From Ectothiorhodospiraceae bacterium (lineage in GTDB: Bacteria > Pseudomonadota > Gammaproteobacteria > Nitrococcales > Aquisalimonadaceae): 40,741 nt of DNA. The notes below the pieces were generated by a model. That model was not told the DNA's origin. It did no database searches and saw only the letters and a list, made by a program, of their open reading frames with translations. Where the stretch lies: NCBI GenBank assembly GCA_003565775.1, contig PXAT01000189.1, positions 1 through 40,741 on the forward strand, given 5' to 3'. Shown one piece after another: positions 1 to 40,741 of the stretch (the stretch's first letter is position 1; every line of letters starts with the position of its first letter). A program made the translations under genes and the position numbers.

Positions 1-111
1 CAGCGCCCAGCGCCCAGCGCCCAGCGCCCAGCGCCCAGCGCCCAGCGCCCAGCGCCCAGCGCCCAGCGCCCAGCGCCCAGCGCCCAGCGCCCAGCGCCCA
101 GCGCCCAGCGC
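1..111. repeat. 7-bp tandem repeat array (CAGCGCC)n
   Basis: About 15.9 uninterrupted copies of the heptamer CAGCGCC run from the first base of the window to position 111 without a visible variant. The array may extend beyond the window. The period is not a multiple of three and no gene frame is evident here, so it looks like an intergenic microsatellite (VNTR). It lies downstream of the minus-strand TauE/SafE gene that ends at 149. Confidence 0.97.
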
Positions 112-120
112 ATCTCGCAA

Positions 121-142
121 ACCCGGGCGCGGGGCGCCGGGT
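121..142 (-). terminator. GC-rich hairpin downstream of tauE-like gene
   Basis: ACCCGG(G)CGC at 121-130 can pair with GCGCCGGGT at 134-142, leaving one bulged G. It sits just past the stop codon of the minus-strand exporter gene. There is no T-run on the transcribed side, so intrinsic termination is only possible, not shown. Confidence 0.3.
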
Positions 143-148
143 GCCTTC

Positions 149-907
149 CTAGCCGAAAATCCCCTGGCCCCCCTGATAAAGCAGTCGCAAGGCCAGCACG
201 GCGAGGATCGCGGTCAGCACGCGGCGGAACAGGGTTTCATTCAGCCGATTGAGAATGGAGCGGCCGAGCCAGGTGCCGACCAGGCCGGCAAGCAGCATTC
301 CGACCAGAAACGGCACCCACGACGCCAGGCCGAAACCGAGCAGGCCGAAGGCGAGGATCTTGGCGCCGTGCTGCAGCACCATGCAGGCGGAGAAGGTGCT
401 GACATGCCGATGTCGCTGGAGTCCGAGCGGCCGCAGCACGGCCGCGACCAGCGGGCCGGTGGCGCCGACGAACAGGGTTGCGAGCCCGGTCCCGAGTCCC
501 CCGGATAGCAGCAGCCCCGTCTGGTGCTGGCCCGGCGGTCGCGGCAGATGACCGAGTAGGGACCATAGAATGAACAGCCCGAGGACGAGTTCGGCGAGCC
601 CGTCTGGTAACTGAATCAGAAGTTGGCTGCCCGCAGCAACGCCAACGCCGGTGCCGAGGCTGAAGGCGGCGACCACGCGCCAATCCACATGACGCAGCAT
701 CAGTGCCAGGCGGCTCAGGTTGGAGCCGGCCTGGATAACACCATGCAGAGGAATGACGGTGGTCAGCGGCAGGAACAGTGTCATGATCGCCAGCAGTGTC
801 ACGCCGCCACCGAGGCCGAACGCCGCCGAGATCAGGGACGTCGACAGGCTTGCGAACAGCAGGATCAGAAACACGCCGGCGCTGATGTCCTGGGGTAGCC
901 AGTCCAT
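149..907 (-). CDS. TauE/SafE-family membrane permease (probable anion/sulfite exporter)
   Basis: 252 aa, nearly all hydrophobic, with about seven to eight predicted membrane segments. It has the two-repeat layout of the TauE/SafE (DUF81) family: a first repeat with the FGLGGG turn near residues 31-36 and a second repeat with the GATGP turn near the middle. Family members export sulfite, sulfoacetate or related organosulfur anions from the cytoplasm, or act as uncharacterised permeases. The substrate cannot be read from sequence. The frame stays open about 79 codons upstream, but that extension is polar and low-complexity, so the ATG at 907 just before the first membrane helix is preferred. 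The DUF2845 gene ends 2 bases upstream (stop at 910-912), so the two are probably co-transcribed. Confidence 0.85.
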   Translation of the reverse strand: MDWLPQDISAGVFLILLFASLSTSLISAAFGLGGGVTLLAIMTLFLPLTTVIPLHGVIQAGSNLSRLALMLRHVDWRVVAAFSLGTGVGVAAGSQLLIQLPDGLAELVLGLFILWSLLGHLPRPPGQHQTGLLLSGGLGTGLATLFVGATGPLVAAVLRPLGLQRHRHVSTFSACMVLQHGAKILAFGLLGFGLASWVPFLVGMLLAGLVGTWLGRSILNRLNETLFRRVLTAILAVLALRLLYQGGQGIFG

Positions 908-909
908 GC

Positions 910-1479
910 CTAGCGGCGCCGCCCCTGCTCCACACGCACCACCTTGCCTGCCTGCAGGTGGACGATGCGTGGAATCTGGCCGCGACCGTAGTCGTAGAAC
1001 CACTCTTCGCGCACGGCCACCAGGCGGGAATGCTTGCCGACACCCGGGGCGATTGGTTCCAGAATCTGTTTCGCATCGGGTTGGCCGCATTCCCCGAGGA
1101 GTTCCAGCCGGCTCATGCCGCGCTGCAGACGCTGGGCAGGACAACGGCTGCCAGGGAACTGGCGGTAGCCGTAACCACCACTGTCGATGCGCTGGATGCG
1201 GCCTTCACTGATCTCGACGATGCGGACCAGTTGTTGCGGCCCGCGGTTGTAGGTCCAGCGCTCCACCCCCGGCATCGTGCGTCCGTCGGGCAACAGTCCG
1301 ACCCGGATCGTTTCACGCAGATCCGGGTCACCGCAGACGGCGAGCAGGTCGAAGGTGCTTTCGCCGCGCTGCACGATGGCGTTGCCACAGCGGAGCGAGG
1401 CCTGCGCCTCAAGCAATGCCGGACCGAGCAGCAACAACAGCAGGGCGACGATGCGGGTCGGGTTGTGGCCGGTGCGCAT
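910..1479 (-). CDS. DUF2845 family secreted protein with duplicated domain
   Basis: 189 aa from the ATG at 1479. An N-terminal signal peptide (hydrophobic run ending near LLEAQA) is followed by two DUF2845-like units. Each begins with a Cys and an RG turn (RCGNAIVQRGES and RCPAQRLQRGMS) and has a CGxPD turn a little further on. Each ends in an aromatic strand and a short basic stretch. The protein is therefore probably periplasmic with an internal tandem duplication. DUF2845 has no established function. The reading frame continues upstream, but those codons come from a dispersed repeat (1492 onward), so the signal-peptide start is preferred. A GTGAGGA ribosome-binding site precedes it, directly abutting the repeat end. 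Confidence 0.8.
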   Translation of the reverse strand: MRTGHNPTRIVALLLLLLGPALLEAQASLRCGNAIVQRGESTFDLLAVCGDPDLRETIRVGLLPDGRTMPGVERWTYNRGPQQLVRIVEISEGRIQRIDSGGYGYRQFPGSRCPAQRLQRGMSRLELLGECGQPDAKQILEPIAPGVGKHSRLVAVREEWFYDYGRGQIPRIVHLQAGKVVRVEQGRRR

Positions 1480-1481
1480 GG

Positions 1482-1775
1482 CGTCCTCACTTAGGGAAAC
1501 GCTGAAGTATTCCCGCGTCTGCGCCCGAGACCGGTTTTGGTCATCTGGCAAGGCGCGGTACCGGTTCGGTAGTCATTCTACCGGGCCGTTGACGCAACGC
1601 CGCCAGGAGCCAAGACCGGCCGGGGTCTCCAGGGAAGCATGTACCCCGAATGCTGCGTTACGCTGCTTGACCGCAGAATGACTGTGGCGCCGCGCAGCCC
1701 GCCTGCAACTGGCATCGCCAGCACGGTAGTCTCAACAACAAACCGCCCATCAACGTCCTCGGGCTAAGTGAGGAC
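1482..1775. repeat. 12-bp inverted repeats flanking the repeat copy at 1492
   Basis: GTCCTCACTTAG at 1482-1493 is the exact reverse complement of CTAAGTGAGGAC at 1764-1775, so the whole intergenic stretch is bracketed by perfect 12-bp arms. The left arm overlaps the TAGGG end of the repeat copy and the ribosome-binding site of the DUF2845 gene. The right arm lies just upstream of a CCCATGAGACTCCAC motif. This could be an inversion scar or the ends of a composite element. Confidence 0.6.
1492..1702 (+). repeat. MITE-like dispersed repeat, copy A (right end lost)
   Basis: It starts TAGGGAAACGCTGAAGTATT, continues CCCGCGTCTGCGCCCGAGACC, and carries an inner hairpin (CGGTAG...CTACCG near 1567-1582). 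It then has the common right-half block containing TGCTTGACCGCAGAATGACT, and similarity fades at about 1702. The CCCTA right terminus seen in other copies is absent. It matches the copy at 17197-17473 over both halves and the copy at 5173-5338 over the outer parts. It fills most of the gap between the DUF2845 gene and the next minus-strand gene. Nothing else recognisable lies in 1703-1763. Confidence 0.8.
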
Positions 1776-1795
1776 AATCCCATGAGACTCCACAC

Positions 1796-2512
1796 CTAGC
1801 GAAGCTGATACAGGCACTGGCGGCAGGCCCGGCAGAGATACGCCAGCCAGAAGAGAATGCCGACGAATTTCGCCCCGTCCTCCACCAGGAAATAAAGGGT
1901 TTCGCCCCGGTTGAGGCCGGCGGCTGCGACCAGGTCCGGGGCCAGGATGCGGGCGGCGGTGTCAATCAGAATGGACACCGAAAACGCAGCAAGCGCAACG
2001 AACAGCAACAGATTCTCGGTGCGGGCGATGATGCGGCGGTTATGCAACAGCCAGAATCCGATCAGGCCGATAGCCAGTCCCAGGGTCAGGAGTCGGCTCA
2101 GCAGCGGCTGTTCCGGCAGCAACTGGCGGTGCAACTGAAACAGGTCATCGAGCAGCAGGGCGACCGTGATCAGGCCGGCGAGCAGCAGGAAGCGCGTCAC
2201 CCGGCGACCGTCATCGTTGCGCGGCGCGTCGCGGACCGCCGCGGTGAACAGGCAGATCCCCGCTGCTGCTGCCCACAATACGATGCCCAGATTGGACAAG
2301 GCACCGGTATGCCAGGGTGCGGCGAGGATGTTCTGCGGATCCCGGGTCAGATCCGCCAACGGGATGCCGGCGACCAGACCGAGGGCCAGAAGGCTCGCCA
2401 GCAGCAGTGCGGCGACGCCCAGCAACTTGGTGATGGTGCGCGCCGACTGCCGCGACTGGAAACGTAGCGAATCGCGGATGCGGAAGGTCGACAGTTCCTG
2501 CTGATTGGCCAT
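1796..2512 (-). CDS. Unknown multi-pass membrane protein
   Basis: 238 aa with about six to seven hydrophobic segments, at roughly residues 28-50, 68-92, 107-122, 138-158, 165-185 and 212-228. Polar acidic/His clusters lie between or inside helices (LLLDDLFQLH near 118-128 and EDGAKF near 210). Such clusters recall membrane enzymes or metal-binding channels, but no family could be assigned. The N-terminus has about 25 polar, basic residues and would be cytoplasmic. It is a monocistronic-looking minus-strand gene bounded by the repeat at 1492-1775 and a hairpin-rich gap at 2513-2617. The ATG at 2512 is chosen because it is the first and precedes the charged N-terminus. No strong ribosome-binding site is visible. 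Confidence 0.65.
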   Translation of the reverse strand: MANQQELSTFRIRDSLRFQSRQSARTITKLLGVAALLLASLLALGLVAGIPLADLTRDPQNILAAPWHTGALSNLGIVLWAAAAGICLFTAAVRDAPRNDDGRRVTRFLLLAGLITVALLLDDLFQLHRQLLPEQPLLSRLLTLGLAIGLIGFWLLHNRRIIARTENLLLFVALAAFSVSILIDTAARILAPDLVAAAGLNRGETLYFLVEDGAKFVGILFWLAYLCRACRQCLYQLR

Positions 2513-2531
2513 GCGAACCCGGCGGTATCAG

Positions 2532-2588
2532 GCAGGCCGGCGGCCTGCGTGTCCGCGCCCGAAGGCGCTGGCCGGCGATCCGGCCAGC
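2532..2588. terminator. Cluster of three GC-rich hairpins between two minus-strand genes
   Basis: Three adjacent inverted repeats lie in the gap after the chemotaxis receptor gene: GCAGGCC/GGCCTGC near 2532-2548, GCGCC-CGAA-GGCGC near 2555-2568, and GCTGGCCGG (2567-2575) with CCGGCCAGC (2580-2588). None is followed by a T-run on the minus strand. They may end transcription of the receptor gene by a Rho-assisted route. This is inference from position. Confidence 0.35.
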
Positions 2589-2617
2589 ATCATCCTACCG
2601 TGTTCGTGACGGCCGGT

Positions 2618-3793
2618 TCAGACCCGGAAGCGCGAGACCGTGCTGCGCAGTTGCTCCGATACGCCGTTCAGGTCATCAGTCGCCTGTTCCGCGCCGGCAG
2701 CCCGCTGGTAGCTCTGTTCCGACACGCTGGCGATGCTCGACAGGTTCTGGTTGATCTCCTCGGCCACCGAGGTCTGTTCCTCGGCAGCACTGGCGATCTG
2801 GGCATTCATGTCGTTGATCGACCGGATCAGCCCGGCGATGCTGTCGAATGCCGCGCCTGCCTCTTTCGCCTGCTCCACGCTCTGACTTGCCTGGTTCTGA
2901 CCTTCGGCCATGGCTTCCACCAGATCGTGTGTGCCTTTCTGCAAGCGTTCGATGATGTCCTGAACCTGGCTGGTGGATTCCTGGGTTCGAGTCGCGAGCG
3001 TCCGGACTTCCTCCGCCACCACGGAGAAGCCGCGGCCCTTCTCGCCGGCGCGCGCCGCCTCGATGGCTGCGTTCAGCGCCAGCAGATTGGTCTGTTCGGC
3101 GATGCCGCGAATCACGTTCAGCACCATGCCGATCTCGGACGCCTCGCTCTCCAGGTGCTGCACCGCCTCACCGGTGCGGCGGACCTCCGAAGCCAGGCTC
3201 TCGATGCCGGTAACGGTCCGTTCCAGTACCCGACCCCCGTCGCGTGATGCCTCGTCGGCTTCTCCGGCGACGTTGGCAGCGTTGCTGATATGCTGCGCCA
3301 CTTCCTGCACCGTGGTCGCCATCTCGTTCATGGCCGCCGCCACCTGGTCGATATCACTGCGCTGAGCGTCGACGCCGTTCTTGGTGTCCCGAACCACGGT
3401 GTCGACGTGGCCCACTGCCGAGCTCATTTGCTCCGATGCGGTCTGGATCGCGGCGACCAGAGATGAAACCGACCCCTGGGCGCGGCTGAACTCGTAAGCC
3501 ATCCAGCTGAATTCATCTTTGCCCGGGATATCCAGTTTTTCGTCGAGCCGGCCGTCGGCCATGCGGTTGAGGGCACCAACCATTCTCTCGGCCCGCCGTC
3601 CCGCGTGCCGGCCCAGATAGTGGGCGACGCCGAACATCGCCGCGGCCGCCGCCGCCATCAGCGGAACATGCAGGAAGACTTCGAAGTCGGAGGTCCCGAA
3701 AACGATGTCGGCCAGCACGACGATGATCATGGCGATGGTTCCCATACCCGCCAGCAGGAACATGCGGTGCCGCAATGACAGATTGTCGATCAT
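2618..3793 (-). CDS. Methyl-accepting chemotaxis protein without a periplasmic sensor domain
   Basis: 391 aa. Two membrane helices (about 11-33 and 38-60) are joined by a loop of only a handful of residues. A HAMP-like linker (about 61-112) follows, then a long coiled-coil signalling domain whose hairpin tip is at about 230-256 ([19 protein letters not shown]), the contact site for CheA and CheW. Several Gln/Glu pairs on the coiled coil are plausible methylation sites. There is no CheR-binding pentapeptide; the protein ends in RFRV. With almost no periplasmic part, it probably senses through membrane or redox state, or through a partner. The ATG at 3793 follows a GGAGA site and directly precedes the first helix. 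The frame continues upstream without a credible domain. A sigma-28-type promoter lies upstream at 3879-3905. Confidence 0.9.
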
Positions 3794-3878
3794 GGTCGTT
3801 CTCCGAAGTGCCGGTCTACGCCAGCCTGAGCTGCGGCGCTGTGCACACCGCAGGATGTTTATGATGGATACGGGCTGT

Positions 3879-3905
3879 TTGTCGGCCGCAGGGACGGGAA
3901 CTTGA
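3879..3905 (-). promoter_or_regulatory. Candidate sigma-28 (FliA) promoter for the chemotaxis receptor gene
   Basis: On the minus strand the sequence reads TCAAGTTC, 11 bases, GCCGACAA. The FliA consensus of enteric bacteria and pseudomonads is TAAAGTTT-N11-GCCGATAA, so 13 of 16 positions match with exact spacing. It lies about 86 bases upstream of the receptor ATG. It also covers the ribosome-binding region of the divergent sugar-kinase gene starting at 3906. The assignment rests on sequence match plus the gene type. Confidence 0.6.
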
Positions 3906-5186
3906 ATGACGCGAAACGCCTTGTACGCCGGGCTTGATGTCGGTACCTCCGGTCTCCGGCTGGTGGTCTGCGATTGCCGCGGCGAGAGTTGCATCAGCAC
4001 GCGTCGGACCTGGCCGGGCGGCGTCATGCCCGACCGGGCAGACAGTTGGTGGGACGCGGGCAGAGGCCTGCTTGAGGAACTGCCCCCGTCCGTGCGAACC
4101 GATCTGGCTGCCATTGCCGTGGGTGGAACGTCCGGCACTGTCCTGCTGGCAACGCCGGAGGGGCGCGCCCTCGGCCCGGCCATGGCCTACAACCAGCCGG
4201 CAGATGCCGCGGCGCAACAGCGTCTGGATGCCCTGGCGCCGGCACAAAGCGCCGCCCGCGGCAGTGGCTCGGGGCTGGCCCGAGCCGTTTCCCTGTTCGA
4301 GCGAATGCCGCCGTCGGGTGCGCTGCGGGTCGCAAACCAGGCCGACTGGCTTGCGGCACAGTTGCTGGGCGCGTTGCGGTATACCGACGAGAACAACGCG
4401 CTGAAACTCGGTTACGATCCGGTGTCGCGCTGCTGGCCGGATTGGGTGCTGGCCTGCGGGTTGCCGCCGGAAGCCTTACTGACTGTGCGTGCCCCCGGCG
4501 ATGTGCTGGGAACCCTGGCGCCGGGTGTTGCGCTGGACATCGGTCTTCCGGCGCGCTGCCGGGTGGTGGCCGGCACGACCGACAGCATTGCCGGTTTCCT
4601 CGCCACCGGCGCCCATCAGATCGGAGATGCGGTTACCTCGCTCGGTACCACGCTGGCGGTCAAGCTACTGACAGGGGAACCGGCTTTCTCGGCTGCGCAC
4701 GGTGTTTACAGTCACCGGCTGGGGGATCTCTTTCTCGCGGGCGGCGCATCGAACTCCGGCGCCGGTGTGCTGGCGGATTTCTTTACCGGTCCGGAACTGG
4801 AGGGCTTGTCCTGTCGTTTGCAGCCGGATCGGCCGACCGACCTGGATTACTACCCCTTGTCCCGTCCCGGCGAACGGTTTCCGACCCATGATCCCGGTTT
4901 GCTTCCCAGGCTGCAGCCGCGGCCGGCCGACGATGTCGTCTTTCTGCAGGGCATGCTGGAAGGCATCGCGCGGATCGAAGCTCGGGCATACGCACGTCTC
5001 AGCGAAATGGGGTGTCCGCCCCCGCACCGGATCATCACTGTTGGAGGTGGCGCGAAAAATGAGGCCTGGCGGCAGATCCGGCAACGGGAGCTGGGGGTCG
5101 AAGTGGTCAATCTGGCGGCTGCAGAGCCCGCGCTGGGCGTGGCGCGACTTGCTGCCCGTGCTCTGGAAATCGTAGGGAAACGCTGA
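3906..5186 (+). CDS. FGGY-family carbohydrate kinase, D-ribulose-kinase-like
   Basis: 426 aa. The FGGY fold is evident from the N-terminal phosphate loop [13 protein letters not shown] (about 9-21), the [12 protein letters not shown] strand, a C-terminal ATP-binding half with [10 protein letters not shown] and SLGTTLAVK, and ITVGGGAKN near 380. It phosphorylates a sugar or sugar alcohol with ATP. The compact length and the GTSGTVLL and YNQ motifs resemble the D-ribulose kinases of cyanobacteria and plants more than xylulose or glycerol kinases; the substrate remains inferred. The gene diverges from the chemotaxis receptor. Its last codons (GGG AAA CGC TGA) lie inside the repeat copy starting at 5173, so the natural C-terminus may have been replaced by insertion. 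Confidence 0.82.
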
Positions 5187-5338
5187 ATTATTCCCGCGTC
5201 TGCGCCCGAGACCGGTTTTGGCCCCTGGCGGCGTTGCGCTGCTTGATCGCAGAATGACTGCGGCACTGCGCAGCGCGCCTTGCCTCGGAGAAAACGCGGA
5301 CTCCAACGCAGGCGTGCGAATACTTCAGCGTTTCCCTA
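5173..5338 (+). repeat. MITE-like dispersed repeat, copy B (complete, short form)
   Basis: 166 bp with inverted ends TAGGGAAACGCTGAATTATT and AATACTTCAGCGTTTCCCTA, which pair at about 17 of 20 positions. The interior shares CCCGCGTCTGCGCCCGAGACC, TGCTTGATCGCAGAATGACT and GCGCAGCGCGCCTTGCC with copies A and D. It lacks their roughly 100-bp middle hairpin block. TA lies at both outer edges, as expected for an element using a TA target. No coding capacity is visible, so it would be a non-autonomous element. It supplies the TGA that ends the sugar-kinase gene. Confidence 0.88.
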
Positions 5339-5340
5339 GG

Positions 5341-5537
5341 TGTGATCTCTCAACAGGTTGTCCACGGAGCGTCTCCGATGGATGCTGAGTTTGCGGACTT
5401 GGCAGACCAAACAGGAGCCACCCCGTGGACACCCATCACAATGCCTCGCTGACTCCCCGAGGTCGAGCCACTATGGTTGCTCGTGTCCTCGACCAGGGCT
5501 GGAGCTACCGGGCAACAGCTGCTCATTACCAGTCAGT
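5341..5537 (+). pseudogene. IS481-family transposase remnant (N-terminal fragment)
   Basis: From the GTG at 5425 about 36 codons read MDTHHNASLTPRGRATMVAR then VLDQGWSYRATAAHYQ. This matches the start of IS481-type transposases: a short MxxHxNAxLTPxGR signature followed by the first helix of the helix-turn-helix. After about 5532 the similarity stops and no catalytic DDE domain follows. Upstream, TGTGATCTCTCAACAGGTTG at 5341-5360 looks like an IS left end beginning TGT. The remnant sits 2 bases past repeat copy B, so this site has been hit more than once. Family assignment rests on recalled motif similarity. Confidence 0.6.
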
Positions 5538-5642
5538 GTTTCCCCGGGCAGTCCTGCCCACGGCAAAAGCGACCGGCAGCAGCTCAGTCACATCACTGCA
5601 GATGCCGCTGGGTGTGTCGGCCCAGCGGCACATTCCGGCTCA
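5538..5642. other. Gene-free stretch with one strong hairpin
   Basis: No gene is evident between the transposase fragment and the lipoprotein stop codon. The only clear structure is a 10-bp perfect stem, described separately as a terminator. Short frames here continue from neighbours and resemble no protein. Confidence 0.5.
5603..5630 (-). terminator. Hairpin downstream of the acidic lipoprotein gene
   Basis: TGCCGCTGGG at 5603-5612 and CCCAGCGGCA at 5621-5630 form a perfect 10-bp stem with an 8-base loop. It starts about 12 bases past the minus-strand stop codon at 5643. No T-run follows on the minus strand, so it may terminate weakly or protect the mRNA 3' end. Confidence 0.45.
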
Positions 5643-5837
5643 TCAGTTCTCGAACTCCTCATCGAAGTCCTCGAAGTCGTTATCGTCCTCGAACTCGTCT
5701 TCAATGTCGTCGACGGTATCGTCAATTTCCTCGCCGGCTTCTTCCGCGGGCCCCTGATCATCGCCACAACCGGTCAAAGGCACCATCGTGAACAGGGCAA
5801 GCAGGATAAGCCCCAGTAGCCGATATATCGTTTTCAT
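5643..5837 (-). CDS. Small acidic lipoprotein
   Basis: 64 aa. A signal peptide (MKTIYRLLGLILLALFTMVP) ends in the lipobox LTGC, with the lipidated Cys at about residue 24. The mature part is about 40 residues and is almost entirely Asp, Glu, Gly, Phe and Asn (EEIDDTVDDIEDEFEDDNDF and similar). The residue after Cys is Gly, not Asp, so sorting to the outer membrane is expected. A good ribosome-binding site, AAGGAGATACGCA, precedes the ATG at 5837; the frame upstream of it is not credible. Function is unknown. The acidic tail may bind cations or a basic partner, which is inference only. Nothing recognisable lies in 5838-6083. Confidence 0.75.
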   Translation of the reverse strand: MKTIYRLLGLILLALFTMVPLTGCGDDQGPAEEAGEEIDDTVDDIEDEFEDDNDFEDFDEEFEN

Positions 5838-6083
5838 TGCGTATCTCCTTGCAGAAATGCGGATTAACGAAATGCATGAAACAGGCCATGCGTCGGCCCG
5901 TCGCCATATAGCTGACGTCCAATGCAGACGTGTAAACAAGCAGGGTTTCTCTGGGAGACTGCGGTTGTTTTATGTGCCATGTATCGATTTGACACATTGC
6001 CGACATGCTCGCGCCTCCGTCCCGGCAGCCCTGCTATCGCTCCGGCACCGCGTCTTGCCAGATAATCATAGTCCGTCTCGGGC

Positions 6084-6368
6084 TCAGGGCGTCGTGTTGA
6101 CCGTGTTCCTCAGGACATGCCAACTGCCGACAACCTTCTTCACGGACGGCAAGGCCGCAATCGCGGCAAGTCCGGCGCGGCCGATCAGCGGTCGCAATTG
6201 CCGGAAAAAGAAGCCGGCCAGGAAAACCCGGGCGAGTCCGACTGGAGACAGGGCCTGTTGTATTGCGGCCTGATGCCAGCGAGATCGCTGGTGCTGCAGG
6301 AACTGCAGATCCGCCGAGATCTCGTTCCGCAAGTTGGCGGCTCGCCGGCGCAGGGGGCGGTTAAGCAT
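6084..6368 (-). CDS. YqjK-like small inner-membrane-associated protein
   Basis: 94 aa with a basic N-terminal half (LRRRAANLRNEISADLQFLQ, probably helical) followed by a modest hydrophobic stretch around residues 42-72. It is the last gene of a trio with YqjE-like and YqjD-like genes, and its start overlaps the YqjE-like stop by 8 bases (6361-6368), which implies translational coupling. In E. coli the order yqjD-yqjE-yqjK is the same, and YqjK has similar size and layout. Sequence similarity is weak, so the assignment rests mostly on context. The biochemical role is unknown. Confidence 0.6.
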   Translation of the reverse strand: MLNRPLRRRAANLRNEISADLQFLQHQRSRWHQAAIQQALSPVGLARVFLAGFFFRQLRPLIGRAGLAAIAALPSVKKVVGSWHVLRNTVNTTP

Positions 6369-6798
6369 GATCCTGGCCTTGCGGTCTGCCCAGTGCTTCG
6401 GCGAGTGCTGCCCGGCTCTGGTGGAAACCCAGATCCTTGATCAGGGTTCTCAGCCACAGCGCGAGTGCAGCACCTGTCAGCAGGTTGAACAGGGCGGCGG
6501 CCAGTGCGGCCGCCCAGCCGGGCCAACCCGCCACATCGGCCAGGACCAGCCCGAGCGCTGCACCGAGGTACAGCCAGATGCTGAGGGCCAGGATGCCGAG
6601 AATCAGTGCGGATATCAGCAGGATGACGACGGTCTGCAGGGCCAGTCGGGCATCGGTCGCGAACAGCGCTGCGCTATTCCGCAACAGACCGGAGATGACC
6701 GCCCCGAGCTCCGCCAGCGCGTTGTCAGGCGACGGGTCCTCCGGTTCCGGCTCGGGTGGAACCTGACGGGTCGCATCCTCTTCTGTCTGATCGTTCAT
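6361..6798 (-). CDS. YqjE / phage-holin-superfamily III membrane protein
   Basis: 145 aa. The N-terminal ~40 residues are acidic and proline-rich (EEDATRQVPPEPEPEDPSPD). Next comes an amphipathic segment (LGAVISGLLRNSAALFATDA) and two long hydrophobic hairpins at about residues 52-75 and 80-108. That is the layout of the YqjE/DUF1469 family, classed as holin-like but chromosomal and not lytic in known cases. It sits between the yqjD-like and yqjK-like genes, 12 bases after the former. E. coli YqjD and ElaB tie ribosomes to the inner membrane in stationary phase, and YqjE may assist there. Its role here is inferred. Confidence 0.75.
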   Translation of the reverse strand: MNDQTEEDATRQVPPEPEPEDPSPDNALAELGAVISGLLRNSAALFATDARLALQTVVILLISALILGILALSIWLYLGAALGLVLADVAGWPGWAAALAAALFNLLTGAALALWLRTLIKDLGFHQSRAALAEALGRPQGQDHA

Positions 6799-6810
6799 GC
6801 GGGCGCGCTA

Positions 6811-7095
6811 TCAGCGGCGCCGATTGAGCGAGGAGAACAGCGAGCCGGCAGCGAAGGCGAGACCGAGCGCCGTTAGCGGGTTTTCACGCACGAATCCAAC
6901 CACACTGCCGATCAGTTCGTCAGAACGCTCGCGAGCCTGGTGCGCCCGATCGCGCAGCTGCTCGTCGGCGCCGGCGGCACGGTCGCGAATGGTCTCCTCG
7001 GCGGCGGCCGCCTTCTCGGCAACGCGATCCACCGTTTCGTGGGCCTTCTCTGCGGCTCGCTGCGTGGTTCTTGAAGTCTCTTTTTCTGTGGCCAT
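6811..7095 (-). CDS. YqjD/ElaB-like (DUF883-type) membrane-anchored protein
   Basis: 94 aa. A long charged, Ala/Glu/Arg-rich helix with heptad-like spacing (about residues 5-62) is followed by a C-terminal hydrophobic anchor (VRENPLTALGLAFAAGSLFS) and a basic tail NRRR. The ENPLTALGLAFAAG anchor with its glycine zipper is typical of the YqjD/ElaB/YgaM group, which binds ribosomes at the membrane in stationary phase in E. coli. The ATG at 7095 follows an ACGGAGA site; upstream in-frame codons are not conserved-looking. It heads the trio, probably as one transcript. Stress or stationary-phase control is expected from the family but not seen in the sequence. Confidence 0.75.
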   Translation of the reverse strand: MATEKETSRTTQRAAEKAHETVDRVAEKAAAAEETIRDRAAGADEQLRDRAHQARERSDELIGSVVGFVRENPLTALGLAFAAGSLFSSLNRRR

Positions 7096-7203
7096 GGTGC
7101 GATCTCCGTGAAGTGCTGGCGGATCAGGTGACGCCGTTCGAATGCCACCGGCACGGGGCAACAGCGGCGATTACGGCTCCCTCTCAATCTAGCAGGTCGG
7201 CTT

Positions 7204-8355
7204 TCATGTGTCCGGACGCGGCGGACGGTAAACGGTGTCGGCGGTCTGGTCGTCGATCATGACATGCGACATGTAGCGATGCGTCAGATGGCGCCAGAGC
7301 GTGATGATGAACGCGGTCAAAGGCACGGCCAGGATCATGCCGATGATGCCACCGAGGGCTGTCCCCCAGAAAAAGATCGAGATCACCCCCAGCGCCGGAT
7401 GCAGGCCCGAACGGTCGGCCATGATCTTCGGCGTCAACAGCCAGCTCTCGATCAACTGCACGAGTGCGAACACCAGCAGCACCCATGCCACCAGTTCCGC
7501 GCCGCCACCGGGCTGCAGGTAGGCCACAGGCAGCACCAGAATGAGGCCGACGATAATTCCCAGAAACGGCACGATATTGAGCAGGCCGAGAAACAGCCCG
7601 AACGGGATTGCGGCTTGCAGCCCCGCCAGCGTGAAGCCCAGCGCGAGCAGGATTCCCATGATCATGGCAATGATCAACTGACCGCGGAAAAACCCGGTGA
7701 CGTAGTCGATGAAAACCGAACCGAGATAAACGATTTCCTTGCGTCTGTCCTCGCGCAGTACCTGCAGGGCCTCGAGAAATGGGCGTTGCATCCGTCGGCC
7801 CGAAAGCAGGGCGAAGAACAGGAACAACGGCACGAAGGCCAGACCGACCAGCGTTTCCAGGTAGCGCATGACGCGGTCGGTGGCATCCTCCATTTCCGGG
7901 AGGAGGTCGCGCAGGTGATCCTCTTCCATGCGGGCGGTAATCATGGCCGCAATGTCGGGGAAACGGGCGACGAACTGATTGTGCCAGCGGGAGAACGTGT
8001 CCGGTGCATCGTCGAAGAACTGGGCGAGCTGGGCCACGGTCGCCGGCAGGACCACCATCAGTGTCAGTGCGGCGGCGAAGAAAAACACCGCGAACAAAAG
8101 GATCACCGCAGGCAGGCGGCCGAAGCCGAAACGCTGTTCCATGCTGTCAACCACCGGCGACAGAACCAGCGCGATGACTCCGGCGACCGACAGCGGCAGC
8201 AGGATGCCGTAGAAGGTCGCGACCAGTTTCGCCAGGACCCAGACGATGAACACCACGAGGCTGGCCAGCACCACCCCGGCGCCGACCAGCACGGTAACGC
8301 GCAGCAGACCGCGTTCCGCCGGACTGAACAGTCCGGCGGGCCCGTGATCACTCAT
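7204..8355 (-). CDS. AI-2E family transporter (PerM/TqsA/YdiK type)
   Basis: 383 aa with about eight membrane segments. The family layout is a pair of N-terminal helices, a helix pair around 90-115, a soluble region around 115-165 (FFDDAPDTFSRWHNQFVARF), and a C-terminal bundle. The bundle holds the signature GLLNIVPFLGIIVGLI and an ESWLLTPKIM segment around 300. Members include TqsA, linked to autoinducer-2 export, and various Na+-coupled or unknown permeases; the substrate is not predictable. The ATG at 8355 lies 24 bases after the stop of the DUF1328 gene, so they likely share a transcript. The yqjD-like gene starts 109 bases beyond this stop, possibly as a separate unit. Confidence 0.85.
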   Translation of the reverse strand: MSDHGPAGLFSPAERGLLRVTVLVGAGVVLASLVVFIVWVLAKLVATFYGILLPLSVAGVIALVLSPVVDSMEQRFGFGRLPAVILLFAVFFFAAALTLMVVLPATVAQLAQFFDDAPDTFSRWHNQFVARFPDIAAMITARMEEDHLRDLLPEMEDATDRVMRYLETLVGLAFVPLFLFFALLSGRRMQRPFLEALQVLREDRRKEIVYLGSVFIDYVTGFFRGQLIIAMIMGILLALGFTLAGLQAAIPFGLFLGLLNIVPFLGIIVGLILVLPVAYLQPGGGAELVAWVLLVFALVQLIESWLLTPKIMADRSGLHPALGVISIFFWGTALGGIIGMILAVPLTAFIITLWRHLTHRYMSHVMIDDQTADTVYRPPRPDT

Positions 8356-8379
8356 GGCCGCTGATACGACTTGGCTGCG

Positions 8380-8550
8380 TCATGCCGGTGGCGCGGAGAC
8401 GCCACCGAAGATGAGTGCGGCGATAAACAGGACGAGGAAAACGAAAAACAGGATCTTGGCGAACGAAGCGGCCATGCCGGCGATGCCGGTAAAACCGAGC
8501 ACGCCGGCCACCAGTGCGACCACCAGAAAAATCAGGGCCCAGGTCAGCAT
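8380..8550 (-). CDS. DUF1328 small membrane protein (YtjA-like)
   Basis: 56 aa on the minus strand, starting [20 protein letters not shown]. Two hydrophobic helices (about 4-22 and 30-50) are separated by the [14 protein letters not shown] turn, and it ends FGGVSAPPA. This is the full length and pattern of the DUF1328/YtjA family of 50-60-residue inner-membrane proteins. They are of unknown function and often sit near stress or osmotic genes. A strong AAAGGAGGT site lies 5 bases before the ATG. It directly precedes the AI-2E-family transporter gene. The gap 8551-8810 between it and the divergent gene presumably holds both promoters; no confident -35/-10 pair was found. Confidence 0.9.
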
Positions 8551-8810
8551 CGAATACCTCCTTTCGGAATAGAGCAGTTCTTCCCTGGCGGAGCAAAAAC
8601 TGTGCCGGCCACCCAGCTGCCAGTCCTGAACTTCAGCAGACGGAACGCACTTGCTGTGGTACGACTATCACTTAAGGTCGGCGTGTTGTTCCCGTCAAGC
8701 CGGGGTCGTGGTTGCGACGGTGTGTCTGCCGTTGCTGTTCTACACTGAACCGCTCGGCAACGTGCCTCATGACTGCGTCGGAGCGGCACGGGGCAATCGT
8801 GGAGAGGTGT

Positions 8811-9740
8811 ATGGCAACAATCGATAGACCTTGGCTCGGCGCGCTGCTGCCGGCGGTTTGCCTCGCGTCGGGAAACCTGTTTGCGATCGAGCTCGATCTC
8901 GAGCAGATCGCTGACGGTGTCCATGTGCATCAGGGCGTGCACGAAGACGTCAATGCCGACAACCACGGAGACATCGCCAATATCGGTTTCATCATTGGCC
9001 GGGATTGTGTCGCGATTATCGACAGTGGCGGTTCACCGGCCGTTGGCAAGGCGCTGCGCGCAGAAGTCCATGCCCTGACCGACACGCCGATCTGCTACGT
9101 CATCAACACGCATGTGCATCCGGATCATGTCTTCGGCAACGTCGCCTTTGTCGGCGAGGACGTGCAGTTTGTCGGACATCACCGTCTGGGAGCGCAACTG
9201 GCGGCGCGCGGCGAGTATTACCTGGACGCGATGACGCGGATGCTCGACGAACCGCTGTCCGAGGACGTGATCGTCGGGCCGGACATTGCCGTCGAGGACT
9301 CGCTGACGCTGGATCTGGGTGATCGTCTGCTGCGGCTGGAGGCGATGCCCGAGGCGCATACCGACACCGATCTCATCATCATGGATCAGGCCACGGAAAC
9401 GCTCTGGCTCGGTGATCTGCTGTTCGTCGACCGGATTCCGTCGATGGATGGCAGCCTGCTCGGCTGGCTGGCGGTCATGGACCGGCTGCGTGACATGCCG
9501 GCGGCCCGGGTGGTGGCGGGCCACGGGCCGGTCAGCCTCGACTGGCCGGATGCAGCCGACGATCAGCAGCATTATCTCGAGATGCTGCGAGACCAGACGC
9601 GTCAGGTGATCGAGGCCGGCGCAACGATCGAGCAGGCCTTGCAATACGTCGGTCGTGACGAACGCGATGCATGGTTGCTGTTCGAGGAGTATCATGAAGG
9701 AAATGTCCAGTCCGCATTTGCTGAACTGGAATGGGAGTGA
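8811..9740 (+). CDS. Quinoprotein relay system zinc metallohydrolase (metallo-beta-lactamase fold)
   Basis: 309 aa with an N-terminal secretion signal (about residues 1-25). The metallo-beta-lactamase zinc motif HVHPDH is at residues 101-106 (H101, H103, D105, H106). Further ligands are likely in EAHTDTDLIIM and GHGPV. The closest family I recognise is the SoxH-related metallohydrolases found beside quinoprotein alcohol dehydrogenases. They are annotated as part of a PQQ-dehydrogenase relay, with no proven substrate. The next gene, 16 bases on, encodes the SoxYZ-like carrier that normally accompanies it, which supports the call. A GGAGAGGTGT site precedes the ATG at 8811; about 33 upstream in-frame codons are rejected for that reason. 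Confidence 0.8.
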   Translation: MATIDRPWLGALLPAVCLASGNLFAIELDLEQIADGVHVHQGVHEDVNADNHGDIANIGFIIGRDCVAIIDSGGSPAVGKALRAEVHALTDTPICYVINTHVHPDHVFGNVAFVGEDVQFVGHHRLGAQLAARGEYYLDAMTRMLDEPLSEDVIVGPDIAVEDSLTLDLGDRLLRLEAMPEAHTDTDLIIMDQATETLWLGDLLFVDRIPSMDGSLLGWLAVMDRLRDMPAARVVAGHGPVSLDWPDAADDQQHYLEMLRDQTRQVIEAGATIEQALQYVGRDERDAWLLFEEYHEGNVQSAFAELEWE

Positions 9741-9756
9741 TCCCGGGAGGAGCATC

Positions 9757-10572
9757 ATGTCACGGCTGGTCTGTCTCGTGCTGGCGCTGTGTGTCTGCCT
9801 GCCGCTGTGGGCGGCGGACGAGGATGGCGAGCGTTGGAAACTGATTCGCGATGACCTGTTCGGTGATCGCGCCATCGAAAAAGGCGATCACCTGATGGCC
9901 CTGAAGGCCCCGTTTCGGGCCTCTGACGCCGCGCTGGTTCCGATCGGCGTCGAAGATCAGCGCGGAGAGGCCGACCCCGCCATCCGCAGGCTCTGGCTGA
10001 TTGTCGACGACAACCCCGTGCCGCTTGCCGGTTCCTTCGAATACGGTCCGGCGGCCAGCAGCATCGACATGTCCACCCGGGTACGGGTCAATGCCTACTC
10101 GCATGTGCGGGCGGTGGCAGAGACCGAGGACGGCTCCCTCTATATGGTGCGCGAGCATGTGCGCGCCAGCGGTGGTTGCAGTGCGCCGGTCAGTGCCGAT
10201 GACGAAGAGGCGCTAAAGGGCATGGGCGAGATTCGCGTGCGGGCCTGGGACCGTCAGGACAAGGGGGGAGCCGATCTCCAGATCAGCATCCGCCACCCCA
10301 ATTTCTCCGGCATGCAGATGGACCAGGTTACCCGTCTGTACCGCCGTGCCCATTACGTGAAAGATGTGGAAGTGCTGTCCGGTGGCGAGCGCGTCCTGCG
10401 TGCCGACCTGACCATTGCCATGAGCCGTGACCCCAGCCTGCGGCTGGCCTCCAGTGTGGCGGGCGATCAGGACGTGACCGTCGTGGTCAACGACAGCGAA
10501 GGCAATACCTTCCGCGAGGAAGTCAGCGTCAGCCCCCGCATCTCCGACTTCGACTTCTCCGCCGCACAGTAA
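9757..10572 (+). CDS. Quinoprotein dehydrogenase-associated SoxYZ-like carrier protein
   Basis: 271 aa with a signal peptide (about 1-19, ending LPLWA). A SoxY-like domain carries the SGGCSAP motif with the conserved Cys at residue 141, followed by a SoxZ-like Ig fold (about 160-265, including HPNFSGMQMDQ). In thiosulfate oxidation SoxY carries the substrate on a Cys near its C-terminus. In this fused family the role is inferred to be carrying an intermediate for a periplasmic PQQ dehydrogenase. It is probably co-transcribed with the metallohydrolase, and CGGGAGGAGC gives a good ribosome-binding site for the ATG at 9757. No PQQ-dependent dehydrogenase, cytochrome or pqq gene lies in the window. 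Confidence 0.82.
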   Translation: MSRLVCLVLALCVCLPLWAADEDGERWKLIRDDLFGDRAIEKGDHLMALKAPFRASDAALVPIGVEDQRGEADPAIRRLWLIVDDNPVPLAGSFEYGPAASSIDMSTRVRVNAYSHVRAVAETEDGSLYMVREHVRASGGCSAPVSADDEEALKGMGEIRVRAWDRQDKGGADLQISIRHPNFSGMQMDQVTRLYRRAHYVKDVEVLSGGERVLRADLTIAMSRDPSLRLASSVAGDQDVTVVVNDSEGNTFREEVSVSPRISDFDFSAAQ

Positions 10573-10583
10573 GGCCCACGGGG

Positions 10584-10613
10584 CGCTGATCCGTTCTTAC
10601 GACCGGATCAGCG
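10584..10613 (+). terminator. Hairpin ending the quinoprotein-relay pair
   Basis: CGCTGATCCG at 10584-10593 and CGGATCAGCG at 10604-10613 form a perfect 10-bp stem with a 10-base loop, 11 bases past the carrier stop codon. No U-tract follows. The rest of the gap to 10745 holds only a short motif CAACCCCGTGAGACTCCACC that also occurs, slightly changed, at 1775-1795. Confidence 0.55.
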
Positions 10614-10745
10614 TCCACGGCCTCAGCTCAGTCGACGCGTTTCCGGTTCAAACCAGCCGGGGGCAACCCCGTGAGACTCCACCCGTATAGGCCTTTGCAG
10701 AGCGGCGTGGGCGAGGTTCACTTTTCTTCGAACTTTGAACCGGGC

Positions 10746-11228
10746 TTATTCCGCCAACCCCTCCCGGATGATCGCGTGCATGGTCTCGTTCAGGCGCCGA
10801 GCGGCCTCGTCGGCCTGCTCGATGCCGCTGTCTTCGGGCACGCGCAGACTGCTTGCTACGACCTGGTCACCCTCGCGATACACCGCGACCCGGCAGGGCA
10901 TGTACCGGATCAGATCCGGCTTGGCCTTGAGCAGGTCGGTGACCAGATCCAGGTCGCACATCTGAATCACGGTTGCGCCGGGCAGGCTGTCCACGCCTCT
11001 GGACTCGAGAGCCTCGCCGAACTGGGTTCGCCCGGTGATCACGAAGTTGCGGGCGCTGGCGGCAAACTCCAGATCGAACAGGGCGTCGTCCAGCGGCTTG
11101 TTGCTGCGTTCCATGATCACGTCGCTGTCCTGACCTGTCGCCGGCTCGGACGCGCACGCGCTCAGCAAGAGGCAAAGCGCAATTGTCGTAATGATGCGAA
11201 TCAGGTCTTTCCGGGGTCCTGTCTGCAT
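10746..11228 (-). CDS. DUF302 domain lipoprotein
   Basis: 160 aa from the ATG at 11228. A basic N-terminus (GPRKDLIR) and hydrophobic helix end in the lipobox LLSAC (Cys about residue 25). The mature protein has the DUF302 pattern: FDLEFAASARNFVITGRTQF, then an IQMCDLDLVTDLLKAKPDLIRYMPCR core, then VAVYREGDQV. DUF302 proteins are small alpha/beta folds of uncertain role, often periplasmic and sometimes near sulfur or heavy-metal genes. An in-frame ATG at 11264 would add 12 residues before the signal and is less likely. The gene converges on the quinoprotein-relay pair. Confidence 0.75.
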   Translation of the reverse strand: MQTGPRKDLIRIITTIALCLLLSACASEPATGQDSDVIMERSNKPLDDALFDLEFAASARNFVITGRTQFGEALESRGVDSLPGATVIQMCDLDLVTDLLKAKPDLIRYMPCRVAVYREGDQVVASSLRVPEDSGIEQADEAARRLNETMHAIIREGLAE

Positions 11229-11611
11229 GGCTATGAATCCGTCCGCTGAGGGCACATGTGCCATAACGATACGCGGATTTTGCCGCTAATCTGCGTCTCG
11301 TTTCCCGTCTCGTCTCGTCCTGACGCCGTTTCCGCGTTCTGGCACGGTCGCTGCAATAACCCAAGTGCGACTCGGATGCCGCGCAAGGTCATCCGGGCCG
11401 TATGCGACAGACCCGGCGGATGCCGGGTCAGTGAGAGCAAGAATCCCGTCGGGATTACGTTCTCCCCCTCTGTGAATCGCATGAGAGCCCTTTTGACCGC
11501 CGGTTGCCCACCGGCGGTTTTTTTTGCCGAAGAATCTGTTGCGATGCGCCGTCGATGAGTACCGCGGCACCGGATCCGGCCGGGGCCGGCAGTCGTGCTA
11601 TTTTCGCTGCC
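11229..11611 (+). other. Long leader region upstream of the SLC13-type permease
   Basis: 383 bases without a convincing gene. It holds at least two hairpins on the plus strand: GACCCGGC-GGAT-GCCGGGTC at 11410-11429, and AATCCC-GTC-GGGATT near 11441-11455, the latter extendable by GAGAG/TTCTC. A strong intrinsic terminator follows at 11496-11525, and then the permease start. It could be an attenuated leader, a riboswitch or a separate small RNA. No known riboswitch consensus was recognised. Confidence 0.5.
11496..11525 (+). terminator. Strong intrinsic terminator before the SLC13 permease
   Basis: ACCGCCGG at 11496-11503, a 7-base loop, CCGGCGGT at 11511-11518 and then an unbroken run of T to 11525: a textbook Rho-independent terminator on the plus strand. 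The only plus-strand material it could terminate is the leader upstream of it. That implies either attenuation of the permease gene or a small RNA. Confidence 0.9.
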
Positions 11612-13393
11612 ATGGATCCGCAATTACTCATCGGTCTGGTTCTTGCCGTCGCTCTGGGACTGTTCGTCTGGGGGTACTGGCGCTACGACCTGGTCGCGTT
11701 GATGACATTGATCGCCTGCGTCGCCCTTGGGCTGGTGCCGGCCGATGGCGCCTTTGCCGGGTTTTCGCATCCCGCCGTGGTGACCGTGGCCGCGGTTCTG
11801 GTTCTCAGTCGCGCGCTGGGCACCGCCGGTGTGGTCGACATCATGGGTGGCTGGCTCGGCCGGATCGGTGAACGTCCGCTGGTGCAGGCGGCGCTTTTGA
11901 CGCTGCTTGTCGCCGTGTTTTCCGCGTTCATGAACAATGTCGGTGCCCTGGCTCTGTTGTTGCCCGTGGCGATCCGCATTGCCCGAGACGGCGGTTTTCC
12001 TGCGTCCCGCCTGCTCATGCCCCTCGCCTTCGGGTCCTTGCTCGGCGGCATGACCACACTGATCGGTACACCGCCGAATATCATCATCGCCAGCTACCGG
12101 GAGACCAGCCTCGATCAGGCCTTCGGGATGTTCGACTTTGCTCCGGTCGGGGTTGCCGTCATGGCGGCAGGTCTGGTCCTGCTGATGGTCCTGCCACGTT
12201 TCGTGCTGCCGGACCGGCGCGGTGAGGCAGCGCCCGACGACTTGTTCGACATTGGTGGTTACCTGCTGGAGCTGCGTGTCGACGAGGACTCTGATCTGAT
12301 CGGCGAAACCCAGCGTGCTCTGGAGCCGGTCCTGGCAGAGAAGCTCGACGGCATGCTGGTCGGCTTGCGGCGCAACGGTCAGCGGAGCCTGCCGCAACAC
12401 GGCAATCAGCAGATCCGCGAAGGCGATGTGCTGGTCGTTCAGGCCGACCCGGAAAAGGTACAGGCTGCGGCCGAGGGGCTGGGGCTGAAGCTGGACGTTG
12501 ACGAGGAACTCGCTGTCAGCCTTGAAGCGGCCGACGACGAACTGGTCACGATGGAAGCGGTGGTGCTGCCGGACGGACGCATCGCCGGTCACGATCTGCG
12601 CTCCCTCGCTCTGCCCCGGCGTTTCGGTGTGGTGGTGCTGGCGGTGGCGCGTCAGGGGCAGCGTGTGAGTCAGCGTCTGAGCCGGATCCGGTTTCGCGGT
12701 GGCGACGTGCTGCTGCTTCAGGGCGATCGCGAGGCCCTCTCCGAGGCCACGTCCCAGCTGGGCTGTCTGCCGCTGGCCGACCGCGAACTGTCGCTGGGCG
12801 CACCGCGCAAGCTGTTCATCGGCCTGGGTCTGTTCCTGTTTGCCATTGCCGCCGTGGTGGCGGGTCTGGCGCCGGTTCAGATCGCCCTGACCGCTGCTGC
12901 GGCGGGTGTGGTTCTGGGTGGGGTGATCAACCTGCGTCAGGCCTATTCGGCCATCGACTGGCCGGTGATCATTCTCCTCGGCGCCATGATTCCGGTGGGT
13001 CAGGCCTTCGAGGCCTCGGGCGCAGCGGCCAGCCTGACGGCGGTCCTGCTCGAAGTGGGCACCGAACTGCCCCCTGTCGTGATCCTCGGTGCCCTGCTGC
13101 TGACCGCGATGCTGCTGTCGGATCTCATCAACAACGCCAGTGCCGCAGTGCTTCTGGCGCCGATTGCGGTAGCTCTGGCGCATTCTCTCAATGTCTCTCC
13201 GGACCCGTTTCTGATGGCGGTTGCCATCGGCGCTTCCTGTGCCTTCCTGACCCCGATCGGCCATCAGTCGAATACGCTGGTCATGGGGCCGGGCGGCTAC
13301 CGCTTCAGTGACTATGCCCGCCTTGGCCTGCCGCTGCAGATACTTGTGTTCTGCCTAGGTCTGCCGATGCTGTTACTGGTCTGGCCGTTTTAG
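11612..13393 (+). CDS. SLC13-family permease with two TrkA-C (RCK_C) domains
   Basis: 593 aa. An N-terminal membrane half has the SLC13/CitM features FMNNVGALALLLPVAI and [21 protein letters not shown]. Two cytosolic TrkA-C domains follow, at about 210-290 and 300-385, each ending in a GDVLxxQ strand. A C-terminal membrane half has DLINNASAAVLLAPIAVALA and SCAFLTPIGHQSN. The pattern fits divalent-anion:Na+ symporters and related sulfate or dicarboxylate permeases; RCK_C domains usually bind nucleotides or ions to gate transport. Two starts are possible (11555, 11612). The ATG at 11612 gives the usual family N-terminus. The final Phe is followed by TAG, which is the first triplet of repeat copy C. 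Confidence 0.87.
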   Translation: MDPQLLIGLVLAVALGLFVWGYWRYDLVALMTLIACVALGLVPADGAFAGFSHPAVVTVAAVLVLSRALGTAGVVDIMGGWLGRIGERPLVQAALLTLLVAVFSAFMNNVGALALLLPVAIRIARDGGFPASRLLMPLAFGSLLGGMTTLIGTPPNIIIASYRETSLDQAFGMFDFAPVGVAVMAAGLVLLMVLPRFVLPDRRGEAAPDDLFDIGGYLLELRVDEDSDLIGETQRALEPVLAEKLDGMLVGLRRNGQRSLPQHGNQQIREGDVLVVQADPEKVQAAAEGLGLKLDVDEELAVSLEAADDELVTMEAVVLPDGRIAGHDLRSLALPRRFGVVVLAVARQGQRVSQRLSRIRFRGGDVLLLQGDREALSEATSQLGCLPLADRELSLGAPRKLFIGLGLFLFAIAAVVAGLAPVQIALTAAAAGVVLGGVINLRQAYSAIDWPVIILLGAMIPVGQAFEASGAAASLTAVLLEVGTELPPVVILGALLLTAMLLSDLINNASAAVLLAPIAVALAHSLNVSPDPFLMAVAIGASCAFLTPIGHQSNTLVMGPGGYRFSDYARLGLPLQILVFCLGLPMLLLVWPF

Positions 13394-13415
13394 GGAATAC
13401 TTCAGCGTTTCCCTA
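13391..13415. repeat. MITE-like repeat, copy C (25-bp minimal form)
   Basis: TAGGGAA directly joined to TACTTCAGCGTTTCCCTA: only the two outer ends of the element remain, and the right 18 bases match the right end of copy B exactly. It provides the TAG stop of the permease gene. It looks like an internal-deletion derivative or an excision footprint. Confidence 0.75.
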
Positions 13416-13516
13416 GTCCGGCTCGGCGGATGAACGAACCGTGAATGCGGAACTCAGCCCGAGTTCACCGCCGTCTGGTACCGTCGCGGTTACTTCCGTT
13501 CTGGGACGGACCTCGG

Positions 13517-14632
13517 ATGCCGCGCTGGCTGCTACTGCTGATTCTGCTGTCCTTCACGCTGCCGGCCGTGGCCCTGCCGCCACCGGAGTTCGGCGCTCGC
13601 GTGCAGCTGGAGCATATCGACTACAACGGCGATCGGCAGAATCCGCCCGACGGGTTCTTCTGGCGCGCCATCCGGCTCAGTGTCACCGGCCAGACCAACC
13701 CCGGCTGGGGCTACAAGGTGGAGTACGACGTCGCCTATGGACATGCCGATGCCGAGAATCTCTATCTCAGTTACATGAACCGGGATAACGAGTGGAGCCT
13801 TGGCGAACGCAAGGTGCCGCTCGGTATGGCGCGTCTGACCAGCGCCGGCCGCCTGACCCTGGCCGAACGCCCGGCACCCGTCGAGAGCCTGACCGACAGC
13901 ACACGCTTCGGTCTCTGGTATGCGCGGGAGCTGGAGCAGGGCCTGCTGCAGACCATGCTCTACAGTCGCAGCATCAATGACAGCGGCAACGCCCGTCCGC
14001 TGGGCCTGGCGGCGCGGCTGGTACTGAATCCGGTGCGCGACGGTGATCGCATCGTGCATCTTGCCAGCGCGGCCGCTTACGAGAATGTCGACCGGCGGGC
14101 CGATCCGTCGTACAGCGCTCGCCCCGAGGCGCGGCCGGATCGGGGCCGTTTCCGCCTGCTGAATACCGGCTCCATCGAGGACGTGGCCAACACCTTCTCC
14201 GGTGGCCTAGAAGCGGCGTTCCAGGTCGGTGCGCTGACCACCAAGGCCGAGTATCTCCGCATCCGGTTGGATCGCCGACGTGCGAGCAACCTTGTCTTCG
14301 ATGGCTGGTATGTCGAGAGCAGTTACCGTCTGACCGGTGAGCCGATGACCTATGATGGATCCTCGTTCCGCGACGTGGTGCCGCGCGGCACCTATGGCGC
14401 CTGGGAGGTGGCCGCGCGCTACAGCCGCCTGGATCTCAATGACGGCGGTGTCCGTGGTGGTCGTCAGGATGCGGTGACGCTGGCGCTCAACTGGTACGCC
14501 ACCGAGCGGCTTCGCTTCTACGCCAATCTGGTGGACGTGCGCGCGCGTGGCGGTGACGTGGAGATCGACGGCATGCCCGTGGGCCGGGAAAGCGCGCAAA
14601 TCGTCGTGCTGCGGACACAGATCGGCTTCTGA
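13517..14632 (+). CDS. Phosphate-selective porin O/P-like outer-membrane protein
   Basis: 371 aa with a signal peptide ending near AVALP (about residue 20) and then a beta-strand-rich, aromatic and charged sequence. Recognisable OprO/OprP-like features are GYKVEYDVAYGHADAENLYL, GERKVPLGMARLTSAGRLTL, AEYLRIRL near two thirds of the length, and a terminal strand ending in Phe (VLRTQIGF) for outer-membrane insertion. OprP-type porins form anion-selective trimers. The Arg-rich loops (RRADPSYSARPEARPDRGRF) would suit anion passage, though selectivity is inferred. The start at 13517 directly precedes the signal peptide. The gene lies 123 bases after the SLC13-type anion permease on the same strand, suggesting a shared transport theme. 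Confidence 0.75.
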   Translation: MPRWLLLLILLSFTLPAVALPPPEFGARVQLEHIDYNGDRQNPPDGFFWRAIRLSVTGQTNPGWGYKVEYDVAYGHADAENLYLSYMNRDNEWSLGERKVPLGMARLTSAGRLTLAERPAPVESLTDSTRFGLWYARELEQGLLQTMLYSRSINDSGNARPLGLAARLVLNPVRDGDRIVHLASAAAYENVDRRADPSYSARPEARPDRGRFRLLNTGSIEDVANTFSGGLEAAFQVGALTTKAEYLRIRLDRRRASNLVFDGWYVESSYRLTGEPMTYDGSSFRDVVPRGTYGAWEVAARYSRLDLNDGGVRGGRQDAVTLALNWYATERLRFYANLVDVRARGGDVEIDGMPVGRESAQIVVLRTQIGF

Positions 14633-14635
14633 CAG

Positions 14636-15253
14636 CTATTTGTCGTCGGCCGTTGAGGTATCCGGGCGGTGCGACCAGAGCGGGAAGTCAATGCCGGCAA
14701 GGTGGTTCATGACCCATGCCTGTAACAGCAGCAGGACCACGCCGCCCAGCAGAACCGGGATCTGGCTCAGCTGCGGCATCAGCCCCAGGGAGACGATCAG
14801 CGCGGTGGCGGCGGCCGGAGGATGATTGGCCCTGAACCAGACCATCAGCGCGCAACTCGCAGCCAGCGACAAACCAACGGCACCAACCCGTGACAGATCG
14901 ACGCTTGTCTGCAGCGCGGATGGGGCGTCCAGCAGACCGAAAAGCGCCAGCGCGCACCAGCCGGCGATGGCACCGATGCCATGTCCGAGAAGGGTGTTGC
15001 GAGGACAGGCCGAGGAACTGGTGGGTTCGTAAAACAGGATGAACGCCGTTGCACCGAGGGACGGGAAGATGAAGGCTGCCTGGGTCAGTAATGCCAGCGA
15101 CGCGATCAGCGTGATGCTGATGCCGGCGCTGATGAAGGCGAACACGGCCAGCACGGCAGTGGGATTATAACGGCGGCTTATTCGGCGAAGCCTTATCCGG
15201 CCGAGGAGTCCGTAGACCAGGCGACGACGTCGCCGTTCATTGGCGGTACGCAT
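14636..15253 (-). CDS. HPP family integral membrane protein
   Basis: 205 aa. A very basic N-terminus (NERRRRRLVYGLLGRIRLRR) is followed by four to five membrane helices. The HPP motif NHPPAAATAL is at about 143-152 and the conserved FPSLGATAF and PTSSSACPRN segments are near 63-95. Plant and cyanobacterial HPP members are nitrite transporters; bacterial members are mostly uncharacterised. The gene converges on the porin gene with only 3 bases between stop codons. GGAAGAGG precedes the ATG at 15253. Confidence 0.8.
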   Translation of the reverse strand: MRTANERRRRRLVYGLLGRIRLRRISRRYNPTAVLAVFAFISAGISITLIASLALLTQAAFIFPSLGATAFILFYEPTSSSACPRNTLLGHGIGAIAGWCALALFGLLDAPSALQTSVDLSRVGAVGLSLAASCALMVWFRANHPPAAATALIVSLGLMPQLSQIPVLLGGVVLLLLQAWVMNHLAGIDFPLWSHRPDTSTADDK

Positions 15254-15335
15254 GGGTGCGCCTCTTCCTTGCGACGCCCGGCGGGCGGCACCGACACGTC
15301 GCCTATCTGGATGCGTCGCGCCGGTGCCGTTGGCC

Positions 15336-15884
15336 TCAGATCTTTCCGTCGAGGCCCATCTGGTAGTACTTGTGAGTGATGCTGTCCTGGTTCTCCAGCA
15401 GCCAGTCGATGCTCGGTTCGTGATGCATCGCCTTGTGAATCGCCTGGGCCATCGCCTTGCGATGGATATCGAACAGCACCTTGTGATCCAGGTCGTCCAG
15501 GTCCGCGACCATCGGATTCAGCCAGACCGAGCAGATGATGCCCAGATCATTGGCTTTTTCCTTGGGAATGTCGCCGGCACGCACCGCGTCGAGGACGCCG
15601 TTGGCGATGGCGGCCTGCACCGTACCCATCAGGATGTTGGTGTACCGGCTGTTCTTGACCGTCACCTTGCTCACGCAAAGAGTCACCGGTCGCACCATGA
15701 TGTCGGTGTTGAGAATCGCGAAGACGCGGCTGTGGCCCTTGACCTGATCGCCCGTCAGGGTCGCCAGCGCGGTTCCGACCGGGCCGTCCAGTTCGCCGAT
15801 CACGACTTCGGGTTCGGCTGCGGTGCCGGGCGGTCCGCCGCCAACCAGGGCTTCGCCGGATCGAAACACGATACGTTCGCTCAT
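15336..15884 (-). CDS. Formaldehyde-activating enzyme (Fae) homologue lacking the catalytic His
   Basis: 182 aa. The Fae fold is clear: GEALVGGG (about 10-17), VIGELDGPVGTAL (about 28-40), TLCVSKVTVKNSRYTNILMG with VQAAIANGVLDAV, and IPKEKANDLGIICSVWLNP. Fae condenses formaldehyde with tetrahydromethanopterin in methylotrophs. In the well-studied enzyme a His about seven residues after the GEALVG motif (H17) is the proposed catalytic acid. Here that stretch reads PPGTAAEPEV with no His, so activity is doubtful. The C-terminal tail (HKYYQMGLDGKI) is longer than usual. The ATG at 15884 follows a GGAGG site. No methanopterin genes are nearby. Confidence 0.82.
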   Translation of the reverse strand: MSERIVFRSGEALVGGGPPGTAAEPEVVIGELDGPVGTALATLTGDQVKGHSRVFAILNTDIMVRPVTLCVSKVTVKNSRYTNILMGTVQAAIANGVLDAVRAGDIPKEKANDLGIICSVWLNPMVADLDDLDHKVLFDIHRKAMAQAIHKAMHHEPSIDWLLENQDSITHKYYQMGLDGKI

Positions 15885-16209
15885 AATGACAAGTCCTCCG
15901 AAGGAAAAATGGCTGCAAAGCATGGCCGTGCACACGGCAACGGTCAAACGCCCGACCGGAACAGCCAGCGCGGTCAATCACTGCTAAGCTCGTGATTCAG
16001 TGAAACACTTGTGCATCCGGATGATCGTGCTGGCGTTAGTGTGTCCCCGGCCAGGGTGCGCAGCGTAGCGCCGCCGTCATGCTGCGGTCAGGTAGCGCAA
16101 TGCCGCAGGGGCCGAAGTCGGTCTCGGGCGCAGACGCGGGAACAAACCATTGTCTCCGCAAAGAGTTTCCTATACTCACGTCATCATGACCGGAAGAAGG
16201 AGTCCGCCG
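15885..16209. other. Intergenic region between the divergent Fae-like and HHH genes
   Basis: 325 bases without a convincing gene. The central part is the degenerate repeat copy E (16049-16142). The remainder presumably holds the two divergent promoters, but no confident promoter was identified. Confidence 0.5.
16049..16142 (-). repeat. MITE-like repeat, copy E (partial, inverted)
   Basis: Read on the minus strand it gives TTCCCGCGTCTGCGCCCGAG, then a GACC...GGCCCCTG stretch, the TGACCGCAGCATGACGGCGG block and GCGCTACGCTGCGCACC, parallel to copy B at 5190-5284. Both inverted ends are missing or degenerate, so it is an old, truncated copy. Confidence 0.7.
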
Positions 16210-16608
16210 ATGTGGTCCGATTTCATGAAGCGCTGGATGGATATCGTGTTCTGGTGGTTGCCGTCGGACGGGCGTGACGGCCCCAGGCAGGCCAGTCGTT
16301 CGCAGGCAACGGCTGCCGGTCAGTCGACGCAACCGCAGGACCGGCCGCGTACGCCCGAGCCGCCGATCACCACCGAAGAGGTGGCCGAGGAAGTGGCGGG
16401 TGAGGGTGACGACCTGACAGCGATCAAGGGTGTCGGCCCGGCCATGGCAGACAAGCTCAAGAGTATGGGGATCAGAACGTTCTCCGATCTCGCCGCCGCG
16501 GACCCGGAAGCACTGACCGCTTCGCTGAAGCAGCAGCGGGTGGTCATCTCCGTTGATCGGGTCAAGACCTGGAAACAGGAGGCAGGCGCGCGCCAGCCGG
16601 CAATCTGA
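16210..16608 (+). CDS. Helix-hairpin-helix domain protein with amphipathic N-terminus
   Basis: 132 aa. The N-terminus (MWSDFMKRWMDIVFWWLPSD) is short, aromatic and membrane-seeking, though probably not a true transmembrane helix. A linker rich in Gln, Thr and Pro follows. The C-terminal ~60 residues form tandem helix-hairpin-helix motifs (LTAIKGVGPAMADKLKSMGI, then FSDLAAADPEALTASL). This domain usually binds DNA non-specifically or mediates protein contacts, as in many small hypothetical proteins. The ATG at 16210 is chosen because AAGGAG lies 8 bases before it. No partner gene is adjacent, so its role is unknown. Confidence 0.7.
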   Translation: MWSDFMKRWMDIVFWWLPSDGRDGPRQASRSQATAAGQSTQPQDRPRTPEPPITTEEVAEEVAGEGDDLTAIKGVGPAMADKLKSMGIRTFSDLAAADPEALTASLKQQRVVISVDRVKTWKQEAGARQPAI

Positions 16609-16806
16609 ACCCCCGCTGTGCCCCGGCGAACCGCCGGTTTCCCCTGTTGTCCGTACTGCGGTACCGGGTCGCGCTTTTTCTGCGGGCCCGGCAGAGGTGG
16701 CAGCCGACCCCTGCACGGGCGATCCGTCGGGATCCCTGCGTTGGCATCGATCGGTGTCTGCTATAGGGTTCGGCCTGCACATCGGACAACGACAGGAGGA
16801 GAAAAC

Positions 16807-17199
16807 ATGCCGGTCTGGCAGAGAACGACCCTGGGAATGATCATGGCGGCGGCGCTTGTCAGCGCTCCGCTGGTGCATGCGGATTCGGCGCCGGAAGCGG
16901 CCCAGGAGCATCTGGCGCACTTGACCGAGACGCTTGCTAGCGGTGAACACGACGATTTCATCCGTAATGGCAACGACGCCTTCAAATCGAATCTCAGCGA
17001 ACGCATGTTTGCGTCGGTTCAGGAACATCTGGGTAATCGTTTCGCGCAGGGATTCGAGACCACTTATCTCTCGACGATTCACCAGTACGGCATGGAAGTC
17101 CATGTCTGGAGCATCCACTTCGACGACGAAGATGGTGACCTGATAGCCCGCCTGGCCGTCGACCCGAATGGCGACATCGGCGGTATCTGGTTCCACTAG
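16807..17199 (+). CDS. Small secreted protein of unknown function
   Basis: 130 aa. A signal peptide (about 1-23, ending PLVHA) is followed by a compact domain of about 100 residues. The first half is helical (PEAAQEHLAHLTETLASGEH) and the second half is beta-rich (YGMEVHVWSIHFDDEDGDLI, then ARLAVDPNGDIGGIWFH). The pattern loosely recalls NTF2-like or DUF3887-type periplasmic domains, but no family is asserted. The ATG at 16807 follows a strong AGGAGGAG site. The TAG stop coincides with the first triplet of repeat copy D, so the original C-terminus could have been changed by insertion. No gene is evident in 16609-16806. Confidence 0.65.
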   Translation: MPVWQRTTLGMIMAAALVSAPLVHADSAPEAAQEHLAHLTETLASGEHDDFIRNGNDAFKSNLSERMFASVQEHLGNRFAQGFETTYLSTIHQYGMEVHVWSIHFDDEDGDLIARLAVDPNGDIGGIWFH

Positions 17200-17473
17200 G
17201 GAGACGCAGATTTACTCCCGCGTTCGCGCTCGAGTCGATTCTGGCAGCCTGGCAAGGCGCGGTGCAGGCCCGGTAGCCGAAGCTACCGGGCCGGCGACGC
17301 AACACCGCCAGGGGCAAAAATCGGCCGAGCCCCCAAGGGGTTGGCGTCGCATTTTCCCTGACTGCGGTGTTGCGTTGCTTGACCGCAGAGTGACTGCGGC
17401 GCTGCGCAGCGCGCCTTGCCTCGGGAAAAATGCGATGCCAACGCGAACGTGCGAATGAATCAGCGTCTCCCTT
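17197..17473 (+). repeat. MITE-like dispersed repeat, copy D (complete, long form)
   Basis: 277 bp with ends TAGGGAGACGCAGATTTACT and GAATGAATCAGCGTCTCCCTT, inverted and about three-quarters matching. It shares with copy A the inner block around a hairpin, here GGCCCGGTAGC-CGAA-GCTACCGGGCC near 17267-17292. It also shares the right block TGCTTGACCGCAGAGTGACT and GCGCAGCGCGCCTTGCC with copy B. GCAACACCGC and GCGGTGTTGC inside the element are also inverted, so it could fold into a large branched structure. It supplies the TAG of the secreted-protein gene. A further left-end-like fragment, CTGATTCATTC (17482-17492), follows in inverted relation to 17453-17463. Confidence 0.85.
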
Positions 17474-17691
17474 GGTAAACACTGATTCATTCCGGGGCCG
17501 GTGTATCGGCTACCGGTAAGGCGTGACGCCGATCCGGTACCGGATCGGCGTTTTTGTCGCCGGCGGCCAGGACATGCAGGAGGCGAACCCTCCCGGCGAT
17601 TGCGTGAATTGAAGACAGAGTGCCGGCGCCCGCCCTCTCTGCTGTTGATTGCTGGTTGCGCCTGGCGCAAGAGGCAGCTCGGCTCGCCTGT
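17474..17691. other. Gene-free stretch after repeat copy D
   Basis: It holds an inverted echo of the repeat end (17482-17492), a strong palindromic terminator (17526-17555) and about 135 bases with nothing recognisable before the comF stop codon at 17692. Confidence 0.5.
17526..17555 (+). terminator. Intrinsic terminator
   Basis: ACGCCGATCCG (17526-17536) pairs perfectly with CGGATCGGCGT (17541-17551) around a GTAC loop, followed by TTTT. It would stop plus-strand transcripts coming through repeat copy D from the secreted-protein gene, and keep them out of the convergent comF gene. Confidence 0.88.
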
Positions 17692-18396
17692 TCAGCGTTT
17701 CAGCGTCCGCGCTACCGCCCAGATCTCCACATCCCTCGCACCCGCCCTGAGCAGGGCGTCTGCCGCCGCGTCTGCGGTGCTACCGGTTGTCAGGACGTCG
17801 TCAAGCAAGGCAACCCGCAAGCCCGCCACACACCTGTCCGCGATGAACGCTTTACGCACGTTCGAGCGACGTTCCCGTCGCGGCAGAGCGCTCTGCTGCG
17901 ACGTCGCGCGGGTTCGGTTGAGGCATGTCGGGTCATGCGGTTTGCCCAGGTGGCGGCACACGGCGAGACTGATCTCCCGCGCCTGGTTGAAGCCGCGTTC
18001 GACGAAGCGGCTATCGTGTAATGGCACCGGGACAAGCAAGTCGGCCGCGATCGCCTGCCGCTTCAGATGCTGGGCTAGCAGGCGGCCGAGCAGTCGACCG
18101 GCGCTGAGATCGTTCCGGTATTTCAGCGCCATGATCCAGGCGGACACCGGGGGCGCGTAGAGAAACGGGATGCGGGCTCGGCTGAAGGCCGGCGCTTCAT
18201 GCAGGCAGCGTCCGCAGAGTGCCGCCTCGGTCTGGTGCAGGGGTTCCGCACAACGCACACAGCTGTCTTGCAGTCGTGGAAGTTCCCGGTAACAGGCCGG
18301 GCAGAGATCGATACCGCCGATGCCGTTGGCCAGGCATTGTCGGCAGCGCCCGGGCAACAGCGCGTCGGCGACCCGGCAAAGCAGGCTGTTAACCAT
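17692..18396 (-). CDS. comF: ComF family protein (phosphoribosyltransferase-like)
   Basis: 234 aa. The N-terminal zinc-finger region has four CxxC pairs (18/21, 32/35, 46/49, 61/64). A type I phosphoribosyltransferase domain follows, with the PRPP-binding motif VALLDDVLTTGST near residues 195-207 and the ComF signature VPVPLHDSRFVERGFNQA around 120-137. ComF/GntX proteins take part in DNA uptake during natural transformation in some species, and in others in gluconate use; the precise reaction is unknown. The gene is divergent from bioB, and its ATG at 18396 overlaps the left half of a BirA-like operator. The same ComF-bio arrangement is common in gammaproteobacteria. Confidence 0.9.
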   Translation of the reverse strand: MVNSLLCRVADALLPGRCRQCLANGIGGIDLCPACYRELPRLQDSCVRCAEPLHQTEAALCGRCLHEAPAFSRARIPFLYAPPVSAWIMALKYRNDLSAGRLLGRLLAQHLKRQAIAADLLVPVPLHDSRFVERGFNQAREISLAVCRHLGKPHDPTCLNRTRATSQQSALPRRERRSNVRKAFIADRCVAGLRVALLDDVLTTGSTADAAADALLRAGARDVEIWAVARTLKR

Positions 18397-18418
18397 AACG
18401 TCCCTGTTCGGTTGACAG
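18386..18418 (+). promoter_or_regulatory. Candidate BirA (biotin repressor) operator
   Basis: CTGTTAACC (18386-18394), 15 bases, then GGTTGACAG (18410-18418): an inverted repeat with one mismatch in nine. It resembles the proteobacterial BirA box TTGTAAACC-N14/15-GGTTTACAA in sequence and spacing. The right half overlaps the bioB -35 element and the left half overlaps the comF start codon. Biotin-loaded BirA would therefore block bioB transcription and perhaps comF expression. Confidence 0.65.
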
Positions 18419-18439
18419 TCGATGGTGGCCGTTTACCAT
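18412..18439 (+). promoter_or_regulatory. Probable sigma-70 promoter of the bioBFCD operon
   Basis: TTGACA at 18412-18417 is a perfect -35 box. After 16 bases TACCAT at 18434-18439 matches four of six -10 positions. It lies about 80 bases upstream of the bioB ATG and overlaps the BirA-like operator, as in known biotin operons. Confidence 0.6.
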
Positions 18440-18520
18440 CGCGGCAAATGCTCACGTGGATGCAATCGGTCTGATTGCGGACCGCGTCCATGGAAGTCTA
18501 GCTGGAGGCAGGCGATCGTC

Positions 18521-19507
18521 ATGCAGAAGGAGCCGGATGTTCGACACGACTGGGGTGCTGAGGAAGTTGCAGCGCTGTTCGCCCTGCCATTCAATGATCT
18601 GTTGTTCCGCGCGCAGACCGTGCATCGGCGGCATCATCAGCCGAATGAAGTGCAGGTGAGCACCCTGTTGTCGATCAAGACCGGTGGCTGTCCCGAGGAC
18701 TGCAAGTATTGCCCGCAAAGCGTGCACTACGAGACGCCGGTCGACGCTGAACCGCTGATGGAGCTGGACGCGGTGCGCGCCGCGGCGCAGGCGGCAGCCG
18801 ACGCGGGTGCAACCCGTTTCTGCATGGGTGCGGCCTGGCGCAGCCCGCGCGGCAAACAGCTGGAACGGGTTGCACGCATGATCGGCGAGGTGCGGGCCAT
18901 GGGCCTCGAGACCTGCGCCACGCTCGGCATGCTGGACGCCGACCAGGCCAGGACTCTGCGCGACGCCGGGCTCGATTATTACAATCACAACATCGATACC
19001 TCGGAAGCCTTCTACGGCGAGGTCATCACCACGCGCAGTTATCAGGAGCGGCTGGACACGCTGGCCAATGTGCGCGAAGCCGGCATGAGCGTCTGCTGTG
19101 GCGGCATCGTGGGGCTGGGCGAAGGGCGCTCTGATAGAGCCGAGATGTTGCGCACCCTGGCGAATCTGCCGACACATCCCGAGAGCGTTCCGATCAATCA
19201 ACTGGTGCAGGTGGAGGGAACCCCGCTGGCCGGTGCCGAAGCCGTGGATCCCATCGAATTCGTGCGCACGCTGGCGGTGGCCCGCATCCTCATGCCGGCC
19301 TCGCATGTGCGCCTTTCCGCCGGCCGCGAGAGCATGTCCGACGAAACCCAGGCGCTCTGCTTTCTGGCGGGCGCCAACAGCATTTTCTACGGCGAGAAAC
19401 TGCTGACTACCGGTAACCCCGAAGCGGATGCCGATCGTGAGCTGTTCCGCCGTCTGGGGTTGGTCCCCGAGACCGGGCAGACCGCACCCGCCACAGATCC
19501 CGCCTGA
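18521..19507 (+). CDS. bioB: Biotin synthase
   Basis: 328 aa, normal length. It is a radical SAM enzyme that inserts sulfur into dethiobiotin. The cluster motif CPEDCKYC gives C57, C61 and C64 for the SAM-binding 4Fe-4S cluster. Conserved downstream segments include [24 protein letters not shown] and the [10 protein letters not shown] Arg region that contacts the 2Fe-2S sulfur donor. It is the first gene of bioB-bioF-bioC-bioD, 4 bases before bioF. The ATG at 18521 is preferred over an upstream in-frame ATG because the extension is not conserved and would run through the promoter. Confidence 0.97.
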
Positions 19508-19511
19508 GCGT

Positions 19512-20705
19512 ATGTGGAACCCAGCCCAGAGCCTGGCGGAGCGCCGGGCGGCCGGTCTCGAACGACGGCAGCGCACGCTGGAGCCCGTGGATGGCATTCA
19601 TGCCCGGGTCGACGGCCGTGAACTGCTGGTGTTCTGCAGCAATGATTATCTCGGCCTTGCCGCCGATCCACGCCTGCAAAAGGCCTTTGCCGCCGAAGCC
19701 GACCTTTCCGGCGTCGGCAGTGGCGCCTCGCATTTCGTTTCCGGCCACCGGCCGGTGCATGACGCGCTGGCCGAACGCCTTGCGGCCTGGTTGCATCGCG
19801 ATCGCGTCCTGCTCTTCGCCACTGGCTACATGGCCAATCTGGGCGTTATCGATGCCCTTGTCGGCCGCGGTGATCGCGTGCATCAGGATCGACTCAATCA
19901 CGCTTCGCTTCTCGATGGTGCCCGTCTCAGTGGCGCGCGCCTGTCCCGGTACCCGCATCTCGACATGACGCAGCTCGACGCGCGGCTGCAACGCAATCCC
20001 GGTGCCCGTCAACTGATCGCCAGCGACGGGGTGTTCAGCATGGATGGCGACGTTGCACCGGTGGCAGCAATGGCGCAATTGGCCGCTCGATACGGAGCCG
20101 CACTGATGGTGGACGATGCGCACGGCATAGGCGTGCTCGGACGAACCGGTGGTGGTGTCCTGCAGGAAGCGGATCTCGGGCAGGATGCCGTGCCGTTGCT
20201 GGTGGGCACGCTGGGCAAGGCCGCCGGCACGTTCGGTGCCTTTGTCGCCGGCCCGGCGGACTGGATTGCCATGCTGCAGCAGCAGGCGCGCACGCAGATC
20301 TATACCACTGCCAGCCCGCCTGCGCTGGCGGCCGCGACGCTCGCTGCCATCGACATCATCGAACAGGATGACGGGCGTCGGCAGCATTTGCAGGATCTCA
20401 TCAAGCGGTTCCGTCTCGGTGCCGGACAACTTGGTCTGCGGTTGCTGACCTCGCGGACCGCGATTCAGCCCGTGCTGGTCGGTGATGCCGCCGAAGCGGT
20501 TGCCGCCAGCGCGGAGCTGGAGCGGCGCGGCATTCTGGTCAGCGCGATCCGTCCACCGACCGTGCCGGTTGCTTCTGCCCGGCTGCGGGTGACGCTCTCG
20601 GCCCTGCATGAGGACCGGCATGTGGATCAGCTGCTGGATGCGCTGGGTGATATTCCCGCCCTGCGCCGCGCGGACGAGGCAGCATCTGCGGGGGGCGCGT
20701 CATGA
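19512..20705 (+). CDS. bioF: 8-amino-7-oxononanoate synthase
   Basis: 397 aa. This pyridoxal-phosphate enzyme condenses pimeloyl-ACP (or CoA) with L-alanine to give 8-amino-7-oxononanoate. Family landmarks are FCSNDYLGLA (41-50), the SGHRPVHDALAE glycine-rich segment, VDDAHGIGVLG (200-210, with D202 and H204 at the cofactor), and the Schiff-base Lys236 in GTLGKAAGTFGAF. It follows bioB after 4 bases and overlaps bioC by 4 bases (ATGA), so it is translationally coupled. Confidence 0.96.
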   Translation: MWNPAQSLAERRAAGLERRQRTLEPVDGIHARVDGRELLVFCSNDYLGLAADPRLQKAFAAEADLSGVGSGASHFVSGHRPVHDALAERLAAWLHRDRVLLFATGYMANLGVIDALVGRGDRVHQDRLNHASLLDGARLSGARLSRYPHLDMTQLDARLQRNPGARQLIASDGVFSMDGDVAPVAAMAQLAARYGAALMVDDAHGIGVLGRTGGGVLQEADLGQDAVPLLVGTLGKAAGTFGAFVAGPADWIAMLQQQARTQIYTTASPPALAAATLAAIDIIEQDDGRRQHLQDLIKRFRLGAGQLGLRLLTSRTAIQPVLVGDAAEAVAASAELERRGILVSAIRPPTVPVASARLRVTLSALHEDRHVDQLLDALGDIPALRRADEAASAGGAS

Positions 20706-21583
20706 GTCGCGACATCTCCGACCGCGACCGGATCCGGCGCGCCTTCGATGCCGCCGCCGCCGACTACGAGCAGGCCGCCGTTCTGCAGCGGGAGGTCGGC
20801 GAGCGCCTGTTGCAGCGGCTGGACCTGATCCGTCTGCAGCCGAGCATGGTGGTGGATCTGGGCGCCGGCACCGGTCTCCAGCTTGACGGGCTGCGAACGC
20901 GTTACCGCAAGGCACGTGTCGTCGCGCTGGACCTGTCCGCGAACATGCTGCGGCAGGCACGTCGGCGGGGTAGTTGGCTGCGTCCGGTGCCCGTGCTGCA
21001 GGCCAGCGCCGAGCAACTGCCCATCGCCGATCAGAGCGTCGATCTGCTGTTCTCGAGCATGAGCATCCAGTGGTGCGATGATCCGCTGGCGCTGTTCCGC
21101 GAGTGCCATCGCGTATTGCGTCCCGGTGGCCTGTTGATGTTTTCCACCGTGGGGCCCGACACGCTCCGGGAACTGCGTCAGAGCTGGATGGCGGTGGATG
21201 AGGCTCCCCACATCAACAGTTTTCCGGACATGCACGATCTGGGCGATGCCCTGGTGCAGGCACGTTTCGGTGACCCGGTCATGGACATGGAGCCGTTCAC
21301 ACTCACCTATCCGGAGCTGCGCGGTCTGGTGCGCGATCTGCGCGGTATCGGGGCGACGACCATCCGCGGCTCCCGGCGTGCCGGTCTGCTCGGTCGCCGG
21401 GGTTGGCAGCGTCTTCAGGCAGCCTACGAGGAGTTCCGGCAGCCGGACGGATTGCTGCCGGCCACCTGGGAGGTGGTTTACGGACATGCCTGGGCAACCG
21501 GCCTCAAGCGCCAGCAAACCACCGACGACGGCGCCGTGGTGATTCCGCTGGACAGTATTCGTCGGCGCGGGGAGATGCCGTGA
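20702..21583 (+). CDS. bioC: Malonyl-ACP O-methyltransferase
   Basis: 293 aa. An N-terminal RIRRAFDAAAADYEQAAVLQ leader, typical of BioC, precedes a Rossmann SAM-binding fold with VVDLGAGTG (about 50-58) and ALDLSANML. The family-specific FSSMSIQWCDDP region and a C-terminal LRGIGATTIRGSRRAGL segment follow. BioC methylates malonyl-ACP so that fatty-acid synthesis can build the pimeloyl chain. The partner esterase BioH is not in the window. The start overlaps bioF and the stop overlaps bioD (GTGA), consistent with one polycistronic message. Confidence 0.94.
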   Translation: MSRDISDRDRIRRAFDAAAADYEQAAVLQREVGERLLQRLDLIRLQPSMVVDLGAGTGLQLDGLRTRYRKARVVALDLSANMLRQARRRGSWLRPVPVLQASAEQLPIADQSVDLLFSSMSIQWCDDPLALFRECHRVLRPGGLLMFSTVGPDTLRELRQSWMAVDEAPHINSFPDMHDLGDALVQARFGDPVMDMEPFTLTYPELRGLVRDLRGIGATTIRGSRRAGLLGRRGWQRLQAAYEEFRQPDGLLPATWEVVYGHAWATGLKRQQTTDDGAVVIPLDSIRRRGEMP

Positions 21584-22290
21584 GTGTTGCGGAACCGCTG
21601 GCGGGTTTGTTTGTCACAGGTACAGACACCGGGGTTGGCAAAACTTTTGTCAGCATTGCTTTGATGAGCCTGCTCAGGGACGCCGGTTTACCGGTACACG
21701 GTTTCAAGCCGGTCGCCGCCGGTTGCGAAATCACGGCGGACGGCATGCGCAACGACGATGCGCTGGCTCTGCAGGCAATGTCCGACGGGCGCCCGGGCTA
21801 CGGCGCGGTCAACCCGGTCGCGCTGCGGCCGCCGATCGCACCGCACCTTGCCGCGGCCGATGCAGGGCTCGAACTGGCCAGCGAGCCCCTGGTGCAGCAT
21901 GTCCGGAAGCGCTGCCCGGCCGGAACAATGGCCGTGGTGGAAGGCGCCGGCGGTTGGCTGGTGCCGCTCAACCGCGAGCAGACTCTGGCCGATGTCGCGG
22001 TCAGTCTCGGTCTGCCGGTGGTGCTGGTGGTCGCGGTCCGGCTGGGCTGCATCAACCAGGCGCTGTTGACGGCCGGCGCCATCGAAGCGAGTGGCGCCAG
22101 GCTCGGCGGGTGGATTGCGAATCGGCCGACAGCGGTGGATGTCGAGCGGCCCGAGGGCCAGATCGATGCGATCCGTGAACGGATTAATGCGCCGCTGCTC
22201 GGCATCGTGCAATATCATGCTGTGGCCGACGCGCGGCATCAGGCGGCCTGTCTGGATCGACACGCGCTGCTTCGATTACTGAACCGGTGA
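21580..22290 (+). CDS. bioD: Dethiobiotin synthetase
   Basis: 236 aa starting at a GTG (21580) that overlaps the bioC stop codon; GGGGAG lies 6 bases before it. The Walker A loop GTDTGVGKT (Lys21), GFKPVAAGC, the second switch EGAGGWLVPL and the nucleotide-specificity segment IANRPT are present. BioD makes the ureido ring of dethiobiotin from 7,8-diaminopelargonate, CO2 and ATP. It is the last gene of the operon; bioA, which makes its substrate, is not in the window. The in-frame codons upstream of 21580 lie inside bioC and are rejected. Nothing recognisable lies in 22291-22426. Confidence 0.95.
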   Translation: MSVAEPLAGLFVTGTDTGVGKTFVSIALMSLLRDAGLPVHGFKPVAAGCEITADGMRNDDALALQAMSDGRPGYGAVNPVALRPPIAPHLAAADAGLELASEPLVQHVRKRCPAGTMAVVEGAGGWLVPLNREQTLADVAVSLGLPVVLVVAVRLGCINQALLTAGAIEASGARLGGWIANRPTAVDVERPEGQIDAIRERINAPLLGIVQYHAVADARHQAACLDRHALLRLLNR

Positions 22291-22426
22291 ATCCGAGACG
22301 TCTGTCGGGCTCTGTTCAACCACCGGTCAGGGTTTCCTCGGGAACGGAACTCCACTAACATTGGCCGCCGGGCCTGTGTTTGATCGCCCCGCGCGATACA
22401 CGCAGGCAAGGCATGGGAGTTGACCC

Positions 22427-22960
22427 ATGGAGACTGGCATTTCCGGGACTGACGACGAAGCCCGCGTTTTTGTCCTGCAACCGAACTGCGGTGTGTACTG
22501 GCGGACGACGGTCTGGGTGTTCGTGGGCATCGCGGTGGTCAGTCTCTCGATCGCCATCATGTTTGCGATCGCCGGCTTCTGGCCGATCCTGCCTTTCGCC
22601 GGTCTCGAGTTGACGGCACTTGGCGTGGCACTCTATGTTTCGGCGGTGCGCGGTAATTACCGCGAGGAAATTCGGGTCGACTCGTCGGCCGTTGAAATCA
22701 CGAAAGGCCAGAAAGAGCCGGAAAAAACCTGGAAATTCGATCTGGCATGGTCGGAAGTGTCGCTGGAAGCCTCCTTCCACCGTTGGTACCCAAGCCGTCT
22801 TGAAATTCGCTCGCAGGGGAAAGCCGTCGAACTCGGCGCTTTTCTGACGGAAGAAGAGCGCTTGTCGCTCGCGGACGAGTTACAACGCTGCATCGGTCCC
22901 ATGGCTGCAAGGGGCGTTTCGTCGCATGCGACGGAGGCAGCCGGGGATGGCAGACCATAA
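22427..22960 (+). CDS. DUF2244 domain membrane protein
   Basis: 177 aa. Two membrane helices form a hairpin (about 28-50 and 54-72) around the family signature FWPILPFAGLELTALGVALY. A cytosolic domain follows with the conserved FHRWYPSRLEIRSQGKAVELGAFL stretch (about 117-141). DUF2244 proteins have no known biochemical role but are often encoded directly upstream of coxB, as here, which suggests a role in oxidase biogenesis. GGGAG is 7 bases before the ATG at 22427. The coxB ATG follows after 37 bases. Confidence 0.88.
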   Translation: METGISGTDDEARVFVLQPNCGVYWRTTVWVFVGIAVVSLSIAIMFAIAGFWPILPFAGLELTALGVALYVSAVRGNYREEIRVDSSAVEITKGQKEPEKTWKFDLAWSEVSLEASFHRWYPSRLEIRSQGKAVELGAFLTEEERLSLADELQRCIGPMAARGVSSHATEAAGDGRP

Positions 22961-22997
22961 TCAAAAACCGCCCATCTCAGTCGGGAGAGAGCGAGGA

Positions 22998-24170
22998 ATG
23001 AACCACAACAAGCTGACGACTGTGTTCGTCGCATCAACTGCACTACTGGCGCTGCTGTTTTCCGCGGGTGCCGCTGCCGAGACCGATTGGCGGCGTCCCT
23101 GGGGAGTCAACCTGCCGGAGGGTGTGACGTCACTGAGCCAGGTTGCGTACAGCATGCACATGCTGACGTTCTGGATAGTCACCGTGATCGGTATCGGCGT
23201 GTTCGCCGGGGTGTTTTATTCGGTCTGGCGCTTCCGCAAGTCGCAGGGCGCGAAGCCCGCCACTTGGCATCACAGTACCGCGGTGGAGATTGTCTGGACC
23301 GCTGTCCCCTTCCTGATTCTGCTCGGCATCGCGATCCCCGCGACCCAGGCCATGATCAAGATGGAAGACACTGGCAACTACGACATGACCATCAAGGTCA
23401 CCGGTTACCAGTGGATGTGGGAATACGAATATCTGGATGAGGATATTCAGTTCTTCAGCCGTCTGGACCGGGACAGCGATCGTGCGCGTCAGCGGAACTC
23501 GGATATCCGTCCACGTGATGTCGAGCATTACCTCCTCAATGTCGACAACCCGCTGGTGGTTCCGGTCAACACCAAGATTCGCTTCCTGCTGACCGCCAAT
23601 GACGTGATCCACTCCTGGTGGGTGCCGGAGCTCGGCTGGAAGAAGGACACCATTCCGGGCTTCATCAACGAAGCGTGGGCCGACATTCAGGAACCGGGCA
23701 CGTATCGCGGCCAGTGTGCAGAACTCTGTGGTCGTGACCACGGGTTCATGCCGATCGTCGTGGTCGCCAAGACCCAGGAAGATTACGAAGCCTGGGTGGC
23801 GGAACAGACCGAAGACAGCAACGGCGACGTGGCGGTGGACGAAGATGATCTCTCCGACATGGACATGGACGACCTGATGGCGGTGGGTGAAGACGTCTAC
23901 GGCAACCAGTGCATGGCCTGCCACCAGGCCGGCGGCGAGGGCATGGGCGACATGTTCCCGGCACTGGTCGGCAGCGACAAGGTGCTGGGTGACCGCGACG
24001 CGTACAAGTCGGTTCTGATCGACGGCATCAGCGGCACGACGATGCAGTCGTTCGCGAATCTGAGCAATCAGGAACTGGCCGGTGTCCTCACCTATGTCCG
24101 CAACGCGTGGGGCAATGACGAGGACGGTGGCGACGAGTTCCAGCCTGCCGATGTGGAAGCCGCCCGCTGA
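22998..24170 (+). CDS. coxB: Cytochrome c oxidase subunit II with C-terminal cytochrome c domain
   Basis: 390 aa. Signal peptide (1-27), two membrane helices (about 52-75 and 97-119), then the periplasmic cupredoxin domain. The CuA ligands are H205, C240, C244, H248 and M251. An acidic linker (VDEDDLSDMDMDD, about 280-292) leads to a fused c-type cytochrome with CMACH at 305-309 and probable axial Met349. This caa3-like architecture lets the subunit carry its own electron-entry heme. The ATG at 22998 follows GCGAGGA. It heads the coxB-cytochrome-coxA-ctaG-coxC operon. The cytochrome tail is near-duplicated in the next gene. Confidence 0.96.
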   Translation: MNHNKLTTVFVASTALLALLFSAGAAAETDWRRPWGVNLPEGVTSLSQVAYSMHMLTFWIVTVIGIGVFAGVFYSVWRFRKSQGAKPATWHHSTAVEIVWTAVPFLILLGIAIPATQAMIKMEDTGNYDMTIKVTGYQWMWEYEYLDEDIQFFSRLDRDSDRARQRNSDIRPRDVEHYLLNVDNPLVVPVNTKIRFLLTANDVIHSWWVPELGWKKDTIPGFINEAWADIQEPGTYRGQCAELCGRDHGFMPIVVVAKTQEDYEAWVAEQTEDSNGDVAVDEDDLSDMDMDDLMAVGEDVYGNQCMACHQAGGEGMGDMFPALVGSDKVLGDRDAYKSVLIDGISGTTMQSFANLSNQELAGVLTYVRNAWGNDEDGGDEFQPADVEAAR

Positions 24171-24216
24171 TCGCGGGCCGCCTCGGGCATCGGTTAACCC
24201 TTTGGAGGTTCTGGCC

Positions 24217-24696
24217 ATGAAGATGTTCTGCTTACGCCTGCGTGGCGCGTCCGTAAAACCGGTCGCGACGACCCTGGCAGCGGCCATGCTGGTGACCCTG
24301 GCAGTCGGCGGTTTTACCGCTTCCGCCCTGGCCAATGGTGTCGGTGAAGCCTCCGAGCTGGAGCGTGATGAACTGATCTCGATTGGTGAACGCGTCTACG
24401 AAAACCAGTGCATCCAGTGCCACAAGGCGGATGGTCGAGGGGGTGACAACGTCGCCCCGCCGCTGGCTGGCAGCGATTACGTCCTCGGCGAGCGCGATGC
24501 GTTCATGTTCACGCTGCTGGATGGCCGGCACATTGAAGCATTCATCATGGGGGCTCCGGGGTCACCCATGGAGTCCTACGCGGACCTCAGCAATGAGGAA
24601 CTTGCCGGCGTACTAACCTATGTTCGCAATTCCTGGGGCAACGACGATGATGGCGGTGACGTGTTCCAGCCGTCGGAAGTCGAGGACGCCCGATAA
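24217..24696 (+). CDS. Periplasmic c-type cytochrome, paralogue of the coxB cytochrome domain
   Basis: 159 aa. Signal peptide (about 1-39, ending ASALA), then one heme site CIQCH (65-69) and probable axial Met118 in GSPMESYADLS. From residue 57 on it aligns almost without gaps to the C-terminal cytochrome of coxB, with identical YVRN and WGND segments and matching FQP...A-R ends. It is therefore a tandem duplicate of that domain on its own signal peptide. It lies between coxB and coxA, where it could donate electrons to the oxidase. TTGGAGG precedes the ATG. Confidence 0.92.
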   Translation: MKMFCLRLRGASVKPVATTLAAAMLVTLAVGGFTASALANGVGEASELERDELISIGERVYENQCIQCHKADGRGGDNVAPPLAGSDYVLGERDAFMFTLLDGRHIEAFIMGAPGSPMESYADLSNEELAGVLTYVRNSWGNDDDGGDVFQPSEVEDAR

Positions 24697-24750
24697 AAAC
24701 GAGCTTTCGAGTCGAGCCTAAAAGCGATTCCATCAAGAGGTATTTTGGCC

Positions 24751-26334
24751 ATGACTGCCACGACACACGATACCCACGACGACCATCATCACGGTCCGCC
24801 TGCGGGATTCTTCAAGCGTTGGTTGTTCACCACCAACCACAAGGACCTCGGCGTCCTCTACATGCTGTTCGGTCTGCTGATGTTCTTTGTCGGCGGTGCC
24901 ATGGCCATGGTAATCCGCGCCGAGCTGTTCCAGCCCGGCCTGAATCTGGTTGATCCGCATTTCTTCAACCAGATGACCACGATGCATGCGCTGGTCATGA
25001 TCTTCGGTGGCGTCATGCCCGCCTTTACCGGTCTGGCCAACTGGCTGATTCCGGTGCAGATCGGCGCACCGGACATGGCTCTGCCGCGGGTCAACAACTG
25101 GGCCTTCTGGCTGCTGCCCGCCGGTTTCGTGCTGCTTCTGGCAACCCTGTTCATGCCCGGCGGTGCGCCGGCCGGCGGCTGGACCATGTATCCGCCCCTG
25201 GTACTCCAGTTGGGTGACGCATTTCCGTTCCTGATTTTCGCGGTGCATATCCTGGGCATCTCGTCGATCATGGGCTCGATCAACATCGTTGCCACCATCC
25301 TGAACATGCGCGCTCCGGGCATGACCCTGATGAAGATGCCGCTGTTCGTATGGGCCTGGCTGATCACCGCGTTCCTGATCGTGGCGGTGATGCCGGTGCT
25401 GGCTGGTGCGGTGACCATGCTGCTGACTGATCAGTACTTCGGCACCAGCTTCTTCAATGCTGCTGGTGGTGGCGATCCGGTCATGTTCCAGCACATCTTC
25501 TGGTTCTTCGGTCATCCCGAGGTGTACATCCTGATCCTGCCGGCCTTCGGCATCGTGTCGGCCATTATTCCGACCTTTGCGCGGAAGCCGCTGTTCGGTT
25601 ACAGCTCGATGGTGTACGCGACCGCTTCGATTGCCTTCCTGAGTTTCATCGTGTGGGGTCACCACATGTTCACGGTAGGCATGCCGCTGGCGGGTCAGTT
25701 GTTCTTCATGTACGCCACGATGCTGGTGGCGGTGCCCACGGGCGTGAAGATCTTCAACTGGATGGCGACCATGTGGCAGGGGTCGATGACCTTCGAAACC
25801 CCGATGCTGTTCTCCATTGCCTTCGTGCTGCTGTTCACTATCGGCGGTCTCTCCGGCGTCATGCTGGCACTGGCCCCGGTCGACCTGCAGTACCACGACA
25901 CCTACTTCGTCGTGGCGCACTTCCACTACGTGCTGGTGACCGGTGCGGTGTTCTCGATCATGGCGGCGGTCTACTTCTGGCTGCCCAAGTGGACCGGCCA
26001 CATGTATGACGAGAAGCTCGGCAAGTGGCACTTCTGGCTGTCCACCATCTCGGTCAACGTGCTGTTCTTCCCGCAGCACTTCCTGGGCCTTGCCGGCATG
26101 CCGCGTCGTATTCCGGATTACGCGCTGCAGTTCGCCGAGTTCAACATGATCTCGAGTATCGGTGGCTTCGTGTTCGGGCTGACCCAGCTGCTGTTCGTGT
26201 ACATCATCATCAAGTGTGTGCGTGGCGGCCAGAAGGCGACATCCGAAGTCTGGGAAGGCGCCAGGGGTCTGGAGTGGACGCTGCCGTCGCCGGCGCCGTA
26301 CCACACCTTCGAAACGCCGCCGGTCGTGAAGTAG
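24751..26334 (+). CDS. coxA: Cytochrome c oxidase subunit I
   Basis: 527 aa with 12 membrane helices. It reduces O2 at the heme a3-CuB site and pumps protons. Visible landmarks are a His-rich N-terminus (HDTHDDHHHG), TTNHKDLG, the heme a ligand in TMHALVMIFGG, HPEVYILILPAFG (CuB His and cross-linked Tyr), WGHHMFTVGM (CuB His pair) and AHFHYVLVTGAVF (heme a3 and a His). The ATG at 24751 follows CAAGAGG. Antisense frames across this gene are artefacts of its codon bias. Confidence 0.98.
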   Translation: MTATTHDTHDDHHHGPPAGFFKRWLFTTNHKDLGVLYMLFGLLMFFVGGAMAMVIRAELFQPGLNLVDPHFFNQMTTMHALVMIFGGVMPAFTGLANWLIPVQIGAPDMALPRVNNWAFWLLPAGFVLLLATLFMPGGAPAGGWTMYPPLVLQLGDAFPFLIFAVHILGISSIMGSINIVATILNMRAPGMTLMKMPLFVWAWLITAFLIVAVMPVLAGAVTMLLTDQYFGTSFFNAAGGGDPVMFQHIFWFFGHPEVYILILPAFGIVSAIIPTFARKPLFGYSSMVYATASIAFLSFIVWGHHMFTVGMPLAGQLFFMYATMLVAVPTGVKIFNWMATMWQGSMTFETPMLFSIAFVLLFTIGGLSGVMLALAPVDLQYHDTYFVVAHFHYVLVTGAVFSIMAAVYFWLPKWTGHMYDEKLGKWHFWLSTISVNVLFFPQHFLGLAGMPRRIPDYALQFAEFNMISSIGGFVFGLTQLLFVYIIIKCVRGGQKATSEVWEGARGLEWTLPSPAPYHTFETPPVVK

Positions 26335-26343
26335 GTCGGGCGG

Positions 26344-26460
26344 GTGAGTGATCGTCCGACAAGGTCGGAGCGGCGGCGGGGCATTATTCGCACCGCCGTC
26401 GTGATGGCCGTCATCGCGCTTGGCCTTTATGTCAGCTTCATCCTGTTGCAGGTGCTGTAA
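26344..26460 (+). CDS. 38-aa single-helix protein between coxA and ctaG
   Basis: A GTG-started frame of 38 codons. It has a basic N-terminus (SDRPTRSERRRGIIRT) and one membrane helix (AVVMAVIALGLYVSFILLQVL), with a TAA that abuts the ctaG ATG. Short single-helix proteins with the same charge layout occupy this spot in other proteobacterial oxidase operons, where they are annotated as small oxidase-assembly proteins. The positive-inside N-terminus predicts a periplasmic C-terminus. Its tight fit (9 bases after the coxA stop, 0 before ctaG) supports it as a real gene. Confidence 0.78.
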   Translation: MSDRPTRSERRRGIIRTAVVMAVIALGLYVSFILLQVL

Positions 26461-27069
26461 ATGTCGGAAAACACCCAGAACCAGCGTCGATCCGGTGGCC
26501 GTACCGCGGCAAAGATGGCGTTTATGGCGCTCGCCATGTTCGGCTTCGGTTTTGCCATGGTCCCGGCCTATCAGGTCTTCTGCGAGGTCACCGGTTTCAA
26601 CGGCTTCGTCTCCAACGAGGCGTCTGCCGGCCCCGCTGATCAGGCCTACGATCCGGATCGCAAGGTGACGGTCGAGTTTGTCGCGACCGTCAACGGCAGT
26701 CAGCCGTGGTCTTTCCGGCCCAAGAAGTCGCGTATGGAAGTGACGCCGGGCGAGCTGTACACCGCGTACTTCGTGGCAGAGAACCAGGAAGCCGAGAGTA
26801 CGGTGAGCCAGATCATCCCGAGTGTCGCACCGGGTAGTGCAGGACGGCATTTCAAAAAGACCGAGTGCTTCTGTTTCACGGAACAGCGGTTCAGCGGCTC
26901 TGAAACACGGGAGATGCCGGTGACATTCTTCATCGATCCGGCGTTGGCCGAACGCACGACCACGGTCACGCTGTCCTACACGCTGTTTGATATTCGGGAC
27001 GGTGATTTGCCGGAATATGACGAGGAGGCAGCGGAACTGCATGCCGGGGCACCGCAGTCCGCCGATTAG
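26461..27069 (+). CDS. ctaG: Cytochrome c oxidase assembly protein Cox11/CtaG (CuB copper chaperone)
   Basis: 202 aa. A single N-terminal membrane helix (about 19-38, ending YQVFCEVTGFNG) anchors a periplasmic Ig-like domain. The copper-binding CFCF motif lies in KKTECFCFTEQRF (about 137-149), and EMPVTFFIDP follows. It delivers copper to the CuB site of subunit I. It begins directly after the 38-aa gene and is followed by coxC after 19 bases. Confidence 0.95.
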   Translation: MSENTQNQRRSGGRTAAKMAFMALAMFGFGFAMVPAYQVFCEVTGFNGFVSNEASAGPADQAYDPDRKVTVEFVATVNGSQPWSFRPKKSRMEVTPGELYTAYFVAENQEAESTVSQIIPSVAPGSAGRHFKKTECFCFTEQRFSGSETREMPVTFFIDPALAERTTTVTLSYTLFDIRDGDLPEYDEEAAELHAGAPQSAD

Positions 27070-27088
27070 GAATCAAGGGGATATAAGA

Positions 27089-27952
27089 ATGAGTACACAG
27101 TCCAAGGACGCCTATTTCGTACCGGAGGACAGCCGCTGGCCGGTGTTCGGTATTCCGGGCATTGTGCTGCTGGCTATCGGGCTTTCGGTTTATCTGAACG
27201 GCGGCTCGTCCGGCATGCCGATGATCGTGATCGGCGCCCTCATTATCGTGATCATGACCGTCATGTGGTTCCGTGACGTCATCGTCGAAAGCGTTACCGG
27301 CAAGTACAACGCACAGGTCGATGTCTCTTTCCGTCAGGGGATGGCCTGGTTCATCTTTTCGGAAGTGATGTTCTTCGGGGCTTTCTTCGGCGCACTGTTC
27401 TATGCGCGAGTCTTTTCCATTCCCTGGCTCTCCGGCGGCGACCCGGAAACCAGTCGTTTCCTCTGGGAGTCCGTCACCCTGGCCTGGCCGACCGCGGGCC
27501 CGGGCTTTCTGGATCTGGACTATACGGTGATGGGTGCCTGGGGCCTGCCGGCCATCAACACCATGATCCTGCTGACCTCGGGCGTGACGCTGACCATCGC
27601 TCACCATGCGATGAAGCACAACGACCGCAAGAAGGTGATCTGGGGGCTGGCGGCTACCGTCGGGCTGGGCTTCCTGTTCCTGTCCATCCAGATGTATGAA
27701 TACGTCTATGCGTATCAGGAACTGAATCTGCGCATGGACACGGGCATTTACGGTTCCCTGTTCTATCTGCTGACAGGTTTCCACGGTGTGCACGTGTTTC
27801 TCGGGGCCCTGACGCTACTGGTCGTTCTGCTGCGCGTCATGCGGGGGCATTTCACCGCCGAGAATCACTTCGGCTTCGAGGCGGCGGCCTGGTACTGGCA
27901 CTTTGTGGACGTGGTCTGGCTCGGCCTGTTCATTTTCGTGTACGTCATCTGA
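27089..27952 (+). CDS. coxC: Cytochrome c oxidase subunit III
   Basis: 287 aa with seven membrane helices. Landmarks are FVPEDSRWPVFG at the N-terminus, WFIFSEVMFFGAFFGALFYAR, LLTSGVTLTIAHHAM, FYLLTGFHGVHVFLGA and EAAAWYWHFVDVVWLGLFIFVYV at the end. It stabilises the oxidase core and has no redox centre. AAGGGG lies 8 bases before the ATG at 27089. The upstream in-frame ATG lies inside ctaG and is rejected. A terminator-like hairpin follows. Confidence 0.97.
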   Translation: MSTQSKDAYFVPEDSRWPVFGIPGIVLLAIGLSVYLNGGSSGMPMIVIGALIIVIMTVMWFRDVIVESVTGKYNAQVDVSFRQGMAWFIFSEVMFFGAFFGALFYARVFSIPWLSGGDPETSRFLWESVTLAWPTAGPGFLDLDYTVMGAWGLPAINTMILLTSGVTLTIAHHAMKHNDRKKVIWGLAATVGLGFLFLSIQMYEYVYAYQELNLRMDTGIYGSLFYLLTGFHGVHVFLGALTLLVVLLRVMRGHFTAENHFGFEAAAWYWHFVDVVWLGLFIFVYVI

Positions 27953-27998
27953 CTTGCGGCCGCCGCGCACTGCGTGGCGGTCAGTACGACCACTACGG

Positions 27999-28026
27999 GC
28001 CGCCCGGCCAGCCGGGCGGCCCGTTT
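27999..28026 (+). terminator. Intrinsic terminator of the cox operon
   Basis: GGCCGCCCGG (27999-28008) pairs perfectly with CCGGGCGGCC (28013-28022) around a CCAG loop, followed by GTTTT. It lies about 45 bases past coxC and ends the coxB-to-coxC transcript. The rest of the gap to 28164 shows nothing recognisable. Confidence 0.8.
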
Positions 28027-28164
28027 TGCGCCCGCCTGGCTGGCTCAGGGTCGGGTGCTTCCTTCCAGGGACTGGAAACGCCGGCGCACGGTCACGACCC
28101 GGCCTCGCGTCTCGCAGCCCGCGCTGATCGGAAGACTCAGGCGACAGGGGGGAAATCCCGACCC

Positions 28165-28404
28165 TCAGTTCGAGGCCGGCACGTGTCGCGGCTGGAAGGG
28201 ATCGTTTGGCTCGATTACGCCAAAGGCGAACAGCGCGATTACCACGATGAACAGTGCGAGGGAGAGGCTGATGCGCACGGTCAGTGCGCGAACGACGCGT
28301 CGCTCATTGCTGCCGTCCCGAATCAGAAAGATGGCGGCCTGAACAAGACTGAAAATGATGAGACCAAGTATGAGCACGACGGCGATCTTGATAGCAGCAG
28401 TCAT
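28165..28404 (-). CDS. DUF2909 twin-transmembrane protein
   Basis: 79 aa with two membrane helices (about 7-28 and 43-64) joined by a basic loop (RDGSNERRVVRALTVRI), and a short polar tail (PNDPFQPRHVPASN). This is the length and form of the DUF2909 family, small inner-membrane proteins commonly encoded antisense inside cytochrome oxidase clusters, as here between coxC and the SURF1 gene. No function is established; an assembly or stability role is inferred from context. Confidence 0.85.
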   Translation of the reverse strand: MTAAIKIAVVLILGLIIFSLVQAAIFLIRDGSNERRVVRALTVRISLSLALFIVVIALFAFGVIEPNDPFQPRHVPASN

Positions 28405-28540
28405 TGGGAAGTCCCTGGTTGCATGGTGCCGAGCATATCGGAGGGGCGGTCAGGCTGCGAGCGGCTCCCTGCCTGACACCGGATCACGCACGGGGCGTCG
28501 ATGTGTATGCCTGCTCGCCCCGCACTGAGACATTGACGCG

Positions 28541-29287
28541 ATGCGACTCGGATCGTTCGATTTCCGCCCTGGCCTGATCCCGACAGCCGCCTTCCTGGTG
28601 CTGCTGCCGATGCTGATCGGCCTCGGCATGTGGCAGTTGGACCGGGCCGAGCAGCGGGCGGGCCTCCTGGCCACTTTCGACGCGCAGCGCACGGCTACTC
28701 CCGTTGACCTCAATCGGGACCGCGTCGACGCGGAGACCATGCTGTTCCGGCCGGCGACCGCCGATGGCGCCTTTCTCCAGGAGCGGCAGCTGTTACTGGA
28801 CAACCAGACGCATCGCCGGACCGTGGGGTACAACGTGCTGACGCCGTACCGTCTCGCCGGGCGCGATCAGGCGGTTCTCGTCGATCGCGGCTGGGTGCCT
28901 GCGGGTGACTCGCGCGCGACCCTGCCCGATGTGGCGATGGAAGCCGCGTCGGTGCCGATCGAAGGCCACCTCGATCAGGGCCCGGCCACGGGTATCCGCC
29001 TCGGGGGCATGGCTGACGGCGAAACCGGCTGGCCGCTGCGGATCCAGTACATCGACTATGACGAACTTGGCGAACGGCTGGAACTCGAACTCCTGCCGGT
29101 CGTGTTGCGGCTGGCGCCGGACAGTGCCGAGGGCTTCGTTCGCGAGTGGCGACCCCAGCACCCCGATGGCTACGGTCCGGAACGCAATCGCGCTTATGCA
29201 GTCCAGTGGTTTGGCCTTGCCACCGCGCTGGTCATCATTTACATCGCCGTGAATCTCCGGCGACGCCGGGAGGAGCCGAATGAGTGA
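28541..29287 (+). CDS. SURF1 family cytochrome oxidase assembly protein
   Basis: 248 aa. N- and C-terminal membrane helices (about 13-32 and 221-240) flank a periplasmic domain. The family motifs are GxWQLDRAEQR near 29-39, LLLDNQTHRRTVGYNVLTPY, VLVDRGWVPAG and the C-terminal NRAYAVQWFGLA. SURF1 binds heme A and helps place it in subunit I. Its last codons overlap the following gene by 8 bases. It begins the second assembly operon (SURF1, Sco-like, ctaA, ctaB). Confidence 0.93.
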   Translation: MRLGSFDFRPGLIPTAAFLVLLPMLIGLGMWQLDRAEQRAGLLATFDAQRTATPVDLNRDRVDAETMLFRPATADGAFLQERQLLLDNQTHRRTVGYNVLTPYRLAGRDQAVLVDRGWVPAGDSRATLPDVAMEAASVPIEGHLDQGPATGIRLGGMADGETGWPLRIQYIDYDELGERLELELLPVVLRLAPDSAEGFVREWRPQHPDGYGPERNRAYAVQWFGLATALVIIYIAVNLRRRREEPNE

Positions 29288-29888
29288 TTCCGAAAAACGG
29301 CCGGCACCATGGCCGCTGATTCTGCTTTTTGCCAGTTTCCTGGTGCCGGCGGCGATCGCCTGGACGCTGTTCTTCACCGGCTGGAATCCGGCCGGGACCG
29401 GAAATCATGGAGACCTGGTGCAGCCGCCGCACCACCTGGAAGGTGAGTTGCGCGACGCCGACGGTAACCTTGTCGGCCGCGACGCCTTCCGCGGCCGCTG
29501 GACGATTCTCATGGTGCAGGACGGCCTCTGCGACGACGCCTGCCTGGAGCGGCTGGAGGCGACCCGCCAGGTTCGACTCGCTCTGGCCCAGAACGCTGAT
29601 CGCGTGCGGCGCGTGCTGATTCTGCCTTCCGATACGGAGGAAACCCCGTCCTCGGATCAACTCGAAGAACATCGGGACCTGCGCATCTTATACGGCCAGG
29701 ATCCCGTGCCGGTCAGGGAAGACAACGCCACTGGCGGCGCGGTGTCACTGATGGACACCCGTGCCTACCGGATGATGGCGTATCCGGAGCCACTGGACGC
29801 TGGCGGCCTGCTGCAGGATCTGAAGAAGCTCCTGCGTCTTTCCAATATCGACCTGGAACGTCTCCAGGGCCTTTCCGAGGATGAATGA
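29280..29888 (+). CDS. Sco-like thioredoxin-fold oxidase assembly protein without the distal His
   Basis: 202 aa. One N-terminal membrane helix (about 11-33) precedes a periplasmic thioredoxin-like domain. WTILMVQDGLCDDACLERLE carries a CxxxC pair (C81 and C85), as in Sco proteins that load CuA. Sco proteins also need a His near the end of the fold for copper. Here the matching region (NATGGAVSLMDTRAYRMMAY) has none, so it may act as a thiol-disulfide partner or bind copper otherwise. It overlaps SURF1 by 8 and ctaA by 4 bases and is clearly in the same operon. Confidence 0.8.
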   Translation: MSDSEKRPAPWPLILLFASFLVPAAIAWTLFFTGWNPAGTGNHGDLVQPPHHLEGELRDADGNLVGRDAFRGRWTILMVQDGLCDDACLERLEATRQVRLALAQNADRVRRVLILPSDTEETPSSDQLEEHRDLRILYGQDPVPVREDNATGGAVSLMDTRAYRMMAYPEPLDAGGLLQDLKKLLRLSNIDLERLQGLSEDE

Positions 29889-30937
29889 ACACAATGACTA
29901 CGCGCGCATTCTTTCGTCTTTCTCTCGGGGCTGTCGGCCTGACCTTTCTCGTGATTCTGCTGGGTGCATGGGTGCGTCTGGAGGATGCGGGACTCGGCTG
30001 TCCGGACTGGCCGGGTTGCTACGGCATGCTGCTCGGGGTTCCACAAACCCCTGAGGCCATCGCTGCGGCGAACGAGGCCTATCCCGAACGCGCGGTTGAA
30101 GTGGACAAGGCCTGGAAGGAGATGATCCACCGCTATGCGGCCGGTATCCTCGGTCTCGTGGTGTTTGCGCTGGCGGTCATGGCCGTGCGCAACCGTCGTG
30201 AACCCGGGCAACCGTTGAAGCTACCTCTGTTTCTGGGTCTGCTGATCATCGCGCAGTCAATCCTCGGCATGTGGACTGTCACCTGGCAGCTCAAGCCGAT
30301 GGTGGTCACGATGCACCTGCTGGGCGGCATGACGACGCTGGCGTTACTCTGGTGGCTGACCTTGCGCCAGGGACACCTGTTGCGTCCGGATACGCCCGAG
30401 GTGACGGCTCGGGGTCTGCGACCCTGGGCAGTGGTGATTCTATCGGTGGTCGCTGTTCAGATTGCCCTGGGCGGCTGGGTCAGCACGAACTACGCGGCGC
30501 TCGCCTGCACGGACTTCCCCACCTGTCAGGGTCAATGGGTGCCGGACGCCGACTATGACGAAGCCTTCGTGATCTGGCGGGGACTCGGCGTGGACTACGA
30601 ATTCGGCGTCCTCGATCATCCGGCACGGGTTGCGATTCAGTTCGTCCATCGCATCGGTGCCGTGGTGGTGGCGCTAGCGGTCATCGGCCTCATGATTGCG
30701 GTCTGGCGGCGTGCCGCCGGAACCCTGAGTGCCCGCATCGCCGGTGTCATGGGCGTCGCCCTGGTCCTGCAATGGCTGCTGGGTATTGGTAATGTGCTCT
30801 ACAGCCTGCCCTTGTGGATGGCGGTGGCGCACAATGGCGGCGCCGCCCTGTTACTGTTGAGTGTGGTTGCACTCTGTCATAGTCTGCGACCCCTTGACGG
30901 CGCGGGGCGCGGAAGCGCTGCGCCAAAGCCGACCTGA
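29885..30937 (+). CDS. ctaA: Heme A synthase (COX15/CtaA)
   Basis: 350 aa with eight membrane helices. Conserved His ligands sit in MIHRYAAG (about 80), TMHLLGG (about 142), FVHRIGA (about 257) and VAHNGGA (about 316). Cys pairs in [12 protein letters not shown] (about 37-48) and [11 protein letters not shown] (about 205-215) match the extracellular cysteines of the family. CtaA oxidises the methyl of heme O to the formyl of heme A. The start overlaps the Sco-like stop by 4 bases. Confidence 0.96.
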
Positions 30938-30951
30938 CAGGGACCATCATC

Positions 30952-31884
30952 GTGCAGCAACGCAATGCGCCGGAGAATGCGACCGTGGCTGGCATCGCCG
31001 TGAATTGGCAGGACTATTACGAGCTGTGCAAGCCCAAGGTCGTGGCCCTTCTGGTTTTCACGGCGATTGTGGGCATGGTGCTGGCGGCACCGCCGGCCCA
31101 GGTTCCCTGGTCGGCGCTGATTTTCGGCAGCCTCGGCATTGGTCTCGCTTCGGCCTCGGCTGCCGCCATCAATCAACTGGTTGATCGTCGCGTGGACGCG
31201 CGCATGGCCCGAACCAAGGGCCGGCCGTTGCCCCAGGGCACCATTACCTCACGCAATGCCGTCCTGTTTGCAGGAGGCCTCGGCGTACTCGGCCTGGTGC
31301 TGCTGTACGTGCTGGTCAATCCGCTGACCGCCATGCTGACCTTCCTGTCCCTGATGGGTTACGCCTTCGTCTACACCCTGTATCTGAAGCGGGCGACGCC
31401 CCAGAACATCGTCATCGGCGGCGTGGCCGGTGCGGCTCCGCCGGTACTGGGCTGGGCGGCAGTGACCGGAAGTGTGGACGCGCATGCCCTGCTGCTGTTC
31501 CTGATCATCTTCATCTGGACCCCGCCGCATTTCTGGGCGCTGGCGATTCACCGTCGGGAGGACTACGCGCGGGTCAATATCCCGATGCTGCCGGTAACCC
31601 ACGGCGTGCCCTTCACCAAACTCCAGATCACGCTGTACACGATCCTGCTGTCGGCAGTCACCCTGCTGCCGTTCGCGCTGCGCATGTCCGGGCCGCTGTA
31701 TCTGTTCGGCGTGACGCTGCTGAATGCGGTATTCCTGTATTACGCCGTGGCGATGCATCTGTCCGACGACGAATCCCTGCCGATGAAGGCCTTCGGTTAC
31801 TCGATCACCTATCTCATGGGGGTCTTCGGGCTGCTGTTGCTGGATCATTATCTGCCGCTGATTCTCGCACCGTTTCATGGCTGA
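30952..31884 (+). CDS. ctaB: Protoheme IX farnesyltransferase (heme O synthase)
   Basis: 310 aa with about nine membrane helices. The prenyltransferase motif is [20 protein letters not shown] (about 76-95); the second conserved region is [20 protein letters not shown] (about 185-204). CtaB adds the farnesyl chain to heme B, giving the heme O used by CtaA. The start is a GTG 14 bases after ctaA, with AGGGA upstream. It is the last gene of the oxidase assembly operon. Confidence 0.95.
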
Positions 31885-31944
31885 ATCCTGCGGTGACGGC
31901 GTCCGGCCGACCCGCGCGTCCGGTTTCCGGATACCCATTTCCTG

Positions 31945-32892
31945 ATGCCCGATCTCCTGCTCATCGGTCTCGGCATCCTCCTGCTGACCGCCGGTGGTGA
32001 AGCGGTTGTGCGCGGCGCCCTGAGTGCAGCGCAGCGGCTCGGCGTCTCCCCGTTGCTCGCCGGCATTGTCATCGTCGGAATCGGGACCTCGTCGCCGGAA
32101 CTCGTGGTGTCGGTCAATGCCGCGCTCACCGGCCAGCCGGACATCGCCGTCGGTAACGTCGTGGGCAGCAACATCAGCAATGTCCTGCTGATTCTCGGGA
32201 TTTGTGGCCTGATCCTGCCGCTTGTCACCACCCGGGCGGCGCTGATGCGCGACGGTCTGGCCATGATTGCCGCCAGTGGCCTGATGGTCGCCCTGATGGC
32301 CGGCGGCAGCCTTGGCCGGTTTGATGCGCTGTTGTTGTTACTGGCTCTGATGGCCTATCTCGTCTGGGCCTATCGCACGGAACGTTTGGCGCCGAGTGCG
32401 GACGATCCGGACCCGTCGCCTGCGGCGCTGCCCGGTGGGGTTCCGCTGTTGCTGCTTGCCTTGTCCGGCGGACTCCTCGTGCTGATCGCCGGCTCCAGCC
32501 TGCTGTTGCAGGGAGCGGTGGGCATCGCGCGGGATTTCGGCCTGTCCGAGGCTGTCATCGGACTGACGCTGGTGGCGGTGGGAACCTCGCTTCCGGAACT
32601 GGCGGTTTCGCTACTCGCCGTGATGCGCCGTCAGGCGGGCATGGCGGTGGGCAACATTCTCGGCAGCAATATCTTCAACGTGCTGGGGATACTCGGCCTG
32701 GCGGCGTTTCTCCAGCCGCTGGAAATGGCGCGACGGATCGTGATTTTCGATCAGTGGGTGATGCTGGGAACGTCGGTATTGCTGCTTGTGTTCCTGTTCC
32801 CGGGGTTGCGCATCAATCGGCTGGAAGCGGCCATCCTGCTGGCGGGATACATCGTCTATCTGGGGCTGACTCTGGGCGGGGCGTTCGGTTAG
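31945..32892 (+). CDS. Calcium/sodium antiporter (YrbG-like, CaCA family)
   Basis: 315 aa with ten membrane helices in two inverted halves. Each half has the alpha-repeat signature: GTSSPELVVS with GNVVGSNISNVLLILG (about 47-85), and GTSLPELAVS with GNILGSNIFNVLGILG (about 213-250). These acidic and Asn/Ser residues bind the exchanged ions. A short Pro/Asp-rich loop (SADDPDPSPA) separates the halves. CaCA exchangers of this type trade Na+ or H+ for Ca2+; the coupling ion is not fixed by sequence. It follows ctaB after 60 bases and may be read through from it. Confidence 0.9.
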   Translation: MPDLLLIGLGILLLTAGGEAVVRGALSAAQRLGVSPLLAGIVIVGIGTSSPELVVSVNAALTGQPDIAVGNVVGSNISNVLLILGICGLILPLVTTRAALMRDGLAMIAASGLMVALMAGGSLGRFDALLLLLALMAYLVWAYRTERLAPSADDPDPSPAALPGGVPLLLLALSGGLLVLIAGSSLLLQGAVGIARDFGLSEAVIGLTLVAVGTSLPELAVSLLAVMRRQAGMAVGNILGSNIFNVLGILGLAAFLQPLEMARRIVIFDQWVMLGTSVLLLVFLFPGLRINRLEAAILLAGYIVYLGLTLGGAFG

Positions 32893-32902
32893 GTTTGCTG
32901 TG

Positions 32903-32921
32903 GCCGGGCGGAGCGCCCGGC
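32903..32921. terminator. Hairpin between the convergent exchanger and zinc-finger genes
   Basis: GCCGGGCG (32903-32910), a GAG loop and CGCCCGGC (32914-32921) form a perfect 8-bp stem just past the exchanger stop codon. An A-run at 32934-32939 lies on the far side, so a T-run follows the stem on neither strand. Its role as a terminator is only positional. Confidence 0.4.
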
Positions 32922-32989
32922 GCCGGGCGCCAGAAAAAAGCTCATCGGCGACAGGGCTCGCCATCTGCGTGCAGCGGATGGTATGCCGC

Positions 32990-33247
32990 TCAGGCTTCGC
33001 GGCGGTTGAGGCGGGCGATCTCGGGGTCGTCGGGATCGAAGTCCGTGAGCCGGTACTTCGCGCCGCAGTACATGCAGGTCGCCTCGCCGGTCTTGTGAAT
33101 CGGCAGATAGATTCGCGGGTGCGAGTTCCACAGGGACATGCCCGGCATGGGGCAGGACAGCGGCATGTCCTTGCGCGTGACGTCGTACCGGTTGGCCGCA
33201 TTCGGTTCGATCAGATCCTCGCGGTCATGGGTCTGCGGATCAGGCAT
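32990..33247 (-). CDS. Zinc-finger (zf-CHCC, NDUFS6-like) domain protein
   Basis: 85 aa. A zinc site is formed by C32 (in LSCPMPGMSLW), H43 (in NSHPRIYLPI), C58 and C61 (in CMYCGAKYRL). This CHCC family includes mitochondrial NDUFS6, a complex I accessory subunit; the bacterial copies are uncharacterised. Its ATG at 33247 overlaps the ilvE stop by 8 bases, so it is coupled to ilvE and ends the glnE-ilvE operon. An in-frame ATG further up would lie deeper inside ilvE and is less likely. Confidence 0.85.
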   Translation of the reverse strand: MPDPQTHDREDLIEPNAANRYDVTRKDMPLSCPMPGMSLWNSHPRIYLPIHKTGEATCMYCGAKYRLTDFDPDDPEIARLNRREA

Positions 33248-34181
33248 CGGCCGGTTCCTCCACAAAGCTCAGCCATTCGGAATGCACGTCACGTCGACCC
33301 TCGACCTGGTCGAAATACATGCGCTGCAGGCGTTCGGTGATCGGTCCACGGCTGCCGTTGCCGATAGACCGGCCGTCCAGTTCGCGGATCGGTGTCACTT
33401 CGGCGGCGGTGCCGGTGAAGAAGGCTTCATCGGCGGTATACACCTCGTCGCGGGTGATGCGCTTTTCGCGCACCGGAAGCTCGATCTCGGCCGCCAGCTT
33501 GATCACCGTGTCGCGGGTAATGCCTTCCAGTGCCGAGGTCAGCTCGGGCGTATACAGCACACCGTCGCGAACCATGAAGAAGTTCTCGCCGGAACCCTCG
33601 CAGACGAAGCCGTCCACATCCAGCAGCAGCGCCTCGTCATAGCCGCAATCCTCGGCTTCCTTCAGGGCCATCATCGAGTTCATGTAATTGCCGTTGGCTT
33701 TGGCCCGGCACATGGTGACATTGACGTGATGCCGGCTGAATGACGAGGTCTTCACGCGGATGCCGCGTTCCATGTTCTCGGCGCCCAGATAGGAGCCCCA
33801 CTCCCAGGCGGCGACCATGGCATGCGCCTTCAGGTTGTGCGCATGCAGCCCCATGCCCTCTGAGCCGTAGAAGATCATCGGCCGGATGTAGGCGCTTTCC
33901 AGTTCGTTGGCGCGCAGAGCGGCGAGGATGGCGTTGTTGATCTCGGCGGGCTCGAACGGCAGACGCATGCCGAGGATCTTGGCCGAATTGAACAGACGCC
34001 GTGTGTGTTCTGCCAGCCGAAAAACGGCCGTGCCGCGCTCGGTGCGATACGCGCGAATGCCCTCGAACACTCCCATGCCGTAGTGCAGGGTATGGGTCAG
34101 CACATGCACCTTGGCATCACGCCAGGGCAGCATTTCGCCGTCCATCCAGATGACGCCGTCGCGGTCATCCATGGTCATCAT
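33240..34181 (-). CDS. ilvE: Branched-chain amino acid aminotransferase
   Basis: 313 aa, fold-type IV pyridoxal-phosphate transaminase of the usual length. Landmarks are HTLHYGMGVFEGIRAY near 30-45 and RPMIFYGSEGMGL. The Schiff-base Lys is in CRAKANGNYMNSMMALKEAE (about 158-178), followed by GSGENFFMV. It converts valine, leucine and isoleucine to their keto acids and back. The start overlaps glnE by 17 bases. Two adjacent ATGs (34181, 34178) follow GAGGAG and the second has the better spacing. The same glnE-ilvE order is known in Pseudomonas. Confidence 0.96.
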   Translation of the reverse strand: MMTMDDRDGVIWMDGEMLPWRDAKVHVLTHTLHYGMGVFEGIRAYRTERGTAVFRLAEHTRRLFNSAKILGMRLPFEPAEINNAILAALRANELESAYIRPMIFYGSEGMGLHAHNLKAHAMVAAWEWGSYLGAENMERGIRVKTSSFSRHHVNVTMCRAKANGNYMNSMMALKEAEDCGYDEALLLDVDGFVCEGSGENFFMVRDGVLYTPELTSALEGITRDTVIKLAAEIELPVREKRITRDEVYTADEAFFTGTAAEVTPIRELDGRSIGNGSRGPITERLQRMYFDQVEGRRDVHSEWLSFVEEPADA

Positions 34182-37092
34182 TGGTCTCCTCGGCCGCCGG
34201 TTCGTCGGTGGCGGTCATCAGTCGGTGCCAGACAGCGGTTACGCCCTCGCGCAGCTTTGCCAGCTCGGAGGCTTCTATACGCGCCTTTCGCTCCTGCAGG
34301 GTGGCTCGGTGGATACGGGCCCGATAGGTCCGGTAAGCCTCCACCAGGGTGGTCGCTTCATCGCGACTGAAAAAGCCGGCTTCATTCAGCTCGCCGATCA
34401 GACGCACGTTGTCGGTGTAGCGCAGCAGTGCCGGCACCGAACGCGCCCCTGACAGGACGCCGTATTGCACCATAAATTCGATATCAGCGACACCGCCGCG
34501 GTCCTGTTTCAGATCGAACACATCAGGCTTGTCGCTGCCTTTCTCGCCACGCATCCGCTCGCGCATGTCGTGCACGTCACGGCGCAGTTTCTCGCGATCC
34601 CGCTCCCGCGTGAGGATCTCCCGACGAATTTCCTCGAAGGCTTCGGCCATTGCAGGATCACCCGCCACACACCGGGCTCTCACCAGGGCCTGATGTTCCC
34701 AGGTCCAGGCCTTGTCTCGCTGGTAGTCGGCATAGGCCGACAGGCTGGTTGCCAGCAGCCCCGCCCGACCGCTGGGCCGCAGGCGCGTATCGACTTCATA
34801 CAGAATGCCACCCGCGGTGGTCGCGCCGAGAATGTGGATGATGCGCTGGGCCAGACGCACGAAAAAGACATTGTTATCGACGGCGCGCTCGCCATTGGTC
34901 ATCTGCCGGTCTCCGCGACTGTCGTGCACGAAGACCAGATCCAGATCCGAGCCGTAGCCGAGTTCCAGGCTACCGAGCTTGCCGTAGGCGATGATCGCGA
35001 AGCTCGGTTCCAGGGTCTCGCCGTCCACCACGCAGGTGGGGCGGCCATGGCGTTTCTCAAGATGATGCCAGGCAATGTCGAGTACCTGCTCGAGTACCAC
35101 TTCCGCGATATCCGTGAGCAGGTCCGACACCACCATCAGCCGGGTGACGCCGGCCACGTCGGCGGCCGCCAGGCGCAGGGTGTTGACCTGCTTGAACTGA
35201 CGCAGAACCTCCATCTGCTGTTCCAGATCGTCCGGATCCTCTTCCGCGAGGCTTTCCCGCAACTGCGTCTCCAGCGACTTGCGTTCCAGTGGCGCGTAGA
35301 GCTTGCGGGGATCGAGCAATTCGCCGAGCAATACCGGCAGTCGGGTAATCAGTCGCGCGATCCACGGGCTGGCGGAACAGAGCTTGACCAGTTGTGACAG
35401 GGCCATCGGCCGCTCGGCCAGCAGAGAGACATAGACCGTGCGGCGGACAATCGCCTCGAGCAGATCGATCAGCCGGGCCAGTGTTTCGTCCGGGTTTTCC
35501 GTGTAGCCGACCGCGCCCAGCAACAGCGGCATCAGCCGGTCCAGTCGCTGATGCCCGGTGTCGGTGAGAGAGCGGCAGTGACTGCCGTCGCGAAATGCCT
35601 GGATCCGTTGAACGGCCTCGTCAGGCTGCTCGAAGCCGCTGTTGGCGAGCAGGGTCCGTGACTCGTCTGCGCTCAGTTCGCGGGCCCAGATATCCCCGAC
35701 CTCCAGTGTTTCGTGGGGTATCGGCTCGTCCTCGACCTGGGGCGAGGCAAACACCTGATCGAAATGCTCGCGCACGTGACGTCGGTGCATGTCGAGGTCG
35801 GCCGTGTAGTCATCCCAGCTTTCGTAGCCCATGCCGAAGGCGAGGCGCATGCGGTGGATGGGCTTGTCGGGCAGTTCGTGCGTTTGCTCGTCCTTGATCG
35901 CCTGCAGTCGGTTCTCGCTGCGGCGAAGGAATTCGTAACCTTCCATGAGACCGCGGATGACGAAGCCCGGCAGCGCCCCGGACTCCGCCAGGCATTCCAG
36001 GACCGGCATCAGGCGCCGCTGCTGCAGTTCCTTTTCCCGGCCGCCGCGGATGATCTGGAAGGCCTGAGCAATGAACTCCACCTCGCGAATGCCGCCGGCA
36101 CCGAGTTTGATGTTGGATTCCAGTCCCCGCCGTTCGACTTCCTTGGCGATCATCGCCTTCATCTCGCGCAGTGATTCCAGCGCACCGAAATCCAGATAGC
36201 GCCGGAACACGAAAGGCGTCAGCGCATCCATCAGGGCGTTGCCGGCGTCACGGTTGCCACCGACGACGCGCGCCTTGACCATGGCGTAACGCTCCCATTC
36301 TCGACCCTGGGCTTCGTAGTAGCTCTCGATCTGGTCGCTGGTCATGACCAGCGCACCGGAGTCGCCATAGGGCCGCAGGCGCATATCGACCCGGAACACG
36401 AAGCCGTCGACAGTCTGCGCATTGAGGCTGTTGATCACCCTCTGGCCCAGCTTCATGAAGTACTGGGCATTGTCGCGGCTCTTGTCGCCGTCGGTGTGAC
36501 CGGGCGCGCTGAAGCCGAAAATCAGATCGATGTCGGAGGAATAATTGAGCTCCTCGCCACCCAGCTTGCCCATGCCAATGACATAGAAGTGTGATTCCTC
36601 GCCGTCCGGGCCGCGCGGCACACCGAAGCGTTCCTTGAGCGGCTTCTCGTGCCAGGCCACCGTCGCATCGATGCATGCCTCGGCCAGGCGGGACAGGTCG
36701 AACAGGGTCTCGTCGAGGCTGACCCAGCCGGCAAGATCGCGCCAGGCAATCCGGACCATTTCGCGGTTGCGGAAGCGTCGCAGCTCCCGGTCCAGCGTCT
36801 CGACATCCTCCAGATCGACGGTTCGCGCCATCAGCGACCGGTACAGGGTGTCGGCGTCGTAAGGCGTCTCCAGATCGCCGCTGCTGACCAGATCCTGCAG
36901 CAGGGCATGATCGCGCAGGCAGGAGCGGGCGACGAACGGGCTGCAGGCCCAGACTGCCGGCAGCGACTGGCGCAGCAGCTCGGAATCCGGCAGGTCGTCC
37001 ACTTCGAGGTAGTCCGACAGCCACTCCGACACCTGTTCGCGGAGGGTGGTCGGCAGACGGGACATGGCACGGTCAATCAGATCGCGGGACAC
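34165..37092 (-). CDS. glnE: Bifunctional glutamine synthetase adenylyltransferase/deadenylylase
   Basis: 975 aa, full length. Two nucleotidyltransferase halves are visible: the N-terminal deadenylylating domain with GMGKLGGEELNYSSDIDLIF (about 172-191) and the C-terminal adenylylating domain with AYGKLGSLELGYGSDLDLVF near residue 710. Each carries the paired Asp of the metal site. GlnE switches glutamine synthetase off by adding AMP to a Tyr and on by removing it, under control of PII. It is the first gene of the glnE-ilvE-zinc-finger operon and diverges from hldD. Confidence 0.97.
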   Translation of the reverse strand: MSRDLIDRAMSRLPTTLREQVSEWLSDYLEVDDLPDSELLRQSLPAVWACSPFVARSCLRDHALLQDLVSSGDLETPYDADTLYRSLMARTVDLEDVETLDRELRRFRNREMVRIAWRDLAGWVSLDETLFDLSRLAEACIDATVAWHEKPLKERFGVPRGPDGEESHFYVIGMGKLGGEELNYSSDIDLIFGFSAPGHTDGDKSRDNAQYFMKLGQRVINSLNAQTVDGFVFRVDMRLRPYGDSGALVMTSDQIESYYEAQGREWERYAMVKARVVGGNRDAGNALMDALTPFVFRRYLDFGALESLREMKAMIAKEVERRGLESNIKLGAGGIREVEFIAQAFQIIRGGREKELQQRRLMPVLECLAESGALPGFVIRGLMEGYEFLRRSENRLQAIKDEQTHELPDKPIHRMRLAFGMGYESWDDYTADLDMHRRHVREHFDQVFASPQVEDEPIPHETLEVGDIWARELSADESRTLLANSGFEQPDEAVQRIQAFRDGSHCRSLTDTGHQRLDRLMPLLLGAVGYTENPDETLARLIDLLEAIVRRTVYVSLLAERPMALSQLVKLCSASPWIARLITRLPVLLGELLDPRKLYAPLERKSLETQLRESLAEEDPDDLEQQMEVLRQFKQVNTLRLAAADVAGVTRLMVVSDLLTDIAEVVLEQVLDIAWHHLEKRHGRPTCVVDGETLEPSFAIIAYGKLGSLELGYGSDLDLVFVHDSRGDRQMTNGERAVDNNVFFVRLAQRIIHILGATTAGGILYEVDTRLRPSGRAGLLATSLSAYADYQRDKAWTWEHQALVRARCVAGDPAMAEAFEEIRREILTRERDREKLRRDVHDMRERMRGEKGSDKPDVFDLKQDRGGVADIEFMVQYGVLSGARSVPALLRYTDNVRLIGELNEAGFFSRDEATTLVEAYRTYRARIHRATLQERKARIEASELAKLREGVTAVWHRLMTATDEPAAEETNDDHG

Positions 37093-37251
37093 GGCTGGCT
37101 TCCACTCGGTTTGATGTGGTCATCACGTTACAGGCAGGGCCGTAGGGCGCCAAGATGCAGACGCATTGGCGAGCTGCGCGCGACAAGGCTGTGTTGGCCG
37201 GAAGCTGCGTTAGAATAGGCACACTGGAACTCGGCAAGACGGATGGTTTTC
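37093..37251. promoter_or_regulatory. Divergent glnE/hldD promoter region
   Basis: 159 bases separate the two divergent starts. TAGAAT at 37211-37216 matches five of six -10 positions for hldD, but no good -35 lies at the usual distance, so the promoter is only tentative. No operator was recognised. Confidence 0.3.
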
Positions 37252-38193
37252 ATGCTTATCGTGACCGGCGGGGCGGGCTTCATCGGCAGCAACATCGTGC
37301 ATGGCCTCAATCAGCGGGGCCGCAGCGACATCATTGTCGTCGACGACCTGCGCGATGGCCGCAAGGCGCTGAACCTCGCCGATCTGACCATTGCCGATTA
37401 CTACGACAAGGACGAGTTCATCAGTCTGATCCGTGACGGTAAGGATATCGGTGAAATCGAAGCGGTGCTTCATCAGGGCGCCTGTTCCACCACCACGGAG
37501 TGGGACGGCAAGTACATGATGGAGACCAACTACCGCTATACGCGGGAGCTGTTTCACTGGTGTCAGAATCGCCGGATTCCTCTGGTGTACGCCTCATCCG
37601 CAGCCACCTATGGTGGCGGGCGGGAATTCCGCGAAGAACCGTCCTGCGAGCGACCGCTGAATGTCTATGGCTACTCGAAACTCGCTTTCGATCAGTATTT
37701 CCGGCGCTACCTGGATGATCTGCGTGCCCCGGTGGTGGGGCTGCGTTACTTCAACGTCTACGGACCACGGGAACAGCACAAGGGCAGCATGGCCAGTGTG
37801 ATCCATCATTTCGGTAACCAGATGCAGGAATCCGGCCGGATAAAACTGTTCGAAGGTTGTGATGGTTATGCCGACGGCGAACAGGAGCGCGATTTCGTCG
37901 ACGTGCGTGACTGCGTTGCAATCAATCTCTGGTTTCTCGAGCACCCCGAGGTCAGCGGCATCTTCAATCTGGGTACCGGGCAGGCGCGGCCGTTCAATGC
38001 CATGGCGAGAGCCTTCCTCGACTGGCACGGCCGCGGCGAAATCGAATACATCCCGTTCCCGGAGCACCTGAAGGGGCGCTACCAGAGTTATACCCAGGCC
38101 GATCTGACGGCCTTGCGGAATGCCGGTTGCGACCACACTTTCCATGACGTGGAAGCGGGCGTGAAGGCCTATCTTGACGCGGTTTCCGGATAG
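37252..38193 (+). CDS. hldD: ADP-L-glycero-D-manno-heptose 6-epimerase
   Basis: 313 aa. It is a short-chain dehydrogenase/epimerase fold with NADP-binding [11 protein letters not shown] (5-15), the catalytic YGYSK (Y139, K143), and the family-specific [20 protein letters not shown] (74-93) and [18 protein letters not shown]. It makes the heptose donor for the LPS inner core. The ATG at 37252 gives the usual [12 protein letters not shown] start. An in-frame ATG 9 bases upstream is possible. It precedes kdoO and kdkA, which also act on the LPS core. Confidence 0.95.
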
Positions 38194-38216
38194 CGGATTT
38201 GTTGCCGTGCAGGGGC

Positions 38217-38249
38217 GTAGGGTGGGTCAAGCGAAGCGGACCCACGCGG
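38217..38249 (+). repeat. REP-like element (GTAG head) between hldD and kdoO
   Basis: GTAGGGTGGGTC...GACCCACGCGG: the GTAG head is followed by a 7-bp stem (GGTGGGTC with GACCCAC) around a small inner hairpin, ending CACGCGG. It has the same orientation and outer motif as the REPs at 39958 and 40671. It lies 46 bases before the kdoO ATG and may affect expression of that gene or mark a past RAYT event. Confidence 0.72.
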
Positions 38250-38295
38250 AATTTGCACTATCGACGCGCCCGAGAAAGGCGCCTGGAGTACCGAA

Positions 38296-39213
38296 ATGAC
38301 GAACTCGATTGTTGATGTGACAGCCGACGCCTACGCCAACCCGGGCGACCAGTTCGAACGGGCGCTGGAGGAAGGCCGCATCCTGCGTTTTCAGCCGGGC
38401 ATGCTGCCGCTGCCAACCGAAGAGGACATGGATTTCCTGCGCGAGGAAGTCGGTGCGCTGATCACGCTCAAGAACATCAGCTATCACCCGGACGGCGACT
38501 ACATCACCGGCATGAAAAAGGTGGGCGACACCGAGCAACGCCTGCGCGCCATTCTGCGCAAGTACAGCGACACCGTTAACGGTTTCCTCGGCGCCGCGCT
38601 GCCGCATTACGCGCGGAGCTGGCACCAGCAGAAAGTGAATTTCCGTCCGGTGCAGGAGAAGGGGCGCAAGATCAAGCGGCATTCCAACAATGAACTGCTG
38701 CATGTCGACGCCTTCCCGGCCGGGGCCACCCATGGTCGTCGGCCCCTGCGCTTTTTCACCAACATCAACCAGACCGAACCGCGCATCTGGCGGATCGCCG
38801 AGCAGTTCGATGAGCTGTACAAGGCCTACGCGAAAGAAGCCGGGATTGATCCGAACCTGTCGGTCCGCGGGAATCCGGCCGAACGCGCCTGGTCCGGCGC
38901 GCTGGCCGGCCTGGCAAAGCTGGGTCTGCCGCAACTGCAGGTGATCGGCGATACCTCGCCCTACGATCGCGCCATGCGTCAGATGCACAACTGGATGAAG
39001 GACAACGATAGCTTCCAGAAGGATCCGAGCCGCGGCGAGGAACTGGCCTTCCAGCCCTTCGAGAGCTGGGCGGTCATGACCGATGCGGTCAGCCACGCGG
39101 CACTGTCGGGCCAGCATGCGCTGGTGGCCACGTACTATGTGGAACTGGATGCCTGCCGGCTGCCCGAGCGGGCTCCCTACAACGTGGTCGCGCGCGGAGC
39201 CCAAGCGGCCTGA
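38296..39213 (+). CDS. kdoO: Kdo hydroxylase (KdoO-like, Fe(II)/2-oxoglutarate dioxygenase)
   Basis: 305 aa. The iron motif HxD is in ELLHVDAFPAG (H136, D138). RPLRFFTNINQTEPRIWRI, IHNWMKDN-like MHNWMKDND, and VSHAALSGQHALV near the end (distal His) match the Kdo-hydroxylase family seen in Burkholderia and Yersinia. The enzyme hydroxylates position 3 of Kdo in the LPS inner core, giving Ko, using O2 and 2-oxoglutarate. GGAG precedes the ATG at 38296. Its stop overlaps the kdkA start (TGATG), so the two are coupled. Confidence 0.85.
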   Translation: MTNSIVDVTADAYANPGDQFERALEEGRILRFQPGMLPLPTEEDMDFLREEVGALITLKNISYHPDGDYITGMKKVGDTEQRLRAILRKYSDTVNGFLGAALPHYARSWHQQKVNFRPVQEKGRKIKRHSNNELLHVDAFPAGATHGRRPLRFFTNINQTEPRIWRIAEQFDELYKAYAKEAGIDPNLSVRGNPAERAWSGALAGLAKLGLPQLQVIGDTSPYDRAMRQMHNWMKDNDSFQKDPSRGEELAFQPFESWAVMTDAVSHAALSGQHALVATYYVELDACRLPERAPYNVVARGAQAA

Positions 39214-39950
39214 TGCAGGCTGCGACCTTTCGCAACGGCCGTATCCGCTACATCTATGACGCCAGTCTGGCGGCACCGCCGGCAGACTGGCTGTTCGAGC
39301 CCGCGACACTGGACGAAAACGGTCTGGTGCTGGAGCGCGGCGGCGGTCGCGGCACCGTGATCTTCATCTCCGATCCCTATCAGTCCGGTCAGCAGTGGGC
39401 GCTGCGGCATTACATGCGCGGTGGCTCGGTGGCGCGCGTGTTCGGCGACCGTTACTGGTGGAGCGGCCTCGACGGCACACGCGCCTGGCGCGAGTGGCAC
39501 TACACGTCGCAGCTTTTCGATGCGGGCCTACCCGTGGCCCGGCCGATCGCCGGTCGTGTGGTGCGTGAAGGCCCTTTCTATCGGTCCGACTTCATCACCG
39601 TCAGGGTTCCCGGCACCGAGTCCTTCGATGATCTGCTCAGCCGCGGCGAAGTCCCGATGGAAACCTGGCGTGCCATCGGCACAACCATTCGCCGTTTCCA
39701 CGACGCCGGCGCCTGGCACAGTGACCTGAACAGCCGCAACATCCTGATCGGTCCCGAGCCCGACAGCATCCATATCATCGACTGGGACCGCGGCGAATGG
39801 CGCCACGGTCCCGGCGACTGGCGCGAAGCCAACCTCGACCGCCTCAAGCGCGACCTGGAAAAGCGGCTGCGCATCAAGGACGTCTGGGCCTACACCCCGG
39901 AAGGTCATGCAGCACTCCTGGCCGGATACGCGGAAAAGCCTCGCAGTTAG
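39213..39950 (+). CDS. kdkA: 3-deoxy-D-manno-octulosonic acid (Kdo) kinase
   Basis: 245 aa, kinase-like fold. Landmarks are RHYMRGGSVAR (nucleotide side, with the Arg-Gly-Gly turn) and REWHYTSQLFDAGLPVARPI. The catalytic loop is AWHSDLNSRNILI (Asp and Asn of the HxDxxxxN type), followed by IHIIDWDRG as the metal DxD-like motif. KdkA phosphorylates Kdo at O-4, which blocks or redirects further sugar addition. It is coupled to kdoO by TGATG. One organism carrying both Kdo hydroxylation and phosphorylation is uncommon in the families I know. Confidence 0.93.
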   Translation: MQAATFRNGRIRYIYDASLAAPPADWLFEPATLDENGLVLERGGGRGTVIFISDPYQSGQQWALRHYMRGGSVARVFGDRYWWSGLDGTRAWREWHYTSQLFDAGLPVARPIAGRVVREGPFYRSDFITVRVPGTESFDDLLSRGEVPMETWRAIGTTIRRFHDAGAWHSDLNSRNILIGPEPDSIHIIDWDRGEWRHGPGDWREANLDRLKRDLEKRLRIKDVWAYTPEGHAALLAGYAEKPRS

Positions 39951-39957
39951 CCGATCT

Positions 39958-39998
39958 GTAGGGTGTGTTGTCGGACAGCAGTCCGGTAACGCACGCGG
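39958..39998 (+). repeat. REP element with GTAG head, left of the RAYT gene
   Basis: GTAG followed by a 14-bp stem (39963-39976 with 39981-39994, three G-T wobbles) closed by an AGCA loop, ending CACGCGG. It has the form expected for the DNA target of a REP-associated tyrosine transposase: a short head and an imperfect hairpin. It matches the REP at 40671 in head, outer stem and tail while the loop differs. Confidence 0.85.
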
Positions 39999-40097
39999 AC
40001 CGCAAGCATCGGAGTTCCGCCACGGAAGGGCTATAACGACAACGTTCAGATGATGGCCAACGGTCAACGCGTTGTCCGTGATGAGGCGCATGACAAG

Positions 40098-40637
40098 TCA
40101 TTCGATTTCCATGGTCTGGATCGACGCAGGCTCGCCATTCTCGCCCCAATTTTGAGGATAGACACCCGCCGATATCGCGCGCTGCAAGCTGCTGAAAGGC
40201 CACAGTGAAGGGCGTTCCACCAGATGGTGTTTGACCGGGTTGAAGTGGATGTAATCCATGTGCCGGTGCAGATCATCCTCCGATTTTATCGCGTGCTCCC
40301 AGAATCGGCGTTGCCAGATCGGACGTTCGGATCGCCGGCGCCGTGAGAAAGAAGTTTCAGTAGTCGCCGGGCTTAGCGGCGAGAAACGCGACTTGATCAA
40401 GCGCCAGCGTGTGCCGTAGTCGGCGTCCCCCTTGGGGAGAGTCCAGACCATGTGCATGTGATCCGGCAAGATCACGGCCGCATCGATACGGAAAGGGTGA
40501 CTCCCCAGAACAAACCGAAATGCATCGCGAAGCCTCGTAACGTTATCCGGATGCTCGAAATAGCCGATCCGTTCGTATGTAACCACGGTAAAGAAGTAGG
40601 TCCCGCCTGGTATCCGGGCTCTGCGGTAGTAAGACAT
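40098..40637 (-). CDS. REP-associated tyrosine transposase (RAYT, IS200-like Y1)
   Basis: 179 aa. It starts MSYYRRARIPGGTYFFTVVT, typical for the family. The HUH metal site is HMHMVW (H60, H62). The conserved WQRRFWEHAI (about 108-117) and YIHFNPVKHHLV (about 129-140) give the catalytic Tyr129. Such enzymes cut and rejoin single-stranded REP hairpins, and they are usually domesticated single-copy genes. An AAGGAGG site lies 5 bases before the ATG at 40637. REP hairpins flank it on both sides, forming a unit like the known REPtrons. Confidence 0.92.
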   Translation of the reverse strand: MSYYRRARIPGGTYFFTVVTYERIGYFEHPDNVTRLRDAFRFVLGSHPFRIDAAVILPDHMHMVWTLPKGDADYGTRWRLIKSRFSPLSPATTETSFSRRRRSERPIWQRRFWEHAIKSEDDLHRHMDYIHFNPVKHHLVERPSLWPFSSLQRAISAGVYPQNWGENGEPASIQTMEIE

Positions 40638-40670
40638 GCTGCCTCCTTGCGTTTGCATGCCGACGATTTT

Positions 40671-40711
40671 GTAGGGTGTGTTGCCGGGCTTCGTCCCGGT
40701 AACGCACGCCG
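40671..40711 (+). repeat. REP element with GTAG head, right of the RAYT gene
   Basis: GTAG at 40671-40674, a 13-bp stem (40676-40688 with 40695-40707, two G-T wobbles) around a CTTCGT loop, then GCCG. It has the same orientation as the REP at 39958, so the two flank the RAYT gene as direct repeats. It lies just upstream of the RAYT start and could influence its expression. Confidence 0.85.
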
Positions 40712-40741
40712 TGGAATCCTTGAGTTCGCGCGATGCTTTTC

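Follow-up and report, generated by a model that had tools for sequence, protein, structure and literature searches.

Bacterial MITEs are usually viewed as two terminal sequences separated by filler. In Pseudomonas syringae pv. phaseolicola, MITEPsy1, as described in the excerpted source (PMC3189936), is an IS5-like MITE of 100 nt, present in six copies in the strain; one of its ends reads GGAAGG..., its insertion sites are CTAG or YTAA, where 4 nt are duplicated, and it transposes in vivo. QMITE2 of Coxiella burnetii is, in the parts of the reports available, a MITE in multiple copies that folds into a stable stem, with one copy next to the stop codon at the enhC 3' end (PMC5896051; PMC10969869), and the ERIC and Chunjie MITEs are given, in an extract of the second of these, tens to hundreds of copies, with size variants in Chunjie (PMC10969869). 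The repeats reported here lie in a window of 40,741 nt (the whole stretch of DNA analysed, from an Ectothiorhodospiraceae bacterium), and we are confident that, taken as a whole, they are best explained as non-autonomous MITEs whose mobility is supplied in trans by an IS5-family transposase. All five segments (A to E) that the first-pass annotation had listed were found where it placed them, and a sixth, partial copy was added (Table 1). With a repeat profile of 28 long copies, copies A and B were matched at E values of 7e-53 and 4e-35, copy E at 5e-9 and the sixth copy at 1.5e-7 (both on the minus strand), and copy D at 1e-76, a score that follows by construction because D is in the profile; copy C (E 0.41), of whose 25 nt 23 are exactly the end of A, is too short to be significant alone. 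The same profile search of reversed contigs gave zero matches at E < 1e-3.

Table 1. Repeat copies and their hairpin modules in the window (positions of the 40,741-nt stretch).
Feature	Position	Strand	Description
Copy A	1492-1704	+	Two-hairpin form, right end lost; target TTAG 1491-1494
Copy A, inner module	1549-1600	-	
Copy A, inner module	1655-1705	+	
Copy B	5173-5338	+	One-hairpin form with both ends; flanks GTAG 5172-5175, CTAG 5336-5339
Copy B, module	5231-5282	+	
Sixth copy	5988-6087	-	Partial, profile positions 28-123; absent from the first-pass annotation
Copy C	13391-13415	.	25-nt remnant with one exact end; flanks TTAG 13390-13393, CTAG 13413-13416
Copy E	16000-16157	-	Partial
Copy E, module	16052-16103	-	
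Copy D	17197-17473	+	Two-hairpin form with both ends; flanks CTAG 17196-17199, CTTG 17471-17474
Copy D, module 1	17253-17305	-	Inverted; E 0.0014
Copy D, module 2	17367-17418	+	Conserved internal-loop hairpin; E 4.5e-17

The concern that only these few copies might exist is answered by the genome, where extrapolation from 34 loci in 414 kb gives a total of about 260. Element ends occur genome-wide far above chance: the end motif GGGAAACGCTGAA occurs at 28 sites and its reversed pattern at none, and TAGGGARACGCWGAW, allowing up to three mismatches, occurs at 742 against 164. The two structural forms proposed earlier are real classes, since 22 of 47 distinct paired copies measure 274-277 bp and 8 measure 163-168 bp, in a sample that leans to the B and D forms because most of it came from searches using those two copies, and since the one-hairpin junction of B is common to at least four copies. 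What had been read as a MITE family with a strongly folded, multi-hairpin interior was thus borne out, and it is very probably moved in trans.

The edge of the element is YTAR (third base G or A), so that "TAGGG", previously taken for the element end, is target plus end and not the end itself. This target is duplicated over 4 bp. Among 45 copies of the window's own assembly (G000), 19 have identical YTAR on both sides, against 7.2 expected, a number that none of 20,000 shuffles reached, with Y agreeing between left and right in 35 of the 45 and R in 40; in the congeneric genome G001, 2 of 8 are perfect against 1.0 expected, which is not significant. Since TAA or TAG forms part of every YTAR, an element that inserts at the gene's own stop does not alter the protein, and the stop codons do hold an excess of ends. 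Over 173 element ends from several genomes, YTAR is the stop of an adjoining coding-like frame in 32 cases, against 6 and 2 in the other phases. In G001, taking coding-like frames with 150 codons or more, 12 of 33 ends form the stop, compared with 50 of 1279 among the remaining YTAR sites (p 7e-9), and neither of the other phases has any of the 33; with the coding filter off the counts are 15/36 and 82/1287. Sampled contigs of the window's own genome give 4/20 against 56/511 with the filter (p 0.27, not significant) and 9/29 against 72/520 without it (p 0.017). A count by position only, in which 38 of 149 inward frames stop on YTAR and 11 on TGA at +8, with no other stops from -7 to +15 and 36 frames continuing beyond +70, is partly mechanical because the element holds stops in two phases, and was therefore replaced by the test of phase and coding signature.

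Within the window, the left-flank CTAG of copy D provides the stop codon of the frame 16618-17199, and the kinase frame 3906-5186 (+) terminates at a TGA within the left end of copy B. Sites A and B are element-free in Methylonatrum kenyense (L175) and in the CSBr16 MAG (L174); sites D and E are element-free in M. kenyense, L174 ending short of both, and at copy C's stop codon L174 carries an element that runs for at least 125 nt before the contig stops and truncates it. Divergence of the intergenic DNA prevents empty sites from being placed to the exact base, the one exception being D's stop codon, which reads CAC TAG against CAT TGA. We suggest that copies at stop codons would be retained, presumably by selection, and landing there would partly explain so many insertions without gene loss.

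The interior of these elements is not filler. Their inner hairpins contain a 52-nt module, itself a hairpin with conserved internal loops and three variable stems, present as two inverted copies, or as one in form B; the stems vary yet stay paired, and the loops are conserved. Double changes in the module stems number 156, against 50 in shuffles, and at 34 of 36 loci the enclosing stem exceeds the 95th percentile obtained with swapped flanks. The hairpin core is clearly under structural constraint, as RNA or as single-stranded DNA, and it is common to MITE-like elements with other ends in many Pseudomonadota: a module model from near relatives matches in 36 of 369 genomes of the class and a second model in 60 of 398 genomes of the phylum, the foreign modules sitting in MITE-like elements whose ends are of some dozen kinds, often as two inverted modules 55-57 nt apart. 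No Rfam family fits the module. Rfam 15 has 0 matches in the window at gathering scores. Of the 68 foreign loci, 33 were compared with it at an E threshold of 0.1, which returned mir-9338 over the element of L272, at 28.8 bits where the gathering score is 98, and, in L319, a cobalamin riboswitch. Copy D was absent from phage and plasmid collections and the foreign element L284 from plasmids; the foreign element L273 had one 57-nt plasmid match, in Azotobacter, and collection searches with three foreign ends gave chance-level matches or none.

We put at nearly an even chance the proposal that the phylum-wide core, one internal-loop hairpin in two inverted copies with some 56 nt between them, is an independent selfish unit that has acquired ends from many different ISs and is mobilised by whichever transposase the host has. 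If this is true, the inverted duplication places the CAAGGC...AACGCC hairpin first in any transcript, whichever strand is read, and the core represents an undescribed class of mobile structured elements in Gammaproteobacteria and other Pseudomonadota. As to how the core acts, the likeliest answer, which we advance tentatively, is that it does so as part of a transcript, forming an RNA hairpin at the 3' end to which a host factor binds; having the module as an inverted pair would let it work whichever way round the element is inserted. It could instead work as single-stranded DNA, for example through lagging-strand hairpins that increase transposition or attract a DNA-binding protein of the host, and this we judge possible but unlikely. 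It would suit the palindromic symmetry of the entire element, the near absence of G-U on the aligned strand of the module (5 of 643 cells) despite fully changing stems, and the orientation of copies at stop codons, which shows no clear bias (15 +, 9 -, 5 undetermined) and so gives an RNA role no support. However, the combination of variable stems and conserved internal loops is a typical feature of RNA motifs, and DDE transposition uses double-stranded ends. The whole long form has 115 G-U and 34 A-C, in the opposite strand direction to the module, and this contradiction led us to drop wobble pairs as a guide to the folding strand.

It is more doubtful still that the core is a functionless passenger, its hairpins spread by one ancient MITE lineage and its covariation produced by palindrome-restoring template switching. 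Palindromes can be corrected by intrastrand template switching, and the two modules of an element are mutually inverted; such correction, however, would tend to erase the asymmetric internal loops, and no part is better conserved than these; moreover, the stems mostly differ between the paired modules of one element. We consider it very improbable that these are REP/BIME repeats moved by a RAYT tyrosine transposase and near IS ends by chance: inverted hairpin pairs do look like BIMEs, but the elements have true long terminal inverted repeats and 4-bp duplications, and the hairpin feet in the aligned modules A1 and A3, inspected by eye, show neither a GTAG nor a CGTC tag. The excerpted text of one study reports REPs of the GTAG type from Thioalkalivibrio (PMC3733652).

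The assignment to the IS5 family comes from intact elements in two related genera (G004, G011), of the same bacterial family as the window's genome, which agree with the repeats in ends, YTAR target and 4-bp duplication. These autonomous elements, 1,210 bp including flanks, encode a transposase of 327 aa (NCBIfam transpos_IS5_4, IS5-type, NF033581; Pfam DDE_Tnp_1), and three of five intact copies have a perfect 4-bp YTAR duplication. One end, GGAAACGCTGATTTATTCGC, is the MITE consensus right end; in the L140 element one end is identical to the long-form consensus right end over its 20 terminal nt. We propose that such a transposase would recognise GGARACGCTGAWnTATTC-type ends, insert into YTAR and duplicate 4 bp. 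The search for a transposase with matching ends thus succeeded in the related genera and yielded no intact one in the four genomes of the genus, where G000, G002 and G003 had no match and G001 holds a 47-aa relic containing a stop, although draft assemblies may miss multi-copy elements; the copies in the genus are therefore probably left from past amplification. IS4/IS5-type genes of the window's own genome (L095, L096) were rejected as the source, having no paired matching ends, as was derivation of the core from the IS5 element, L140 and L126 containing no module-like sequence beyond short chance matches.

The first-pass annotation had instead proposed an IS630/Tc1-type MITE with a TA target, like RUP elements, which now seems hardly tenable: many copies have TA at both edges, and some foreign elements with the same core may have TA-type ends, but the bases outside TA agree across sides far above chance, the duplication is the 4-bp YTAR rather than TA only, and the matching ends sit on IS5 elements. 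The four genomes of the genus hold one IS630-type (PF13358) match, on contig C198 of the own assembly. L095 (length 3,171) should span C198:1-3171, and thus the matched part of that gene, and it has two scattered 3-mismatch end-motif matches and no pair of ends (L268 was not scanned separately); an IS630 origin was rejected on the duplication and on this lack of paired ends.

We note that in the window's repeats the interior is the conserved part, with loops preserved and stems changing, and the ends differ between lineages. A conserved interior makes it possible to test why certain MITEs attain copy numbers in the hundreds. Should a host factor prove to bind the core, Pseudomonadota would possess a 3'-end signal, in RNA or DNA, that is widespread and has gone unrecognised. 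A literature search of open-licence papers turned up MITEPsy1 and QMITE2 and nothing describing this family or core, which leaves its absence from print unproven.

REPs are not known to carry IS-type terminal repeats. This separates REP/BIME sequences from the window's repeats, as does the lack of GTAG/CGTC tags at the module feet here, and the likeness between them lies in short, dispersed palindromic units, as excerpted (PMC3733652). To our knowledge, going by description, ERIC and Chunjie have neither ends nor core in common with the repeats. They resemble them in copy number and, for Chunjie, in size variants, according to an extract of the source (PMC10969869). QMITE2, again from partial texts, is alike in being multi-copy, in its stable stem and in one stop-codon-adjacent copy, and is set apart by description, being said to contain a GTAG REP (PMC5896051; PMC10969869). 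With the IS5 elements the repeats have only about 20 terminal nt in common, and they contain no transposase gene. MITEPsy1, likened here by description from the excerpted report (PMC3189936), matches them as an IS5-like MITE with CTAG/YTAA insertion and a 4-nt duplication. Unlike that element, with its 100 nt, six copies and other end sequence, the repeats of the window belong to a family extrapolated to about 260 copies, of which the complete ones are mostly near 166 or 275 bp and bear the module.

The window's repeat belongs to an abundant family. All five segments named in the first-pass annotation (A to E) are present. Four of them, A, B, D and E, are matched by a profile made from 28 long copies of which D is one, at E-values between 1e-76 and 5e-9, and the profile also picks up a sixth, partial copy; C by itself is too short and scores E 0.41. 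Copies are found well beyond these few: the profile places 34 loci in 414 kb of the window's own genome (a 12.9% share of its 3.2 Mb that contains the window), or 1.3% of bases, from which approximately 260 copies are extrapolated for the genome, and 29 loci in 400 kb of G001, a genome of the same genus, with no match at E < 1e-3 in reversed contigs. Allowing as many as three mismatches, there are 742 occurrences of the end motif TAGGGARACGCWGAW and 164 of its reversal. Among 47 elements measured, 22 are 274-277 bp long and 8 are 163-168 bp long. Contig ends of the draft assembly carry several element copies.

Repeat segments and other features of the window
Feature	Position	Strand	Source
Segment A	1492-1702		first-pass annotation
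Segment B (short form)	5173-5338		first-pass annotation
Sixth, partial copy	5988-6087	minus	28-copy profile
Segment C	13391-13415		first-pass annotation
Segment E	16049-16142		first-pass annotation
Segment D (long form)	17197-17473		first-pass annotation
SoxY-SoxZ fusion in one frame	9655-10572		Pfam SoxY and SoxZ
Tandem array of CAGCGCC (7 bp, about 16 copies) where the contig begins	1-111

The elements have ends of the mobile type, a YTAR target with a 4-bp duplication and, in relatives, a matching IS5 transposase. The TAGGG edge originally described holds for its TA; the third base varies, being G or A, and TA usually follows a C or T. For 45 copies from the window's genome, each 100 bp or longer, paired automatically and with both ends required to resemble the motif, the left YTAR is identical to the right in 19, against 7.2 expected (0 of 20,000 shuffles reach 19; one right end, at locus L075, is counted in two of the 45 rows), with left and right agreeing at Y in 35 and at R in 40. 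Identity in G001 (2 of 8 copies, 1.0 expected) is not significant. At two places in the window's genome, G000 (G000:C127:93954-94505 and G000:C143:12245-12793), full-length elements adjoin in pairs with one common YTAR, as would be expected if duplications at the element's ends served as its target.

An IS630/Tc1 transposase acting at TA, as first suggested, is contradicted by this 4-bp duplication and by where matching ends are found. The genus has one PF13358 (IS630) match, on contig C198 of the window's genome, and the 3,171 bases examined there, which should include the matched part of the gene, show the end motif twice, each time with 3 mismatches and in scattered positions, and contain no matching pair of ends. 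That contig also carries the genome's best DDE_Tnp_1 match; it looks AT-richer than other contigs, judged by eye, and contamination is possible. A PF01609 search instead recovered, in genomes of two related genera, four elements with identical transposases (G004) and one further element (G011), all ending in YTAR|GGARRCRCTGATYTA. This element measures 1,210 bp including both flanks and encodes a 327-aa transposase (transpos_IS5_4 by NCBIfam), and one of its ends, GGAAACGCTGATTTATTCGC, equals the right end of the MITE consensus over 20 nt. The duplications made by these IS5 elements, which come from the same bacterial family, are of the same type as those of the window's repeats (G004: TTAG/TTAG, CTAA/CTAG, CTAA/CTAA and TTAG/TTAG; G011: CTAG/CTAA), three of the five being perfect. 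The proposed search for a transposase with matching ends was successful in relatives and empty at home: as a query, the 327-aa protein has no match in the window's genome or in two others of the genus, and finds one 47-aa relic with a stop in G001. Because of this, either the repeat family has outlived its transposase in the genus, or the transposase is absent from the drafts. The genome G036 has, on C1, ten full-length copies of an IS5-type transposase further removed from the G004 one (49-50% identity), and the module model described below found no module there.

The window's SoxYZ protein is 80% identical to those of Methylonatrum kenyense AMT1 and the MAG Ectothiorhodospiraceae CSBr16_16, against 36-46% at 12 further loci in beta- and alphaproteobacterial records, and gene order is largely common to all three (compared stretches 20.9 and 14.1 kb); the window's source is hence a relative of both, perhaps of the same genus.

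YTAR contains TAA or TAG, and element ends coincide with stop codons in excess, not in every sample. With no gene caller, a frame was counted as coding-like when it ran 150 codons or more without a stop and was GC-rich at third codon positions. Of 33 element ends in G001, 12 form the in-frame stop of a coding-like frame, a role taken by 50 of the 1279 YTAR sites elsewhere (p 7e-9), and each of the other two phases gives 0 of 33; 173 distinct ends of the window's type from its genome and relatives divide over the three phases as 32, 6 and 2. Sampled contigs of the window's genome gave no significant excess with the coding filter (4/20 vs 56/511, p 0.27); with the filter removed and 200 codons required, the excess is seen both in G001 (15/36 vs 82/1287, p 5e-9) and at home (9/29 vs 72/520, p 0.017). 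D, C and B are sited in this way in the window. The frame preceding D ends CAC TAG, its M. kenyense counterpart CAT TGA; at C the MAG carries an element on the corresponding stop codon, at least 125 nt long and truncated by the end of its contig, and 25 nt of it survive in the window; at B a kinase frame stops at a TGA 8 bases inside the element. Orientation at stop codons shows no clear bias (15 vs 9, 5 undetermined). Such an excess can arise from selection against other insertions, without any targeting.

The two structural forms and the multi-hairpin interior reported at first sight are borne out. D comprises an outer stem formed by its ends and two hairpins, inverted relatives of each other that the module model both detects, and B has one; each matches its own opposite strand over nearly its whole length and folds much more stably than shuffled sequence (z -10.9 for D and -8.2 for B). 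An alignment of the inner 52 nt of hairpin 2 (35 distinct copies, from the genus and relatives up to order) has 94.5% of cells paired and 32 double changes, against 7.5 in shuffles. Compensating changes, looked for as the annotation proposed, are plentiful in a second alignment, which sets 43 modules from other genomes beside 3 of the window's own (46 in all). Pairing holds in 90% of its cells, and 13 of its 14 pairs show double changes; the double-change cells number 156, where shuffles give 49.6 and slid partners no more than 40 (covariation score 0.62 vs 0.185). RNAalifold, unaided, recovers the two stems (12 of 14 pairs). The most conserved stretches are GCCTTG, at the 3' foot, and GTT, close to the 5' foot; between the stems, most rows keep CTTG and CTGC. 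A third, enclosing stem varies in sequence by locus; in 34 of 36 loci tested, out of 68 foreign ones, its self-complementarity exceeds the 95th percentile of swapped flanks. In the module alignment, G-U cells number 5 and A-C cells 30, as if the complementary strand folds; the whole long form shows the opposite trend (115 G-U, 34 A-C).

This conserved, structured core is common to MITE-like elements with different ends. A covariance model from the 35 copies (R1), whose E-values are rough, finds it in 17 of the order's 54 genomes. At class level the model has matches (E <=1e-4) in 36 genomes out of 369, belonging to 32 of 272 genera, an unexpected spread; the window's own genome is one of the 36, and five of them have at least 15 scored candidates. 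The model from the 46 modules (R2), with E-values equally rough, matches 60 genomes out of 398 across the phylum, again counting the window's; these fall in 39 of 213 genera, and 28 of the 60 lie outside the class. The two-module geometry is independent of these E-values because it was found by a text rule, which gives a module in 61 of 68 foreign loci and a second, inverted one in 24 (21 genomes), spaced 55-57 nt in 18 and otherwise 45, 74 or 77, with no case of the opposite arrangement among the 68. Foreign elements with long inverted ends are mostly 264-290 bp. Forty hand-picked tips from 38 genomes, excluding repeat copies per genome and inner-stem matches, form 14 kinds by single linkage, the largest chaining several sub-kinds; the count falls to about a dozen, one (L269) being an offset artefact and another (G223) resembling the window's kind, the only kind tied to a transposase. 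A cobalamin riboswitch (RF00174, L319:1306-1468) lies near one two-module element, and Azotobacter chroococcum plasmid pAcX50f (L338, record 19292-19348) has one module (R2 E 8e-17) where no gene is listed.

We suggest that an IS5-type transposase would have amplified the copies in the past, that selection may retain those at gene ends, and that the core probably has a function. The main rival to an RNA role is that the core acts as DNA. The reading we favour, if with somewhat less than even confidence, is that the core would work in transcripts, as a hairpin at the 3' end to which a host factor binds. With the two modules inverted, the CAAGGC...AACGCC form would come first whichever strand is transcribed; this symmetry fits the absence of clear orientation bias, which is itself no evidence for it.

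No Rfam 15 family fits the core, and a limited search of that database and the open-licence literature found no description of it. The window's family itself is a new, very abundant IS5-like MITE of the kind of MITEPsy1, a close precedent which is an IS5-like MITE found at CTAG or YTAA, with proven mobility (PMC3189936).
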